DNA of 64,000 bases from Komarekiella atlantica HA4396-MV6. Lineage in GTDB: Bacteria > Cyanobacteriota > Cyanobacteriia > Cyanobacteriales > Nostocaceae. Both the position numbers and the translations under genes were made by a program. Location: assembly GCA_019359395.1 (NCBI GenBank), contig JAHHHK010000004.1, positions 124,001-188,000 on the forward strand, written 5' to 3'. Below, in pieces: positions 1 to 64,000 of this stretch; positions within the stretch are counted from its first letter, which is position 1, and each line of letters opens with the position of its first letter. Below the pieces are notes generated by a model. It saw only the letters and a list, made by a program, of their open reading frames with translations, was not told where the DNA came from and did not search any database.

Positions 1-62
1 CTAGTAGAGGAGAAATTGCGCGATCGCGCGTGATAAATTAATGTGAACAGTGCGATGTCTAC
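1..62. repeat. 62-bp direct repeat, copy 1
   Basis: This 62-base block recurs at 1291-1352 with two mismatches (positions 9 and 54 of the repeat). It contains a GCGATCGC-type palindrome. The pair flanks the toxin-antitoxin genes and the broken hicB-like gene. The copy may extend beyond the left edge of the window. Confidence 0.9.
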
Positions 63-332
63 TTCCTAAATTTATCCTCTTGAGTGCATAACGATTGAAA
101 TGGTGGCTAAAACCAAATTATTCCCGTATTATGCCACAGTAAAAAGCTGCATTATTATACTGCCTAGCAATAAATCCTTTGACGAACGTAAAACAGATAT
201 CAGTATCAAATAAATAGTTCACAGATTATAATTGCATAGGCGTAGCTAGCCGTAGGCATCGCTTACAATCCGACTACTTCGGGTGTGGTGATAAATCTCA
301 GATAATGGTGGGTTATGCTATTTCTAATTAGC

Positions 333-746
333 TCAAAATAAAAGATTTTCAAAAGGATAACTTTGCTTCCAACGATAGGTATTGAAGTCACGTTTATCTA
401 CTGAAAAAATGCGTCCATGCCCTAAATGTTCTGCTAAAATAACTAGGGAAGCATCAGCCAAATCCATTGGAAGATCAGCATATTTTTTCATTAATTCAAT
501 AATTCGAGGCGTATTGTTAATTTCTAAATTAAAAATTGTAAATAATTCTTGTTGCAGACTATTTATAAAAGTAATTTCAGCGTTAATCCCCTTGCGAGTT
601 AGCAAAAGATAACAGGTCTCTGTGACAACACACCATGTTGTAATTAAAGGTTCATTATATTGTTTTAAAGCCTGTTTTGCTTTTTCGTGGTAGGTGTCTT
701 TTTTATCAATAAGAGCTAACCAAAATCCTGTATCAACTATGATCAT
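333..746 (-). CDS. PIN-domain toxin (VapC-like ribonuclease)
   Basis: The 137-residue protein has the PIN-domain layout: an N-terminal IIVDTGFW strand (Asp5), Glu43 in a VVTETCY helix, Asp95/Asp98 in a DLADAS motif, and Asp117 in a FSVDKRD motif. These acidic residues would bind Mg2+/Mn2+ in the ribonuclease site. The length is normal for VapC. Its start lies inside the end of the upstream antitoxin gene (14-base overlap), so the two are probably translationally coupled as a type II toxin-antitoxin module. The RNA target cannot be told from sequence. All acidic residues expected for activity are present, so the toxin looks intact. Confidence 0.85.
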   Translation of the reverse strand: MIIVDTGFWLALIDKKDTYHEKAKQALKQYNEPLITTWCVVTETCYLLLTRKGINAEITFINSLQQELFTIFNLEINNTPRIIELMKKYADLPMDLADASLVILAEHLGHGRIFSVDKRDFNTYRWKQSYPFENLLF

Positions 747-993
747 ATTTAGTTTTCAATATATTAGATAAAACTTCTTTATAAGTTGTTGATAAATTTT
801 CGTCAACAGAACAACAACCAATTAACCCAATTTCATCAAACTTTTCATAGAGATTTTTTTCTTGACTATGATTTTCTGATTCTGATTGAGGATACCGCTT
901 TTTGAGTAACTGAATAAAATCAAGTAGTAATATTTGAGCTTCTTCTGGTAAAGTATCAATATCTCTATATATTTCTTCAAATTTTATAAGCAT
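733..993 (-). CDS. Antitoxin partner of the PIN toxin (DUF2281-like)
   Basis: This 86-residue protein precedes and overlaps the PIN-toxin gene, the usual antitoxin-first order. Its N-terminal part (FEEIYRDIDTLPEEAQILL) resembles the helical segment of cyanobacterial DUF2281 antitoxins. Its C-terminal part (DENLSTTYKEVLSNIL, ending KYDHS) resembles tails that bind PIN toxins. I see no clear ribbon-helix-helix or AbrB fold, so DNA binding and autoregulation are only inferred from the module type. The function call rests mainly on gene order and overlap. Confidence 0.7.
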   Translation of the reverse strand: MLIKFEEIYRDIDTLPEEAQILLLDFIQLLKKRYPQSESENHSQEKNLYEKFDEIGLIGCCSVDENLSTTYKEVLSNILKTKYDHS

Positions 994-1042
994 ACTTAAC
1001 TTCTAAGATTGAGGAAAATCTTCAGTATGACTTTATTATAGA

Positions 1043-1216
1043 CTACTTTTTAACCTGAGTGAGGTGATTGGTGAAGTCGAAATCTGTGCATTCGTCTTCA
1101 TCAAATATTGCTTAATCTAATGTTTTAACTTGGCTGAAACAATCAGTAAGTTCAGGAACCTCAGAAATATAACCTTCATATTCTGAATCAAAAGTAAAAA
1201 TTACTTGAAATTTCAT
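1043..1216 (-). pseudogene. HicB-like antitoxin, interrupted by an in-frame stop
   Basis: An ATG at 1216 opens a frame reading MKFQVIFTFDSEYEGYISEV, then PELTDCFSQVKTLD, and stopping at TAA (1112-1114). The next codons read AIFDEDE in the same frame. HicB-family proteins have TLDEAI at this place, so the stop looks like a GAA to TAA nonsense change. No HicA-like toxin is adjacent. The rest runs 22 codons to a second stop at 1043-1045 and is not clearly HicB-like. A 34-residue functional peptide is possible but less likely. Confidence 0.55.
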
Positions 1217-1290
1217 AATAAATTAATATTGTATAGTTGAGGTCTAGAATAAATATAACGCTCAAATCCTAAGTTTTTTACTTCATACCA

Positions 1291-1352
1291 CTAGTAGAAG
1301 AGAAATTGCGCGATCGCGCGTGATAAATTAATGTGAACAGTGCTATGTCTAC
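1291..1352. repeat. 62-bp direct repeat, copy 2
   Basis: Second copy of the repeat at 1-62, in the same orientation, 60 of 62 bases identical by eye. The interval between copy starts is 1290 bases and holds the toxin-antitoxin pair plus the hicB-like remnant. Confidence 0.9.
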
Positions 1353-1397
1353 GATGGGCTATTAACTTGTGAAGCTGTTATTTCAGAAGCTTGTTTA

Positions 1398-2582
1398 TCA
1401 TAAAACTGTATTAATCATTTCTTCTATATATTTTAGATATTGATCTCTTAACGGATATTGAGCAGGTAATTTTAAATATTCTTGCTTCGCTAGTTGGAAT
1501 TTTAAACGCCCTTCATTGCCAAATTTTTGTGAATTTTCTTGCTGTCCCCATTCTTGGTATAATTGTCCTGTTTTTAGATAAATAGAGTTAGTATCGGCAA
1601 GGTTAGATATAACATCAAGTGCTGCAAGGAAAATTTTTCTGCCTTCTTCAATATCTTTATCTTTTGCTGTATTAAAATAACTGATTGCTAGCTGCTGATA
1701 AAGGTTGGCTGTTACGTTGAGTTCAGATTCTTTGTATACGTATCCATTAGGTAAGCTGAAAAAGAGAGCTTTTGCCCTTTCGAGCATGCTCATTGCTTGT
1801 AGTTTATCTCCCCAATAAATTTCTGAATATGCCCAAGATCTATATGTAATACCCTGACAATAGATTGAGTAGGGATCTACCTCATTTTTTAAAGCATCAA
1901 TAGCTTCCCTAAAATGCTTTCTTGCTTGTTCTATATCTTGCAGAGTTCCTGGCACAAAATAATTACTACCTAACTCTCGTAAGGCATACGCTTGCATAAT
2001 TATTGAGCTTTGTTTGGCAGCTTTAACTGCTTTTTTGTAATAACTTCTAGCTTGGACAAAATCGGAATCATAATAATTTTCTGCTGCTAATATTATATAT
2101 TCTGGTGACGAGACATGATTAGGAATTTGTTTTGCTACTAATTCGGCTGCTTCCAGATATATTAGTTTTTTATTGTTAAGCATAACTCCAGCATACATCC
2201 GTGCTTGTTCATCTTGCATCTGAATAATTGTGTTATTAAAGTTTTCTTGAAATTCTAAAAGTTGCACTATAATCTGTCGCAATTCCTCTTTTTTAGCACG
2301 GATTTCCTGAGCAGTAGCACTTCTTTGTGAACTAACAGCTGCAAGTATAGCTACTATTAACGCACCTAAGCTTAATATATTTGATGCTTCATACCAAGGT
2401 TTTTGGCTTTCAGTAGATTTTTCAGATGCTTGATTCTGAGTTGGAGTTGCTATTTGAGAGAAGTAATATAGATTAAATTGCTCTCTCATAGGCTGAATCA
2501 AGTTATTCACATAAAAACTATTTAATAACAAAAAACTAGATATACCAAAAGAATAAACCACACCACACAAGCTACCTATCAT
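1398..2582 (-). CDS. Membrane-anchored TPR-like protein
   Basis: The 394-residue protein has a hydrophobic N-terminal segment (residues about 1-28), a second membrane segment (about 68-86, SLGALIVAILAAV) and a coiled-coil-like stretch (about 92-125). A helical region to the end follows, with TPR-like repeats rich in A/Y/L pairs, such as QARSYYKKAVKAAK and QARKHFREAIDAL. The fold suggests a scaffold held at a membrane. No catalytic motif is visible. It stands alone between the toxin-antitoxin region and the tandem repeat array. I do not recognise a named family. Confidence 0.7.
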   Translation of the reverse strand: MIGSLCGVVYSFGISSFLLLNSFYVNNLIQPMREQFNLYYFSQIATPTQNQASEKSTESQKPWYEASNILSLGALIVAILAAVSSQRSATAQEIRAKKEELRQIIVQLLEFQENFNNTIIQMQDEQARMYAGVMLNNKKLIYLEAAELVAKQIPNHVSSPEYIILAAENYYDSDFVQARSYYKKAVKAAKQSSIIMQAYALRELGSNYFVPGTLQDIEQARKHFREAIDALKNEVDPYSIYCQGITYRSWAYSEIYWGDKLQAMSMLERAKALFFSLPNGYVYKESELNVTANLYQQLAISYFNTAKDKDIEEGRKIFLAALDVISNLADTNSIYLKTGQLYQEWGQQENSQKFGNEGRLKFQLAKQEYLKLPAQYPLRDQYLKYIEEMINTVL

Positions 2583-2799
2583 TTGCTTTACTGATTACAA
2601 CTGATATTAATCTCGAACTTCTCAATATATAAAATAGGGTGAGAACTACCCACCCTAGATTATACATAAAAAGCCCCAAATTTAATGCAGTAACCCGATC
2701 GCACCTTTCCTCAACCCTCCACAGTCAATCCATTAAACGCCATATTTTCCATAAAATGTATCGTGCTTTGTCCTGGCTTATAAATAAATCAAGTTTTGA

Positions 2800-2987
2800 A
2801 CTCATAAACTAACTTTTGTGACTTGTAAAGCAGCTTTTGTGACTTGTAAACTAACTTTTGTGACTTGTAAAGCAGCTTTTGCACTCGTAAACTAACTTTT
2901 GTGACTTGTAAAGCAGCTTTTGTGACTCGTAAACTAACTTTTGCGACTCGTAAAGCAGCTTTTACGACTTGTAAACCAGCTTTTGTC
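2800..2987. repeat. Nine-unit 21-bp tandem repeat with alternating units
   Basis: Nine units begin ACTTGTAAA or a close variant. Eight are 21 bases; the fourth (2863-2882) is 20. The first eight alternate between an AAACTAAC core (odd) and an AAAGCAGC core (even), giving a 42-base higher-order period; the ninth has AAACCAGC. A 67-codon minus-strand frame through the array (2789-2992) only mirrors the repeat and is not counted as a gene. The rest of the gap 2583-3121 holds the inverted repeat at 3052-3098 and nothing else recognisable. Confidence 0.9.
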
Positions 2988-3051
2988 AACAAATTTCAGC
3001 AAATTTACCCGCATTTATCCTGTCTGCTAAGTTCTCTTCAATAAAAAAACG

Positions 3052-3098
3052 CAAATATACGTATAGTGCCATTTTCACCGTTTCTATACGTATATTTG
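3052..3098. repeat. Perfect 15-bp inverted repeat, 17-nt loop
   Basis: The arms at 3052-3066 and 3084-3098 are perfectly complementary (CAAATATACGTATAG and its reverse complement). The hairpin lies just downstream of the phosphoketolase-like gene. It lacks a T tract, so it is not a classic intrinsic terminator. It could protect the mRNA 3' end or bind a protein. Confidence 0.75.
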
Positions 3099-3121
3099 TG
3101 ATAACAGAAATAATTACAGCC

Positions 3122-5335
3122 TTAATGCACTAACGCGATCGCACGTTTTGTTAACGCCTCAGCAGTCAATCCATTAAACGCCATCAACTCCCCAGCACTT
3201 GCTGTAGTTTCGCCACGCTTCCAAGCAAAGGTATCGCGCTTGCAGTTACTCCGCAACAGAATCGGTTCCAGCATCGCCGCAGCACCACCAGTGACAGCAA
3301 TTAAGGCATCGCCATCAAATAATTCGGCAAATTTCGCATCATCTAAAAAACCACCTTCTGGTTCTGAACAAGTCTCCCAGGCGGTATCATCAGGACGATA
3401 TAACTGTCGAGGATTAATTACAGAAATTATCTTGACGCCAATACCTTCATTTTCTAAGAAAGCAGCAGCTTCAAATACTGGCATTAATGTCATGTCGCCA
3501 ATAACTGCAAACACAACTTGTTTATCACCAGCAACTTCATGTAATAGCACCGCACCATCACGCAACCCTTGACGATTCTGTTCTAAAGTGGTGCGAATTG
3601 GCAGAGGTGATTTACTTGCAGTAATTACAATTCCCTTATTTTTAGTTTTCAGCGCCCAGTCATAACAGGCTTGGATACTATTAGCATCGGGGGGAAATAA
3701 TGGGAAAACATTTCCATTTCTCATCAACGAAGCAAAGTAAGCTTCAATTTCTGGACGTTGGTGAGTCCAACCGTTGCGCCCTTGCTCTAATGCACCAGCT
3801 GTGAATAAAGTAATAGTTGAGGGAGTTGGACGCCGCAATTCTGCCATTGCTTGGGTTACAGTTTGCCAAATTGGTAATCCGTTGATGGCAAAAGATTCGT
3901 AGGAACACCACAAAGTTCTCGCACCCATTAACGCCAAACCAGCAGCTAAACCTGCACAAGCATCTTCACTCAAAGGTTCGTAAACTTGTCCGTTTGGTGC
4001 TTGGTTATATAAGTCGTCGGTTGTGGGGTGGATAATTTTAAGTGCTTGGTTGATGTTAGCAATTCCCGATGCTTCGTTACCGTCGGCGTTGGTGACGAGG
4101 AAATTTTGATCCTTTTTTCCAACAATTCCCACTAATCGTCCCATTGCTGTTGTGGAAACTTTGGGTTCGCCACCTATTGGATATTCTTCTAAAGGCAATT
4201 CGCCTAAATCTGGTAATGGTAATTCAAATTCTGTCACCACTGTTTTGGCTGCGGGGCCACCGCCAGCGCGTTCTGCATTTGTCCTGACTAATTGCCAAGC
4301 TTCAGCTGTTAAAGCACGGGTTTGCAATGCACTGATGATATGGGGAGCATCTAACGTATCTTTAGCATAGAGGTTGTGAGATTTTGCACCCCGCGCGTGG
4401 ACTCCTGCACCTTTGAGTTGTTTAATGATGAAGACGGTAAGTTTGCCACCAAGAGCCGATCGCGCCGCTTGATCTATACTCGAAAGTACTGCTTTGGTAA
4501 ATTCTAGCCGCTGCTCGAAGGAAAAGGCGGTGCTATCAACGTAATCGCCTGGTTGGTTTTGATCGTCAAAATCTTTGGCATCCACCAAAATGACTTCATC
4601 AAAGCCGTTACCTTGCCAGTATGCCTGCATCTGTTCATTGGTTTTGAGAGAAACCATGCTGTGGTGTTCTTGGCTATAACCGTTCCACACCAGAACTGGC
4701 AAGAAGTTAGTAGCATTTGGATAAGCAGTATGGAAGTGAGCGATCGCACTTACAATATAAGGCTCACCCAGCCCTCCATCACCAACTGTAAAGGGAAATA
4801 ACTTATCTGGGTGTAGCAACGCCGCCGCCATTGCAAAGTGTTGTCCTTGTCCCAAGGGCCCCGCTGGTGCGAGAATACCAGGTATGAAACCGGAGAGGTG
4901 TCCTAAGAGTCCGTGCTTTTCTCGGAAGCGATCGCGCAATTGTTGGACTGTGAAAATTCCCATATCCTCTAAAGAGCGATCAAGAAACATGGCACTATAG
5001 AATCCGGGGGCGTGGTGTCCGACTTCGGTGATAATATTTTTGTATCCCAACATGACCAAAGCTGCGTAAGCTTCTGCTTGGCTGGCAAATCCGCCCGGAT
5101 GTCCAGAAGCTTTACTACCGGTGACTTGTAATGTCAGGTAGCGTAGAGCATCGGCAGCTAGTAAAGTTTGATATACAGCCGCCTTGTCTGTGGGATCTGC
5201 GATCGCTACTTTACCCGACTCTACAGCAGGTTTCGCACCATAAGTTTCAAAAGCCGGTAGCGCTTCACTAAAATATTGAATTCCTTCACAAAAATCAGGA
5301 AGCGCTGAAGATGCCTTTGGAGAGATTGCAGTCAT
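3122..5335 (-). CDS. Phosphoketolase/transketolase-family thiamine-diphosphate enzyme
   Basis: The protein resembles D-xylulose-5-phosphate/fructose-6-phosphate phosphoketolases, which split sugar phosphates to acetyl phosphate. Seen here: an N-terminal SGHPGG motif, a VGDGGLGEPY diphosphate/Mg motif, a WNGYSQEHH segment, and a NGWTHQRPEIE stretch comparable with the NGxTHQ motif of phosphoketolases. I chose the ATG at 5335 (MTAISPK, 737 residues); the frame is open to 5386, but the extra 17 residues look unlike the family. The protein is only moderately phosphoketolase-like. A divergent transketolase-like activity is possible, so no gene symbol is given. It is divergent from the P450 gene at 5510. 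Confidence 0.75.
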   Translation of the reverse strand: MTAISPKASSALPDFCEGIQYFSEALPAFETYGAKPAVESGKVAIADPTDKAAVYQTLLAADALRYLTLQVTGSKASGHPGGFASQAEAYAALVMLGYKNIITEVGHHAPGFYSAMFLDRSLEDMGIFTVQQLRDRFREKHGLLGHLSGFIPGILAPAGPLGQGQHFAMAAALLHPDKLFPFTVGDGGLGEPYIVSAIAHFHTAYPNATNFLPVLVWNGYSQEHHSMVSLKTNEQMQAYWQGNGFDEVILVDAKDFDDQNQPGDYVDSTAFSFEQRLEFTKAVLSSIDQAARSALGGKLTVFIIKQLKGAGVHARGAKSHNLYAKDTLDAPHIISALQTRALTAEAWQLVRTNAERAGGGPAAKTVVTEFELPLPDLGELPLEEYPIGGEPKVSTTAMGRLVGIVGKKDQNFLVTNADGNEASGIANINQALKIIHPTTDDLYNQAPNGQVYEPLSEDACAGLAAGLALMGARTLWCSYESFAINGLPIWQTVTQAMAELRRPTPSTITLFTAGALEQGRNGWTHQRPEIEAYFASLMRNGNVFPLFPPDANSIQACYDWALKTKNKGIVITASKSPLPIRTTLEQNRQGLRDGAVLLHEVAGDKQVVFAVIGDMTLMPVFEAAAFLENEGIGVKIISVINPRQLYRPDDTAWETCSEPEGGFLDDAKFAELFDGDALIAVTGGAAAMLEPILLRSNCKRDTFAWKRGETTASAGELMAFNGLTAEALTKRAIALVH

Positions 5336-5509
5336 GCTGAGTACCTTATAAGAGGGGAAAATGTAGATGCTCGTTGAATTTAACAAAAATTTTACATCTT
5401 TCAGGTTGTAACAGTTTATTGCTTTTTCGCAATATCAAGATAAGTATCTTCAATCATCACCCAATAAAAATTGATGCTTTTCAGTTAGTTTAGGTAGTCA
5501 AAAAAATTT

Positions 5510-6889
5510 ATGAAACTATTAAATGGCCCAAAAACCCCAGTGATTTTACAACTGCTACGCTGGATTACCAGCCCCATGCCTTACATGGAAGCATGTGCCA
5601 AACGCTATGGAGATATTTTTGCTCTGAGATTGTACAAAAAATCTCTTCCTCTAGTCATGGTCAGCAACCCGCAAGCATTACAGCAAATTTTGACCAACGA
5701 TACAAAGGAGTTTGCAGCACCAGGTGAATTGAATTTGCTATTTGAACCTTTGCTTGGTAGGCGTTCTGTAATTACTATCAGTGGAGCAGAACATCAGCGT
5801 CAACGGCAGTTATTAATGCCTCCCTTTCATGGCGAAAGGATGCGAAGCTATAGTCAAATAATTATCGACATTACCGGGAAAGTCATCAGCCAATACCAGA
5901 TAGGCAAACCCTTTAACATCCGGTCTGCTACCCAAGCCATTACCCTGCGAGTGATGATGCAAGCTGTGTTTGGGCTAGATGAAGGGCCACGCGCCGAAAA
6001 ACTCCAGCAATTTTTGGCTGACCTCCTAGAAAAGGGAAGTTCTCGATTGAATGTCGCTTTGCTTTATTTTCCAGCTTTGCAGAGAGATTTTGGCCCAATT
6101 AACTTATGGGGTAAGCAGATGCGCCGCCAGCAGGAAGCTGACCAACTCATCTACGAGGAAATTCGAGAACGTCGAGAACAAAACTTATCGGGTACAGATA
6201 TTCTCAGCTTACTCATGGCGGCTAGGGATGAAGCAGGTCAGCCGATGACCGATGAAGAGTTGCGCGATGAATTGATGACCTTGTTAGTTGCAGGTCATGA
6301 AACCACGGCTACAGCCATAGCATGGGCATTATATTGGATTCACAAACTGCCATCAGTGCGCCAAAAGCTACTGCAAGAACTAGATAGCCTAGGCGATAAT
6401 CCAGACCCTAATACGATTTTTAAATTACCTTATCTCAACGCTGTTTGCTCCGAAACCCTGCGGATTTATCCAGTAGCGATGCTGACTTTTCCTAGAGTGG
6501 TTACAACACCTGTGACTCTGAGTGGTTACGAACTTGAACCAGGTACACCAGTGATTGGTTCTATTTATTTGACCCACCAACGCGAAGATTTATATCCTGA
6601 ACCCAAGCAGTTTAAGCCAGAACGCTTTTTAGAACGGCAATTTTCTCCTTATGAATATTTGCCCTTTGGGGGTGGTGCAAGGCGTTGCATAGGTCTAGCA
6701 TTTGCCCAGTTGGAAATGAAGTTAGCACTTGCCAAAATTCTTTCTAGCGTGGAATTAGAGCTAGTTGATAATGGTGAAGTGCGACCTCAACGTCGTGGTT
6801 TAGTGACAGGCCCAGACCGGCCTATCCAGATGATAGTTAAGAGCCAGCGTCAGTTAAAGTCTCGTATGCTCCAAAAAAGCGCTGTCTAA
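5510..6889 (+). CDS. Cytochrome P450, CYP110-like
   Basis: A 459-residue soluble P450. It has the I-helix oxygen-activation motif AGHETTATA, the ExxR motif ETLR, a PERF motif, and the heme loop FGGGARRCIG with the axial Cys at about residue 393. Length and N-terminus (starting MKLLNGPKTP, no membrane anchor) match the CYP110 family common in Nostocales. Some members of that family hydroxylate fatty acids or terpenes; the substrate here is unknown. A second, related P450 lies 0.9 kb downstream on the same strand. All canonical residues are present. Confidence 0.93.
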   Translation: MKLLNGPKTPVILQLLRWITSPMPYMEACAKRYGDIFALRLYKKSLPLVMVSNPQALQQILTNDTKEFAAPGELNLLFEPLLGRRSVITISGAEHQRQRQLLMPPFHGERMRSYSQIIIDITGKVISQYQIGKPFNIRSATQAITLRVMMQAVFGLDEGPRAEKLQQFLADLLEKGSSRLNVALLYFPALQRDFGPINLWGKQMRRQQEADQLIYEEIRERREQNLSGTDILSLLMAARDEAGQPMTDEELRDELMTLLVAGHETTATAIAWALYWIHKLPSVRQKLLQELDSLGDNPDPNTIFKLPYLNAVCSETLRIYPVAMLTFPRVVTTPVTLSGYELEPGTPVIGSIYLTHQREDLYPEPKQFKPERFLERQFSPYEYLPFGGGARRCIGLAFAQLEMKLALAKILSSVELELVDNGEVRPQRRGLVTGPDRPIQMIVKSQRQLKSRMLQKSAV

Positions 6890-6936
6890 AACACCGATTC
6901 AGTGTTCAAGATGGGGGCAAAAAAACCGATTATTTC

Positions 6937-6965
6937 GTAGAGACGTTGCATTGCAACGTCTCTAC
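6937..6965. repeat. 29-bp interspersed palindrome
   Basis: GTAGAGACGTTGCA is followed by a single T and its perfect reverse complement. It lies 48 bases after the P450 stop. This palindrome type is common between genes in Nostoc relatives, and it could also act as a weak transcript end. Confidence 0.8.
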
Positions 6966-7088
6966 CAATGACGTATGTGATTCCCCATAGCTCTGTTTAA
7001 AACCGGAATATGGGGTATTTTAATATGTTTGCAACTATCAAAAGAATGAATTTTAAAATCTAGCTAATATGCAACCAGACTGCAAAAT

Positions 7089-7424
7089 AGACTTCTTGCA
7101 AAAGCCGGAATAAGACCAAAATAAACTACAGATGTAGACACGTTCGCGGAGCGTCTCGTAGAGAAGTGGCTACTCTCCGAGAACGCTAAGAGCGAACCCG
7201 CAGGGTACACGAATAAATATAGCGAAAAGTTCTGTAGGCGGGTTTCCCGCCGTAGGAAACTTTTCAAGACAGATAAATATCGGTGTTTATCCGTGTGTAC
7301 CCTACGGGAAGCCCTTCGGGTTCAGCAGTCGCCTGCGGAGGGAAACCCTCCCGCAGCGCTGCCTCACCGCTGCGCGTCTACATCTGTGGTTCGATTTAAT
7401 AAATTTTGACTTATGCAAGAGATT
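7089..7424. mobile_element. MITE-like non-coding repeat element
   Basis: The element fills most of the gap between the two P450 genes. Its ends carry CTTCTTGCAAAAG and its imperfect inverse near 7408-7421. Inside are inverted ACAGATGTAGAC / GTCTACATCTGT arms (about 7128 and 7375) and Nostoc-type GC-rich repeats. A 57-base segment (7221-7277) recurs inverted at 55594-55650. No transposase is encoded. The remaining gap sequence, 7425-7759, has no recognisable gene. Confidence 0.65.
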
Positions 7425-7759
7425 TAATATAGCAGTCGAGGTATAGGTTAGGACAATGTTGATTGCTCAAAGCTTTGAAGTACCGGGATTTATACGGACT
7501 AAACCATAACTATCCGCGCTTCAACACGTGGCTACGACCCGCTACGCTCTAAGCGCAACCATGCCCGCAGGGCTTTACAGCACTTTGCTATAAAACAACC
7601 AAAAGACAGAATTTCGGTAGTGTCTACTCAAAATTTTTGGGAAGTTTTTTTTGCAAAATCCCTCTAGAGATTCATGCAAAATTTGATAAACTTTATAAAA
7701 CTTAATAATAATTTACGACCTCTTATAAATACTTAAATCCTAACAGTATCAAATTGATA

Positions 7760-9115
7760 ATGAACGTATCTAACGAGCTACGCACACCAGCGTTGCTACA
7801 AACGCTGCAATTAATTACTCAACCTACGCAATTTTTAGAAAATTGTGCTGCTAAATATGGCGATACTTTTACAGTGCGAGTAATGGGACTAAAGTCACCG
7901 CCAGTAGTATTTTTTAGCCATCCTCAAGCAATTAGTGATTGTTTTGCTATACCTGCACAAAAGTTAGATTTTCAGAAAGCAACTCATGTATTTAAACCAC
8001 TATTCGGAGAGAATTCAATTGTCTTAAAAGAGATGCGATCGCATCAACGACAGCGACAGTTATTACTGCCAGCTTTTCATGGCGATCGCATCAAATCATA
8101 TGGGCAGTCCATTTGTCAAATTACTGAAATAGTTACAAAAAATTGGACATTAGGTACAGCGGTTTCTATACATAAATTGATGTCCGATATCACTTTAGAA
8201 ATTATCTTGCAAGTGGTATTTGGTGTTAGCCCTGGTGTGCGTTACCAACAATTAAAACTACAACTGAGTTCTTTGTTAGAAGATATAACTAAGCCTTGGT
8301 ATTCTAGCTTGTTTTTCTTCCCCATGCTGCAACAAGATTTCGGCGCATGGAGTCCTTGGGGAAGTTTCTTGAGAAGGCGAGAGCAAATAGACAAACTTAT
8401 CTACGCAGAAATTCATGAAAGACGTTGGCAAAATGATGCTGAACGTACAGATATTTTGAGTCTGTTGATGTCGGCGCGGGACGAAAATGGACAACAAATG
8501 ACAGATCAAGAATTACGCGATCAATTAGTTTCACTACTGCTGCTAGGTTATGAAACAACAGCAGGTGTATTAGCCTGGGTCTTCTATTTGATTCACTCCC
8601 ACCCAGAAGTTGAAAATCAGCTAATACAAGAATTAAACGCTTTGGATAATACAACAAATCCAGAAGCAATTACACAACTCCCCTACCTCGCCGCCGTCTG
8701 TCAAGAAACATTGCGGATTTACCCCATTGCTTTAATTTGCACGCCACGCATGGTCAAAGATGCGGTAGAAATTATGGGTAATAAATTCACGTCAGGAACG
8801 ATTTTAATTCCTTGCATTTATTTAGCCCATCGTCGAGTTGAAACTTACGCAGAAGCAGACCAGTTTCGACCAGAAAGATTTCTTAATCAGAAATTTTCAC
8901 CACATGAATATTTACCTTTTGGCGGTGGTTATCGCGGTTGCATTGGCGCAGTATTTTCTATGTATGAAATGAAACTAGTATTAGCTACAATATTATCACG
9001 GTTTCAACTAACCCTTGCTGATAATCTTCCAGTACATCCGGTACGTCGTGGTATTACTATTGTTCCTCGTGGTGGTGTGCAAATGATTGTCACCCAGGCA
9101 AAAATAAAAAGGTAA
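7760..9115 (+). CDS. Cytochrome P450, CYP110-like, second copy
   Basis: A 451-residue P450 related to the one at 5510 along its full length. It has the ExxR motif ETLR, a PERF motif, and the heme loop FGGGYRGCIG with Cys at about residue 394. Two motif positions differ from the first copy: the I-helix reads LGYETTAGV instead of AGHETTATA, and the residue before the heme Cys is Gly rather than Arg. The ATG at 7760 is preferred over a TTG at 7754. An old duplication followed by divergence in substrate is likely. The substrate is unknown. Confidence 0.92.
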   Translation: MNVSNELRTPALLQTLQLITQPTQFLENCAAKYGDTFTVRVMGLKSPPVVFFSHPQAISDCFAIPAQKLDFQKATHVFKPLFGENSIVLKEMRSHQRQRQLLLPAFHGDRIKSYGQSICQITEIVTKNWTLGTAVSIHKLMSDITLEIILQVVFGVSPGVRYQQLKLQLSSLLEDITKPWYSSLFFFPMLQQDFGAWSPWGSFLRRREQIDKLIYAEIHERRWQNDAERTDILSLLMSARDENGQQMTDQELRDQLVSLLLLGYETTAGVLAWVFYLIHSHPEVENQLIQELNALDNTTNPEAITQLPYLAAVCQETLRIYPIALICTPRMVKDAVEIMGNKFTSGTILIPCIYLAHRRVETYAEADQFRPERFLNQKFSPHEYLPFGGGYRGCIGAVFSMYEMKLVLATILSRFQLTLADNLPVHPVRRGITIVPRGGVQMIVTQAKIKR

Positions 9116-9142
9116 AAAATTGCTTTTTGCGTGGTTATTTAG

Positions 9143-9285
9143 ATCTCTTGCATAAATGCTTAAATTGTCATGTTGAGCGGAGCGAAACATCTGAGTGAGA
9201 TTCTTTCCTGCGGAACGCTACGCGAACCCTCCACTACGTTCCGCTCAGAATGACACTAATAGTTTTCTGACTTTTGCAAGAGGTT
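9143..9285. mobile_element. Short MITE-like element
   Basis: The ends are ATCTCTTGCATAAA and its imperfect inverse TTTTGCAAGAGGT. Inner arms GTCATGTTGAGCGGAGCG and CGTTCCGCTCAGAATGAC pair imperfectly, so the whole element can fold into a long hairpin. It resembles the ends of the elements at 7089 and 55490. Confidence 0.6.
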
Positions 9286-9384
9286 TATTGTATCCTCCTA
9301 TTTAGTTATATCATCCTATAGATACGTTCCTGGGATACAGCATCTACAGTAAACAGTAATAGGATATTAGGAGATTTAGAATTC

Positions 9385-10143
9385 ATGCCTGACGAGCAAC
9401 GGTTAGAGGAGCAATTGCTATCACAAGAAGCTGAGAGAATGGTATCTCATCAGATAGATAAAGCAGAAAAAATTGATATAGATGTGCAAACAGATATATT
9501 AAAAATAGTTCAGGGACAAGCAGATGGAGTTTCAGTTAGCGGTCAAGGATTGATCATAAAAGAAGATATCCGTGTACAGGAAATTAAACTGCAAACGGAT
9601 AGTATTGCCATTAATCCTTTAAGTGCTCTTTTTGGTCAAATAAAACTCAACCAACCAGTAAATACCATTGCTCGTGTTGTACTCACAGAAACAGATATTA
9701 ATCGTGCTTTAAGCTCAGACTTTGTTCGTAGCAAGTTGCAAAGTTATGATTTGAAAGTAGATAGTGAAATTGTGAGTTTAAAGCCGCAAGAGATTCAGAT
9801 GTTTTTACCTGGTAGTGGCAAACTAGAATTCAGCATAAAAGTGTTGTTAAAAGAAATGGGCAATACTCGCCCGTTAAGTTTTACGGGAATGGTTCGCCCA
9901 CGCACTCATTCACAACCTTTGACGCTAGAAAGTTTTAACTGTACTCAGGGTGAGGGTGTTTCTATAGAGCTAGTTGTCGCAATGATGCAAAAAATCAAAG
10001 AATTGGTAAACTTACCATTTTTCAAATGGGAAGATATGGTATTTCGGATTAAAGATTTGGAAGTAGAAAAGGGAATGATGACACTGATGATAGAAACTCA
10101 AGTCAGGCAAATACCATCATCGTCAAATGTCGTATCTCCTTAG
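9385..10143 (+). CDS. DUF2993 (LmeA-like) protein
   Basis: A 252-residue protein without a signal peptide that matches the DUF2993 family. It has alternating beta-strands, the LTETDINRALSSDFV helix typical of the family, and a C-terminal DMVFRIKDLEVEKGMMTL strand pair. Mycobacterial LmeA binds phospholipid, so a lipid-binding role is the family-based guess. It sits directly upstream of the carotenoid ketolase gene on the same strand (104 bases apart) and may be co-transcribed with it. Confidence 0.75.
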   Translation: MPDEQRLEEQLLSQEAERMVSHQIDKAEKIDIDVQTDILKIVQGQADGVSVSGQGLIIKEDIRVQEIKLQTDSIAINPLSALFGQIKLNQPVNTIARVVLTETDINRALSSDFVRSKLQSYDLKVDSEIVSLKPQEIQMFLPGSGKLEFSIKVLLKEMGNTRPLSFTGMVRPRTHSQPLTLESFNCTQGEGVSIELVVAMMQKIKELVNLPFFKWEDMVFRIKDLEVEKGMMTLMIETQVRQIPSSSNVVSP

Positions 10144-10247
10144 TAGTAGAAACAGCTACAAAAGCTAATTTTTGTACCTAATGAGTGATGTAAAATTAGG
10201 AAAAACTTCTTAATATTAGAAAGCTAGCGCATTCTAAAATCACAATT

Positions 10248-11942
10248 ATGCAAGAATACGACATTGTAATTATTGGTGCAGGACACAATGGTTTAGTTTG
10301 TGCTGCTTATTTGCTAAAAGCTGGCTATAGTGTTCTGCTGCTGGAAAAGCGTTCTGTTCCAGGTGGTGCGGCAACAACTGAAGAATGTTTACCGCAAGAA
10401 GCTCCTGGATTTAAATTTAACTTATGCGCTATTGATCATGAATTTATCCACCTAGGGCCAGTTGTAGAAGAATTAGAACTGGAAAAATATGGCTTGGAAT
10501 ATTTAGAGTGCGACCCAGTTGTTTTTTGTCCTCATCCTGATGGCAAATATTTTTTAGGCCATAAGTCGCTGGATAAAACTTGTGCAGAGATTGCCCGTTA
10601 CAGTGAGCGCGACGCCAAAAAGTATGCAGAATATACAGATTATTGGCAACGGGCGTTGGGTGCAATGATTCCGATGTTTAATGCACCGCCAAAGTCAGTT
10701 ATAGATATCCTTGGTAACTACGACATCACAAAACTGAAAGATTTATTTTCAGTAATTGGTTCTCCAAACAAAACGCTGGACTTTATTCGCACCATGCTAA
10801 CCAGCGCTGAAGATTTACTTAACGAGTGGTTTGAGGAGGAATTTGTCAAAGCACCTTTGGCTAGACTTGCATCAGAACTGGGTGCACCGCCATCGCAAAA
10901 AACTATTGCTGTTGGTGCAATTATGATGGCAATGCGTCACGACCCAGGTATGGCTAGACCTCGTGGCGGTACTGGCGCACTTGTGCAAGCTTTGGTGAAT
11001 TTAGTCAAAAGTAAAGGTGGTGTCATCCTGACAGACCAGCATGTTGAGAAAATTTTAATTGATGATAAAAAAGCAGTTGGTGTACGGGTTGCTGGTGGTA
11101 CAGAATATCGCGCTAAGTCTGGAGTAATTTCTAATATCGATGCTAAGCGGTTGTTTTTACAAATGACTGATAAGAGCGATATCGATGCAGCCGACCCAAA
11201 TTTATGGGAAAGATTGGAACGCCGCATCGTTAATAATAATGAAACTATCCTCAAGATAGATTTAGCTTTAGATGAACCGCTGCGTTTTCCATACCACGCA
11301 CACAAAGATGAATATCTCACCGGCTCTATCTTGATTGCAGATTCCGTTGCTCACGTGGAACAGGCTCATAGTAAATGTACCTTGGGAGAGATTCCCGATT
11401 CTGACCCCTCTATGTATGTGGTGATGCCTAGTGCTCTTGATCCTACATTAGCACCACCAGGCAAGCACACCCTGTGGATTGAGTATTTCGCTCCTTATCA
11501 AATTGCAGGTGCAGAGGGTACTGGTTTAAAAGGTACTGGTTGGACGGATGAGTTGAAAAACAAAGTTGCAGACAGGGTGATAGACAAGTTGGCAACCTAT
11601 GCACCAAATGTGAAAGATGCGACTATTGCGCGTCGTGTGGAAAGTCCAGCAGAATTAGGAGAAAGATTAGGTGCGTACAAAGGCAATTACTACCATGTTG
11701 ACATGACACTAGATCAAATGGTGTTTTTCCGTCCTTTGCCAGAAATAGCAAATTACAAAACCCCAATTGACAATTTATTTTTGACTGGTGCAGGGACGCA
11801 TCCAGGTGGTTCTATCTCTGGAATGCCAGGACGCAACTGTGCTCGTGTGTTTTTGCAAGCTAAGCATCCAATTAGCCAGACTTTAAAGGATGCAAGAGAT
11901 TCCATCAAGTCAACGGTAGAGTCAGTTTTTGGCATTAGTTGA
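10248..11942 (+). CDS. crtO: Beta-carotene ketolase, CrtO type
   Basis: A 564-residue FAD-dependent enzyme of the phytoene desaturase superfamily. It has an N-terminal dinucleotide-binding motif (IVIIGAGHNGLVCA) and a C-terminal FAD/substrate motif (LFLTGAGTHPGGSISGMPGR). Both are typical of CrtO, which adds a keto group to beta-carotene to make echinenone. Length and motifs match the CrtO of Nostoc relatives rather than CrtI or the cyanobacterial CrtP/CrtQ desaturases. The other possibility, a CrtO-like protein with a different substrate, cannot be excluded by sequence alone. Confidence 0.85.
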   Translation: MQEYDIVIIGAGHNGLVCAAYLLKAGYSVLLLEKRSVPGGAATTEECLPQEAPGFKFNLCAIDHEFIHLGPVVEELELEKYGLEYLECDPVVFCPHPDGKYFLGHKSLDKTCAEIARYSERDAKKYAEYTDYWQRALGAMIPMFNAPPKSVIDILGNYDITKLKDLFSVIGSPNKTLDFIRTMLTSAEDLLNEWFEEEFVKAPLARLASELGAPPSQKTIAVGAIMMAMRHDPGMARPRGGTGALVQALVNLVKSKGGVILTDQHVEKILIDDKKAVGVRVAGGTEYRAKSGVISNIDAKRLFLQMTDKSDIDAADPNLWERLERRIVNNNETILKIDLALDEPLRFPYHAHKDEYLTGSILIADSVAHVEQAHSKCTLGEIPDSDPSMYVVMPSALDPTLAPPGKHTLWIEYFAPYQIAGAEGTGLKGTGWTDELKNKVADRVIDKLATYAPNVKDATIARRVESPAELGERLGAYKGNYYHVDMTLDQMVFFRPLPEIANYKTPIDNLFLTGAGTHPGGSISGMPGRNCARVFLQAKHPISQTLKDARDSIKSTVESVFGIS

Positions 11943-11994
11943 GCAGGATGTATGCATAAATGCGTACATTAATTGAATGTAAAGAATAATTCCC

Positions 11995-12096
11995 GGAGTT
12001 CTGAGTTCAGAGCTAGAAGTGTCGAGTTGCAAGCTTGAAGTTCTGAGTTTTGATCTCGGAGTTTCGGGTTTTGAGTTTGAAGTGTCGAGTTTTGAG
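11995..12096. repeat. Degenerate GAGTT-rich short repeat tract
   Basis: The tract repeats variants of GAAGTTCTGAGTTTTGA and GAAGTGTCGAGTT with roughly 14-21-base spacing. It lies between crtO and the next gene. A minus-strand 66-codon frame here is produced by the repeat and is not considered a gene. Confidence 0.6.
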
Positions 12097-12251
12097 AGCG
12101 ATCGCGCGCTACATAGCAACATGAATTATCCTAAAAACTTAGGAGCAATTTATAAGTCTTCCTTTGTAAACAGGCAAAGTCATACTTATAACAGGTGACA
12201 AACAGAACCGAAAACTGATGAAATAATAGTGGTGTTTCCTGTGCTGGAGTA

Positions 12252-13355
12252 ATGACACGCGTTTTAATTTTAGGAGGACGGGGGCGAATTGGTAGCAGTG
12301 TTGCTCAGGATTTAGCCACCCACACGCAGGCACAGATTACGATCACTGGGCGTTCCCCAGAGATAGGAAAGGCCGTTAACTTGACTTCGGCCGGACAAGT
12401 ACAGTTTTTGATCTTGGATTTGGCAGAAGTTGATAAGCTAAGGGAAGCGATCGCAAACTCTGACTTAGTTATCCACTGTGCTGGGCCATTTCACTACCGA
12501 GATACTAATGTTCTTGAAACCTGTATTGCCCAAGGCGTTAACTATGTAGATGTCAGCGACCATCGTTCTTATACTAGTAAGGCTCTTAATTATCAAGAAC
12601 AAGCCGCTGCTGCTGGCGTCACGGCGATTATTAACACTGGCATTTTCCCAGGCATTTCTAATAGCATGGTACGTCAAGGTATCGAGCAATTTGATGAAGC
12701 ACAAAAGATTCATCTGAGTTATTTAGTTTCTGGTTCTGGTGGTGCTGGTGTTACAGTGATGCGGACAACTTTTCTGGGGTTGCAGCGTCCTTTTGATGCA
12801 TGGATAGATGGCAAATGGCAAGAAGTACAGCCTTATAGTGAACGCGAAGCTGTTAACTTTCTACCTCCCTATGGACGTACGGGAGTTTACTGGTTTGATA
12901 TGCCGGAAACTTTCACATTACCCCACGCTTTCTCATCAGTCAAAACCGTAATTACTAAGTTTGGCTCAGTTCCCGATTTTTACAATCACATGACTTGGAT
13001 CACAGCTCATGTATTTCCTAAATGGTTAATGCAGAAACGTAGCACTATTGAATTTTTATCTCATGTTAGTCATTTAATGACTGATGTTACCAATCGTTTT
13101 ACTGGTATTGGGGTAGCAGTTCGCTCCGAAGTGACAGGTCAAAAGAACGGTAAAACAGCCGTATTTTGTTCAGACTTAGTACATGAAAATACAGCAATGG
13201 CTTCTGGTTGTGGTACGGGTAGTATTGCTCAATTATTGCTAGAGGGAAAACTCAAGAAACCAGGTGTTTTTGCTGTGGAAGAAGCACTACCAACAAATTT
13301 GTTTGAGTATACAATGCAAAATCGAGGAATTAAGATTCATCACAGTTGGTTATAG
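12252..13355 (+). CDS. Saccharopine dehydrogenase-like NAD(P)-binding protein
   Basis: The 367-residue protein begins with a Rossmann motif (VLILGGRGRIGSSVAQDL), followed by the VIHCAGPF and NYVDVSD motifs found in the saccharopine dehydrogenase-like family. This family includes reductases acting on amino acids, lipids and other substrates; nothing here fixes the substrate. It follows crtO on the same strand with a 309-base gap that contains the GAGTT repeat, so a functional link to carotenoids is only suggested by position. Confidence 0.75.
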   Translation: MTRVLILGGRGRIGSSVAQDLATHTQAQITITGRSPEIGKAVNLTSAGQVQFLILDLAEVDKLREAIANSDLVIHCAGPFHYRDTNVLETCIAQGVNYVDVSDHRSYTSKALNYQEQAAAAGVTAIINTGIFPGISNSMVRQGIEQFDEAQKIHLSYLVSGSGGAGVTVMRTTFLGLQRPFDAWIDGKWQEVQPYSEREAVNFLPPYGRTGVYWFDMPETFTLPHAFSSVKTVITKFGSVPDFYNHMTWITAHVFPKWLMQKRSTIEFLSHVSHLMTDVTNRFTGIGVAVRSEVTGQKNGKTAVFCSDLVHENTAMASGCGTGSIAQLLLEGKLKKPGVFAVEEALPTNLFEYTMQNRGIKIHHSWL

Positions 13356-13485
13356 CCGAAAATTAATATGCCTTGCGGTAGAAGGAAGAACTGTACCTAA
13401 ACACTTAGTATGCCTTTGAGCCTTGTGGATGGAATTTATTTATACACGACGAAGGCTCATAATAAAAAATTAGGAGGTTTTTTCC

Positions 13486-13872
13486 ATGCAAAAAATTCTA
13501 TTGACTTGCAAGCAAGTTTTACGTTCTACCTTTTTGGTTTTTGGCTTAATAATGTTTATTAGCTTGTCGAGTTCATTCATTTTTATTCAGCAAGCTAATG
13601 CAACTACACTTGAAGAATTAAAGCTAGTACCTCCAGAGTATAAACCAAATTCTCAAGAAAAAATTAACCGTGCTTACGAATATGATCCAGGTGTCGGTGT
13701 TTTAGAAGAAGAACGACAAGAAGCTTATGAGCAAGCGGTAAAAGATGGAGAGAATCTTAATACTATGGAAAAGGCATACGAAAGGAATGTGAAGGCTGAA
13801 AACGAAGGAAAGCCTCAAGACAGTATCGTTGAGAAAGCGAAAGAAGTTATTGGTAATGTAACAGCAAAATAA
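13486..13872 (+). CDS. Small secreted protein, unknown function
   Basis: A 128-residue protein with a clear signal peptide (basic start, hydrophobic core around residues 14-33, likely cleavage after QQANA). The mature part is charged and helical, with Tyr/Glu-rich segments such as INRAYEYDPGVGVLEEERQEAYEQ. A strong ribosome-binding site (AGGAGG, 8 bases before ATG) suggests high expression. I do not recognise a named family; comparable small exported proteins occur in cyanobacteria. A hairpin lies about 100 bases downstream. Confidence 0.75.
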   Translation: MQKILLTCKQVLRSTFLVFGLIMFISLSSSFIFIQQANATTLEELKLVPPEYKPNSQEKINRAYEYDPGVGVLEEERQEAYEQAVKDGENLNTMEKAYERNVKAENEGKPQDSIVEKAKEVIGNVTAK

Positions 13873-13969
13873 AAATATTAGGATGTTCAGAAGATACTTA
13901 AATTTGTAATTGAGGTGTCTCTTGAATCCTGATATTTTGCAGTATTTTCAACTAGCTAATAACTTAACC

Positions 13970-13994
13970 AGCCTGGAACTCGAAGTTCCAGGCT
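13970..13994. terminator. Hairpin downstream of the small secreted protein gene
   Basis: A perfect 11-bp stem (AGCCTGGAACT / AGTTCCAGGCT) with a 3-base loop. It has no T tract, so termination is uncertain. The remaining gap 13873-14242 shows no gene. Confidence 0.45.
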
Positions 13995-14242
13995 AATTGC
14001 TAAAGTCTCCTCAATGAAGACTGATAAAAGACTCCGCTTTATTGGAGTTGGGATATAAAAGAGGTGTTATGCCAACTACTAAGGCTATATCTGCAATTGT
14101 AAATCTACGTCCTCAGCAATCGCATAATACGCCAAAAATTCACTTGCTGTCCTCACAAGTTTCTCAAATTGTTCTCATATCATCTTAACAGTGAGACTCG
14201 CAACATCCTGAAGAGACGGAGGCTCATTTCACTTGCACCTAT

Positions 14243-15187
14243 ATGATTCCTCAGCTGATTGGGTTGCAGATCGTTTTACCATTTGTTCTGATTGCGTGGC
14301 TAGCGATCGCACCGCCCCACAATTTCCTGGGTGTTTCGCTACAGGCCTTCGTAACAGCATTGACCTTATTTGCGATCGCCCGCATGGGAGTCTGGGTTTT
14401 TCCGCCTTGGTGGACACCTTATGTCTATGGGCTGCTCTTTATCGTTGCCTTAGTAGTTCGGCAACACAAGCTCCAGCGAAAGCTGCCGTCTAGCTGGCTC
14501 GGCTGGATTGCCATCATCGGTTTGGTTGCTTTTGGGGTTTTTGCAGGCAACGAAGCCGTGCAAAGTTGGGCAGGTCAGTTTCCGCCCCCGATTCCTGCTG
14601 TGGATCTCGTCTTTCCGCTGCGGGGTGGTAATTATCTGATCGTTAATGGTGGCAACGGCACACGGATTAATGCACATGTAAAGACATTGGACGAATCAGT
14701 TCCGCGTTTTCGGGCTTATCGGGGCAATAGCTACGGAGTCGATATTGTCGAGATTGATTCATTGGGCTTGCGAGCAAAAGGGTTAGCTCCCAGAGATCCG
14801 GCTGCTTACCATATTTATGGTAAGTCGGTGTTAGCTCCCTGTCCGGGTCAGATCGTTCAAGCGATCGACGGCTTTCCAGATATGACGATTCCACAGACTG
14901 ATCCGGTGAATCGCGCGGGTAATCATGTCATTCTACGCTGTGGTAATATCGATGTCTTGCTTGCCCATTTTCGTCCCCAGAGTCTTTTGGTTCAGACTGG
15001 AACAGTTGTCAAGGTTGGCGATCGCATTGCCGAGGTAGGAAACTCCGGTGTCAGCGACGAACCCCACCTGCACGTTCATGCCCAGCGTCCCGGATCTTCT
15101 GTGGCTCCGTTTTCCGGCGATCCGTTGCCGATGCGTTTCAATGAACGCTTTCTCATTCGCAGTGATCGCGTGACCATGCCCAAATAG
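14243..15187 (+). CDS. Membrane-anchored M23-family peptidase-like protein
   Basis: The N-terminal third (residues 1-115) has about four membrane segments. The C-terminal half carries an M23/LytM-like domain with GVDIVEI (the region of the first metal ligand), VLAPCPGQIV, LLAHF, and the HxH-type motif PHLHVHAQRPG. Such domains cut or bind peptidoglycan peptides. The first His expected before the GxD motif is replaced (NSYGVD), so metal binding may be incomplete and the enzyme could be inactive. The gene looks more GC-rich than its neighbours by eye, which may indicate transfer. Confidence 0.75.
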   Translation: MIPQLIGLQIVLPFVLIAWLAIAPPHNFLGVSLQAFVTALTLFAIARMGVWVFPPWWTPYVYGLLFIVALVVRQHKLQRKLPSSWLGWIAIIGLVAFGVFAGNEAVQSWAGQFPPPIPAVDLVFPLRGGNYLIVNGGNGTRINAHVKTLDESVPRFRAYRGNSYGVDIVEIDSLGLRAKGLAPRDPAAYHIYGKSVLAPCPGQIVQAIDGFPDMTIPQTDPVNRAGNHVILRCGNIDVLLAHFRPQSLLVQTGTVVKVGDRIAEVGNSGVSDEPHLHVHAQRPGSSVAPFSGDPLPMRFNERFLIRSDRVTMPK

Positions 15188-15247
15188 AAAAGAGGCTGAT
15201 ACCTTGAACAGAATTAGCTACCAAATTACGAATCATTACAAGAAGGG

Positions 15248-16087
15248 ATGAGGAAAATGATTGCAAAAATTTTCCTCGGCATTGGGGTATTGCTGGCGAT
15301 CGCATTCATAGTTCTAGTTATCATCCAGGTAAGAAACGAACAAGAAGTTGAGAGGATTTGGCGATCGCTCGAATCTTCACCAGCAGAAAATCGTTTCACT
15401 AAAGATATGGTTGCAGAATTACCTGCACCTGTACAGCGCTACTTTTTACATAGCATTGCATTGGGAACTCCTCTTGCTTCTTCTGTCAGCTTGGAAATGA
15501 GTGGCAGTTTTAGGATGGCACAGGATAAACCGTGGATACCGATGCGAGCAAAACAGATTACTTCAGCACTTAAAGGATTTGTTTGGAAAGCAGTTATTGG
15601 TGGCGGTTTATTTAATTTTATGGGAGCAGATTGCTATGCAAACAAGTCGGGTCGAATGCGCTTTTCCCTCTGGGGAATAATTCCGTTAGTAAATGCCCAT
15701 AGTCCTGATATTACTCGCTCTAGCATTGGACGATTCGCAGGAGAATTTTTCTGGCTACCTTCTGCTTTGCTACCTCAACGCAACATAGCTTGGAAAGCAA
15801 TTGATGAGAGGACTATCCAAGCTAGTTTAAAGATTGATGGTGAACCGATAACGCTGACACTGGTTACAGATCTTGATGGCAAATTGCTGAAGCTTTCTTT
15901 CCCACGTTGGGGAGAACACAAGGAGGATGGTAGTTATAATTACATTCCCTTTGGCGGAGAATTTCAAGAAGAATACACATTTAGCGGATTTACAATTCCC
16001 TCCCAGATAAGTGCAGGCTGGTGGATTGGGACGGATCGTTACTCAGAGTTCTTTCGAGCAAAGATTGAGCGGGCTGAATTTCGTTGA
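15248..16087 (+). CDS. DUF6544-like membrane-anchored protein
   Basis: A 279-residue protein with one N-terminal membrane helix (residues about 5-27). A domain rich in beta strands follows, with the ELPAPVQRYF segment typical of the DUF6544/DUF6920 group and a C-terminal SAGWWIGTDRYSEFFRAKI strand. Function is unknown. An alternative start is the ATG at 15257. It follows the M23 gene with 60 bases between, so the two may be co-transcribed. Confidence 0.65.
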   Translation: MRKMIAKIFLGIGVLLAIAFIVLVIIQVRNEQEVERIWRSLESSPAENRFTKDMVAELPAPVQRYFLHSIALGTPLASSVSLEMSGSFRMAQDKPWIPMRAKQITSALKGFVWKAVIGGGLFNFMGADCYANKSGRMRFSLWGIIPLVNAHSPDITRSSIGRFAGEFFWLPSALLPQRNIAWKAIDERTIQASLKIDGEPITLTLVTDLDGKLLKLSFPRWGEHKEDGSYNYIPFGGEFQEEYTFSGFTIPSQISAGWWIGTDRYSEFFRAKIERAEFR

Positions 16088-16261
16088 GTAACTCAAAAGA
16101 ATCAGTAAAAGCGAGGTTAAAAGGGTATTATACCAACTTTACTAGATCGGATTATACCAGTGCATACAGTAGTACCAGTTGATATTTATTTGCCAGGTTG
16201 TCCACCTGATGCAACTCGGATTAAAGCGGTATTATACCATTTCATGAAAAATCTGATGCGG

Positions 16262-16347
16262 ATGTAGGTTGGGTTGAGGTACGAAACCCAACCCTCAAAG
16301 TCTTGTAATTGTTGGGTTTCACTTCGTTCAACCCAACCTACGCATCT
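16262..16347. repeat. Interspersed inverted repeat (GTTGGGTT type)
   Basis: Arms starting GATGTAGGTTGGGTTGAGG and ending CAACCCAACCTACGCATC pair imperfectly and enclose two further AACCCAAC blocks. This repeat type is common between genes in filamentous cyanobacteria. The remainder of 16088-16508 shows no gene. Confidence 0.7.
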
Positions 16348-16508
16348 GTTTCATTCTTTTCTGGAATTGGTGTAAGAGCTACTGTTAAGGGGAGAAAAAC
16401 CGCAGCTAGAAGAATGTGAATTTATTAAGTTTGGTTAACTTCACAAGTTATTCAGATTCTTTATTTAAGTTCAAAGTGAAGTAACTACAAAAAAATTTCG
16501 GAGCAATT

Positions 16509-16961
16509 ATGACAGTTAATTATCGAGAAAGAATCATTGCTCTTTGGGTAGTATTTCTACTAGGAACACTGTTTCATACACAACTGGGTTTAATACCGCT
16601 TTTTCACGGTTTACCTGTTATCGAATCTCAAAAAGCCACAAACATCAATGATATTTCTGGAATTCTGTGGTTGATGTTGGGCTTTTTTATGCTACCAATG
16701 CTAGCAATTATTGCCACTACTTTTACTGATTCAAAGCGTTATCGAATCATTCATTTTGGCTTAACTGTCTTTTACAGCATTATGAACTTACTACATGTAA
16801 TTTTAGATTTATTTGTCCAGCCAGTTCTCTGGTATCAGATAGCCTTGATGGTGCTTTTATTCTTAGTGAGTTTATTATTAAATATTACTGCTTTTCAATG
16901 GATGCAGCTACACAATAGGGCTAATAAATCACAGCAAAATCTAGAAAGCTCACATTTTTAG
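16509..16961 (+). CDS. Small four-helix membrane protein, unknown function
   Basis: The 150-residue protein has four predicted membrane segments (about residues 9-29, 49-69, 80-103, 109-130) and short charged ends. A SD-like GGAG sits 6 bases before the ATG. No family or motif is recognised. It is isolated: a repeat lies upstream and the gene downstream is on the opposite strand. The following gap 16962-17278 holds no recognisable gene. Confidence 0.6.
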   Translation: MTVNYRERIIALWVVFLLGTLFHTQLGLIPLFHGLPVIESQKATNINDISGILWLMLGFFMLPMLAIIATTFTDSKRYRIIHFGLTVFYSIMNLLHVILDLFVQPVLWYQIALMVLLFLVSLLLNITAFQWMQLHNRANKSQQNLESSHF

Positions 16962-17278
16962 TTGAGAAAGATGGAGGTATTGTTAATGAAGTTTGGCGAG
17001 ATTAGGAAACATCAGTAAGACTATCTGACCAGTCTAGGGATTGTGTAGGCTGTGTTTCTACCCATCTTTAATCTGCAATCCTACTTGCGCTGGATCAAAA
17101 TTTTGGGGAAAATGAGTACTGCGTTGGCGTAGCCCCTTGTATCTGGGGAAGGTAAAAACCCCACACGCCACTTGCTCCTCTTGGCTACAAGCTAAGACCG
17201 CAGTGGCTCCCCTTGTGGGCGGCTTGGCTTTTCTGTTCCCTGTTAAGAGTTCTCTGTACACTTTTATTTACCCGAAGT

Positions 17279-19447
17279 TTATTCTCTCCACAATGCCACT
17301 TGCTGTTTGAGTTCTATCACATCTAAATAATCGCTTGCAAAAGCTTTCCTTAAAAGTGAATGAGGAATAAATTCATCATACTTTTGGATTTCTGGTGCTT
17401 CTGAAGAACTGACTAAATATTCTGGTATAATTCTTTGTTCGCACAAAGAAATAATTTCATGATAAAAATTTTTAAATTTATCTTTGCCTAGTTTTATTGT
17501 TAAGTAATAAGGATTCACTCCAGCAATACTTGTAATTTCTAAAGATTCCCGACAATTAGAATTGAGTAATCTTTCTAAGGTACGATAAGCAACTGTACCC
17601 AGCCAAGGAAAAATATAGCATTTACCTTTTTCTAACTGCACAATATTCTTCTTATCTAATCCAGTATTTCGCACTATTTGGCGAACTGTCTGTAAACGTT
17701 GCAGAGCATTATTTTGCAAGTAGCTATATTCTGCATCCTCAAGCAAAACTTGCCGTATTTTTTGCAAAACTTTTGTATGAATAGTACCACTACCACCACG
17801 CCAATAAATACTAGCTTTACCCTCAGCTTGCTTAACGGAAACAGTCTTTTTTTTGAAGTCAACTTCTAAAACTTCCCAAGTTCTGCCTGCTAAGGCAAAT
17901 TGATTGCCAACAGGAAGAGGCGTGACGATACTACCAATTTCTGTTGCGCCTTGTTTAACAATATATTCTTGCTGTTCAGCAAAGACGGCATAAAACTGAA
18001 ATTTTCTTACCACCTTTTCCCCTGCTAAACCCAGGATTAATTTACCCTGTTCAGTTTGCTGAATATGGTCAATATCAATTAAATAGCGTAGCAATAGTCG
18101 GAAATCTTCTTGAGAAATAGCAGTAAACGGTGGCAGATTTAAAATTTGTTTAGCCAAGGTAGCAGGTGAAAGTTCACCTGTTGCAGCTAAAATGCTCATT
18201 GTCTGATGATAAAGCAAACTCAAAGGATATTTAATCGGCTTTATCGGTTCAATCCAACGTTCCTCTAAATAAAGTTGAATAATGGCAATACACTGCAAAA
18301 GTTGCCAAGGAATTTGTTCTGGTAGAGATGCTTCTAGTAAAGGTTTATCTTCAGCACAAACAAACCGCATATCAGCCGCTTCACCTCTTCTACCGCTGCG
18401 TCCTAACCGTTGTAAAAAACTTGCTACAGATAGGGGTGATTCTAATTGAATAACTCGCTCTAAATAACCGATATCTATACCTAATTCTAGAGTTAGGGTA
18501 GCGGCAGTAACAGCTGGATTATTAGGTTCACGCATAGCATTTTCAGCCATTTGCCGCAAGCTAGCAGATATACTACCATGATGCACATGATATATATCTG
18601 GTTGTGTTTGTTCGGCGGCGATTTTTCGTAAAGATGCAATTATCGATTCGGTTTGGGTTCGATTATTAGCAAATATCAGACATTTACGAAATTTACTGAG
18701 GTTGAAAATATATTGTTCGTAAGCTGTCGTTTCTGATTCATCAACTTCATTTGTAATATAAAAGTGTTCTATAGCCAGTTTAATTTGGCGTTTTACCCCG
18801 TCAATTTTTGGAGTAATCACTGATTTTTCAGTTCCAGAACGCAACCACTCTTGTGCCATTGAGTAATCACCAAGAGTAGCGGATAAACCAATGCGGCGGG
18901 GTTGGGTTTGAGTCAATTTTGCCAAACGCTGCAACTGGCAAATAATTTGACAACCGCGTTCTGAACCCATAAAGGCATGAATTTCATCAATGATTACAAA
19001 CCGTAAATTGCCAAATAAGCGAATTAGCTCATTATTTTTGTTAATTAACAAGCTTTCTAGAGATTCTGGGGTAATTTGCAGAATGCCTTGAGGATTTTTT
19101 AAAAGCTTATTTTTTCGATTTTGAGAAACATCACCATGCCAATGCCAAACTGGGATATCGGCTTCTTTAAGCAAGTCGTTAAGACGCTCAAATTGATCAT
19201 TAATTAAAGCTTTAATTGGACTAATATATAATACACCTATGGTAGGAGCAGGATTTTCGTGTAATAGAGTCAAAACTGGTAGAAATGCTGCTTCTGTTTT
19301 ACCCGCAGCAGTTGCAGCAGCAATTAGCAAATGAGCATCAGTTTCAAATATAACTTGACAAGCTGCAATTTGAACTGGTCGTAATTCCGTCCAATTGTGA
19401 TTGTAAATATATTCTTGAATAAAAGGCGCGAGTCTAGAAAAAGTCAT
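17279..19447 (-). CDS. Lhr-like DEAD/DEAH-box helicase
   Basis: A superfamily 2 helicase. Seen with MTFSR as residue 1: Walker A AATAAGKT (Lys50), DEIH Walker B, SAT motif III, and the motif VI segment QRLGRSGRRGE. A C-terminal region resembles the winged-helix and following domains of Lhr-type helicases. Lhr proteins act in DNA repair, but this one is about half the length of full Lhr. I prefer the ATG at 19447; the frame extends to 19564 with a 39-residue leader that looks unlike the family. It stands alone, so no defence role is supported by context. Confidence 0.8.
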   Translation of the reverse strand: MTFSRLAPFIQEYIYNHNWTELRPVQIAACQVIFETDAHLLIAAATAAGKTEAAFLPVLTLLHENPAPTIGVLYISPIKALINDQFERLNDLLKEADIPVWHWHGDVSQNRKNKLLKNPQGILQITPESLESLLINKNNELIRLFGNLRFVIIDEIHAFMGSERGCQIICQLQRLAKLTQTQPRRIGLSATLGDYSMAQEWLRSGTEKSVITPKIDGVKRQIKLAIEHFYITNEVDESETTAYEQYIFNLSKFRKCLIFANNRTQTESIIASLRKIAAEQTQPDIYHVHHGSISASLRQMAENAMREPNNPAVTAATLTLELGIDIGYLERVIQLESPLSVASFLQRLGRSGRRGEAADMRFVCAEDKPLLEASLPEQIPWQLLQCIAIIQLYLEERWIEPIKPIKYPLSLLYHQTMSILAATGELSPATLAKQILNLPPFTAISQEDFRLLLRYLIDIDHIQQTEQGKLILGLAGEKVVRKFQFYAVFAEQQEYIVKQGATEIGSIVTPLPVGNQFALAGRTWEVLEVDFKKKTVSVKQAEGKASIYWRGGSGTIHTKVLQKIRQVLLEDAEYSYLQNNALQRLQTVRQIVRNTGLDKKNIVQLEKGKCYIFPWLGTVAYRTLERLLNSNCRESLEITSIAGVNPYYLTIKLGKDKFKNFYHEIISLCEQRIIPEYLVSSSEAPEIQKYDEFIPHSLLRKAFASDYLDVIELKQQVALWRE

Positions 19448-19680
19448 ACACATTGAGAATTTTATAATTAGAGTAAAGCAAAATCCCCTCTTGAGATCAG
19501 CTCTGAGGGGAAAATGATTGCTATCTATTTTATCGCTGACAATATCCTCAGAACTATTGGACATCAGGAAAATAATCGTTTGTCATTTACGCTATGCAAA
19601 GTTCTGGGTTATCTTTAAAGCTTTGGAATTGGCATGATTTAACTGTTTATTTCACACCTCTTTAGCACTCTATCTACAAT

Positions 19681-21936
19681 TTACGATTGTAAAAAGTTCA
19701 AGTCACTACTATTGAGGAAGGGGGCATTACCACTAGCAACTCCCTCAGATAAGGCTGTAGTAAAAGAGTTTTTGGCATTAGAGTCGAATACATCTGCAAG
19801 ACCAGAAACGATTTGTCCATAGTCTAGTGTAGTGTTGGTGCTAGCGCTTCTCGCTGTAGTAGAGTTAGCGCTACTAATACTTATCCCCGCAGCAGGGTTA
19901 ATGCGATTATCTCCAGTGGGGAGTTTTTCGTCAGTCACAAGCTCATTACTTACATCAATAACAGGGATTGCACTAGGGTCTTGAATGCTGTTGAAATCTT
20001 TAGATTTGCCATTAAATTTTTTCAAGTTTCCTTTCTTTACATCCAATTCAGCTAACCAAGCATCCACACCTGCGCCGTTAGCTCCCGCACTACTGCTACC
20101 TAGAAACGCTTCAGTAAATCCAGTCACATATAGCTTATCAGAGCCATCAACAACACTAAGACCTGTAGGGTAATCGAGATTGTTTCTGCTGCCAAACTGT
20201 TGAGTCCACTTATTGCTACCTTCGGTGTCGAACTTTGCTACCCAAGCGTTATAAGATTTATCTTGAGTGCCTTTTCCTAACTTATTGTTGGTATATCCCG
20301 TCAAGAAGATATTGTCTTGTGAATCGATTTCCATGTCAGATAAAAAGGTGCCATCGTCACCTTTCGAGCCAAACTGTTTAGCCCACTGCTGAGTACCATC
20401 TGGGCTAAATTTGGTTAACCAAATATCATAAGATTCGGATTTACTACTTTTTTTGTCCTTTGATCCTAACTCGCCTGTTGTCCATCCTGTGGTGTAGATA
20501 TTACCTTTACTATCAGTGTCAACAGCCCACGCAAAATCAAGACCTTCATTTTTGCTGCCAAACTGTTGAATCCACTGCACTTCACCAGTAGGATTCACCT
20601 TCGTTAACCAGGCATCGTATTTTGAAAGTTGTCGTGATGGGTCTGACTCTTTTACTAAGCCCTGAGTCCATCCTGTAAGGTAAGAGTTACCTTCGTTATC
20701 GACAGCAACGTCATAACATTCGTCAAAGAAGAAACTTCCAACTTCTTTAAACCACTGCTGATTACCACTGCTGTCTAACTTCGTCACCCAAGAATCATCT
20801 TGAACATTAAAATTGAAGATGTCTTTTCTGGTATTTTCCTTAATTGCTAATCCCGATACGTAAACATTGCCTGCTTTATCTACATCGAGTCCAAAAGCAC
20901 TATTAGAATAACCTCCAGTCAACTTAGTTCCAATCTGCTTACTCCACAAAACATTGCCATTGCTGTCATATTTAGCTACCCAAGCATCCTGAGTTTCTGA
21001 CTCTTTAGTGGCAAACAAATTGCCTCCCGTAAGCCCGGCGAGGTAGAAGTTACCCTGGCTATCTGTAACGACGGCATAGGCTGACTCAGCACCAGCAGAG
21101 CCAATTTGCTTAAGCCACGACTGCTTGCCTTGATTGTCATATTTAGCTACCCAGACATCTGTAGAACCTTTATTGGTTCCTTGCAAAGCTCCACTAGTAG
21201 ATCCTGTTATGTAAACATTACCTGACTTATCTGTGGCAGTAGCAAGACTGAAATCTATACCAGTAGTTCCTAATTGGCTAAGCTTTTTGATGCTTGGTTT
21301 TTTTTGTGGTTTTTCACCGACAAATCTGAAATATTTGTCATTTATATTTAAATCAACTTCTGGCTTGGAAATCACATAAGCAACGAGGTCGGGTTTTCCT
21401 TGTTGTAGCGAAAAGATAGCCTCTCCAAAAAACGGTTGTGCGATGCCTTCAACCTTTAATCCATTAATTTCTACTACTCGATAATCTTCCGGTTTTCCAT
21501 TGAGTTGTATGGTATCTTGAGCGGGGCTGAAATCATAAATTACGGCAAACTCATTTAAACCAAGGAAGTTCTTTTTTATTAAAGAATCTGAGGTACCGCT
21601 ATTATCTGTATAGTAGGGTCGATTCTCATCGCCAAGAACAAATCTATCTGCCCCTATTGATGGTATATCCCTATCCAAAATCAGTAATGGATTACCACCT
21701 TGTTGGTTATTCTGGATATTTACAATAATTTCATACTCTGCTCCTGAGTTATCAAATATGTCACCAAATAGAAAATCAATATTTCGCTTTTCATTATTGT
21801 TTGCTCCAGGATCGTAAGCGTAAATAACATCGTTACCAGCACGGGCAAAAACGGCTTCAAACTCTGAATTAGGATCTCCTGTGGCTAGATCACTACCAGG
21901 GGTAAATAGTGAGACAACGAATTTAAAATCAGCCAT
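19681..21936 (-). CDS. SBBP-repeat beta-propeller protein
   Basis: The 751-residue protein has an N-terminal domain (1-205) of the type found in cyanobacterial calcium-binding/PEP-related proteins, with FARAGNDVIYAYDPG and DFLFGDIFDN motifs. Then come about seven beta-propeller repeats, each with the pattern DxxGNxYxTG...DAWxxKxxxxGxxxWxxQxGS. A Ser/Asn-rich tail (about 640-751) ends the protein. No classical signal peptide is seen; the N-terminus MADFKFVVSLFTPGSD is typical of exported RTX-like proteins, so type I export is an inference. Function is probably adhesive or structural. Confidence 0.75.
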   Translation of the reverse strand: MADFKFVVSLFTPGSDLATGDPNSEFEAVFARAGNDVIYAYDPGANNNEKRNIDFLFGDIFDNSGAEYEIIVNIQNNQQGGNPLLILDRDIPSIGADRFVLGDENRPYYTDNSGTSDSLIKKNFLGLNEFAVIYDFSPAQDTIQLNGKPEDYRVVEINGLKVEGIAQPFFGEAIFSLQQGKPDLVAYVISKPEVDLNINDKYFRFVGEKPQKKPSIKKLSQLGTTGIDFSLATATDKSGNVYITGSTSGALQGTNKGSTDVWVAKYDNQGKQSWLKQIGSAGAESAYAVVTDSQGNFYLAGLTGGNLFATKESETQDAWVAKYDSNGNVLWSKQIGTKLTGGYSNSAFGLDVDKAGNVYVSGLAIKENTRKDIFNFNVQDDSWVTKLDSSGNQQWFKEVGSFFFDECYDVAVDNEGNSYLTGWTQGLVKESDPSRQLSKYDAWLTKVNPTGEVQWIQQFGSKNEGLDFAWAVDTDSKGNIYTTGWTTGELGSKDKKSSKSESYDIWLTKFSPDGTQQWAKQFGSKGDDGTFLSDMEIDSQDNIFLTGYTNNKLGKGTQDKSYNAWVAKFDTEGSNKWTQQFGSRNNLDYPTGLSVVDGSDKLYVTGFTEAFLGSSSAGANGAGVDAWLAELDVKKGNLKKFNGKSKDFNSIQDPSAIPVIDVSNELVTDEKLPTGDNRINPAAGISISSANSTTARSASTNTTLDYGQIVSGLADVFDSNAKNSFTTALSEGVASGNAPFLNSSDLNFLQS

Positions 21937-22028
21937 TTTGTTTTACCTCTAAGTTTCAATGATTTGAATTTTGAAATGTAATTTGCTAATGGGGCGTCAT
22001 TTACGTTGGGTGGAAAACTTTCATACAT

Positions 22029-23588
22029 TTAACCTCTCTGACTTTCTCGTTTTTTAGAAATAGAAGAGTGATTAACAGAGTGATTAAAAGTTGATGGAAC
22101 AAAGACCAGAATTAATATTGCCCCAACTAAAAGAGCAATACTTGCGACTAGTACCGCAGTGTGAAGTCCTGAAACGAAGGCATTACCAAATGCTTGATTC
22201 CAAGTAAGTAAAGAAATATTAGTTGGGAGGTCACTAGTAACTTTAGCTCCACCGTGCAAAGCATCAGCGATCAGTCGCTCTTGAAGGTTGGAAGGCAAAT
22301 TCCAAGACGTTAGCGATCGCTTCAAGTTTGAAGTCAGCCATTGTGTAAGAATCGTTCCTTGTATAGCAATTCCCAAGACACCGCCTAGTCGGGTGCTCAT
22401 GTTAAGTACTGCTGAGGCAATTCCTGCTTTGCTAGAGGGTGCTGAATTCAAAGCTACTGTTACTAAAGGCGCAAGTGTCAAGCCACTGCCGAAGCCGGAG
22501 AAAACAAGGCTCCACAAGATGGCTCCATACTCGGTATTGACGTTGATTTGGATAAACAACATTGTCGCTATACTTGCCAATATCAGCCCCGTCGTAATGG
22601 CAAAGCGCCACCCAAGGCGAGCCGCAACCCATCCCGAACAAAGCGATGCGATTACAAAAGCTGCGTTCATTGGCAAGAAACGTATACCTGCTGCCGCTGC
22701 TGAATATCCCTGCACTTGCTGCAAGAATAAGCTGAAAATGAATAGCAAACTGATGATGGTGAAAAAGACCAAAATCGAGACGAAATTGACTACAGAAAAG
22801 GTTGGATTGCGAAATAAAGTTAGTGGCAGCATCGGATGGCTGCTGCGAGACTCAACAAATAAAAATGCTAGAAAACTAAGTCCAGCAATTGTTAGTAGCA
22901 ACCCAATAAGTGGCGATCGCCAAACTCCGTTGTTGCCCTCGGTAAGCGCATAGATGAGCGAGCCTAAAAAGATGATACTAAGTGCCAAACCTGGTAAATC
23001 AAGACTTTGCTTTTTGGGATTGATAACTTCTTGAACAACACGGGAAGATATGCCAAAAGCGATCGCACCGAGTGGGACATTCAGAAAGAAAATACTCTGC
23101 CAGCCGAAACTATCCACCAACAGTCCGCCGACCACAGGGCCCGCAACCAAGGCAAGCCCTGACACCGCAGACCAGATACCAATGGCTTTAGCTTGTTCCT
23201 TTGGCTTAGGGAATGTATGCGTCAGGATAGATAGAGAAGTTGGAATTAAGGCAGCAGCACCAATTCCCTGAAGAGTCCGACCAGCAATTAAAATCTCCAG
23301 ATTGGGAGCAAGACCACAAACTATAGAAGCGATCGTGAAGATGACCAATCCTGCAAGGAAAACTCGTTTGCGCCCGTAAATATCGCCCAATGTCCCACTC
23401 GTCAAGACTAGACTAGCGGCAGGTAAGGTGTAGGCGTTGAGAATCCACTGCAATCCCGACACACCAGAACCCAAACTTGTCTGAATTTTGGGAAGTGCGA
23501 CATTCATCACCGTGTCGTCGAGATTAGTCATAAACAATGCAAAACACATTGCCCCCAGCGTGATCGCTTTCACACGACTTTGATTCAT
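22029..23588 (-). CDS. DHA2-family MFS drug/lipid exporter
   Basis: A 519-residue, 14-helix major facilitator of the EmrB/QacA type. It has the N-terminal motif LDDTVMNVALPKI, GDIYGRKRVFL (motif A) between helices 2 and 3, and GPVVGGLL (motif C, antiporter signature) in helix 5. These proteins use the proton gradient to expel amphiphiles. It is the last gene of the long minus-strand cluster, 5 bases after the glycosyltransferase stop, so it most likely exports the cluster's product. Confidence 0.9.
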   Translation of the reverse strand: MNQSRVKAITLGAMCFALFMTNLDDTVMNVALPKIQTSLGSGVSGLQWILNAYTLPAASLVLTSGTLGDIYGRKRVFLAGLVIFTIASIVCGLAPNLEILIAGRTLQGIGAAALIPTSLSILTHTFPKPKEQAKAIGIWSAVSGLALVAGPVVGGLLVDSFGWQSIFFLNVPLGAIAFGISSRVVQEVINPKKQSLDLPGLALSIIFLGSLIYALTEGNNGVWRSPLIGLLLTIAGLSFLAFLFVESRSSHPMLPLTLFRNPTFSVVNFVSILVFFTIISLLFIFSLFLQQVQGYSAAAAGIRFLPMNAAFVIASLCSGWVAARLGWRFAITTGLILASIATMLFIQINVNTEYGAILWSLVFSGFGSGLTLAPLVTVALNSAPSSKAGIASAVLNMSTRLGGVLGIAIQGTILTQWLTSNLKRSLTSWNLPSNLQERLIADALHGGAKVTSDLPTNISLLTWNQAFGNAFVSGLHTAVLVASIALLVGAILILVFVPSTFNHSVNHSSISKKRESQRG

Positions 23589-23593
23589 CGCTG

Positions 23594-24826
23594 TTACTGC
23601 CTCTGCTGGAGTAATTCTGTCGCTGTTGTTTGAGCGTTAGTGGTGAGAATATTCTGCAAAATCTCAGGAATCTCAAACACGGCTTGATTGTTCACAGCGG
23701 CGACATTTGCACGATATTGAGCAAAATTTTCCGGCTGAAGAAACTTCTCAACTGCCTGATCAATATTCCGAAAACTGTTAATTACTATACCGACCTTTTT
23801 CTGTTGAATCCATTCGGTGTTGTATCGTTCATTAATTAATGTAGCAGCATTACGTTGCACAATCATTGGTAATTTCATTGCCAGCGCCTCGCTAATACTA
23901 ATACCACCTGGTTTACCAATAAAAAAATCGGCAAGGTGCATATAGTAAGGAATATCCTGAGTAAAGCTGGTGACAAACCTCTTTTGAGTACCTTGGCTTT
24001 CACGTAGAGTTACAGCTAGTTGTTCATTACGTCCGCAAATAAATATTAATTGTAGTTTTTGTTGAAAACACTCTAGACGCTTGGCAATTTCTAGCATTGC
24101 TTTCGAGCCGAAACCCCCGAATAATACAATCCCTGTCAGACAGTCTGGAGCTAAACCCAAACTTTCTCTTTCAATACGGCGTTCACTTGGAATTGGTTCA
24201 TAAAAACGCGGGTGAATAATCAACCCAGAAGTTTTGATAATTCGTTCTGGTTGCACTCCCAAAGAAGTAGCTTGCTCGACTGCTTTTTCAGTTGCACAGA
24301 CAATATAATTTCCGGTTTCTGGTTCGATATAAAAACCAGGAGGCGAATCGGCAAAATCTACACAAACGGTTACTAAAGGGGTATCTGGTTTACCCTTCTG
24401 TAAACTTTCCCATAGTCCTTTGTTATATAAAGGTAATAAAGAAATCACCATATCTGGCTGTTGCTGACGCCAATATTCTGCAAAGAACTCGACACCAGCA
24501 TCGTAATTCAGCTTAAAAAGTAGTCTATCTAGCCATAAAATTAGCGGGTGAAGCCATGTCCAACCGCTTTTTAGCATCCGGTTATACAATTCGCCGCCTG
24601 TAACTCCTGATAGCAGCTTGTAGATATCCACTATCTTTTGTTGTTGTGTGAGGCTTTCTACTAGTTCGTCTACATCAGTAACCCTGAGTTCCCAAGGTAG
24701 TTGTTGCTCCTCAACTATTGCCCGTATTGCGTGATAGGTGGCGTAATGCGCTCCACCATACCATGCGGTGACAACATTAATCTGAATTTTTTTGTTGGGA
24801 TGCGATCGCGATGAGAATGCTTTCAT
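23594..24826 (-). CDS. MGDG-synthase-like glycosyltransferase, duplicate A
   Basis: A GT28-type (GT-B fold) glycosyltransferase of 410 residues related to monogalactosyldiacylglycerol synthases. The N-terminal domain has an acceptor-side motif AWYGGAHYATYHAI (family form GGGHRxxAxAL). The C-terminal domain has VLFGGFGSKAMLEIAKRL, IFICGRNEQL and the donor-binding FIGKPGGISISEALAMKLP. From about residue 111 to the end it is identical to the copy at 25048; the N-terminal third differs at many positions. It would transfer a sugar, probably galactose-type, to a lipid acceptor at the membrane. Confidence 0.85.
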   Translation of the reverse strand: MKAFSSRSHPNKKIQINVVTAWYGGAHYATYHAIRAIVEEQQLPWELRVTDVDELVESLTQQQKIVDIYKLLSGVTGGELYNRMLKSGWTWLHPLILWLDRLLFKLNYDAGVEFFAEYWRQQQPDMVISLLPLYNKGLWESLQKGKPDTPLVTVCVDFADSPPGFYIEPETGNYIVCATEKAVEQATSLGVQPERIIKTSGLIIHPRFYEPIPSERRIERESLGLAPDCLTGIVLFGGFGSKAMLEIAKRLECFQQKLQLIFICGRNEQLAVTLRESQGTQKRFVTSFTQDIPYYMHLADFFIGKPGGISISEALAMKLPMIVQRNAATLINERYNTEWIQQKKVGIVINSFRNIDQAVEKFLQPENFAQYRANVAAVNNQAVFEIPEILQNILTTNAQTTATELLQQRQ

Positions 24827-24882
24827 TAGTATTCTTTATGGGGTGTTGTTTAGCAAATGTGATTTTTTGAATTTATCTTGGC

Positions 24883-25040
24883 TATTTCTTTCTCAAACAA
24901 TCCCAGCGCTCGAACCACAGCGGGCTTTTAGCACAAATTATTGTGAATTCTATCAATTGACTTTTTATTGATGAAAAAAAGTCTCTTACTCTAAAACTAA
25001 AATTTTCTTTCCATTAATACTTGGAGTGACTGAATTCATC
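24883..25040. pseudogene. Decayed pieces of glf, the GMC oxidoreductase and the MFS gene start
   Basis: Between the two glycosyltransferases, 24883-24922 matches 27246-27285 (3' end of glf) at 34 of 40 bases. Positions 24977-25013 match 29940-29976 (5' part of the GMC gene) at 34 of 37. About 25033-25040 resembles the MFS start region just downstream of the other copy. The order and strand fit a former tandem duplication of the segment from the exporter to the GMC gene, later reduced by deletion. Confidence 0.65.
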
Positions 25041-25047
25041 GCTGTCA

Positions 25048-26277
25048 CTACCTCTGCTGGAGTAATTCTGTTGCTGTTGTTTGAGCGTTAGTGGTGAGAA
25101 TATTCTGCAAAATCTCAGGAATTTCAAACACAGCTTGATTATTTACAGCGGCGACATTTGCACGATATTGAGCAAAATTTTCCGGCTGAAGAAACTTCTC
25201 AACTGCCTGATCAATATTCCGAAAACTGTTAATTACTATACCGACCTTTTTCTGTTGAATCCATTCGGTGTTGTATCGTTCATTAATTAATGTAGCAGCA
25301 TTACGTTGCACAATCATTGGTAATTTCATTGCCAGCGCCTCGCTAATACTAATACCACCTGGTTTACCAATAAAAAAATCGGCAAGGTGCATATAGTAAG
25401 GAATATCCTGAGTAAAGCTGGTGACAAACCTCTTTTGAGTACCTTGGCTTTCACGTAGAGTTACAGCTAGTTGTTCATTACGTCCGCAAATAAATATTAA
25501 TTGTAGTTTTTGTTGAAAACACTCTAGACGCTTGGCAATTTCTAGCATTGCTTTCGAGCCGAAACCCCCGAATAATACAATCCCTGTCAGACAGTCTGGA
25601 GCTAAACCCAAACTTTCTCTTTCAATACGGCGTTCACTTGGAATTGGTTCATAAAAACGCGGGTGAATAATCAACCCAGAAGTTTTGATAATTCGTTCTG
25701 GTTGCACTCCCAAAGAAGTAGCTTGCTCGACTGCTTTTTCAGTTGCACAGACAATATAATTTCCGGTTTCTGGTTCGATATAAAAACCAGGAGGCGAATC
25801 GGCAAAATCTACACAAACGGTTACTAAAGGGGTGTCTGGTTTACCCTTCTGTAAACTTTCCCATAGCCCTTTGTTATACAAAGGTAATAAAGAAATCACC
25901 ATATCTGGCTGTTGCTGACGCCAATATTCTGCAAAGAACTCGACACCAGCATCGTAATTCAGCTTAAAAAGTAGTTTATCTAGTCCTAAGATTAGCGGAT
26001 AAAGCCATGTCCACCCGCTTTTGAGCATTCGGTTATACAATTCGCCACCTGTAAATCCCGTTAGCAGCTTGTAGATATCCACTATCTTTTGTTGTTGGGC
26101 AAGGCTTGCTACTAGTTCATCTACATCAGTAACTCTGAGTTCCCAAGGCAATTGTTGCTGCTCAACTATTGTCCGTATTGCATGATAAATAGCATAATGC
26201 GCTCCACCATACCATGCGGTTACAACATTAATCAAAAACTTTTTTTCTGAAGATGAAGGTAATTGCGTTGTTTCCAT
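25048..26277 (-). CDS. MGDG-synthase-like glycosyltransferase, duplicate B
   Basis: This 409-residue protein is the paralogue of the glycosyltransferase at 23594, with the same GT-B motifs (AWYGGAHYAIYHAI; FGGFGSKAMLEIAKRL; GKPGGISISEALAMK). By eye the DNA of the two copies is identical for 689 bases (23694-24382 versus 25145-25833), while the first 330 bases of the genes differ clearly. That pattern suggests gene conversion. The divergent N-terminal acceptor domain implies that the two enzymes may use different acceptors with the same sugar donor. It follows the methyltransferase by 30 bases. Confidence 0.85.
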   Translation of the reverse strand: METTQLPSSSEKKFLINVVTAWYGGAHYAIYHAIRTIVEQQQLPWELRVTDVDELVASLAQQQKIVDIYKLLTGFTGGELYNRMLKSGWTWLYPLILGLDKLLFKLNYDAGVEFFAEYWRQQQPDMVISLLPLYNKGLWESLQKGKPDTPLVTVCVDFADSPPGFYIEPETGNYIVCATEKAVEQATSLGVQPERIIKTSGLIIHPRFYEPIPSERRIERESLGLAPDCLTGIVLFGGFGSKAMLEIAKRLECFQQKLQLIFICGRNEQLAVTLRESQGTQKRFVTSFTQDIPYYMHLADFFIGKPGGISISEALAMKLPMIVQRNAATLINERYNTEWIQQKKVGIVINSFRNIDQAVEKFLQPENFAQYRANVAAVNNQAVFEIPEILQNILTTNAQTTATELLQQR

Positions 26278-26307
26278 AAATACAAATAATTTCCGATAAA
26301 AATTGGA

Positions 26308-27234
26308 TTAAATACTTTTGCGGAACATGATCGCCATCCCTGAATGAAAACTAAGCCAATAGCCGAAAATCGCGTAAAAAAGGAATTTAAAAGAGGTCAA
26401 TGCTTTTCCGAGTTTGAATGGCTCAAAAACAGTGTCCACTGAGCCGTCGAAAAGGCTTACATACGCGCTCATAGCTCGACCATTGAAGCCAAACAAGGGT
26501 GTATCGTCAAATCTCCGATCAAAGAAATCTACAGGTTCCCATCCCTGACAACGCCCTAAATATTCAAGTGATTCACGTGTGTATATATGAAGGTGGTAGG
26601 GAACATGGACAAAGTTATAATCATCGGGTAAGTCGGGCCGATTGAGGTTGAGATTAGCGGCATCGGGTGTACCGATTAAAACATAACCACCAGGGGATAG
26701 CAGGCTGTTTAATTTGCTTAATAAAACATGAGGATCTTCAACATGTTCGATGACATCTTGACTCAAGATGTAATCAAATGACCTGCGCTGTAATGTTGTC
26801 AGATCACCAAAGCCGTCCTCTGGTGCGTAAGGATCATAACCGTAGGAATTGGCAAAGCCGTGTTGTCGTAGATATTGGACAAACAGACCATTAGCACCAC
26901 ACCCATAATCAAGTAATGAGTGAGTTTTGGAAAACCCATGCTTTGTCAACTGACGGCATAAGTTGCCATAGATAATTTGATATATCCATGTCAATTTAGC
27001 TTCAAAAAGAGGGAATTTTGCGTAGTAATGGTCTAAATTGACGACGTCTAGACAATGAATCGTCTGGCAATCAGGACATCGCCACACCTTGAATTTTTCG
27101 TCTATAAAGGCTCTGACATTACAAGGGAATGTAGAAAATGCAGATTCATCATTTGGATCGACACGATAATGACAAATCGAACACTCAAGGCGTTGCGTTA
27201 TTGTACTAGTGTGTTTGTGCTTCATTACCTTCAT
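26308..27234 (-). CDS. SAM-dependent methyltransferase with N-terminal zinc-ribbon-like cysteines
   Basis: A 308-residue class I methyltransferase. The N-terminus has two Cys pairs (CSIC and CPDC, residues about 18-56), a zinc-ribbon pattern seen in sugar and lipid C/O-methyltransferases of polysaccharide clusters. The SAM-binding motif is LLDYGCGANG (about 107-116), with LSQDVIEHVEDP as motif II/III. The C-terminal end is hydrophobic (FKFLFYAIFGYWLSF) and may touch the membrane. Its start overlaps the glf stop by 4 bases (ATGA), which implies translational coupling. The substrate is likely the sugar or lipid made by the cluster. Confidence 0.8.
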   Translation of the reverse strand: MKVMKHKHTSTITQRLECSICHYRVDPNDESAFSTFPCNVRAFIDEKFKVWRCPDCQTIHCLDVVNLDHYYAKFPLFEAKLTWIYQIIYGNLCRQLTKHGFSKTHSLLDYGCGANGLFVQYLRQHGFANSYGYDPYAPEDGFGDLTTLQRRSFDYILSQDVIEHVEDPHVLLSKLNSLLSPGGYVLIGTPDAANLNLNRPDLPDDYNFVHVPYHLHIYTRESLEYLGRCQGWEPVDFFDRRFDDTPLFGFNGRAMSAYVSLFDGSVDTVFEPFKLGKALTSFKFLFYAIFGYWLSFHSGMAIMFRKSI

Positions 27235-28367
27235 GAGATTGATGCTATGTCTTTCTCAAACAAACCCAGCGCTCTAGCTACTGCGTGATCCATGTCGTAG
27301 TACTTATAATCTCCAAGTCGCCCTGCAAACAGTACAGTTCCGTTGAGTTTCTCTGCTTCTTTGAGGTATAAGCTCAGGCGATCGCGGTTATCTTCATTGA
27401 GAATAGGATAATATGGATCGTTTTTTCCTGGTACATAAGCTTGAGGATATTCCATCACCAAAGTGGTTTTAGAAGAAGTTTGCCCTGACAAATACTTCTG
27501 CTCAGTGATCCGGGTAATATCGTAGTCGTTGGGGTAATTAACTGTACCAACCTCTTGATATGATTCTTGATCTAAAGTTTCAAACTGGAAGCGCAAGCTA
27601 CGATACGGCAATTCTCCATGCATATAATCAAAGAAAGTATCAATTGACCCAGTACAAAGTATCCGATTAAACTTGATGTCGTTAATAATCTCGCGGTAAT
27701 CTGTGTTTAACAATACTTTAATATTTGAATGAGCCAACATCCGACGGAACATTTCTGTATAACCAAGCTTGGGCATAGCCTGGTAGGGGTCTTGAAAGTA
27801 ACGATTATCCCGACTGATGTAAACTGGAACACGTCCTGTAACTCCGCGATCAAGTTCCTCTGGTTTTACCCCCCATTGCTTCATGGTGTAGCGGAGAAAG
27901 ACATTTTCATAAATGTATTCAGCTAGAAAAGTTAGTTCCCCACTAGTACTCTCACGCAGTTTCAAAATGGGTACTTTAACACCAAAACCAAAGTTTTCTA
28001 AAAGTAAATTTTCCAGCTTCTCTGCATATTTTGGCGGAAAAAGAGCGTAGAGGGAATTTAAATTAAAAGGAATAGGGACTTTCTTACCTTCTACTACTCC
28101 AAGCACATGATGATAGTAGTGTCTCCATTCCGTAAATTCAGAGAGATAATCCCAGACTTTTTTTGACTTAGTATGAAAGATGTGCGGGCCGTATTTATGA
28201 ACTAGGATGCCATGCTCATTGTAGTAATCGTAGGCATTGCCGCCAACGTGATCTCGTTGTTCTACAATTAGCACTCTTTGCCCAAGCTGAGTTGCTATGC
28301 GTTCAGCCATTACGCAGGCTGAGTATCCCGCCCCTATGATCAGCCAATCAAATATCATTGATTTCAC
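27231..28367 (-). CDS. glf: UDP-galactopyranose mutase
   Basis: The 378-residue flavoenzyme converts UDP-galactopyranose into UDP-galactofuranose. Seen: the N-terminal FAD motif LIIGAGYSACVMAERI, VGGNAYDYYNEHGILVHKYGPHIFHT (the conserved mutase signature), RVPVYISRDNRYFQDPYQAMP, and the C-terminal LFAGRLGDYKYYDMDHAVARAL. The length is normal for bacterial Glf. It sits among glycosyltransferase genes and overlaps the methyltransferase gene, which points to a galactofuranose-bearing product. A fragment of a second glf copy remains at 24883. Confidence 0.95.
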   Translation of the reverse strand: MKSMIFDWLIIGAGYSACVMAERIATQLGQRVLIVEQRDHVGGNAYDYYNEHGILVHKYGPHIFHTKSKKVWDYLSEFTEWRHYYHHVLGVVEGKKVPIPFNLNSLYALFPPKYAEKLENLLLENFGFGVKVPILKLRESTSGELTFLAEYIYENVFLRYTMKQWGVKPEELDRGVTGRVPVYISRDNRYFQDPYQAMPKLGYTEMFRRMLAHSNIKVLLNTDYREIINDIKFNRILCTGSIDTFFDYMHGELPYRSLRFQFETLDQESYQEVGTVNYPNDYDITRITEQKYLSGQTSSKTTLVMEYPQAYVPGKNDPYYPILNEDNRDRLSLYLKEAEKLNGTVLFAGRLGDYKYYDMDHAVARALGLFEKDIASIS

Positions 28368-28517
28368 TCCGATTATTGTTTGGACAATGTATATATCTTT
28401 TTGTTTTTAATTCGGCGATATTACTATTTAAACTTTTGGATTTAAATGAGTTTTAAAAGGTTGTTGCTTTATTAAATGCCCGTATAGTAGCCCATCTAAA
28501 TTAGCTCTATGAATCAG

Positions 28518-30056
28518 TCATCTTAGTCTTTCAAGTAAATGCTCTCCAACTCGCAAAGCGTTCGCCATAATTGTTAGCGTTGGGTTCAATGCAGCACTAG
28601 ACGGGAAAAATCCACCATCAACAACGTAAAGGTTATCAACATCATGAGTGCGGCAATTTATATTAAGTACAGAAGTTTTAGGGTCTTCACCAAAACGACA
28701 AGTTCCACACTGATGTCCAACGTCTTTCAAAGACATCTTTGTCGTAATATAAAGTGAGGATGGGCTAATTTTTTTATCTGAGTCAATAGACTTTAAAACT
28801 TGCTTCCAGCGTTTGATTAAACGATTAAATGCTTCTTCATTGTTATTTGTATACTCAAGAAAAATTTTCTGATCTTTGACACGTACGCGATTGTTAGGAT
28901 TTGGTAAATCTTCAGTCATCAGGAACCAACCGACTGCACGATTCGCCACTGCCTCATATATTGCGCTGGGTAGAGGTGGGCCATTAATGGCAGCTCTCTC
29001 TTTAGAGATATTGCCAAGTGATTGTACGTGTCCCATTGGGTAAGCAAAATCTTTTTCTCCCCAATAAAAATCATTAATGGCAAGCGTTTTAGGATAAACT
29101 ATGGGGTTAGGTTTGATAGTTAAAACTACGAGCGCCCCAATTTTATGCGCCATGTAATTGCATCCCACAAGATTAGAACTATTTGCTAATCCATTCGGAT
29201 GTTGATCATTGGCAGATTTGAGCAACAATACTGCTGAGTTGATTGCACCACAAGCGACAACAACTATATTCCCCGAAAACGTCTGGCAGTTGCCTGCAAT
29301 TTCTGCTTCTACTTTAGTAACCTCCCGACCCGATGCACTGGTATGTAAGCGCAATACTTTGGCTTCGGTCATCAAAGTCAGATTGGGATAAACCTTTGCT
29401 GGACGTACACCGTTAACGTCAGCATCAGCTTTGGCATCAATCAAACACGGGAAACCATCGCAAGTATCGCAACGAATACAAGCACTTAAAGAACGATTGA
29501 CTTCATTAAGCTTGATCCCAAGCGGCTGGTAAGAGGGATGAAAGCCTTTATCCTTTAGAGCATAGTTGATTTGTTGAATGTATGGTTCGTGGCTGATTGG
29601 TGGAAAGGGATAGTCTTCATTGCTTGGCGGTTCAGTTGGGTCAAAACCGCGCTGACCATGTACTTCGTATAGTCTTTCAGCTTGAGTGTAGTAAGGAGCA
29701 AAGTCCTGGTACTTCAATGGCCATTCTGGTGAAATACCATCTTTATGAATGACTTTTTCAAAGTCCCGTTCGCGGAATCTATATAGGGCGCTACCGTAAA
29801 ATTTGGTGTTACCACCAACGAAATAGTGTGTAAGTGGGTGTATTGCTTTGCCTTTTTTGTCGTACCACACTTCAGAAGTTCGATAGCGGTCTTTTTGAAC
29901 AACTTCTTTAGAATCCCAATTGGCTTTTTCTTTAGGAAGAAAAGTCCCTCGCTCTAAAACTAAAATTTTCTTTCCACTTGGTGCTAGTACATTTGCTAAA
30001 GTTCCACCACCTGCACCCGTACCAATAATGATGACATCGTAATGCTCTTTAACCAT
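28518..30056 (-). CDS. GMC-family FAD oxidoreductase
   Basis: A 512-residue glucose-methanol-choline-type oxidoreductase with the N-terminal FAD motif VIIIGTGAGGGTLANVLA and a GGNTKFYGSALYRFR substrate loop. A Cys-rich segment (CIRCDTCDGFPC, about 192-203) precedes a C-terminal GMC tail (HQCGTCRFG, then VVDGGFFPSSAALNPTLTIMA, with the catalytic His/Asn region). Such enzymes oxidise alcohols to aldehydes or ketones, often on sugars or lipids. In this cluster it probably oxidises a hydroxyl of the lipid or sugar. The gene lies 57 bases after the SDR gene. Confidence 0.88.
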   Translation of the reverse strand: MVKEHYDVIIIGTGAGGGTLANVLAPSGKKILVLERGTFLPKEKANWDSKEVVQKDRYRTSEVWYDKKGKAIHPLTHYFVGGNTKFYGSALYRFRERDFEKVIHKDGISPEWPLKYQDFAPYYTQAERLYEVHGQRGFDPTEPPSNEDYPFPPISHEPYIQQINYALKDKGFHPSYQPLGIKLNEVNRSLSACIRCDTCDGFPCLIDAKADADVNGVRPAKVYPNLTLMTEAKVLRLHTSASGREVTKVEAEIAGNCQTFSGNIVVVACGAINSAVLLLKSANDQHPNGLANSSNLVGCNYMAHKIGALVVLTIKPNPIVYPKTLAINDFYWGEKDFAYPMGHVQSLGNISKERAAINGPPLPSAIYEAVANRAVGWFLMTEDLPNPNNRVRVKDQKIFLEYTNNNEEAFNRLIKRWKQVLKSIDSDKKISPSSLYITTKMSLKDVGHQCGTCRFGEDPKTSVLNINCRTHDVDNLYVVDGGFFPSSAALNPTLTIMANALRVGEHLLERLR

Positions 30057-30113
30057 TTTTGCTGTGTTTTCAAAGAAGTTGCGTATTAACTAAGTAAGAA
30101 GCTTGGACGCAAT

Positions 30114-30947
30114 TTAGTTGTAGACAAGATTCCCAGCTTTCATTTGCTTTTCTGCACAGCTTTGGTTCAACTCCACCACGCCAAGCCGTTGAAAAACCAT
30201 ATCGCCAAATTGCGGCGAAAGTTGTGAAATCGCAAATAAGATTTTGGAAGCAGTTCCATCTAGTACTACTTCCTTTTGGTTTTGCTTAATAGATTGAAGT
30301 ACTGCGTCTGCGACTTCTGTTGGTTCAGCGATATTGGCTACACTCGGCGCTGTTATATCAAGAGCAAGATACATTCCGGCATTGGTACATCCAGGACAAA
30401 CCACCGAAACCCCGACATTAGTATTAGCTAATTCTTGCTGTATTGCATCCGACCACATTATCAAACCAGCTTTACTGGCTGAATAGATGCTGTTATAAGG
30501 CGCTCCTTTTTTGCCAGCCGAAGAGGCAATATTGACAATATGACCGCTATTGCGCTCTAGCATGGTCGGTAGTAGCAAACGAGTTAATTCCATCGGTGCT
30601 AGAAGATTGGTCGTCAATATAGATTGAAAATCTTCTAAGGTGTAATTTTGGAAAGGTCGGTATTTTTCTATTGCAGCATTATTAATCAAAATATCTATTG
30701 GGCCTGCAAGTCGATAAATCTCCTGGATTAAGACTGAAAATTTTTCCAATTTGCTGAGATCAAATGGAATACTTATACCTTTACCACCCGCAGCATTAAC
30801 TTCAGCACATATTTGATCTAGAGCTTTTGGAGAACGAGAAACGCTAACTACAGTAGCCTGTTCTTTTGCTAGAGCACGAGCAATAAATGCTCCAATCCCA
30901 CCTGATGCACCAGTCAAAACAACTGTTTTACCTGCTATATCTTTCAT
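30114..30947 (-). CDS. Short-chain dehydrogenase/reductase A
   Basis: A 277-residue classical SDR: the cofactor motif TGASGGIG near the N-terminus, NNAAI, the catalytic Ser in NIASSAGKKG, and the catalytic YSASK. It would reduce a ketone or oxidise a hydroxyl with NAD(P)H. It is a clear paralogue of the SDR at 32341 across its length. The two SDR genes flank a glycosyltransferase gene, so the set may have arisen by duplication. The substrate is unknown; a beta-ketoacyl or sugar lipid is plausible from context. Confidence 0.9.
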   Translation of the reverse strand: MKDIAGKTVVLTGASGGIGAFIARALAKEQATVVSVSRSPKALDQICAEVNAAGGKGISIPFDLSKLEKFSVLIQEIYRLAGPIDILINNAAIEKYRPFQNYTLEDFQSILTTNLLAPMELTRLLLPTMLERNSGHIVNIASSAGKKGAPYNSIYSASKAGLIMWSDAIQQELANTNVGVSVVCPGCTNAGMYLALDITAPSVANIAEPTEVADAVLQSIKQNQKEVVLDGTASKILFAISQLSPQFGDMVFQRLGVVELNQSCAEKQMKAGNLVYN

Positions 30948-31056
30948 TCTTTCTCCTTTATTTCATCTGAAAATTAAAATGCGATCGCTTTTAAATTCCC
31001 TCCAAATAATTTCTAAAAATTTATCCGAGAAAATCTGAGATGTACTCGACTCATCT

Positions 31057-32211
31057 TCATACGGTAAGTGGTTTTTGAGCAGATCTTAAATGGGATTTTT
31101 TGAGGATTATTTCCAAATTTTCAACTACTTCAAATACAGCCCGATTGTTGTAATCTTTAACATTCGCCTGATAGCGAGCAAAGTTTTCTGGCTGGATGAG
31201 TTCTGTGACAGATTTGTTAATATCACGAAAATTATTAACTACAATACCGAACCCGTTATCTGCAAGCCAATCAGCGCTAGCCCGTTCTTGAAATAGTGTC
31301 GTGGTATTATTGCATTCTGTAATTACTGGCAGATTCATTGCTATAGCTTCGCTGACTCCGACACTACCCGGTTTGCCAATGAAAAAATCTGACAAATGCA
31401 TGTAGTAGGGAATTTGACTTGTAAAACCTTCCACAAATCTCGGTAAACGACTTTGAGTATTTCGCAAATCTCTGGCTAGTTTTTCATTACGTCCGCAGAT
31501 AAATATTAGTTGCAGATTTAGTGATGACTGTTCCAAACGCTGGGCAATTTCGAGCATTTCTTTTGAGCCATGACTGCCAAATATAACTAAGCCAGTGGGT
31601 AAATCTGGCTTTAGCCCTAAACGTTGTCTTTCAAATTGGCGATTGCTACTCACAGGCTCATAAAATCGAGGATGGATTACTATGCCTGAAGTCCGATAAA
31701 TTCTTTCATCTGGATAACCACAAGATTGCGCTTGCTTAACTGTTTGTTGGGAAGGACAGATGAGAAATTGCTCTTGAGCTTCTATCCAGAAGTTAGGAGG
31801 ACAATCGGCAAAATCTGTAATTGAAGTCACAAAGGGAATCCCTGGTAGTTCCGCCTGTAAGCTTTCGTAAAGCACTCGGTTTACCAGTGGAAGTAATGAA
31901 ACCACTAAATCGGGCTGATACTTGCGCCAATACTTTCTCAAGAGATTTCGCCAAGCAGAATGACGCAAGCGAATTTGTAACTTGAATAAAGGAACTGACA
32001 AGGGATCATTAATAATTTTTGCCCACTTTTTTTTCAATACGAAATTGTTATATATGTACTGGGGCTGAGTTGTTCCAAATACTTCTTTGAAAACCTCGAC
32101 TATTTGAACTTCCCAAGGTAAGTTTCGCTTTTTAATAACTTCTATTAAAGCATTGGCAGTACTGCGGTGGCCTGCGCCCATATCATAGATCATGAAATAT
32201 ACTTTTTTCAT
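31057..32211 (-). CDS. MGDG-synthase-like glycosyltransferase, third copy
   Basis: A 384-residue GT28-type enzyme with the family N-terminal motif MGAGHRSTANAL at residues 12-23, which is closer to the MGDG-synthase consensus than in the other two copies. The C-terminal donor site is GKPGSVGVSEAIAMNLP. It is about half identical to the duplicates at 23594 and 25048 but clearly separate. It lies between the two SDR genes. Three related transferases in one cluster suggest successive sugar additions to the product or different acceptors. Confidence 0.88.
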   Translation of the reverse strand: MKKVYFMIYDMGAGHRSTANALIEVIKKRNLPWEVQIVEVFKEVFGTTQPQYIYNNFVLKKKWAKIINDPLSVPLFKLQIRLRHSAWRNLLRKYWRKYQPDLVVSLLPLVNRVLYESLQAELPGIPFVTSITDFADCPPNFWIEAQEQFLICPSQQTVKQAQSCGYPDERIYRTSGIVIHPRFYEPVSSNRQFERQRLGLKPDLPTGLVIFGSHGSKEMLEIAQRLEQSSLNLQLIFICGRNEKLARDLRNTQSRLPRFVEGFTSQIPYYMHLSDFFIGKPGSVGVSEAIAMNLPVITECNNTTTLFQERASADWLADNGFGIVVNNFRDINKSVTELIQPENFARYQANVKDYNNRAVFEVVENLEIILKKSHLRSAQKPLTV

Positions 32212-32340
32212 TTAATTCCATCTCCTCTATATAATGTTTTTGTTGTTTATTGCGGTTTTCAGTTGAGTTATATACACAGAAGTTGTAATTAACCACAGAT
32301 GAACACAGATAAATTGGGAATTATTTTTTATTCTGAATAC

Positions 32341-33207
32341 TTATTTAACTAAACTCGATTTTTTCTGAGAATTTTCGGTGCGGATCTGATTTTCTATCCG
32401 CATTTGATTTAGTTTTGGTACGCCAATCCACTGATTAACTAAGTCTCCAAATTGGGGAAAAAATTGTTCAATCGCAAATAACAGCTTTGTTAGATTTTCT
32501 GTGATGGGATTGCTATTAACCATTACTTCTGCTTTATTTTGCTCAATCGCCTTAACTACTGCTCTCGCTACATCTGCTGGTGTAGACACACCTCCAAAAC
32601 TTGGTACAGGTACGCCAGTATCAGCGAACATTCCTTGTTGAGAAACATACCCTGGACAGATTGAGGAAATTTCTACGCCAGTACCAGCTAACTCTTGCCT
32701 AACAGCATCAGACCACATTAATAAACCAGCTTTGCTTGCAGAATAAATACTGTCGTAAGGATGTCCCTTTTTGCCAGCTAGAGAGGCCACATTAACAATG
32801 TGACCGCTACCCTGATGTAACATACTCGGTAATACTAAGCGAGTCAACTCCATAGCAGCAAGTAAATTAACTAACAAAACTGACTGAAGATCTGCAAGGG
32901 CATAATCTTGGAAGGCTCGATAGATTTCTATGCCAGCATTGTTAATTAAAATATCAACTGAACCTGCAAGTATATCAATTTTTCGTTGCAAGACTAGGAG
33001 TTCTTCGACATTGCTGATGTCAAAGCAAATACCTATGGCTTTACCGCCCATAGCATTAACTTCCGCACATACTTTATCTAGCCCCTCTTGCGATCGCGAA
33101 ACACCAATTATAGTTGCTTGTTTTTCCGCTAGCGCACGAGCAATAAATACACCTATACCCCGTGAAGCTCCCGTTAGAACTACTGTCTTACCTGCTATAG
33201 TTGTCAT
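32341..33207 (-). CDS. Short-chain dehydrogenase/reductase B
   Basis: A 288-residue classical SDR with TGASRGIG, NNAGIE, the catalytic Ser in NVASLAGKKG, and YSASK. It is paralogous to the SDR at 30114. It follows the docking-domain protein by 9 bases, so the two are likely co-translated. If the KS elongates an acyl chain, this is the best candidate for the free-standing beta-keto reductase that the PKS protein lacks. That assignment is inference. Confidence 0.9.
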   Translation of the reverse strand: MTTIAGKTVVLTGASRGIGVFIARALAEKQATIIGVSRSQEGLDKVCAEVNAMGGKAIGICFDISNVEELLVLQRKIDILAGSVDILINNAGIEIYRAFQDYALADLQSVLLVNLLAAMELTRLVLPSMLHQGSGHIVNVASLAGKKGHPYDSIYSASKAGLLMWSDAVRQELAGTGVEISSICPGYVSQQGMFADTGVPVPSFGGVSTPADVARAVVKAIEQNKAEVMVNSNPITENLTKLLFAIEQFFPQFGDLVNQWIGVPKLNQMRIENQIRTENSQKKSSLVK

Positions 33208-33216
33208 GTTCAGTTA

Positions 33217-35082
33217 TTAGTTATTAGCTAGGTTTTCGGTAAAAGAACTAAAATGTTTTCCACCTAATTCGATTTGTTCTTGTTTAATTCCGGTTTCTAA
33301 TCTGGCTAATAGATACTCTAAATCACTAGTGATAATGTTTGTTCCGTGGTCTGGTTCGATTAAGCTAGCTAAAGTAATGTTGTCATTTTTGCTTGCTAAG
33401 GTATGAATGCCGAGAAAGTTGAAAACTCCTGATTCATAAGTTCCACAAGGTACAGAAGGATTATCAACTCCAGTGCAATATTCGTTTGGCTGCAACCACT
33501 CCCTTGATGGATATCCGTGAAAATGAATCATTGGTGCGCCATCTTTAATTAGTTCTGGTGTGTATAAAGCTGCTGCGAGAGCAATACCAACCAAAACGTA
33601 GAGATCATAAGAAGGTTTAATATCTACTACTGTTGGATCGATTCCTTCCGGTATTTGCAGACATAATTTGTTTTTTAAACCAATTCTGAGAATATCGCGC
33701 TCAAGGTTTAAGTCTGTCTTATTTGAACCTGAACGAGAGCTTACTAGCCAGATATCAGGAATTTGCTTATAGGAGTATTGATTTCCTATTTTTGTTTTTA
33801 CATATCGCCTACCTATATTATTTTGACGGACTTCATTGCTACTAAATCCTTCTATAGTTAATAAATCTTCCCATTCACTTTCGGATATTTGGCGATCGCC
33901 TACATATTGTGGTGCTTCAGCATAAGCAACAAAACCGTAAGAAACACCTGTTCTGCCGTTAACAATCGAGTCAACAATATCTTTATGAGATTTCCTTTTA
34001 ATAATTTCACCTAGCTTAAAGCCAGAAGGAAATAAACCTGTTGCTGCTAATTCTTCACTCAATTTTACCAATTTAGCAGCATAAATAGATTCTTTAGGGT
34101 CGTACTTACTTACCTCAAATCGGCTCATTGGTAAAGGCGCGATCGGTACGTAAATTTTAGGAATTAGAGATTTGAAAACAAAATTATCAAATTTTTCTCT
34201 AGAAAAGAGCGAATCGGAAAGATTCATATTTAAAATGGAAATATTGCTATCAGATACGCCAATAACAATCTCCGAAAATGTTCTAACTAGAGTATTTACA
34301 CCAATGGCTATTTTTTGTTGATATGGAACTTGTGAGTCAACAAAATTCTGATCTAGGTCTGCAATTAAAATTACCAAGGTAGATGTCGGGTCTTCAAGAC
34401 GTTGCATTGCATGGTCTTCAGCCCAACCAATTAACTTAGCAATTGTGGAAACCGACATTTTGCGGCTTTTTAAAATAAAACGACAATAAAATTGATAAAA
34501 TTTTTCTGCTAAAAGGCTTTTAACTTTGTCTTTTAAATAAATAGGTCTTTCTACATCAATTACTCCATTAACATCAGCTTTAACAAACCTCATTTTAATA
34601 GTTTTTTTCCACTTAGTTAGGGGAATATCGATTTCATAATTAAATTCTCTTGTTGCATCTTGCCAAGAGACAATTTGCACCCCATAGTTTTGCAGCTTCA
34701 GTTTTAATTCTTCTCGAAATTTCAAAATTATTTCGTTATTAAAGCCTTTTGGTAATGGTCTAAAAGTGACTTTAATCTGTTTCGCCATTACGTTGGGGTC
34801 GATAATCGGCGACTTGAATTGTATAGGCAATGTCTGGCAAAATCCACCAAGTAAACGACCGATTGTCTGGAGGCTGAGTCCCGGCCCATCAGGGATAAAA
34901 GTGTCGCACTCATCATTATTTTCACGTAAAAAAGAGATAATTTCTGTTTTGCGTGCGGTTATATCTGCCTGAAGTTGCGGTGTCAAAATTCCCTTGGGAG
35001 AATTAACCCTGAGCTTGTCATTATCAGCCCACAACTGAACACCTTGCTGAGTAAGATTTGTCAAAAGTTCTGAGACGTTCAT
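33217..35082 (-). CDS. Unrecognised protein with an N-terminal TubC-type docking domain
   Basis: About 621 residues. The first 50 residues (SELLTNLTQQGVQLWADNDK, then a PKGILTP motif and an ARKTEIISFLRE helix) match the TubC_N docking domain that links NRPS/PKS subunits. I do not recognise the remaining 570 residues: there are no condensation, adenylation or carrier motifs. A C-terminal MIHFHGYP segment and conserved-looking Cys and Gly stretches are visible. The ATG at 35082 is preferred over TTG at 35094. The docking domain implies that it meets a carrier-protein partner in the cluster. Confidence 0.75.
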   Translation of the reverse strand: MNVSELLTNLTQQGVQLWADNDKLRVNSPKGILTPQLQADITARKTEIISFLRENNDECDTFIPDGPGLSLQTIGRLLGGFCQTLPIQFKSPIIDPNVMAKQIKVTFRPLPKGFNNEIILKFREELKLKLQNYGVQIVSWQDATREFNYEIDIPLTKWKKTIKMRFVKADVNGVIDVERPIYLKDKVKSLLAEKFYQFYCRFILKSRKMSVSTIAKLIGWAEDHAMQRLEDPTSTLVILIADLDQNFVDSQVPYQQKIAIGVNTLVRTFSEIVIGVSDSNISILNMNLSDSLFSREKFDNFVFKSLIPKIYVPIAPLPMSRFEVSKYDPKESIYAAKLVKLSEELAATGLFPSGFKLGEIIKRKSHKDIVDSIVNGRTGVSYGFVAYAEAPQYVGDRQISESEWEDLLTIEGFSSNEVRQNNIGRRYVKTKIGNQYSYKQIPDIWLVSSRSGSNKTDLNLERDILRIGLKNKLCLQIPEGIDPTVVDIKPSYDLYVLVGIALAAALYTPELIKDGAPMIHFHGYPSREWLQPNEYCTGVDNPSVPCGTYESGVFNFLGIHTLASKNDNITLASLIEPDHGTNIITSDLEYLLARLETGIKQEQIELGGKHFSSFTENLANN

Positions 35083-35149
35083 AAATAAAATCAAAATTCA
35101 AAAATGGTTTTTACAGTGCGGTCAATTTATTTCAAAATGGCTAAGATGT

Positions 35150-35464
35150 TCAAATTTCAAACATTTCTAATTCCGAAGCTTTTAATTCTTCAGCTAAATA
35201 TTGAGACAACGATTCAATATTGGGATAATTCCACATTATCAGTGGAGATAACTGCAATCCAAAATGTTGTTTTCCTAGATTAGCAATATTCATTGTCTGT
35301 ACTGAATCTAAACCGTAACTGTCGAAAGGTAATCGTGTATCGATTTCATCAGGTTCAGTTCCTATCTGTTCAGCAATTTGACAAGTCAGCCAATCTTGCA
35401 TATCTTCTGCTGTCATCGATTTATTACTGATTTGTTGATCCAAAATTTGTTCACCCATTAGCAT
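35150..35464 (-). CDS. Acyl carrier protein, second
   Basis: A 104-residue stand-alone carrier protein with the phosphopantetheine attachment motif DSYGLDSVQTMN (Ser54). It follows the KS gene by 28 bases. The KS protein has no carrier domain of its own, so this ACP is the natural partner for its product. It is moderately related to the ACP at 39592. Confidence 0.9.
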   Translation of the reverse strand: MLMGEQILDQQISNKSMTAEDMQDWLTCQIAEQIGTEPDEIDTRLPFDSYGLDSVQTMNIANLGKQHFGLQLSPLIMWNYPNIESLSQYLAEELKASELEMFEI

Positions 35465-35492
35465 TTACTCTCTTACTTTTTCAAAAGATGTT

Positions 35493-37940
35493 CTATTTAC
35501 TAGCTGTATTTGTTGAGCTAATACTTCTATCTAATGTGGTTACTTCTTGGTGTGTATTTTCAATCGTTTTAAACCAATAACGCTGTCGCTGAAAAGGATA
35601 AGTTGGTAGTTGGAGACGACAATGAGGATAATCTCGGTGAAAGCTAGACCAGTCTATTACTGCTCCACGAACAAATAATTCTCCTAAACTGTGGAGTATT
35701 TCCAGCCAATCCTCTTGTCCTTGATGCAAGCTAGATAAGCAAACTCCTACTTCCTCTGGTATGGAAGTTAATTTTGAGGCGATCGCTAAAAATACATGAT
35801 CACCTGCTAAAGTCTCTATACCAGCAGTCAACTTCCCTGGCTGCCGCAAATGACAGCACCAATATTCGGCAGTAGCGATTTCCTTTGTTGTCAGTTCTCC
35901 AGGAAGACTGGAAATTAGAGGAATTTGTGGTTGAGAGTAGTTAACTTCCTTGGCGATTTCTGCAAAAGCCTCAACTATCCTTTCCGGCTGGAGAGAAGTT
36001 TGCATTAAACGACTGCGTTCTGTAACTAGCTTCAGAGCATCTTCGAGGGTAAACACGCCAGCTATGCAAGCAGCAACATATTCTCCCACGCCATAACCCG
36101 TTACTACTTTGGGTTTGATGCCCCACGATTGCCATAATTCGGCTAAGGCATACTCTATAGCAAACAGAGCAACTTGATCTAATACAGAACTCTCTTCGGT
36201 AGCTGGATACAGAATCTCAAGGAGAGACTTTTCTAAGTAAGGTTGAAGAATTTGAGCGCAGCGATCAATGGTTTTACGAAAGGTGGGCTGAGTATTATAG
36301 AGTAGCCATCCGGTGGAGCGAGATTCTAGCCCCTCCCCAGGAAAGAAAAAGGCAACTTTTGGACGCTTTCTGCCCTTAACCTTGCCCTTTAACAATCCAG
36401 TAGTTTCCTTTTGAGCGATAAAAGCACTTAGCTGCTGGCATAACTGCACGACGGATTCAGTCACGATACAAAGACGATGCTCAAAATGTGTCCGTCCTGT
36501 ATTGGCACTAAAGCAGACATCTGCCAGCGATATATCAGGATTAGACGCTAAAAAGTCTTGATACCTTTGTGCTAGTTCTCGTAGAGCCAAATCACTTTTT
36601 GCTGAGAGTGTGATTAAATGGCCGCGACGTTGCACATCCATAGGTACTGGCGCTGATACTGGTGCTTCTTCTAAGATGACGTGAGCATTGGTGCCTCCAA
36701 AACCAAATGCACTTACACCAGCCAGACGACTCTGTTTCCCACGATACCATTTCTGAATCTCCTTTGGAATTGAAAATGAGGTATTTTCCAGAGAAATATA
36801 GGGATTAAGCTGCGTCAAATGCAAGTGAGGAGGGATTTCCTCATGTTGCAGCGAAAGGACTACTTTGATCAAAGCAGAAATCCCAGCAGCAGCTTCCAAA
36901 TGACCAATATTTGTCTTGACTGAGCCAATCCAACAGGGTCTATCTGGCTCGCGGTCTTCCATGAGTGCGGCTTTTAAGGCTTTAAACTCGATTGCGTCTC
37001 CGATGGATGTGCCAACGGCGTGAGCGTCAATGTAGCTAATTTCTGCCGGTCGCACTTTGCCATTTTCTAAGGCTTGGCGAATTACCGCCTGTTGAGCGAG
37101 TCCGTTAGGTGCAGTAAGACTATTACTCAACCCATCTTGGTTAACTGCTGAACCTCTGATGAGTGCGAGAATATTGTCTTTGTCTCTCACAGCATCACTG
37201 AGGCGCTTGAGTACGACTACGCCACAGCCTTCTCCTCTGACATAACCATCAGCAGTTGCATCAAAAGACTTACACTGACCGCTAGATGACAGCAGGCGCG
37301 TCTGAGATGAGGAAATAGTCGAATCCGGCGATAAAATTAAGTTTACTCCTCCAGCTAGGCATAAATTCGATTCTCTGTTTCGTAAACTTTGGCAGGCTAA
37401 GTGGACTGTCACCAGAGACGAGGAACAAGCAGTATCTATTGCCATACTGGGGCCACGCAAATCCAGCAAATAGGATAAGCGATTGGCTGTAATGCAGGGA
37501 GTCGTTCCCGTGCCACTATGTAATCCGATGCAAGAGAAATTTTTATAAAGAAGCCGATGATAATCGATGGTACATAGACCGATAAATACTCCTGTCTGGC
37601 TGCTAGCTAGACTAGTTGGTACTATGCCAGCATTTTCTAAAGCTTCCCAAGCTACTTCTAAAAATAGTCTTTGTTGGGGGTCTGTATGCTCGACTTCATC
37701 AGGAGAAATTCCAAAAAAGTCAGCGTCGAACAAATCCACCTCTTCTAGAAAACCACCCCAACGGGTACTCATTTTTCCTGGAGTGTTGGGATTAGGATCG
37801 TAGAAAGCATCAATATCCCAGCGTTCTTTTGGTACGGATGCGATCGCATCTTTCCCATTACGCAATAACTTCCAGAAGGATTCGGGATTCTTCGCTTTGG
37901 GAAAACGGCAACCAATGCCAATTATTGCTATAGGTTCCAT
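35493..37940 (-). CDS. Ketosynthase with degenerate acyltransferase domain
   Basis: An 815-residue type I PKS fragment. The KS domain (about 1-425) has the catalytic DTACSSS (Cys172), His307 in DAHAVGT (family form EAHGTGT) and His347 in [10 protein letters not shown]. The AT-like region (about 527-700) is damaged: the GHSxGE nucleophile motif reads GYGVGE, so Gly617 replaces Ser. About 85 residues carrying the HAFH motif are missing after RSRLMQ. No DH, KR, ER or ACP domain is present. The KS may use a separate AT, or transfer rather than elongate. The ATG at 37940 is preferred over TTG at 37970. Confidence 0.88.
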
Positions 37941-37978
37941 CTGAATTGTTTGCCCAATAGTATTAATCAATGCTGACT

Positions 37979-38055
37979 AGTAGTTTGTCCCATCTAGATC
38001 CCCGACTTCTTTAAAAGTCGGGGATCTAGCCACCGCCAAAACTTGACAAACTACT
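37979..38055. repeat. Nested hairpin inside the biosynthetic operon
   Basis: An outer 11-bp inverted repeat (37979-37989 with 38045-38055) encloses a perfect 15-bp stem (37994-38008 with 38015-38029, loop of 6). It sits between the dimetal-enzyme and KS genes. A related palindrome (GATCCCCAACTT type) occurs at 61528-61560, so it is an interspersed repeat that could also process or attenuate the transcript. Confidence 0.75.
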
Positions 38056-38094
38056 GGCGAGATATGAAGCCAGTCTAGCCATGAAAGTCGTACT

Positions 38095-39513
38095 TTAGCT
38101 CTCCTGCTCCATGACCGATTGGGAGAACTCTTTAAAGGTCTTAGTATTCTTTTGGAGTGCTTTGCTAATCGAGCCTCCGGCAGCCATAATACCCATTTCG
38201 CGGTTTATTTTCCATTGATAATCTAGGCGACTAAATAGTCTTTGCATCAATTCCAGGAGGCTTTGATGATATTTGAGTCCGACATGATAGCCTTCGTGTT
38301 CTTGACAGAAACACTTTTCCATCCAATCTAGGGCTTCTTTGGTTTCCATCCCAAATAGAGGAGATTTCAAGAGTTTGTAGTAAAAGACCATTAACATGGG
38401 GTCATCGTAGACGCAGCGACCGGGTAACACTCCAGAAAGACCGCTCAAAAGGTTGCGTTGCGCCATATAAATCGCCAAACCAGATACAAATTTCTCGTAA
38501 GCAGTTGGCTTCGGGAAATCCTTATACATATCTTTGGCGATAGTTTGGGAAATCGTGGTGTGGAAAGCTTCGTCTAATAAGTGGTAATAGGATACAGCTG
38601 TTGGGGTGGGGATATACTCGCCCTTTTGCTCTAACTCTCGGAAATATCTGACATAAGGATATTCTTGGTTTTTGAGAATCGCATTAGCTGTATAGCGCAA
38701 AGAATAATACTGACACGCCATAAACGGCGACATTCCCCAGTGAACAGTGAAGAAACGTAACCAATGACGTGGTGCGATTCGCCCTCCTAGACCATCAGCT
38801 GGTGCGGGGATTGGCTCGCCTCTTTGTTCTAACTCTTGCAAATATCGAGAGTAATACTGTTTTTTATCACTAAGCATCGTCTTAGCGATCGCATTTAAGG
38901 CATTGTCTCGGTATTCCGAAAATGTTGAATCACCATGACCTGATGAGGTGAAAAACTCCCGCACAGGATGGGGAATTAGGGGTCTAAGCCAGCTATTACT
39001 CTCTTTATCTGATTTGCCATAAAGGGAATTTCCCAATATGGTTTTACCAACTATGGCCATTTTCGTTTTGTAACCAATCTTTTGAAAGGTACGAATGTGG
39101 TAGCTTTCTTGATCAGTTTCAAAATCTAGTTCGTTACACAGTGTTTCGTAACCACCAAAGGCGCGAAAAACGCCAGATGTTACCATGTTGTAAATGCTTG
39201 TAGTGGCTTCGCTAACCGCAGTATGGTTATAGTTGCCAACCCAATAAAGATGATTAAGCGCTAGTTTCTGTGAGGGAGAAATGGCATCGTAGAGGGGTGT
39301 GCCATAAAGAAGTGAGAGTTCGGGAGGACTCCAGTAATAATTACTGTTATTAGCGTAGTTAAACTCATTACCTAAGTCTCTGAGTTTCTCTGTGTAGTCT
39401 GAGTTTGTGTTGTTCTGAAAAGTTTTCTCGATGATTATAGAATGCTTTGTTCCCTGTGCTTCTGACAGCGTTGAAGCTGAAATTTGGGGATCTAGAGGTT
39501 TTCCAACTACCAT
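38095..39513 (-). CDS. AurF/CylC-like dimetal-carboxylate oxygenase or halogenase
   Basis: A 472-residue protein with the ligand pattern of the AurF/CmlI diiron family: Glu102, E136xxH139, and H311xxxE315xxH318. The second-helix glutamate of AurF was not located with confidence. CylC-type halogenases of cyanobacteria belong to this group and chlorinate unactivated carbons of ACP-bound fatty acids. They are typically next to a fatty acyl-AMP ligase and an ACP, as here. I infer action on the acyl chain held by the ACP at 39592; oxygenation and halogenation are both possible. A strong AGGAG site precedes the ATG. The length agrees with CylC. Confidence 0.75.
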   Translation of the reverse strand: MVVGKPLDPQISASTLSEAQGTKHSIIIEKTFQNNTNSDYTEKLRDLGNEFNYANNSNYYWSPPELSLLYGTPLYDAISPSQKLALNHLYWVGNYNHTAVSEATTSIYNMVTSGVFRAFGGYETLCNELDFETDQESYHIRTFQKIGYKTKMAIVGKTILGNSLYGKSDKESNSWLRPLIPHPVREFFTSSGHGDSTFSEYRDNALNAIAKTMLSDKKQYYSRYLQELEQRGEPIPAPADGLGGRIAPRHWLRFFTVHWGMSPFMACQYYSLRYTANAILKNQEYPYVRYFRELEQKGEYIPTPTAVSYYHLLDEAFHTTISQTIAKDMYKDFPKPTAYEKFVSGLAIYMAQRNLLSGLSGVLPGRCVYDDPMLMVFYYKLLKSPLFGMETKEALDWMEKCFCQEHEGYHVGLKYHQSLLELMQRLFSRLDYQWKINREMGIMAAGGSISKALQKNTKTFKEFSQSVMEQES

Positions 39514-39591
39514 GATTTTCTCCTGAACGAGTCACTGAATAAGGCTGAGAATTTCTACTTTTATTGGCGCTAAAGCTTGAAAAAGTCAAGA

Positions 39592-39918
39592 TTAACTTTT
39601 AGTTCTTAACTGCGAGCTTAAATGCTGAACTAAAGCCTGAACAGTTGGGTAATCATACATGAGGGTTGGATCAATTTCTCTTCCTAGCCAGTCTTCGAGA
39701 TCGCCTGTCAAACCAACTGCTGCTGAGGAATCTAAACCATAGCGGTCAAATGGGATCGTAACGTCAATTTCATCTGAATCTACTTCCAGTAAGTTAGCTA
39801 CATAGGAAACTATCCAAGCCTGAATTTCTGATGCTGTTGGTATTGGCTTGGATGTAGCGACTTTGCTAGTTTCTAAAACCGGACTTATGGTGCTCACTTC
39901 TAGATTCTGCATTTCCAT
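39592..39918 (-). CDS. Acyl carrier protein, first (FAAL partner)
   Basis: A 108-residue carrier protein with a flexible N-terminus (1-28) and the phosphopantetheine site RYGLDSSAAVGL (Ser64). The motif and the EDWLGREIDPTLMYDYP segment match the carrier proteins that pair with fatty acyl-AMP ligases (JamC, CylB types). It is placed between the desaturase and the dimetal-enzyme genes, so the acyl chain would be modified while tethered here. Confidence 0.92.
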   Translation of the reverse strand: MEMQNLEVSTISPVLETSKVATSKPIPTASEIQAWIVSYVANLLEVDSDEIDVTIPFDRYGLDSSAAVGLTGDLEDWLGREIDPTLMYDYPTVQALVQHLSSQLRTKS

Positions 39919-40055
39919 CGTTTAATCCTTCGCAAGTATTAATGAACATGTATGCTTCCTGCAATAAAATTGCCGCAGGTTCAGCTAGGTAACTTTTTTC
40001 GTCTCAATCATCTTTGCTGTAGGAATATTGACATTCCAGATCAAGCCAAAAAACT

Positions 40056-40949
40056 CTAGAAAACGGATGCCCAAGTACCTATATCAATTTGCCACCATTC
40101 CCATCCAGCAACGGCTGAGTTAGGAAAAGCATGATGGTTGTTATGCCATGATTGTCCGCAACTGAAGATAGCTAGCCAGATATTGTTTGTACTGCGATCA
40201 TTAGTATTAAAAGGGCGATCGCCGTAAAGATGGCAAATTGAGTTAGTAGCGGAAATAATTTGCTGTCCTAGGAAAATGCGGACGAACCCGCCCCACATCA
40301 ATCCTTGTAAAGCTCCTATCCATGTTTCTGTTATCACCCCGCCTATAACAGTTGGAATCGCCAGACCCAGAAATACCCAAACGAGGTATAGTTGGTTGAC
40401 TTTGCTAATCACAGAATCTCGAAGTATGTCTTTGGCAAAGAGTACAGAATTTGGCACTTTGCCTGCAAAAGTCCATGCTATGTGAGAGTGCCATAGACCT
40501 TGTAGCCATCCGACAATTCCTTTTTCATGCAGATTTGGCGAATGAGGATCACCAGGCTGATCGGTGTACTGGTGATGACGTCGATGATGACCTACCCAGT
40601 AAATTACTCCACCTTGAGCAGCCATAGAACCAAGAATTGCCAGGATAACTCGGACAGGAGTATTAGCTTGAAAAGCCCGGTGCGAAAAGTAACGGTGAAA
40701 ACCTACTTCAATTCCCAGTGTGGTTAAAGCAAGCATACTCAACATTAAACACACTTCCAGCCAACCAATCTTCAAGTACCAAAGTAATCCAATTGCTACT
40801 ACAGTTACTAAACAAGGAATCAAGAATGTAGCTAAGGCTAACCGCCTGTAAATAGTTTGTAGGTAATCACTTACGATTATGATCTTCTGCCCCTGATGCA
40901 CTCTCAAAAGAAGCTTCTCTTGAGATATGTTATCTGGCTGTGTTGACAT
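40056..40949 (-). CDS. Membrane acyl-lipid or acyl-ACP desaturase (JamB-like position)
   Basis: A 297-residue di-iron membrane desaturase of the Delta-9/stearoyl-CoA type. It has three histidine boxes: H85RYFSH90, a HHRRHH box (121-126) and H269NNHH273, with hydrophobic helices between (about 38-58, 64-82, 187-205). It could introduce a double bond, or a triple bond as in JamB acetylenases. Sequence alone does not separate the two. The gene lies between the acyl-AMP ligase and the ACP, the same order as jamABC. That placement suggests an ACP-bound substrate rather than membrane lipid. Confidence 0.88.
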   Translation of the reverse strand: MSTQPDNISQEKLLLRVHQGQKIIIVSDYLQTIYRRLALATFLIPCLVTVVAIGLLWYLKIGWLEVCLMLSMLALTTLGIEVGFHRYFSHRAFQANTPVRVILAILGSMAAQGGVIYWVGHHRRHHQYTDQPGDPHSPNLHEKGIVGWLQGLWHSHIAWTFAGKVPNSVLFAKDILRDSVISKVNQLYLVWVFLGLAIPTVIGGVITETWIGALQGLMWGGFVRIFLGQQIISATNSICHLYGDRPFNTNDRSTNNIWLAIFSCGQSWHNNHHAFPNSAVAGWEWWQIDIGTWASVF

Positions 40950-40983
40950 TAGTTAGTCTGTTCTCGGATAGTGTGATTCTTAT

Positions 40984-42837
40984 TCATAGCTGTTTACCAG
41001 CTGTGAGTTGTTTTAAAATAGAATCGACTTCAGCTTGCAGATTCATGAACTTAGATTTATTTTGAGGATTCTCGCTCCAATCCTCTACAACATCTAAACT
41101 TCCAGAGAGAAACACAGTTCGACAAGCTAGACGGCGAATCTTACCACTGGAAGTTTTGGGAATACTTCCACTCTTGACGAGTACTGTAGCGCAAACATCC
41201 AGCCCGTGATGTGCTACTACTGCTTCTCTAATACTTGTGATGACTTCTGGGACGTTTAACTTTCGCAGATAACTCCGTTCTACTTCCTGAACAACAACTA
41301 GTCGCTCTGAACCCTTGAAATCGATAGAAAATGCGGCTCCACAACCGCGTCTCAGGGCTGGATGGCTATTCTCAACAGTCAGTTCAATATCTTGGGGATA
41401 ATGATTTTGCCCGCGAATTATAATTACATCTTTGATGCGTCCTGTAATAAACAACTCGCCATCTTGTAAAAATCCTAGATCGCCGGTACGAAGAAATGGC
41501 CCTGACGCTGAGCGATCGCTAATATCTGTATATGTTAGATATGCACGGAAGGCTGTCTGTGTTTCTTCATCGCGATTCCAGTAACCTTGAGCAATACTTG
41601 GGCCAGCTACCCAGATTTCCCCGATTTGCTCAGGAGTACAGAGAGTTAAAGATTCGGGGTTGACAATAATTACCTTTTGCTGTGGATAACTTTGTCCACA
41701 ACCAATAATTGTCTGGGTATCTGTTTGAGCATCGTTAAACTTGACAATTCGGTTTTGCTCTAGTGCTGCTTTTTCTACATTGCAAGCGATTGGTAAAGCT
41801 GTTTTATCACCCCCAGTTACCAGAAGAGTTGTTTCTGCCATCCCGTAGCAGGGGTAGAATGCTTCTTTACGAAAGCCACAAGGCGCAAAAGTAGAGGCAA
41901 ACTGTTCCAATGTCTCGGCACGGACAGTTTCAGCTCCAGTAAAAGCAACCTCCCAACTGCTGAGGTCTAGATTTGCCAGTTGTTCGGGTGTAACTTTGCG
42001 TGTACATAAGTCGTATGCAAAATTTGGCCCGCCGCTAGTAGTACCTTGATGGCGCGTTATGGCTTCCAGCCAACGGATAGGCTTTTGTAAAAAGTCCGCA
42101 GGCGATATCAATGCTACAGGAAAACCACCATATAGAGGTTGAAGTATGCCACCAATCAATCCCATATCGTGGTATGGCGGTAGCCAAATCACGCCTTGGC
42201 TATCGGGTGTATGTCCAAAACATCTGTGGATCACATCTGAGTTGTGCATCAGGTTGCCATGACTCACCATGACGCCCTTGGGATTACCCGTAGAACCAGA
42301 GGTGTATTGGAGGAAAGCTAAGCTCTTGCTAGTTAATTCTGGTTGCTGCCATGCGTTGCTTAAGTCAGTGTTTAACTCATCTGTTGCTAACCAATGCAAT
42401 CCAGCCAGTTCTAGACCTTGACTGGAGGCAGACTGGAGGTTATTCAATAGTGTTGCGGAAGTCAGTACTATCTTTGCTTGAGCATCTGCGGCTATAGTCT
42501 GCAACCTAGACAGTTTTTGATTTCGTCTGGGTGGGTAAGCAGGAACAGCGACAACACCGGCATATAAACACCCAAAGAAGGCAGCAATATAATCTAGACC
42601 AGGCTGATAAAGGAGTAAGGCACGTTCACCACAGACATTTAGAGACTGGAGGGTGGTTGCGATCGCCTGCGCCTGGATATGTAGCTCTTGATAAGTCAGC
42701 GATTCTGCTTCTGTATCTCTATAGTGCAAAAAAGTATAAGCTTTCTGTTCCGGCTGATTTTGTGCCCTGTAACTTAGTAATTCAACTAATGTTGAGAAAT
42801 GGTACTCGTTGATCAAACAGTTGGAATAAGTACTCAT
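40984..42837 (-). CDS. Fatty acyl-AMP ligase (FAAL)
   Basis: A 617-residue ANL-family enzyme that activates a free fatty acid as acyl-AMP and loads it on an ACP. Seen: the P-loop motif YTSGSTGNPKGV, WLPPYHDMGLIGG, CYGMAETTL (adenine motif), RTGDLGF, and a C-terminal GKIRR lysine in KTSSGKIRR. The N-terminal AVPAYPPRR and the insertion before the C-terminal domain are typical of FAALs rather than acyl-CoA ligases. It is the first gene of the cluster and defines the starter as a fatty acid. Confidence 0.93.
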   Translation of the reverse strand: MSTYSNCLINEYHFSTLVELLSYRAQNQPEQKAYTFLHYRDTEAESLTYQELHIQAQAIATTLQSLNVCGERALLLYQPGLDYIAAFFGCLYAGVVAVPAYPPRRNQKLSRLQTIAADAQAKIVLTSATLLNNLQSASSQGLELAGLHWLATDELNTDLSNAWQQPELTSKSLAFLQYTSGSTGNPKGVMVSHGNLMHNSDVIHRCFGHTPDSQGVIWLPPYHDMGLIGGILQPLYGGFPVALISPADFLQKPIRWLEAITRHQGTTSGGPNFAYDLCTRKVTPEQLANLDLSSWEVAFTGAETVRAETLEQFASTFAPCGFRKEAFYPCYGMAETTLLVTGGDKTALPIACNVEKAALEQNRIVKFNDAQTDTQTIIGCGQSYPQQKVIIVNPESLTLCTPEQIGEIWVAGPSIAQGYWNRDEETQTAFRAYLTYTDISDRSASGPFLRTGDLGFLQDGELFITGRIKDVIIIRGQNHYPQDIELTVENSHPALRRGCGAAFSIDFKGSERLVVVQEVERSYLRKLNVPEVITSIREAVVAHHGLDVCATVLVKSGSIPKTSSGKIRRLACRTVFLSGSLDVVEDWSENPQNKSKFMNLQAEVDSILKQLTAGKQL

Positions 42838-43609
42838 TTAATGCACCTCTTTGGCATTACAGTTATTCCTACAAGATGGAGTTGCCTACCTAGTCTTATG
42901 ACAAAGCAATACAACTATCTTGATAGATACCCTTTTCTCGATCTGTTGTTTGAATTTGATCTACTACTTACAAAGTTTGATTCAGGCTGCATTTAGTCAG
43001 GTACTATCCAAGCAAACTGCTAAATTACATATCTATAGCCGGGATAATTATAACTTCCAGCCTTGAAAATAGATTGATATTCCTACAAGGTTCTAACTAC
43101 ATCAATCCTGGTAGTTGTAAAGTAAAAATATTGGGCGTTGCTGAGTTACAGCCACAATCCAGATGTAGAGACACGATATATTGCTTTTCTACAAAGGTTT
43201 TTCATACTCTAAATCAGCAACACCAAATAAATATTGAACCCCAAATTACAATTGCTAGAGCAGCCTAAATTAGTTTAATCCTCATTGCTGTGTTGAATCA
43301 GATTTAATTTTTGAATGATTATCAACAGCTACTACAAACTTAGGCAAATTTGCTCCGTAGGTTTAGGAGTAGTGGAATTTGCTCTCAAACTTTTTGGTAC
43401 TTGTAGATTAAAATTCTTGGTACACAGTAGAAAGCCGAACCTGCTAATCAGGTACTTTCTATGCGTTGTGCTTACCTCAAAGGATCACTCATTATTTAAT
43501 ATTTCCACCAAAGTAGAATGATTCCTAACTTGCATAAGAACCTTAAGAAAATTCAGAAGTATTTAACACTACTTGATTTATACAGTATTTGAAAGTTGTT
43601 TTCCATCAC
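42838..43609. other. Gene-free region upstream of the biosynthetic cluster
   Basis: This 772-base stretch between the response regulator and the FAAL gene probably carries the cluster promoter. Several short plus-strand open frames have no coding character. No recognisable operator was found. Its length and position next to a regulator gene make it the first place to look for control sites. Confidence 0.5.
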
Positions 43610-44530
43610 TTATCCTTTGCTAAAAGTAGCAATTCCTTCTTTTTGTGTCTGATTAGGCTGATTTCGATGCTTTCTTCTCCAAGCGTGGGGAGTTGTTTTG
43701 TGATGTTGGCGAAACTGACGAAAGAAATGAGCTACATTTTGATAGCCTATTTTCACCGAAATCGTTTCTACTGTTTCGTCAGTTTTCAATAGCATATTAC
43801 GAGCCGCTGTCATCCGATACTCAATAATCCAGCTTTGGACAGTTTGCCCTGTTTGGCGTCGCACTAGATTGGTGAGGTAAGTTGAAGAGTAACCAACTTT
43901 CAGAGCTACGTCGCTGAGGGTAATTTGGTGGTAATAATTTTCCTCAATAAAGCTAAATACTTCGTCCAACAATGAGTTTGACGGAAATGTAGACTTAAGA
44001 GTTGTTGGTTCTAGAATGTCAGCTAGTAATGGTTTTGTAAATGGTTGAAATTGATGAATCTCACAGGCAGCGTAATACTTTTTGAGAATGGTTCTTTTTT
44101 CCAAACAGGCTGCGATCGCATTCAACAATTCCTCTACAGTACAGGGTTTAGTAAGATAGTCATCCGCTCCCAATTCCATACCTTTACGAATCTCATACCG
44201 AGCTTCTTTAGTAGTTACAAAAATCAAGGGGATCATTGCTGTAGAAGGGTTTTGGCGCAGCATGGTTAAGACACTATAACCATCCAATTTGGGAAGCGAA
44301 ATTTCACTTATGATCAAATCAGGTAGCTCTTGCTGTGCTTGTTGAAAACCAATAAGACCGTTTTCAGCGTCTATCGTATAGAAACCTTCTGCTTTCAAAC
44401 ATTTTAGGAAAAAATTTTTGGTTTCTACTTCAGATTCAATTACCAAAATTTTTTTCCCATTCAAAAATCGTCTATTTATCATGGTAAGTAAGAGTTGTGT
44501 GGACTCGTCAATCGCCTTACTTTTTACCAA
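43610..44530 (-). CDS. AraC-type response regulator with Glu at the phosphorylation site
   Basis: A 306-residue transcription factor with a receiver domain (about 27-145) and a C-terminal AraC helix-turn-helix pair (about 190-290, FIEENYYHQITLSDVALKVG and ISVKIGYQNVAHFFRQF). The receiver phosphoacceptor motif reads DLIISEISLPKLDG, so Glu76 replaces Asp. The usual acidic pair near the N-terminus is ESE (32-34), while Lys128 is kept. Glu at this site can mimic the phosphorylated state, so the protein may be active without a kinase. It lies upstream of the cluster on the same strand and is the best candidate for its regulator. Confidence 0.88.
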   Translation of the reverse strand: MVKSKAIDESTQLLLTMINRRFLNGKKILVIESEVETKNFFLKCLKAEGFYTIDAENGLIGFQQAQQELPDLIISEISLPKLDGYSVLTMLRQNPSTAMIPLIFVTTKEARYEIRKGMELGADDYLTKPCTVEELLNAIAACLEKRTILKKYYAACEIHQFQPFTKPLLADILEPTTLKSTFPSNSLLDEVFSFIEENYYHQITLSDVALKVGYSSTYLTNLVRRQTGQTVQSWIIEYRMTAARNMLLKTDETVETISVKIGYQNVAHFFRQFRQHHKTTPHAWRRKHRNQPNQTQKEGIATFSKG

Positions 44531-46078
44531 ACTTCCTGAGTGGCATTAATTGTACTTAAAACCATTTTTGTAAAGCTCTATTGACTCGTTCCTAATTCTC
44601 ATTATTTTGTATTATAGGCTACCAAAACATAAATTATCCAATCTGAATTTGTAGGGGATGTTAGCGTACCACTGTGGGGAAGCAAGCTACGCGTAGCTTA
44701 ACGTAGGCGAGTAATGCACCATCTTGACTAATCTGTCACGGTGCGTTGATCAGAGGTATAGCGCAATACCAGTTGCTACTACAAGTTGGATATTTGTTTA
44801 ATTGGAAGTCACATAATGAGAATTAGCTATGATGAAAAATCTCATTTGAAAGTAGATCTCAAAACTTTTGGTAAAAAGTCAGCAGCAAAATAAAACTGCG
44901 AGAAGCCTTTCATAGTTAATATTTATCCCTCCTTAGCTTCTATAGGACTCATATTTGATTTTTGACAAAAACTTCAGCACATTTTTATTCCTTTTTACCT
45001 GTCCTCTGTTCCCTGTCTCTATGAGTCGTTCAGGAATCAAACCGGATTCTTATATAACAATCAGAATCTCCTTAGAAGCATAGGTTAGGATTTTAATCAA
45101 GGAAAATTGTAGATTATGTGTTTTTGGCTTGAGTAATTCCATTCCTCATGTAACCTTCACCCCTGTCATTGGTGTTGATGATATTGAACGTCACCATAGA
45201 AATACTCTCCTTGTTGAATTAAAGGTTTGTACCACAAAGGCAAACTTATTTATCTAGCCAAGTCATCAGAGAACACTATGGAGGAAGCATCAATATTACT
45301 AAATATCAGTAATTGAATTTATTATTGTAGGACTAGGCTACTGTTGGTGTGTATGCTCAAAAGTACTACTGATAGCAACAATAATGGAACATACACTAAA
45401 GCTTGATATTCATTTATTTAGCAATAAAAAAGATTTTCCATCGCTGGAACTATATTTTATTAGAGCTTTTTTGAAAAGTCACTTTTAACAATACAGTTGT
45501 TTGGATAATAATGCAACACCCTTACCGTAATCTTACGGCTGATTAAAAAATCTGTGTTTTAACCGCATATTAGAAGGTGTCATTTATTTTTTATAATTTT
45601 TGAGATCTTCTTGGACAACTTTAATTTAAATATACTGCTTATACTAATAAGCCTTTATCTGTCTAACTTTCAGCTTTCTTGTGATCATAAATTTTTCGTG
45701 ATCGTGGTCAAGCTTTTGAGATAGCTTTTTCTTATCTACAAAAAATTACATATTACTATTTTATTCATCTACCTAAAGATACATAAAAATTATTTTTTAG
45801 GTGATTAAGAATACAAGTATGTGCAATAAAATGAAGACTTTGTAAAGTAGAAGCAATACTTGAGTTAATATATATATTCTGACTTTTGAATTATGACGAA
45901 GGCTTTTAAGTAGATAGGCGCAATTAAAAGTTAATAAAACTTCTGTTCGTAATGAACAATTTATCTTTATATATATGGTTTTAAAAAGCTAGAACTGCCT
46001 ACTACTTACCTTGAGCAAAAAACCTTGATCCTCACAGCATGTATTAAATGGGTACTCTGAGTAATGAGTTAGCTTAAT
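44531..46078. other. Long gene-free region
   Basis: These 1548 bases contain no open frame with coding character on either strand. The sequence is AT-rich by eye, with a GCTACGCGTAGC palindrome near 44690. It may contain a small RNA, decayed genes or long regulatory leaders; nothing specific is visible. Confidence 0.6.
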
Positions 46079-47254
46079 TTAAGCAATACTCCCCCGCTTT
46101 CTGGCTTCTTTGTAGGAAGTTCCGACATTTTTCAAACCGGCTTTAATCATTTGTTGTTCGAGGAGAGCAAAGAAACGTGCTTTATCGCCACCTTTGACTA
46201 CGGCTTGATTATGCGCTTCAGCGATCGCTACGGGGTAGCCATATCCTTTTTGCACTTGTGCCAACATCAGTCCCAGTGCTTGGTCAAACATCGCTGTATT
46301 TTCCGCTACCCATGCAGGAATTTCGATCCGGGCAATTTCTGTGCCAACGTGGACATAGCAAAAGTAAATAGTTTGATCACCGTAAAGTTCGAGAATCGGA
46401 GTGTTACTACGCCACAGAGTACCACGTTGCCCTGGTTTGAGCCGGGTTGCCCAAAGAGATGTATCTCGCAACTGCTCAAAAACTTTGCAAGGTACTTTTT
46501 CTAACTGATTTGGGCAATAACTTTTACAGTCTGGCACTGGATGGATACAAGCCGACAAACGCAAAAAATTCATACCTTCGATGTTGCGAGAGGCGCTAAG
46601 ATAACCCATCAAAGGAATTTGAGCATTACGCATCTGCTGCCACGCTTCTAAGATGGGGGGTAAGATGCGATCGCGTGCATCAGTAGGTAACTGTTCCAAA
46701 AACCAATAAATTAAAGAACCGTCTACCATCGCCAGTGCTGGTGCTTCTCCCTTGGCCTCACACGCAAGTTCTGCTAACACCGTTGTTTCGGAGGCGGTAC
46801 GGCGGAAACTCATCCATTCCTCGGTTCTAATGCCCCATTGCCGAGACATGTATAAATCTTCTGAGCGGTAAAATACCTCTGGTAAACTATCGAGTAGCGG
46901 ATGGCGATTTTGTCCGTAGTGCAATACTACTCTGCCGACATTCAGAAGATAACAGTAAGCAATTTCGTGGTGATTAGGGGCAATTTGCGAACCATCGGTA
47001 GCAATGACGGTGTGTATTTTAGGAGGAACTGGGATATCAATGCAAGTTTCTAGCGGCTCAAGGGGTGTAGCATTAGCAAAGAGAATGCGATCGCGCCATT
47101 TATCTTGGCGATCAATTAAATCTTGTTGAAATTCGTAAGCATTTTTTAGATGTTGTTGCGCCAATTCTAAACGCTGGCGACTGGCAGCAGCTTCTAAGGT
47201 AAGATGCTGGCTTAAACCCTGCATTTGCCGCGCTAGTTTCGTAAGATCAAGCAT
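46079..47254 (-). CDS. NurA-domain nuclease-like protein
   Basis: A 391-residue protein with the NurA fold: IATDGSQIAPN (first Asp and Ser of the metal site), LAMVDGSLIYW (second Asp), and a C-terminal AHNQAVVKGGDKARF motif. NurA is a 5'-3' exonuclease in DNA double-strand break repair in archaea; cyanobacterial members have not been assigned a firm role. The N-terminal 60 residues look coiled-coil-like. It lies 55 bases after the HAD gene on the same strand and may be co-transcribed. Confidence 0.82.
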   Translation of the reverse strand: MLDLTKLARQMQGLSQHLTLEAAASRQRLELAQQHLKNAYEFQQDLIDRQDKWRDRILFANATPLEPLETCIDIPVPPKIHTVIATDGSQIAPNHHEIAYCYLLNVGRVVLHYGQNRHPLLDSLPEVFYRSEDLYMSRQWGIRTEEWMSFRRTASETTVLAELACEAKGEAPALAMVDGSLIYWFLEQLPTDARDRILPPILEAWQQMRNAQIPLMGYLSASRNIEGMNFLRLSACIHPVPDCKSYCPNQLEKVPCKVFEQLRDTSLWATRLKPGQRGTLWRSNTPILELYGDQTIYFCYVHVGTEIARIEIPAWVAENTAMFDQALGLMLAQVQKGYGYPVAIAEAHNQAVVKGGDKARFFALLEQQMIKAGLKNVGTSYKEARKRGSIA

Positions 47255-47309
47255 AGATTTTCAGATTTTATTCTCCCCGCTAAAGCTGTTGATAATTTAA
47301 CGCTCTTTT

Positions 47310-48092
47310 TCAATACCAAGCAGAAAAATCTTTAGCGAACTGAGACAGTGATAATAGCTGAATTCGCGGATTATTTTGGGCAGCTTCCCTTTCTGCTTGG
47401 GTATTATAGCCCCAATCTGCAAGGAAGAGTTTCACATCTTCAAGGTCTGTTTGCTGTTGAACTAACTGCAATGTCTTAAGTCTGTCTTCTACAAACCATA
47501 CATTAACAGCCTTTTCGTCTGCTGCTTGGATTAAGTCTCGCAAAATTTCGTATTTAGGACGCTTGACTTCTTTACCAAAAATTGCTTTTGACGGTAAGTT
47601 TACCCCTTCTTGTTGCAATAACTGCTGCACAAAACGCCCTTCTTTTGTAGTGACGATGTATAGCTTTGCACTGGTAACAGTCAACTTAAGTTTTTCTAGC
47701 ACACCCGGATAAAATCTATGCAGACTCAGCCAACCTTCTAAATCTGTGGTAATCCATTCATCCCGCAGATTGTCTAGTTTTGCACCAATATCTCTTGCTT
47801 GTAGCTTGTCATCTAACAAAATTTGTGGGGTGATAGTTACCCATTGCTGAAGAATCTTATCATCAGGAATACCTTCCATTAACGCTTTGATTAAAACAGG
47901 CATTTCCCAACCCGTCTCAATTACAGGTCGTAAGCGATAGAATCTCAAAGCTAGATCATCTGGTGGTGTGTCGTTAGCAGGCGACCAAATTTCACAGTAG
48001 GTACGCCATGCTACCTCAAAATATTCAATTAGTCCGTCGCAAATCACTCCATCAAAGTCCAGGGCTAAAATTGTAGGGCTACTTGCGGTCAT
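47310..48092 (-). CDS. HAD-superfamily hydrolase
   Basis: The 260-residue protein has the HAD motif I LALDFDGVICDG (Asp nucleophile), motif II YIVTTKEG (Thr), and a motif III/IV region with lysine and VWFVEDRLKTL (acidic pair). A large cap domain (about 30-125) is inserted after motif I. Such enzymes hydrolyse phosphate monoesters; the substrate is unknown. It is followed by the NurA-domain gene. Confidence 0.82.
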   Translation of the reverse strand: MTASSPTILALDFDGVICDGLIEYFEVAWRTYCEIWSPANDTPPDDLALRFYRLRPVIETGWEMPVLIKALMEGIPDDKILQQWVTITPQILLDDKLQARDIGAKLDNLRDEWITTDLEGWLSLHRFYPGVLEKLKLTVTSAKLYIVTTKEGRFVQQLLQQEGVNLPSKAIFGKEVKRPKYEILRDLIQAADEKAVNVWFVEDRLKTLQLVQQQTDLEDVKLFLADWGYNTQAEREAAQNNPRIQLLSLSQFAKDFSAWY

Positions 48093-48441
48093 AGTTTTGA
48101 GGATTAAACTGCTGTTGTCAGCTTACCCGATCTAGAACTATTTTTCTGTATAATAATACTTTAATAGGCTAATTCTAAAAGAAAAAATATTAGCAATTTT
48201 CATCAAATATTAATTTGCTAAACAATAATCATACTAAATTATATTCACTAATATGTTTAAGGAGTTAGTATATCTATAAAAACCAAAGAATCTAAATATT
48301 AAATACTGGCTTTAAGACATATTTAGGAATCAGTAATATCGGCACAATTGAATGAGATATAAGTTTAGTAGAGGCTGCTCTCAAGCAGGAAATTATAACT
48401 ATCGTTAATAAAAAAATTATGTATGCTATTCGCTACATTTA

Positions 48442-48568
48442 TTATTCTAATTCCTGCGGGAGAACAATTGTAATATTTGGTATAAGTGTAAAATCACTCG
48501 GATTGAAGGTTAGGAGATGGGTTGCAGAAACCCATAACAACATTGGTATCAAGCAGATATTTTGTCAT
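48442..48568 (-). pseudogene. vapC toxin gene with an internal deletion
   Basis: The frame starting at 48568 reads MTKYLLDTNVVMGFCNPSPN, the start of a PIN toxin, and stops at 48494. From 48516 to 48442 a second frame reads LLTFNPSDFTLIPNITIVLP, a typical PIN-domain C-terminus. The two pieces overlap in different frames and together span 127 bases instead of about 400, so the middle of the toxin has been lost. The ATG overlaps the antitoxin stop by one base. The rest of 48093-48441 shows no gene. Confidence 0.75.
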
Positions 48569-48810
48569 TAGTCGTAAATGCTATCACGGTTGAAGGCTTC
48601 ATTGGGCAGACTCGGACTATTTTTAGGTAGTTGCGAAATCCATTCACGAAACTCCTTGGCCCGTTCTATTGGTGTTACTCTTTGCCAAAAAGGAGCAGAC
48701 AATGTAATTTGTTCAGCCTTAAACTCAATGAAGGCTATAAAATCAGCAATTTGCTTGAGTTGTTGCTCGCTTAGCTTGTCAAGTTCTCTTTTGAGCTTTT
48801 CTCGCAGCAT
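48568..48810 (-). CDS. Antitoxin of a decayed toxin-antitoxin pair (DUF2281-like)
   Basis: An 80-residue protein with an N-terminal helical region (LREKLKRELDKLSEQQLKQI, then ADFIAFIEFK) of the DUF2281 antitoxin type and a C-terminal tail ending FNRDSIYD. It precedes a broken vapC gene with a 1-base ATG/TAA overlap. With the toxin destroyed, the antitoxin has no local partner and could only act on related toxins elsewhere. Confidence 0.7.
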   Translation of the reverse strand: MLREKLKRELDKLSEQQLKQIADFIAFIEFKAEQITLSAPFWQRVTPIERAKEFREWISQLPKNSPSLPNEAFNRDSIYD

Positions 48811-48883
48811 AATTTAGTTTTGCAAAAGCAGATGTCTTTTATCGTAGGCGATGTGCTCTTTGGCTTGTTCGTTTAACCCGACT

Positions 48884-49729
48884 TTATTTCTGATTCACAG
48901 TTGGGATCAAAATCCCGTGTCTAGGACTAAATAATAATGCCAATAAAAATAATCCTGATACTACTAAAACGATCGCAGGGCCAGATGGCAAATTATAAAA
49001 GTAACTAAGATACATACCGCTGATACTAGAAAATACACCAATTACCGCACCCAAAATCATTACTTGGTGCAGACGTTTAACTAATAAATAAGCGGTTGCT
49101 CCTGGTGTAATCAAAAGCGATAACACTAAGATGACACCGACGGCTTTCATACTGGCGACAATTGTTAAAGCAATCAATACCATCAAGCCAAAGTTCAGCC
49201 GATTGACTGGCAAACCTGCGGCTTGAGCACCTAAAGGATCAAAGGTGTAAAATAAAAGTTCTTTATATAATAAAACAACGACTATTAAAACGATCGCAGC
49301 GATGATTGCAGTATCCCGCACTTCGTCAACAGTAACGCCGAGAATATTACCGAAAAGGAAGTGATTGAGGTCGATTTTGTTATCTTTTTGAACTACAGTA
49401 ATTAGGGTAATGCCTAGGGCAAAAAATGCTGAAAAAACTATGCCCATTGCTGCGTCTTCTTTGATGGGCGATCGCGTTCTAATCCAGGCGATCGCCATTG
49501 TACTCAAAACCCCGGCAATAAATGCCCCAATAAATATATTTCCTCCCACCATAAAAGCGATCGCTAGTCCTGGTAAAACTGAGTGACTGATAGCATCACC
49601 AAGTAAAGCTAATCGCTGTACCATTAAATAGCTGCCTACAACAGCACACAGTAAGCCAACTAAAATAGCAATCACTAGCGATCGCTGCATAAAGCCATAC
49701 TGCAACGGCTCAATTAATGCCTGGAACAT
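48884..49729 (-). CDS. Zinc/manganese ABC transporter permease (ZnuB/MntB family)
   Basis: A 281-residue integral membrane protein with seven to eight helices and the family motif GDAISHSVLPGLAIAF near residues 36-51. It pairs with the ATPase at 49951 and the binding protein at 50868 to import a divalent metal. Ligand choice of the binding protein suggests zinc, although manganese is possible. The gene follows the ATPase with a 221-base gap that holds a repeat. Confidence 0.88.
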   Translation of the reverse strand: MFQALIEPLQYGFMQRSLVIAILVGLLCAVVGSYLMVQRLALLGDAISHSVLPGLAIAFMVGGNIFIGAFIAGVLSTMAIAWIRTRSPIKEDAAMGIVFSAFFALGITLITVVQKDNKIDLNHFLFGNILGVTVDEVRDTAIIAAIVLIVVVLLYKELLFYTFDPLGAQAAGLPVNRLNFGLMVLIALTIVASMKAVGVILVLSLLITPGATAYLLVKRLHQVMILGAVIGVFSSISGMYLSYFYNLPSGPAIVLVVSGLFLLALLFSPRHGILIPTVNQK

Positions 49730-49769
49730 AAACTGTCTTTAATTACGAATTACGAATTATGGCGTTGCA

Positions 49770-49890
49770 TAATTGCGGGATGATTTATCGGGCTACGCCC
49801 CGCTACGCTAACACGCAGAGGCGCAGCGAAAAGTTTGAGCGGAGGTTTCCTCGGTAGGAAACTTTTCAACACAGAGGCGCAGAGAGAATA
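49770..49890. repeat. Interspersed GC-rich repeat between permease and ATPase genes
   Basis: This stretch contains the Nostoc-type GCTACGCCCCGCTACGCT run and a version of the GAAAAGTTT ... GGAAACTTTTCAA inverted repeat also present at 7221 and 55594. It is flanked by ACACGCAGAGGCGCAG and CACAGAGGCGCAGAG direct repeats. Confidence 0.6.
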
Positions 49891-49950
49891 AAGAGTTTAA
49901 GATTTCAATCCATCATATTTCATCCCATGATTCAGCAACGCCCGAATTAT

Positions 49951-50778
49951 TTACGCGGCATCAGAAAAGTACATTACTTTGCCACCGTAAGCTTGATACA
50001 GATTTGGTTCTGTAAGTACTTGTTGGCGTGAACCTGTGGCGATTAATTCACGATTTAGTAATATTAAATCATCAAAGTGGGTAATTGATTCGCCTAAATC
50101 ATGGTTGACTACTAGCACGATTTTGTTAACGGCGGCGAGTTCATGAAAGACTTCAAAAACCACTGATTGGGTTTTTTGATCGATACCTACTAAAGGCTCA
50201 TCAAAACAGAAAATCTCTGCTTGTTGTGTTAACGCACGCGCTAAAAATACCCGTTGTTGTTGTCCTCCAGAAAGTTGTCCAATGGGGCGATCGCGATATT
50301 CACTCATCCCAACTCTTTCAAGGGCGTCTTTTGCTACCTGGCGGCTAACTGTCGAAAAGCTACGCAACCACCCTGTTTTTTTCACCCGTCCCATCATCAC
50401 TACATCCCAGACGGTGGCGGGGTAAGTCCAGTCAATTTGGCTGCGCTGTGGCACATAAGCGACTTTCTCTAATTGCTGCATCAAGGGTTTACCCTGATAC
50501 AGCACCGTCCCACTGCTAACGGGAACTAAGCCCAACATTGCTTTCATTAATGTACTTTTGCCAGCGCCATTGGGGCCAAAAATCCCCGTCAATCTTCCTG
50601 GTTTAACAACACAGTTAACGTCCCTTAAAGCTTCTTGTGTACGGTAGTGTACCCCCAGATGAGCGATATTAATTGCTGCTGTTGAACTCATATCAATAGG
50701 TTTGACAAATTTTGCAGGCAATTTCCCTATATTTGCCTGAGATAAGCTAAATTTCGGGGAAATAGAGACATTTTTCAT
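49951..50778 (-). CDS. Zinc/manganese ABC transporter ATPase
   Basis: An ABC ATPase with Walker A GPNGAGKST, Q-loop, signature LSGGQQQR, Walker B EIFCFDEPLVGID and the H-loop (VNHDLGE). The frame opens at 50862, but that would leave only 5 bases to the divergent binding-protein gene. The ATG at 50778 (275 residues) or 50691 (246 residues, the usual family length) is more likely. The divergent promoters would then lie between the two genes. Confidence 0.88.
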   Translation of the reverse strand: MKNVSISPKFSLSQANIGKLPAKFVKPIDMSSTAAINIAHLGVHYRTQEALRDVNCVVKPGRLTGIFGPNGAGKSTLMKAMLGLVPVSSGTVLYQGKPLMQQLEKVAYVPQRSQIDWTYPATVWDVVMMGRVKKTGWLRSFSTVSRQVAKDALERVGMSEYRDRPIGQLSGGQQQRVFLARALTQQAEIFCFDEPLVGIDQKTQSVVFEVFHELAAVNKIVLVVNHDLGESITHFDDLILLNRELIATGSRQQVLTEPNLYQAYGGKVMYFSDAA

Positions 50779-50867
50779 AAGTCTGCTTAAATATTCATTT
50801 CTTGAGCTTACTATAAAAATGAGAGAAATATGAAAAAATCTATAAATAGAAGTAATGTTCAAGATAA

Positions 50868-51905
50868 ATGAAACTAATACTTAAGATAGACACCTCTAAT
50901 CCTCACGGCAAAACACCAGTTAGCAGGATCAAGGGAAAGGCTTTTTTTCCCCTAATTTTTAGACTTTGCTTGGGAATGCTCTTGCCTTTGGCTTTATTCA
51001 GTTGTACCCACGACTCTAATCCCGATACTGCCAAGGGAGATAAAAAATCGCGAGTAGTTGCAACAAGCACCATAATTGCTGATTTGACGCAAGAGGTTGC
51101 AGGAGATGAAATTCAAGTAATTGGAATTCTCAAACCGGGAACTGATCCGCATGTTTACGAACCAGTTCCAGCAGATAGTAGGGTTTTGGAAGAAGCTGAC
51201 TTGATTTTGTACAACGGCTACAATCTGGAACCGGGACTAATTAAGTTAATGAAAGCCTCTGGTGATAAAGCGCGTCAGTTAGCTGTGGGGGAAGTTGTCA
51301 AACCTTTGCAGTTAGAAAAAGGCAAAGACGAAGTTGTGCCAGATCCGCACGTTTGGGGTAGTGCAGAAAATGCGATCGCAATGGTGAATGCGACACGAGA
51401 TGCTTTGATTAAGTTATCACCTGAAGATCAAGAGCAATTTACGCAGAATGCATTGCAACTTACTAACGAATTAAAGCAGTTGCATAGCTGGATTAATCAA
51501 CAGATTCAAACTATTCCCGCTCCTCAACGCAAACTTGTAACAACTCATGATGCATTTCAATATTATGGACGTGCTTATGGGATAGCGATCGCAGGAACTT
51601 TAATTGGTATTAGCACCGAAGAACAACCCAGTGCTCAAACAGTCCAACGCTTAGTAGAGTCAATTAAAAAGATTGGTGTTCCTGCAATTTTTGCCGAAAC
51701 TACAATCAACCCAGCTTTAATTAAAACCGTTGCTCAAGAAGCAAGCGTGAAATTAGCGCCACATCAACTTTACTCTGACTCAATTGGTGCTGAGGGTAGT
51801 GATGGTGATTCTTACATCAAAATGATGCAGGCAAATACCCGCAGTATTGTAGAAGCATTAGGGGGGAAATATACACCCTTTGAATCAGTAAACAGTAAAG
51901 AGTAA
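50868..51905 (+). CDS. Zinc-type metal-binding lipoprotein (ZnuA/TroA family)
   Basis: A 345-residue cluster A-I solute-binding protein. The lipobox LFSC (Cys46) ends a long signal peptide. Probable metal ligands are His95 (DPHVYEP), His161 (DPHVW), His227 (TTHDAF) and Asp304. His at the third position is the ZnuA/TroA form; the manganese-specific MntC form has Glu there. The His-rich loop of many zinc-specific ZnuA proteins is absent. It is transcribed away from the ATPase and permease genes, with a shared intergenic region. No Zur box was found there by eye. Confidence 0.85.
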   Translation: MKLILKIDTSNPHGKTPVSRIKGKAFFPLIFRLCLGMLLPLALFSCTHDSNPDTAKGDKKSRVVATSTIIADLTQEVAGDEIQVIGILKPGTDPHVYEPVPADSRVLEEADLILYNGYNLEPGLIKLMKASGDKARQLAVGEVVKPLQLEKGKDEVVPDPHVWGSAENAIAMVNATRDALIKLSPEDQEQFTQNALQLTNELKQLHSWINQQIQTIPAPQRKLVTTHDAFQYYGRAYGIAIAGTLIGISTEEQPSAQTVQRLVESIKKIGVPAIFAETTINPALIKTVAQEASVKLAPHQLYSDSIGAEGSDGDSYIKMMQANTRSIVEALGGKYTPFESVNSKE

Positions 51906-52467
51906 ACAGTAAACAGTTATTAAGGGGTATGGTGGGGGATTTAAACCCGCTAAATAGTGCCTGCCACTAATCGGCTTTGGGTTATTAGTTTTCAGTTGAA
52001 AGTACTTGCCCCCTTAGTGGTTCTCCTTAAGCCCAATTATCTTGACTGATAACTGTTAAACCGCAGAAGTAAATCGAGCAGCAATGTTGGGGAGATAAAG
52101 GACGAAGTTTTTTTATTGAGTGTCTATTATTAAGAGCGGAGCCGGAGATGCTCCGCTTCTGGTAAAGATTCATCATTATACTTTTTGGATAAATACAGTT
52201 ATGAGGAATTTGGAACTACAAATAGCCTGTAGTTTAATTTTGATAAAATTGATTTTTGTCAAGATATTTGTTCGTTAATTTTGATTTATTGACTATAATT
52301 TATCTCCAAAGTAAGAGATTATTTATAAATGTTTGATTTTATATCTAACTTAAGATATGTAACTTTCAGATCTATTCTCAAACTCTCTCCAGAGAAAGAA
52401 CTAAAAGTACCTTGGTTTTTTTAAAATACTATTTAAGTAGAGAGCAGATTTTTTAGTTGAAAAAGCC
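51906..52467. other. Gene-free region with a hairpin
   Basis: No coding frame is visible. It begins with short AAACAGTAAA repeats. An 8-bp stem (AGCGGAGC, 52135-52142, with GCTCCGCT, 52150-52157) could be part of a small structured element. The AT-rich second half may be the promoter region of the next gene. Confidence 0.5.
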
Positions 52468-52800
52468 ATGACTGATAATAATCAAGAAAATCAAATTAAT
52501 CAACCAGTCAGTGAAGATACTCATTTACGACCAGAGCCTAACGTGAAGGAAAGAAATTTAACTGCAAATCCGGGAGATGTAATCTCCGATGAACCTCAAT
52601 CAGTTGAAGAAAAGGCTAAGCAGGTTGCTGTTGATTCACCAGACATTACAGGCGATCACATCACAGTACCAACTTACTTTGTTGTAGATGAACCCGATGG
52701 AGAAAAAAAGGCGCTTCACCATGTTAAAGATGCCGAAGAAATTTCTGATGTGATTAGGGAAGCAAGAGTTGACGAAAATGGAAACCGGGTTTGGTGGTAG
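52468..52800 (+). CDS. Small hydrophilic protein, unknown function
   Basis: A 110-residue acidic protein without a signal peptide or membrane helix. It has a disordered-looking N-terminal half and a C-terminal TYFVVDEPDGEKKALHHVKD segment ending in RVWW. I do not recognise a family. A hairpin with GAGACGTG / CACGTCTC arms (52821-52842) follows and may end the transcript. Confidence 0.6.
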   Translation: MTDNNQENQINQPVSEDTHLRPEPNVKERNLTANPGDVISDEPQSVEEKAKQVAVDSPDITGDHITVPTYFVVDEPDGEKKALHHVKDAEEISDVIREARVDENGNRVWW

Positions 52801-52894
52801 TAACTAGAGCTAGTTAAGCGGAGACGTGAGCAAGCACGTCTCTGCAACAATTATTGTTTCAACATGAGTAGTGGGTACATCCAATTCAACTACT

Positions 52895-53220
52895 ATGCCA
52901 CTACAAAAAGTTATTCACTCTGACAGTTATAGCTATTTGCTGTTTGTGCCTGAGCGTGACGAAGCAAAACAGTAGCTTTTCTCAACAATTCTATTTTTAC
53001 ATGGTGCGGCAGAGCGAGGCTCTAACTTAAATGATTTGAAAAGACGGGGACTTGCGAAGATTGTAGAAGAACAGCCAGATTTTCCGTTCATAGTTATTTC
53101 TCCTCAATGTCCCCGTGGTGAACATTGGTCTGGAGAGCGGTTGAGTGTTCTTCTTGATGAAGCGATAGCGCAAGCGCTGACTATACAAATGGTTTTTGCA
53201 GTATCAGCGAGAGCAGGCTA
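52895..53220 (+). pseudogene. Broken carboxylesterase/phospholipase-like gene
   Basis: From ATG 52895 the frame reads MPLQKVIHSDSYSYLLFVPE and meets TAG at 52973-52975. It continues in the same frame with LFSTILFLHGAAERGSNLND and PFIVISPQCPRGEHWSGERL. This is the N-terminal half of the alpha/beta-hydrolase 'predicted peptidase/phospholipase' family, with its HG oxyanion motif. The frame ends at about residue 108, before the nucleophile GLSMGG motif. So it is both interrupted and truncated. The rest of 52801-53370 shows no other gene. Confidence 0.75.
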
Positions 53221-53427
53221 AAAATTAAATTTACCAGAAATTACGTAAGAGCGATCGCCAGCATCTTCAACATATTTTCATTAAAAACGTTTTTTCATCT
53301 ATAGAAAGTAAAAGTTTCAAGAAGACGTTACTTGCACCTTTGACACCAGAGTATACAGCCTCAATAATATTTGTACGTGGAAATTCGGGCTAATAGAAAC
53401 TGGTATTCAGAGGGCTGGTCATCTACT

Positions 53428-53727
53428 ATGTTTTTTTTTAATTCAAAACCTAGCTTTAAGAATAGTCAGAATAAAATAGGCAAAGATTTTTGGAATCACA
53501 GTAACACTGTGTTACTCATTGGATATTTAATTACTCTACCAATTTGTACATTGATAACCTTGTCTTCAATATTTTCTTTATTGACTGCCAGCTTATTCAC
53601 GTCCATAAAATCCTCGCATTACTCTACATCAATTCCTTGGATAGATAATGCATCAGAATGTCAATACAGTGGCAGAAATTGGCGCGATCGCAAATGTTGG
53701 GATGATCAACACAATCCCACGTTTTAA
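53428..53727 (+). CDS. Short membrane protein, doubtful
   Basis: From the ATG at 53428 (MFFFNSKPSF) the frame encodes about 99 residues, with one or two hydrophobic segments and a Cys/Trp-rich end (NWRDRKCWDD). The frame is open from 53371. No family is recognised and no good ribosome-binding site is seen. It may be a real small membrane protein or a chance frame. The stretch 53728-53942 has only short repeats. Confidence 0.35.
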   Translation: MFFFNSKPSFKNSQNKIGKDFWNHSNTVLLIGYLITLPICTLITLSSIFSLLTASLFTSIKSSHYSTSIPWIDNASECQYSGRNWRDRKCWDDQHNPTF

Positions 53728-53942
53728 ATCGATATTAGTTGGAAAAGTATTGAGTTAATAGAATTCGCTACTACGCGAACCAATAAAAAATTAAAGAGTT
53801 TTAACCCACGTTCGCGCCCAGAAATAAATTTCTGCGCTCATAGCCAAACTCAACGCTAGTAGACTAAAATCCTTCGCCAGTCGTCTTGAGACGACTTTTG
53901 CTATTAGCCTAAGAATTAATTCCTAGGCGGTTGTTGTAAGGA

Positions 53943-55376
53943 GTGGCAGATCTGAGTTTAATCAAGTTTGGAATTAGTTCAAAATGGATATGTAGCCTGT
54001 TGTATCCAACCTTGAATCAACCTAACTTCGTGCGTAATCTGCAAGAAACCCATTTAAACCGTGCCCGCGCCAGTCTCAGACAAGCGCTATCTTGGTATGG
54101 ATATCTTCGTAAGTCAGGACAACTATCATCAAGCCCCGAATTAGCAGGTTTGGTGAAACCTGAATTAGAAGCTTTGAACTCCACACTTAACAAGCTTGAC
54201 TCTAACGTGATTAGAATTGCCGCTTTTGGTTTGGTGAGTCGTGGAAAGTCAGCAGTATTGAATGCCTTACTGGGAGACAAGATTTTGCAAACGGGGCCCT
54301 TGAATGGTGTCACCCAATGGCCGCGTTCTGTGCGGTGGCAGCCAGGTGGTAAGGTACTGGTGGAGTTAATTGATACCCCCGGATTAGATGAAATCGAGGG
54401 CGAGTCACGGGCAAAAATGGCGCGAGAAGTTGTACGTCAGGCAGATTTGATTTTATTTGTCGTTTCTGGTGACATTACCCGCACTGAGTATCAAGCACTT
54501 CTAGAATTGCGCCAATCACAAAAACCCCTGATTTTGGTGTTTAACAAGATTGATTTATACCCGGATATAGACCGGGCAGCGATTTACGAAAACTTGCAAC
54601 AATTAGGTGCAGGACATAGCCAAGCAAAACCACTATTACCTGATGAAATTGTGATGGTGGCGGCTGAACCAGCACCAATGGAAGTACGGGTTGAATGGCC
54701 AGAGGGTCGTGTTAGTTATGAGTGGGAAACACCACCAACCCAAATAGACGAACTTAAACAGACAATTCTGAATATTCTCAATCGGGAAGGGCGATCGCTT
54801 CTGGCTTTAAACGCACTCATCCAAGCACGAGATGCAGAAGAGGCGATCGCTCAAAAAACCATCGACTTACGCGAACAAGAAGCTGAAGAGATTATCTGGC
54901 AATTTACCAAATACAAAGCTTTAGCAGTGGCACTAAATCCGATTGCTTTTTTAGATATTCTCGGCGGAACATTTGCTGATTTAGCTTTGATTCGCTCTTT
55001 AGCCAGATTGTATGGTTTACCAATGACTAGCTACGAAGCAAGTAAGATTTTAAAAACGATTTTATTTAGTTCTGGTGGTTTGCTACTGGGAGAATTAGGC
55101 AGTAGTTTCTTATTAGGTTTGGGCAAGAGTACAACTGCAATTGCTAGCGGTGATAATCCCACCAATATTACTGCTTACGCTGGCAGTGCGATCGCCCAAG
55201 CTGGTATCGCTGGTTATGGCGCATACTCCGTTGGCAAAGCCGCCCAAGTCTATCTCGAAAAAGGCTGCACTTGGGGACAATTGGGCGCTAGCAGCGTCAT
55301 TCAAGAAATTCTTTCTCAAGTTGATCAAAATACAATTTTGTATCGTTTGCAACAGGAATTAGGAATAAAGTATTGA
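53943..55376 (+). CDS. Dynamin-like/Era-like GTPase with DUF697 domain
   Basis: The 477-residue protein has a GTPase domain: P-loop G96xxxxGKS103, G3 D144TPG and G4 N201KID. The C-terminal part (about 320-470) is a DUF697-type hydrophobic region with several possible membrane-associated helices (LALNPIAFLDILGG; TILFSSGGLLLGELGSSFLLG). Such proteins are thought to act at membranes. The start GTG at 53943 is uncertain because the only SD-like sequence abuts it; a start further in is possible. Many HIP1 sites occur inside the gene. Confidence 0.8.
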   Translation: MADLSLIKFGISSKWICSLLYPTLNQPNFVRNLQETHLNRARASLRQALSWYGYLRKSGQLSSSPELAGLVKPELEALNSTLNKLDSNVIRIAAFGLVSRGKSAVLNALLGDKILQTGPLNGVTQWPRSVRWQPGGKVLVELIDTPGLDEIEGESRAKMAREVVRQADLILFVVSGDITRTEYQALLELRQSQKPLILVFNKIDLYPDIDRAAIYENLQQLGAGHSQAKPLLPDEIVMVAAEPAPMEVRVEWPEGRVSYEWETPPTQIDELKQTILNILNREGRSLLALNALIQARDAEEAIAQKTIDLREQEAEEIIWQFTKYKALAVALNPIAFLDILGGTFADLALIRSLARLYGLPMTSYEASKILKTILFSSGGLLLGELGSSFLLGLGKSTTAIASGDNPTNITAYAGSAIAQAGIAGYGAYSVGKAAQVYLEKGCTWGQLGASSVIQEILSQVDQNTILYRLQQELGIKY

Positions 55377-55489
55377 GAATAACTAAAAATTGTTTTCTTA
55401 ATCAGAGTTTATCAACTTCCATCAAGTTCCTCTAACAATCGATTTACATTCTCAGTTTGAGATGCAGAATTGAGAAACAGACCTCTTAC

Positions 55490-55702
55490 AAAAGTCAATT
55501 TTTTAGAAACTAAACCACAGATGAAGACAGCAAAAAGTTTGCACGTTCGGGTTTAACGACACAAAACTTTTCAAGACAGATAATTCATCGGTGTTTATCT
55601 GTCTTGAAAAGTTTCCTACGGCGGGAAACCCGCCTACAGAACTTTTCGCTGTGTTTATCTGTGGTTCATTTTTCGCTTATTCGCATTTTTGCAAAAAGTC
55701 TA
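55490..55702. mobile_element. MITE-like element with inverted copy of the 57-bp segment
   Basis: The ends read ACCTCTTACAAAAGTC and, inverted, GCAAAAAGTC, with inner AACCACAGATGAA / ATCTGTGGTT arms. The segment 55594-55650 is an exact reverse complement of 7221-7277 by eye. No protein is encoded. It fills most of the gap 55377-55896 between the GTPase and CP12 genes. Confidence 0.65.
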
Positions 55703-55896
55703 ATTACTAACTTTGTTTTCATACCTTTTTGAATCAACGATGACAAGGGGGATATTCCCACTCAAGTTTGATAAAAAATGACGGTGTTTACCACAGTCTT
55801 TTTTGTGAAGCTTATCTAAACTGGAAATATGAGCTTAGTACAATCATTACCAGCTCTACGGTTAACATCTATCTCAGTAAACAAGGTGAAAGTATT

Positions 55897-56157
55897 ATGA
55901 CGATAAACTTAAACGGAAACCAAGCTGCTGAAACTGCAACTATTGAGCACGCTATTCTCGAAGCTATTAATGAAGCTCGTGCAGCTTGTGAACAAGGTGG
56001 TAGTGATTCTGCCAATTGTGCTGTAGCCTGGGATATTGTAGAAGAGTTGCAAGCAGAGAAATCTCATCAACAGCAAGCAAAACACAACAAAACATCTCTG
56101 GAGAACTACTGCGATCGCCATCCAGAAGCAGTAGAATGTCTAATCTACGACGTTTAA
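55897..56157 (+). CDS. CP12 protein
   Basis: An 86-residue CP12: two redox Cys pairs (Cys31/Cys41 and Cys72/Cys81), the AWDIVEEL core motif, and the C-terminal YCDRHPEAVECLIYDV that binds GAPDH. CP12 bridges GAPDH and phosphoribulokinase in the dark to switch off the Calvin cycle. The ATG at 55897 is preceded by AAGGTGAA; an open frame from 55768 would add 43 residues unlike any CP12, so I reject it. Its end overlaps the end of the convergent TlyA gene by 4 bases. Confidence 0.95.
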   Translation: MTINLNGNQAAETATIEHAILEAINEARAACEQGGSDSANCAVAWDIVEELQAEKSHQQQAKHNKTSLENYCDRHPEAVECLIYDV

Positions 56158-56972
56158 TTCTTGCGTAAATCGGCTATTGCTGATTGTGTTATTTGCTTAA
56201 TCGCCGCTAAATCAGGCGGTGGTGTTTCACTATTTATTCCCAACCATAAAAGATACTCTATATTCCCAGCCGGGCCAGTAATCGGCGACCAAGTTAAGCC
56301 TTTGTATTTCCATCCTAATTCTTGAGCCGCCTGTAAAACCTGGAAAATGGCATCAGCTTGGTCATTAGGATCGCGCACAACGCCTTTTTTGCCTACACGG
56401 GATTTCCCGACTTCAAACTGTGGCTTGACTAACAATACAGCTTCCCGGTTAGCTTGAGTTAATTGCCACAAAGCAGGCAAAATCTTGGTTAAGGAAATAA
56501 ATGATACGTCCACCACCGCCAAATCAGGAATAGGATCATCTTCCCCATACAATTCATCTGGTTTTAGTTGTCGCAAGTTGGTGCGTTCGCGCAAAATCAC
56601 CCGTGAATCATTTCGTAACCGCCAGTCAACTTGTCCATAGCCGACATCAATACCATAAACTTGCTTTGCCCCAGCTTGTAGCAGACAATCGGTAAACCCA
56701 CCCGTAGAAATACCACCATCTAAACAAACGCGTCCTACTACGGGAATAGCAAACACCGTCAAAGCTTTGAGGAGCTTTTCACCACCTCTCGAAACAAAAG
56801 GCGATCGCTCCTTAATCTTAATTTGAGCCGCAATATCAACTTCTGTACCAGGCTTATCAACTAGCTGCTGATTAACAGTAACTTCCCCCGCCTGAATTAA
56901 CCTCTGTGCCAAAGCGCGAGAAGAACATAAATTAAGTTCTACTAATAGTGTATCGAGTCGTTGTTTAGCCAA
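56154..56972 (-). CDS. TlyA-family rRNA methyltransferase
   Basis: A 272-residue protein with an N-terminal S4 RNA-binding domain (RLDTLLVELNLCSSRALAQR) and an FtsJ-type methyltransferase domain (VCLDGGISTGGFTDCLLQ, AVVDVSFISL, LLVKPQFEVGK). Family members 2'-O-methylate 16S/23S rRNA cytidines; some are annotated as hemolysin A. In the SAM motif Ile replaces the common Ala/Ser (DGGIST), a small change. It is convergent with CP12. The following gap 56973-57310 shows no gene. Confidence 0.9.
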   Translation of the reverse strand: MAKQRLDTLLVELNLCSSRALAQRLIQAGEVTVNQQLVDKPGTEVDIAAQIKIKERSPFVSRGGEKLLKALTVFAIPVVGRVCLDGGISTGGFTDCLLQAGAKQVYGIDVGYGQVDWRLRNDSRVILRERTNLRQLKPDELYGEDDPIPDLAVVDVSFISLTKILPALWQLTQANREAVLLVKPQFEVGKSRVGKKGVVRDPNDQADAIFQVLQAAQELGWKYKGLTWSPITGPAGNIEYLLWLGINSETPPPDLAAIKQITQSAIADLRKN

Positions 56973-57310
56973 CTAACTAGACTCTCCTGGTAAAATTCAA
57001 ACCAAAGCGTGATTGATAATTTATTCTCAGTTAACCAGCTTTTCTAATTTTTCACGGTTCCATTTATTGGTAGATCAACATTTGTTGACAATAGATTCTC
57101 CTAGCCTTTTTGGCTTGTGAGACACTTATTGGTTCTCCCAAAGTTTACCGACACAATTCGCGTACTCCGCCATCCGCAGAAGTTGGTAATTGGAGTCCGC
57201 TACTGCCAACATCTTACGCCCATAATCTACTGGGGCTATTTTTTACACAAAAGCGATCGCACATTAATTTTATTGGGCGATCGCTATATTTTATGCTTAT
57301 TCTTGGATAA

Positions 57311-57820
57311 CTAAATATCCTGTTCGCTCAACTCACGAGTTATGTGGTCAAACGGCTCATCTACAAAAGCAGCATTAGCCACACCTGCTGTTGCCACTTG
57401 TTCCTTAACTAGATCCTTCATAATCTGGATACCACGAACCGTCGGCCCAATTGGTACTCCTAAAGAATTGTAAGTTTCCCGTAACCCTTGCAGTACTCGC
57501 TCATCCAATACATTTGTATTACCAGCAACCAGCGCATAGGTAGCATAGCGGAGGTAATAGTCCATATCACGCAGACAAGCCGCATAACGACGAGTTGTGT
57601 AAGCATTTCCACCAGGGCGAATCAATTCTGGTAGTTCTTCAAACAACGCCAAACCAGCTTGCTTAACAAGTCCCGCTGCATTAGAATTGATCGCTGCCGC
57701 CGCTTGTACTCGTGCTGTACCACTGTCAAAATAAGATTTAAGGGTGTCCATCGCATTCCGGTCAAAATACCGTCCGGCTACGTCATAATTCTTAATTAAG
57801 TTTGTCACTGCATCGCGCAT
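57311..57820 (-). CDS. apcF: Allophycocyanin beta-18 subunit
   Basis: A 169-residue phycobiliprotein of the phycobilisome core. The chromophore-binding Cys82 is in RRYAACLRDMDYYLRYATYA, and the N-terminal MRDAVTNLIKNYDVAGRYFD is typical of ApcF rather than ApcB (which starts MAQDAITSVI and is 162 residues). ApcF pairs with the core-membrane linker region and takes part in energy transfer to the photosystems. The ATG at 57820 has a good GGGAG site upstream; the frame is open to 57835. The apcF-glnA neighbourhood is also found in Anabaena/Nostoc. Confidence 0.95.
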   Translation of the reverse strand: MRDAVTNLIKNYDVAGRYFDRNAMDTLKSYFDSGTARVQAAAAINSNAAGLVKQAGLALFEELPELIRPGGNAYTTRRYAACLRDMDYYLRYATYALVAGNTNVLDERVLQGLRETYNSLGVPIGPTVRGIQIMKDLVKEQVATAGVANAAFVDEPFDHITRELSEQDI

Positions 57821-58039
57821 TCTTTTTTCTCCCAATCATTGCTATCTATGGTTTGATATTTATTTGGCTGCTTTTATGCACCAACAAAAATTTGTGCTAT
57901 TTAAATATAGATTCGGCACAAAAACAATCCATCCGCTACTTAAGGATTCTATGCCAAAGTTGACCCCTATTGAGATGAACTTTATAGTTTTGTGCAGACA
58001 CTTAGGAAAGGTTAATCTAACCTGTAAACCAGATAATTT

Positions 58040-58082
58040 GTAACAAAAACTACAAAATACTGTAATCTCCTATATCTAGGAT
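58040..58082 (+). promoter_or_regulatory. NtcA-activated glnA promoter
   Basis: A perfect GTA-N8-TAC NtcA box lies at 58040-58053, followed 23 bases later by TAGGAT (58077-58082), which fits the TAN3T -10 element. This spacing is the class II NtcA-activated form known for cyanobacterial glnA. It lies about 100 bases before the glnA start. Confidence 0.9.
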
Positions 58083-58183
58083 AGATATTCCAGCTATGTC
58101 ATAACTTGGTTCAGCTCAACAGGGTTAAGATGCTTTGAAGATTCTAGTTTTACTTTAAGTAATTGGCTACAGAAGGAGTAACA

Positions 58184-59599
58184 ATGACAACCCCGCAAGA
58201 AGTATTAAAGTTGATCCAAGACCAGAAAATTGAACTCATTGATCTAAAATTCATTGATACAGTAGGGACTTGGCAGCACCTCACAGTGTACTACGACCAA
58301 ATCGATGAGAGTTCATTTAGTGATGGTGTACCTTTCGACGGTTCCAGTATTCGGGGTTGGAAAGCGATCAACGAATCGGACATGACGATGGTACTAGATC
58401 CAAATACCGCTTGGATCGATCCGTTCATGAACGTGCCAACATTAAGTATAACTTGTAGCATTAAAGAACCCCGTACGGGGGAATGGTACAATCGCTGCCC
58501 ACGCGTTATTGCCCAAAAAGCAGTAGATTATTTATTCTCAACTGGTATTGGTGACACAGCTTACTTTGGCCCTGAAGCTGAGTTCTTTATCTTTGACAGT
58601 GCCCGGTTTGCACAAACAGCTAACGAAGGCTATTACTTCTTAGACTCTGTAGAAGGCGCTTGGAATTCTGGTAAAGAAGAAGGCCCTAACCTAGCTTACA
58701 AACCACGCTTCAAAGAAGGTTACTTCCCAGTTGCGCCCACGGATTCTTTCCAAGATATCCGTACAGAAATGCTGTTGACAATGGCAAAATGCGGCGTACC
58801 CATTGAAAAGCATCACCACGAAGTTGCTACTGGTGGTCAGTGCGAACTGGGCTTCCGCTTTGGTAAATTGATTCAAGCAGCCGACTGGTTGATGATTTAC
58901 AAATATGTCATCAAAAACGTTGCCAAGAAATACGGCAAAACCGTAACCTTTATGCCAAAACCGATTTTTGGTGATAACGGTTCTGGTATGCACTGTCACC
59001 AGTCAATCTGGAAAGATGGTAAACCTCTGTTTGCAGGTGACAAGTATGCTGGTTTGAGCGACATGGGATTATACTACATTGGTGGCATTCTCAAACACGC
59101 ACCAGCACTGTTGGCAATTACCAATCCCAGCACCAACTCTTACAAACGCCTAGTTCCTGGTTATGAAGCTCCAGTAAACTTGGCTTACTCTCAAGGAAAC
59201 CGTTCTGCTTCTGTCCGTATTCCTCTTTCTGGCACTAACCCCAAAGCCAAGCGGTTAGAGTTCCGTTGTCCAGATGCTACTTCTAACCCCTACTTAGCAT
59301 TTGCTGCCATGCTTTGTGCTGGTATCGATGGTATCAAGAACAAAATCCACCCTGGTGAACCCTTAGACAAAAATATCTATGAACTCTCACCAGAAGAACT
59401 GGCGAAGGTTCCTTCAACTCCAGGTTCTTTAGAACTGGCATTAGAAGCACTGGAAAATGATCACGCTTTCTTGACAGAATCCGGCGTGTTTACGGAAGAC
59501 TTCATTGAAAATTGGATTGACTACAAGCTAGCTAACGAAGTCAAGCAGTTGCAGCTGCGTCCTCATCCTTATGAGTTTAACCTCTATTACGATGCTTAA
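58184..59599 (+). CDS. glnA: Glutamine synthetase type I
   Basis: A 471-residue GSI that makes glutamine from glutamate, ammonia and ATP. It has the N-terminal DGSSIRGW loop, [11 protein letters not shown] (metal ligand Glu), [29 protein letters not shown] and [12 protein letters not shown]. The ATG at 58184 has an AAGGAG site 5 bases upstream; an open frame from 58163 adds seven residues not found in the family. NIYELSPEE keeps the Tyr of the adenylylation site, though cyanobacteria control GS by inactivating factors such as the nearby gifA product. Confidence 0.98.
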
Positions 59600-59634
59600 T
59601 TAACAGCCGTATCTCAATCTAAGAACATAAATTT

Positions 59635-59660
59635 AGCCACCCTCTAGGGTGGCTTTTTTT
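59635..59660 (+). terminator. Intrinsic terminator of glnA
   Basis: A stem GCCACCC / GGGTGGC with a 4-base loop is followed by seven T residues. It lies 36 bases after the glnA stop. Confidence 0.92.
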
Positions 59661-59695
59661 GCAGAGTTATCAATTTAGGCTCTTACTCAAAACAC

Positions 59696-59902
59696 TTAGC
59701 TCATGGTGGCGTTGCTGCGCCCATAAATCATCCGAGTAGTGGGATCTATCTTTCCTTGAGTAGGGTTCCAGTAGTGGCCTAGCTCTTCATGTAGACCAAG
59801 TTCTTGTGCAGCACGCATCAACATTGATTGTTGACGATTCTTAACTTGCTGATGTTGACGTACCATTAACGCACGAGATTTTTCTGCAATAGACATAACC
59901 AT
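59696..59902 (-). CDS. gifA: Glutamine synthetase inactivating factor (IF7-like)
   Basis: A small basic protein of 68 residues (66 if the second ATG at 59896 is used). It matches IF7: AEKSRALMVRQHQQVKNRQQ, then SMLMRAAQE, and the C-terminal RMIYGRSNATMS, comparable with TYDRSNASLS of Synechocystis IF7. IF7 binds glutamine synthetase through basic residues and inhibits it when nitrogen is plentiful. The GGAGG site is 9 bases before the ATG at 59896, which favours that start. Position and orientation, convergent with glnA, are as in Anabaena sp. PCC 7120. Confidence 0.9.
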   Translation of the reverse strand: MVMSIAEKSRALMVRQHQQVKNRQQSMLMRAAQELGLHEELGHYWNPTQGKIDPTTRMIYGRSNATMS

Positions 59903-59956
59903 AGTCCTCCCAATTACTGTAATGAATGTATTATTATTTTTGTCCTCTTGTTAATT

Positions 59957-59987
59957 AGTATAGCAAGAATTCTGTATCATAAGCTAC
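59957..59987 (-). promoter_or_regulatory. gifA promoter with an NtcA site overlapping -35
   Basis: On the minus strand, GTA-N8-TAC occupies 59987-59974 and TATACT (-10) 59962-59957, only 11 bases apart. The -35 position therefore falls inside the NtcA site, the arrangement of an NtcA-repressed promoter. This agrees with gif genes being turned off under nitrogen limitation. The rest of the gap 59903-60212 shows nothing else. Confidence 0.8.
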
Positions 59988-60212
59988 GAAATTAAATAAT
60001 GTTACAAAATTTTATATTTATCGGAAAAAGCAGTGATTTTTTCCAGCGTTTGGGGGAAAAATCTCTTTCAACCTAGCTTTGCCGACTCACATCTTGCTTT
60101 AGTTGGGTCTTTCTTTGGGTATGTACCTTTCCAACAGTAGATAACTTATTCGTTACAATTGTTTACATAGAATAACTATAAGTACTCAAAACTCTACCTA
60201 TTTCTATTTTCT

Positions 60213-61271
60213 ATGTCTGACACTTTTACTAAGCTGACTTATCAGACTCTTCAACAGGGCAAAAATTATTTCAGTCTAGCTCACAAAACGCTCAGTTCAC
60301 AGTTAAGGAACCTAACCTATCCCACGCTTGGGCAGAATATCAAACCTATCCCAAACGAGATTTTACTCAAACTTCAACAGAGATTAAATCAACTGCTAGA
60401 AATAGACTGGCAAGATGCTCAAAATGGTTTATATCCAGAGAGTTTGCTGTTTGATAACCCTTGGGAGGACTTTTTTCGCTACTATCCGCTAGTGTTGCTA
60501 GATTTACCGCAAATCTGGGAACGGGTTAAACAAAATAAATATCAAGACTTTGCGCCAGAAATCGAGACTGATGGTTATCCAAGTTATTATGTGCAGAACT
60601 TCCATCATCAAAGCAATGGCTACTTGAGCGATCGCTCAGCCAATTTATATGACTTGCAAGTAGAACTTCTGTTTGGTGGCACAGCCGATGCGATGCGGCG
60701 ACGTATTCTTGCTCCTCTCAAGCAAGGGCTAAAAGCTTTTGAATCTGTTCCACCACGACAAGTTCGTATTTTAGATGTTGCTTGTGGAACTGGGCGGACT
60801 CTGAAGTTGATTCGAGCAGTGCTACCTCAAGCGTCTCTATTTGGTACAGATTTATCACCAGCTTATTTGCGTAAAGCAAATGAATTACTGTCCCAAATTC
60901 CAGGAGAATTGCCGCAACTTGTTCAAGCAAATGCTGAAGAATTGCCCTATTTAGATGACTATTTTCACGCTGTAACTTCTGTCTTCCTCTTTCATGAATT
61001 ACCGGCGGCGGTGCGCCAAACGGTAATTGAGCAATGCTTTCGGGTGACAAAACCAGGAGGATTCTTTATTATCTGTGACTCAATTCAATTGGGTGATTCA
61101 CCAGAAATGGTGTCTTTGATGGACTCTTTTCCTGAAACTTTCCATGAACCCTACTACAGGCATTACATCACTGATGACTTGGTAGCACGTTTAGAGAAAG
61201 CAGGCTTTGAGAATATTGAGATGCAAGTCCACTTTGCCAGCAAATATTTCATTGCTCGTAAGCCAGCTTGA
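60213..61271 (+). CDS. SAM-dependent methyltransferase
   Basis: A 352-residue class I methyltransferase with an N-terminal extension of about 170 residues and the SAM motif ILDVACGTGRTLKLI (about 187-201). Motif II is LFGTDLSPAYLRKA, motif III is FLFHELP, and GGFFIICDS is a post motif. The large N-terminal region is shared with cyanobacterial relatives but has no assigned role. The substrate is unknown. It lies between gifA and the PatX-like gene. Confidence 0.82.
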   Translation: MSDTFTKLTYQTLQQGKNYFSLAHKTLSSQLRNLTYPTLGQNIKPIPNEILLKLQQRLNQLLEIDWQDAQNGLYPESLLFDNPWEDFFRYYPLVLLDLPQIWERVKQNKYQDFAPEIETDGYPSYYVQNFHHQSNGYLSDRSANLYDLQVELLFGGTADAMRRRILAPLKQGLKAFESVPPRQVRILDVACGTGRTLKLIRAVLPQASLFGTDLSPAYLRKANELLSQIPGELPQLVQANAEELPYLDDYFHAVTSVFLFHELPAAVRQTVIEQCFRVTKPGGFFIICDSIQLGDSPEMVSLMDSFPETFHEPYYRHYITDDLVARLEKAGFENIEMQVHFASKYFIARKPA

Positions 61272-61527
61272 GAGAGTATTTATAAAGTAAATATTAAATA
61301 GTGATGTGACAAGCCTTCAATGTTGCAAAAAAATTGTAGTAGCGCGTCTAGCCTAATTTATTGGGTAAACAAATAGTTATCATCTTGGAGAATTAAAATT
61401 CTACGAATTTTCTCAACCCAATATTTTAAGCTTGCCGTGCTACTACATCTATATCTAACGCACTATCTTAGCTGTGTCAGTCCACTACAATAATTTGATT
61501 TTTACTTTATAAATCCATGAAAATGTT

Positions 61528-61560
61528 AGATCCCCAACTTTTTTAAAAAGTCGAGGATCT
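61528..61560. repeat. GATCCCC-type palindrome
   Basis: An imperfect palindrome (AGATCCCCAACTT ... AAGTCGAGGATCT) related to the inner stem at 37994-38029. It lies in the otherwise gene-free gap 61272-61791. Confidence 0.7.
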
Positions 61561-61791
61561 GAACCTAATAACAAGCTCAAATGAAGCGACAGGAGTTTCA
61601 TGCTTCGGTTAAAGATGCCGAATAGTTGCCACGAAAATTTATTTCTTGATCCAAATAAGCAGCTACTTGACGCATGAGAAAATCTGTTTAGAAGTTAAAT
61701 GAGGTTGCTTTAAGCTATTTTCAACAAACGAAATATGTGAATTAGATGTACTTTAGATTCACTGATATCCTAAGTTACATCTATTTCTAGA

Positions 61792-62025
61792 TTAGTTGAA
61801 GAGTGAAACGCAGAGCTTACCCGAAATACGAGCAATATTTGTCTGACTTTTGAGAAGTTGGTGATGCGTTTGATCAAAACAGTCAATTTTGTGGGCGTTT
61901 TGATTGCAAGGGTTCGTGCCAATTATATATGCAGAGTTTACAGTTAAAATACTTGGCGGCTGAAGTTTTTTTTGTGTCAACTGTTGTATTTCTGCTACAG
62001 AGATAGTGTCAAAGATGTTAAGCAT
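61792..62025 (-). CDS. Small protein downstream of the PatX-like gene, doubtful
   Basis: The frame is open from 62073; the ATG at 62025 (MLNIFDTISVAEIQQLTQKK) gives 77 residues. The end is KSQTNIARISGKLCVSLFN. The leading helix followed by a polar segment with Cys residues (NPCNQNAHKIDC) could be a small peptide precursor. No family is recognised. It may be a chance frame. Confidence 0.3.
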   Translation of the reverse strand: MLNIFDTISVAEIQQLTQKKLQPPSILTVNSAYIIGTNPCNQNAHKIDCFDQTHHQLLKSQTNIARISGKLCVSLFN

Positions 62026-62086
62026 CACATACTCTGTTTTCTTGTATTTTGATTCCCTTGCGATAAGAAGCATGACCCAAAATTAC

Positions 62087-62308
62087 TTAAACAGCAGGAT
62101 AGATATTTGCGAAATTTTCTGTTAGCTCTCTGCGTCCACTACCCCGATGAGACGGAATTTTTGGGTTAGTTTTGTTCGCCGAGAGCAACTGTTGCGAATC
62201 AGGCGTGGCAAGCAGTTGATCGGATAATTGATTGACCATTACTTGGCAGTTAGAAGCTAAGGGGCCGAACGCCAGACTCGATACTAAAAGTGAAATGGCA
62301 GCACGCAT
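62087..62308 (-). CDS. patX: PatX-like peptide precursor with RGSGR motif
   Basis: A 73-residue protein with an N-terminal hydrophobic export signal (MRAAISLLVSSLAFGPLASN) and the pentapeptide RGSGR (residues 55-59, in IPSHRGSGRRE). RGSGR is the active sequence of PatS and HetN, which binds HetR and blocks heterocyst formation. PatX proteins have an export signal plus an H/RGxGR motif near the C-terminus, as seen here. A 14-residue tail follows the motif. A TCCGGA (DIF1-like) motif lies 57 bases upstream. From memory, patX of Anabaena PCC 7120 is also close to glnA and gifA. Confidence 0.8.
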   Translation of the reverse strand: MRAAISLLVSSLAFGPLASNCQVMVNQLSDQLLATPDSQQLLSANKTNPKIPSHRGSGRRELTENFANIYPAV

Positions 62309-62365
62309 AGCAGATGTCTATTTTGGAACTCTCCAATTCACTGATACTTAACTTTTTGATGAATA

Positions 62366-62371
62366 TCCGGA
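62366..62371 (-). promoter_or_regulatory. DIF1-like motif upstream of the PatX-like gene
   Basis: TCCGGA is the -35-region motif reported for genes induced in developing heterocysts and is typical for patX promoters. It lies 57 bases before the start codon. No strong -10 was identified, and a 6-base palindrome can occur by chance, so support comes from its place. Confidence 0.5.
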
Positions 62372-62409
62372 CAATTTGCAGAAAAGTATTGTTCTTTACT
62401 GAAAATAAA

Positions 62410-64000
62410 CTACTTTTGTACTTCGTCCAGATGTTCGACTAATAACCAATTACCGACGTGATTTTGACGACCCCATACTGTGATTAATTGATCGTGGGGA
62501 CAAGTTTGCAATTGCTCATTAATATGCGATCGCAAAGTCACAAGCTGCCAAGTTTGCCCTTGATTTTCAGCTGGTGTGGTGATAGTAAATCTGTATTTTT
62601 GCTGATCTAATCGGTGTAAAATACCTTGGAAGCAGTGACTTTCTCGTATTAAGATCTTGTCAAAAGCAGAGTCATAAGATTTATCCCACGATGGGCAATT
62701 ACCACTTGCTGGATAGGCTTGGGGGTTATCTAAGTAATACAGTTGCCAGTGCAGCCAATCCGAATGATTGGGTGGAAGATTAAATAAAGGAAAAATTGCC
62801 GCTCTTGCACGATGATCTTGTAATAAAGCGGCTTGTAGCACCCTAACAGCTAAATCTCTTGGTTGACAGTTTAACTCAACGCACATCGCCGCCGCCATCC
62901 CCGCTGCTTGTCCAATGCCCATAACCACAGGTTGTAATCTAGTGGCCCCATTGGCGATATGGGAGACAGAAATATTCTTTTCACAGACTAATAAACCATC
63001 TGTGGCGGCTGGAATTAAGCAATTGTAAGGAATTGTGAAGGGTGTCCCAGTCCAACGTCCTCCCCAGCGCAGAGATTTAGGTTGTAGTGGAAACTGAACC
63101 CCAGGATAGTGATGGTCATTGGCGTAGTTACCAAAAGCGATCGCTTCTCTACGAGAGGCTTCTCTACGAGAGGCTTCTCTACGAGAGGCTTCGCCAACGC
63201 CAACGCCAACGCCAAGGCAGACGTCTTTGGCCGCATCATTAAATATAGATGCAACACTACCTCCGGCTACTGGCAAGATATCTTGTTCTCGGACAGTAGT
63301 TAGTCCTACTAAGCGGCGGCTTTCCCGGTAGTAGGGATGCAGCGCAAAAGCGGTAGAAGAAGAAGGAAACAGTTGTTCTGCCAAGCCATAGCGACGACCA
63401 AGCTGATTTTGGATAAAACGAGCAAAATTTTGGCTATGCCAGCGACATTCTTGGAAGAATTCCCTTCTGCTTAGCTCTGAATTTATCAAACGCCCTAGTC
63501 CTTCGCCGTAGTCATTGCCACAGATTGGCCAGTTAATCATGAATCGGCCACCAGGCAAACGTCCATAATTCAAAAATTTCTCTGCTCCATAGCCATCCCA
63601 AGCACCTATAAACAGTGATGGATTTTCGTTAGGAGCCGCCGGAATTTCTGGGGCGATGGCTTCACCAAAGTCTTGCATAATCACTACCCAAGTGGGTGCT
63701 TGCACTGGATATCTTTGGGTGAAGGAGTCAAAAGTCACTGGTGCGCTGGGTTCTCCCCACTCAGATTGCAACTCCCAACCCCAGCGGTAAGGTATCTCAG
63801 CTAAAGCTAATAAATCTCCTAATTCTGTAGCATCGAGAATAATCTTGGCTGTGACAGTAAAATCAGAAAAGCGGACACCAGTAATCAAATCACCTTGGCG
63901 GAAGACTTCCACTGGCACTTGCCCAGAAATCCAGTGCAGATTAGGCAACTCCTGTACCCAGTCTGCAAAAATCTCTGCCCCAATTCGGGGGTCATAACTA
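62410..64000 (-). CDS. FAD-dependent oxidoreductase, 5' end outside the window
   Basis: The frame is open to the right edge (the last codons read SYDPRIGAEIFADWVQELPN), so the N-terminal FAD domain is missing and no start can be given. The visible part has ILDATELGDLLALAEIP and IANGATRLQPVVMGIGQAAG with MAAAMCVELNC, both typical of the FAD_oxidored (PF12831-like) family. An unusual insertion encoded at 63143-63213 gives GVGVGVG followed by three EASRR units. The substrate is unknown. Confidence 0.82.
   Translation of the reverse strand, partial: SYDPRIGAEIFADWVQELPNLHWISGQVPVEVFRQGDLITGVRFSDFTVTAKIILDATELGDLLALAEIPYRWGWELQSEWGEPSAPVTFDSFTQRYPVQAPTWVVIMQDFGEAIAPEIPAAPNENPSLFIGAWDGYGAEKFLNYGRLPGGRFMINWPICGNDYGEGLGRLINSELSRREFFQECRWHSQNFARFIQNQLGRRYGLAEQLFPSSSTAFALHPYYRESRRLVGLTTVREQDILPVAGGSVASIFNDAAKDVCLGVGVGVGEASRREASRREASRREAIAFGNYANDHHYPGVQFPLQPKSLRWGGRWTGTPFTIPYNCLIPAATDGLLVCEKNISVSHIANGATRLQPVVMGIGQAAGMAAAMCVELNCQPRDLAVRVLQAALLQDHRARAAIFPLFNLPPNHSDWLHWQLYYLDNPQAYPASGNCPSWDKSYDSAFDKILIRESHCFQGILHRLDQQKYRFTITTPAENQGQTWQLVTLRSHINEQLQTCPHDQLITVWGRQNHVGNWLLVEHLDEVQK
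63143..63213. repeat. In-frame 15-bp and 6-bp tandem repeats inside a gene
   Basis: Three exact copies of GCTTCTCTACGAGAG (63143-63187) are followed by GCCAAC repeats (63193-63213). Both lengths are multiples of three, so the oxidoreductase frame is kept. The 15-base unit is a Nostoc-type short repeat usually found between genes. Confidence 0.92.

Follow-up and report, generated by a model that had tools for sequence, protein, structure and literature searches.

A CylC/CylK-type glycolipid gene cluster in Komarekiella atlantica and its ACP-docked protein, a candidate for chain release

Kinship with nostochloroside-type clusters

Among the CylC/CylK glycolipid clusters, ngl (pks3) of Nostoc punctiforme ATCC 29133 has been characterised as the nostochloroside cluster (PMC10849952). 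According to that paper, nostochloroside A has a C21 chain derived from C16, with oxygen at C1, C2 and C6, and the transformations leading to the odd chain and the diol were called uncharacterised by its authors. The CylC family is marked by the motifs QExxH and HxxDExxH. In a section of a second paper (PMC8406957), type I PKS clusters (chlorosphaerolactylate/columbamide/microginin/puwainaphycin-like) have a fatty acyl-AMP ligase (FAAL) and an ACP before the CylC homologue and a type I PKS after it, as does the locus analyzed here. However, these clusters are described in that section without Glf, CylK or the docking protein discussed below, all three of which are encoded here.

We analyzed a window of 64,000 nucleotides from K. 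atlantica HA4396-MV6. The minus strand carries 17 consecutive genes between 22029 and 44530, of which 16 (22029-42837) are biosynthetic or transport genes with intergenic gaps of -4 to 221 bp; a response regulator gene lies 772 bp upstream of this block. Pfam/NCBIfam searches recognized within the block a FAAL, a desaturase, two ACPs, an AurF-like dimetal protein, a KS with a partial AT, two SDRs, a GMC oxidoreductase, a methyltransferase, three MGDG-synthase-like transferases and a DHA2/EmrB exporter, in agreement with the initial annotation, which had named these families on the minus strand with short gaps. Its boundary included the 16 genes but left out the CylK homologue at 19681-21936. 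This homologue makes the kinship with ngl visible, and the initial view of an unrecognized combination is not supported; judging from the encoded proteins, the cluster is an uncharacterised variant of the CylC/CylK glycolipid clusters, which include ngl (PMC10849952). The genes are as follows.

19681..21936, minus strand: CylK/NglO-type alkyl-chloride-using enzyme (SBBP beta-propeller), 751 aa; matches PDB CylK 7fh8
22029..23588, minus strand: MFS exporter, DHA2/EmrB family; TIGR00711, 294.3 bits, cut-off 230.2
23594..24826, minus strand: GT1, MGDG-synthase/GT28-like glycosyltransferase; PF06925 and PF04101 over cut-off
25048..26277, minus strand: GT2, recent duplicate of GT1; 1170/1230 aligned bases identical
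26308..27234, minus strand: SAM methyltransferase; PF13489
27231..28367, minus strand: Glf, a UDP-galactopyranose mutase that would supply UDP-galactofuranose; matches the equivalog TIGR00031 with 434.5 bits against a cut-off of 303.75
28518..30056, minus strand: GMC oxidoreductase; PF05199, PF00732
30114..30947, minus strand: SDR1, short-chain dehydrogenase; PF00106, motifs YSASK and TGASGGIG
31057..32211, minus strand: GT3, MGDG-synthase-like glycosyltransferase; PF06925
32341..33207, minus strand: SDR2, ketoreductase-like SDR; PF00106
33217..35094, minus strand: ACP2-docked protein; TubC_N at residues 7-58 (Pfam 2.2e-20), predicted C-terminal class II aldolase-like domain at about 370-612
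35150..35464, minus strand: ACP2, tail ...ELEMFEI; PF00550
35493..37970, minus strand: KS with altered HGTGT (HAVGT) and dead, truncated AT (GYGVGEY); motif reading and AT profile
38095..39513, minus strand: CylC-family dimetal halogenase candidate; QESYH at 135, HLLDEAFH at 311
39592..39918, minus strand: ACP1, putative carrier for the FAAL-loaded fatty acid; PF00550
40056..40949, minus strand: membrane fatty-acid desaturase; PF00487
40984..42837, minus strand: FAAL; PF00501 over cut-off
43610..44530, minus strand: response regulator, AraC-type HTH; PF00072, PF12833

The product of 19681-21936 matches CylK (7fh8) with an E-value of 4.6e-106 over residues 22-649, and its R32, E406 and Y440 align with R105, D440 and Y473 of CylK, so that the Arg, the Tyr and an acidic base are all present. 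A Glu at the base position is also found in NglO (PMC10849952), and the CylK homologue of an ngl-type locus (L085/L086) has the residue spacings of NglO (344/32; R84, E428, Y460). Both CylC motifs occur in the window protein, which scores 24.0 bits against the AurF Pfam model (cut-off 29.6) and gave no match in a PDB sequence search; the motifs were present in 27/27 ORFs scanned, these ORFs having been chosen partly by the same motifs. We regard this protein as a halogenase candidate and the lipid as probably halogenated. The window combines a FAAL, an ACP and this CylC-type protein, and the earlier view that one pathway leads to a lipid that is activated, glycosylated and probably halogenated is supported.

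Beyond these genes, ngl shares with the window a KS with an inactivating mutation, a glycosyltransferase, a methylated sugar and a Glu-type CylK homologue, and a sugar epimerase is named for ngl (PMC10849952). The ACP-docking protein-SDR core is also found in the ngl-type locus L085/L086; from this one orthologous-looking locus we predict that ngl has a docking protein too. Relatives of the window methyltransferase (62-63%) occur in L086. The modules of L085/L086 read KS-AT-KR-ACP, KS-AT-DH-ER-KR-ACP and KS*-ACP. Reductive type I PKS modules of this kind, with KR, DH and ER domains upstream of the terminal KS*, occur in L085 and L010 but not in the window, where one KS with a dead AT leads us to expect no C6 hydroxyl. 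Conversely, the desaturase, Glf, three GT28-type transferases, GMC oxidoreductase and SDR1 distinguish the window from the ngl-type locus, which has a GT4-type transferase instead and carries a discrete thioesterase. Resorcinol-forming logic belongs to the cylindrocyclophane and bartoloside pathways and is absent from the window cluster; CylC-type halogenation and a CylK-family enzyme are described for those pathways and have counterparts here.

The order ACP1, CylC, KS, ACP2, docking protein, SDR2, GT3, Glf is kept in all nine loci from other strains (L001-L009), with Glf present only as a fragment in L005, which is more than chance. Where matched in related clusters, Glf is 86-98% identical, and the GMC oxidoreductase and SDR1 form an optional pair across the gene maps. 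Relatives of the response regulator (93-95%) lie beside the cluster in L001-L003, making it a possible pathway regulator. Promoter- and terminator-like patterns in the window were no more numerous than in shuffled controls and lent no support to an operon structure, and neither Rfam, at its gathering threshold, nor a tRNA search yielded a match in the 64-kb window.

Chain start and the terminal KS

The best fatty-acid-AMP-ligase model scores 476 bits against the FAAL, below its curated cut-off of 775. The order FAAL-desaturase-ACP is that of JamABC, a terminal-alkyne cassette, and would be compatible with an alkynyl polyketide as the product. However, the desaturase has no match in the related clusters L005, L007 and L009, nor beside the ngl-type FAAL in L085, and the presence of CylK and Glf agrees with a chlorinated glycolipid, so that we consider an alkyne pathway highly improbable.

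The window AT reads GYGVGEY, compared with GHSVGEY in active modules, and its match to the AT profile of 319 positions is confined to positions 2-123; by these features it is dead. Across the loci compared, the terminal KS is non-canonical in 19/19 rows and lacks a working AT in 19/19, a His-to-Gln change being present in the terminal module in 10/10 modular-type rows, whereas upstream modules are canonical in 5/5 rows (4 distinct genes). The window KS may still elongate, since its catalytic His is kept (HAVGT). Over the KS part, its identity is 71-73% with two first-module KS, 63% with a third and 58-60% with terminal KS; when a KS/AT recombinant was considered, the AT remnant did not discriminate between first-module and terminal origin.

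The docking protein and its predicted fold

The docking protein probably starts at an ATG four codons inside the called ORF. Pfam assigns it a TubC_N domain and no other; this domain is found at the N terminus of 22/22 members and matched the AerJ docking domain (8aqq). Among 217 genomes of the family, 110 carry the gene at full length. An ACP2-like match lies upstream of it on the same strand in 76/76 loci, and we propose that the C-terminal tail of ACP2 is a short motif docking to the TubC_N domain. The tail pattern, which was written after the tails had been seen, occurs in 46/47 recovered ACP2 and in 7/3643 other ORFs. In all 22 unique loci of the CylC/CylK type, the docking-protein gene is followed immediately downstream by SDR2. 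The other three (L019, L064, L075) of the 25 unique loci that have CylC or CylK near the gene contain hgl-like PKS genes and no adjacent SDR2, which speaks against the proposal made below. The docking protein is the conserved core. Homologues of CylC and CylK both occur within 40 kb of 32 of 124 full-length docking-protein places, CylC alone at one and CylK alone at none. Also counting against the proposal, no docking protein lies within 40 kb of 16 of the 53 CylK places.

Foldseek searches with predicted models pointed to class II aldolases for the C-terminal region: RhaD (E 2.1e-3, probability 1.00), a viral class II aldolase (E 3.1e-4, probability 1.00) and, for the full-length model, AraD as the first match without a docking domain (E 0.045). 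These searches used two models with mean pLDDT of 70 and 80, two of the three sharing one model, and although class II aldolases led all three, the superpositions were loose (rmsd 7.8-10.8, TM 0.20-0.48). The metal site of class II aldolases such as RhaD and AraD is formed by three His ligands, accompanied by a catalytic acid. A D...HxH...H pattern (D497, H524, H526, H583) is invariant in 57/57 docking-protein sequences, and a D/E...HxH...H pattern is likewise shared by RhaD, AraD and FucA. Based on these models, the C-terminal domain probably has a class II aldolase fold.

At the level of sequence, an identification as a class II aldolase fails. Probabilities in hhalign comparisons stayed below 1% throughout. 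The targets were 20 cyanobacterial aldolases, left after two of the 22 found in 30 loci had been removed because of their length; a mixed set of 12 sequences, among them AraD, FucA, RhaD, YgbL and UlaF of E. coli; and each of these E. coli proteins alone. Pfam found no aldolase domain in any of 22 members, and profile searches of the PDB gave the docking domain and chance matches but no aldolase. The docking protein also differs from class II aldolases in the N-terminal part that precedes the domain, about 370 residues in total with the docking domain included; its middle region (about 60-370) had no fold match.

Chain release and the link to hgl-like islands

The absence of a classical release domain, stated in the initial annotation, was confirmed by Pfam/NCBIfam: no PF00975 thioesterase, the family searched, is encoded on the contig of the window, and ten PF00975 matches lie elsewhere in the genome. 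Of the two release candidates named earlier, the docking protein gained comparative support. Release by a glycosyltransferase was rejected, because the ngl-type locus has a GT4-type enzyme beside the same ACP-docking protein-SDR core: the core is constant while the adjacent transferase changes type.

We estimate a probability of roughly 55% that the cluster at 19681-42837 makes a nostochloroside-type halogenated glycolipid whose chain is released by the docking protein through C-C chemistry. Gene content, motifs, conservation, the ACP-tail/docking pattern and the predicted aldolase-like fold were computed; from them we infer the following reactions and contacts, above all the release chemistry. 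ACP1 would receive a fatty acid from FAAL; this chain may gain a double bond through the desaturase and would be chlorinated by the CylC-type enzyme. The KS, with no working AT and an altered HGTGT, would pass the chain to ACP2, probably without elongation. The docking protein would bind ACP2 through the C-terminal tail of the ACP, and the aldolase-like, probably metal-dependent domain would free the chain by C-C chemistry as a 1-hydroxy-2-ketone that has gained one carbon relative to the fatty acid. This hydroxymethyl ketone would then be the substrate of SDR2, which would reduce it to a 1,2-diol for glycosylation, and the GMC oxidoreductase with SDR1 may invert a hydroxyl. The MGDG-synthase-like transferases would add hexose, one probably galactofuranose supplied through Glf, the methyltransferase would cap the sugar, and the MFS protein would export the glycolipid. 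The CylK homologue would displace chloride, linking chains. This reading also predicts a halogen-dependent, possibly galactofuranose-bearing glycolipid.

If this proposal is true, release one carbon longer followed by SDR reduction would account for both the C21 length and the vicinal diol of the nostochlorosides, for which the docking protein is a candidate enzyme. Starting from C16, two modules of the L085/L086 type would give C20 with a hydroxyl at C6 and CH2 at C4; by our deduction, the last, HGTGT-defective module would have to account for one oxygenated carbon. Alternatively, within the same cluster type, the terminal KS could elongate once more and the aldolase-like domain remove a carbon by retro-aldol cleavage or decarboxylation. 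Class II aldolases catalyze cleavage as readily as synthesis, the family member YgbL of E. coli is annotated as a putative decarboxylase, and the window KS keeps its catalytic His. Cleavage was also favoured by the nostochloroside authors (PMC10849952). We nevertheless regard carbon removal as unlikely, given the terminal modules without working AT and their His-to-Gln changes. Moreover, cleavage of a malonyl-derived beta-ketoacyl chain would yield a methyl ketone rather than an oxygenated C1 unless C1 were hydroxylated, and no hydroxylase was recognized among the assigned ORFs of L085/L086.

The docking protein might instead be an accessory epimerase, dehydratase or scaffold of an ngl-like cluster, with release by a housekeeping thioesterase or to another acceptor. 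This would suit AraD, which is an epimerase, as well as the thioesterases elsewhere in the genome and the discrete one of the ngl-type locus. Hydrolysis, however, would give an even-chain acid, at odds with a C21 diol glycoside, and the docking gene also follows an ACP in hgl-like islands, where a thioester reductase was found only in L026 among 21 unique fetched loci. An accessory role therefore appears distinctly improbable to us.

These loci were assigned by gene content to the hgl-like islands of heterocystous cyanobacteria in PMC11804610, which reports such islands even in a strain that lost heterocysts. As in the window, the same docking protein comes after an ACP whose C-terminal tail is of the same kind; unlike the window, the islands have a PUFA-synthase-like PKS, and an hglE-type PKS with a PfaD-type protein was not found at the window locus. 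SDR2 adjoins the docking protein in 6/21 of these loci and a PapA-like acyltransferase is present in 13/21, while FAAL had no match in their fetched flanks. The main text of PMC11804610 does not use the word "docking", and the family was apparently not one of the 19 query genes used there, because hgl-like islands match only seven of them. No publication linking the docking protein to these clusters was found among the matches listed from open-licence PMC literature.

Applied to both cluster types, release by the docking-protein family would be a candidate explanation for how hgl-like island products leave their synthase, one gene family linking this question with that of the nostochloroside chain. 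Tentatively, the family may found a new class of polyketide chain release, in which an ACP-docked, class II aldolase-like metalloenzyme, shared as terminator by chlorinated-glycolipid clusters and hgl-like islands, would form a C-C bond to a one-carbon hydroxymethyl equivalent (e.g., from a ketose or hydroxy-acid donor), followed by SDR reduction and glycosylation or PapA-like esterification. The genome itself holds a second copy of the docking-protein gene (G000:C77), which lies in an hgl-like locus.

Gene content, extent and type of the cluster

The initial annotation had ended the cluster at its exporter. The run of 16 genes stands, and the lower boundary has been moved because a CylK homologue adjoins the exporter; the cluster is thus set at 19681-42837 in this 7.78-Mb genome.

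772 bp upstream of the 16-gene run: response regulator with an AraC-type HTH
42837 down to 22029, minus strand: 16 genes, for FAAL, desaturase, ACP1, CylC-type protein, KS, ACP2, docking protein, SDR2, GT3, SDR1, GMC, Glf, methyltransferase, GT2, GT1 and MFS exporter
33217-35094, minus strand: the docking protein of this run
19681-21936, next gene downstream, 92 bp from the MFS exporter: CylK homologue with seven beta-propeller repeats

The product of 19681-21936 matches solved CylK structures (E 4.6e-106), and its R32, E406 and Y440 align with CylK Arg105, Asp440 and Tyr473. Its base position is Glu, the same state as reported for NglO (PMC10849952), the homologue in the nostochloroside (ngl) cluster of Nostoc punctiforme ATCC 29133. 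The dimetal protein contains both QExxH and HxxDExxH, the motifs given for CylC-family halogenases (PMC12101540). Both were also present in 27/27 ORFs of the collected loci, where ORFs were chosen partly by the same motifs and some loci duplicate one place.

The combination of genes was not recognised initially. FAAL, ACP and CylC have already been described together in type I PKS clusters (PMC8406957), and nostochlorosides, chlorinated glycolipids whose palmitate-derived C21 chain bears 6-O-methylgulose and which NglO oligomerises, were found from the combination of FAAL, CylC, CylK and glycosyltransferase (PMC10849952). The window cluster is a variant of this known type, and its gene combination is therefore less isolated than supposed. 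The contig of Desmonostoc geniculatum that holds loci L085/L086, also the source of L010, carries the following genes:

L085/L086: reverse-strand thioesterase, FAAL, ACP, CylC, KS-AT-KR-ACP, KS-AT-DH-ER-KR-ACP, KS (His-to-Gln in HGTGT) with ACP, docking protein, SDR, GT4 transferase, two methyltransferases, CylK

R60, E404 and Y436 of this CylK have spacings of 344 and 32, as do NglO R84, E428 and Y460, and the ngl figure legend lists KR, DH and ER domains together with a KS inactivated by a point mutation (PMC10849952). The locus looks like the ngl orthologue. The window cluster is a shorter relative whose methyltransferase family also occurs in this locus; it has one KS and no reductive module, and Glf with GT28-type transferases where the GT4 transferase stands.

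GT1 and GT2 are identical at 1170 of 1230 aligned bases, which marks them as a recent duplication. A 300-nt block at their 3' ends (23583-23882 and 25034-25333) is 98% identical, as against 95% gene-wide, as would fit either gene conversion or a duplication of recent date. Two cytochrome P450 genes (5510-6889, 7754-9115) and a phosphoketolase-like gene (3122-5386) lie ~11-16 kb from the cluster.

The terminal KS and the nostochloroside chain

Terminal KS domains were aligned from 19 CylC/CylK-type loci, leaving out L002 (same reading) and loci with an incomplete terminal KS. The HGTGT position reads HAVGT in nine window-type rows (single KS, no reductive modules) and VQGT(G/S)T in ten modular-type rows (extra PKS modules). 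The terminal AT has lost its serine in 17/19 and is absent in 2/19. Both HGTGT and GHSVGEY are intact in the five rows taken from upstream modules, which represent four distinct genes. Loss of the HGTGT His stops decarboxylative elongation and spares transacylation; non-elongation is less secure for the window-type KS because this His is kept. The window KS domain (35493-37970) matches two first-module KS of related clusters at 71-73%, compared with 58-60% for terminal KS, and the cluster may have lost a module by recombination.

With L085/L010 standing in for ngl, the nostochloroside chain can be read backwards. Palmitate C7 becomes nostochloroside C12 (PMC10849952); therefore, palmitate C1 is C6, which bears the OH (module with KR). 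By deduction, the next module (DH, ER, KR) would make C4 a CH2 and give a C20 chain whose thioester carbon is C2; C1 and C2 are both oxygenated, and C1 would lie one carbon beyond this C20 chain. C21H44O3 plus chlorination, hexosylation and O-methylation gives C28H55ClO8, the published formula. Since C1 is surplus and oxygenated, the KS*-ACP-docking protein-SDR stage should account for one oxygenated carbon. The alternative put forward by the authors of the nostochloroside study is that a larger product is cleaved (PMC10849952).

Distribution and partners of the docking protein

A docking-protein search returned 26 loci, including Aliterella, a Pleurocapsales strain, uncultured Pleurocapsa and a Leptolyngbyaceae bin; the nearest named strains are Nostoc and Komarekiella. 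A layout with one KS, like that of the window, recurs in L001-L009; additional PKS modules are present in L010, L011, L013 and L014. The full-length protein (E below 1e-290; weaker rows cover the docking domain alone) occurs at 124 places in 110 of 217 family genomes, and its C-terminal domain in 32 of 386 phylum-wide genomes (30 of the same family, two of the same order). Within 40 kb of these 124 places, CylC (E up to 1e-40) and CylK (E up to 1e-60) homologues were both found at 32, CylC only at one, CylK only at none, and neither at 91. CylK is not tied to the docking protein, since 16/53 CylK places have none within 40 kb.

Many of the 91 places with neither homologue carry a KR/DH protein, a KS-AT protein, a PfaD-type protein, an ACP and the docking protein, and look like hgl-like (PUFA-synthase-like PKS) islands. 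According to PMC11804610, such islands are strongly conserved, their product is unknown and they are the sole island in Raphidiopsis brookii D9; its main text does not contain the word 'docking'. The 82 loci with a docking-protein gene gave 57 unique sequences: 22 of CylC/CylK type, 21 hgl-like, three mixed and 11 short or other. In their tree, the window-type group (11 rows, 100/100) stands beside the modular-type group (13 rows, 100/99), jointly at 98/98, each group including one row of unassigned context.

Comparison of these loci identifies the docking protein as their conserved core. Its TubC_N docking domain is N-terminal in 22/22 aligned proteins, and its gene is preceded by an ACP2-like match of the same orientation in 76/76 loci (L001-L076, several duplicating one place), with an intervening gene in L062, L065 and L071. 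From 52 loci scanned, 47 ACP frames were recovered. The tail E-x-[FILV]-[EQH]-[IVLM], a pattern drawn up after the tails were inspected, occurs in 46 of them (34 of 35 distinct tails) versus 7 of 3643 other ORFs. Short C-terminal motifs pair with TubC-type docking domains, and the ACP tail looks like such a motif.

SDR2 immediately follows the docking protein in 22/22 CylC/CylK loci, at gaps of -3 to 276 bp, and in 0/3 mixed loci. It is adjacent in 6/21 hgl-like loci, two of the six (L028, L037) being too short to exclude an acyltransferase. A PapA/condensation-like acyltransferase is found in 13/21 hgl-like loci; L026 and L062 have neither partner. As PapA proteins esterify diols, both partners would suit a ketone or diol product.

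Several loci depart from these layouts. L015, L018 and L020 (Scytonema, Iningainema) have the ACP-docking protein pair and a PapA-like gene, with no PfaD-type gene and no PKS of the tested kinds within 10 kb. CylC and CylK homologues stand beside an hgl-like PKS and the pair in L019 (Fischerella thermalis PCC 7521), L064 and L075, which suggests halogenated hgl-like lipids. Another full-length copy of the docking protein is encoded in the window's genome (L057, G000:C77:217705-219564). The hgl-like island around it also holds a PapA-like acyltransferase and a methyltransferase sharing 66% identity with that of the window, and an SDR2-like gene lies ~9 kb away. In Mojavia pulchra (L005, ~15348-15940), the matches to Glf and the exporter beyond SDR1, on its downstream side, were fragments only, which gives the impression of a decayed cluster end.

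Fold of the docking protein and a proposed release step

The lack of an evident release domain, raised initially, is a real question that appears common to ngl-type clusters and hgl-like islands; a thioester reductase was seen in only one of 21 unique hgl-like loci (L026, Pleurocapsales LEGE 10410). The docking protein is now a specific candidate. Its whole AlphaFold2 model (mean pLDDT 70) has as first fold match, after docking domains and docking-bearing entries, AraD (L-ribulose-5-phosphate 4-epimerase; E 0.045, prob 0.92, TM 0.20/0.48, rmsd 7.8). For the C-terminal part modelled alone (mean pLDDT 80.5, pTM 0.81), the top four matches are all E. coli RhaD (E 2.1e-3 to 5.1e-3, prob 0.97-1.00, TM 0.36-0.44, rmsd 10.2-10.8) and the following match has E 0.24 and prob 0.10; a viral library gave a class II aldolase (E 3.1e-4, prob 1.00, TM 0.33/0.30, rmsd 8.7). 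These superpositions are loose, and none of the profile methods used found an aldolase relation. PSYD497, H524-F-H526 and PDH583G are invariant in 57/57 docking proteins and coincide with RhaD PTSE, HCH and FHG, motifs with ligand roles in that enzyme. We regard a class II aldolase-like fold for the C-terminal domain as probable (roughly 70%) and an enzymatic role as a hypothesis.

In the proposed pathway, FAAL would load ACP1, and the desaturase (unmatched in L005, L007 and L009) and CylC-type enzyme would modify the bound chain, which the KS would hand to ACP2. The docked aldolase-like domain could couple the thioester carbonyl to a hydroxymethyl-donating enediolate, freeing the chain as a hydroxymethyl ketone, which SDR2 would reduce to a 1,2-diol. 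Hydroxyl inversion by oxidation-reduction would suit SDR1 and GMC, which occur together in L001-L004, L008, L011 and L096 (the cluster of genome G043); both are missing in L006, L007, L009 and L013, and SDR1 is alone in L005. Sugars would be added by GT3 and GT1/GT2 with Glf, and chloride displaced by the CylK homologue. Since no C6-OH is expected in the window product, the CylK homologue would use an oxygen of a diol, a sugar or a carboxylate as its nucleophile.
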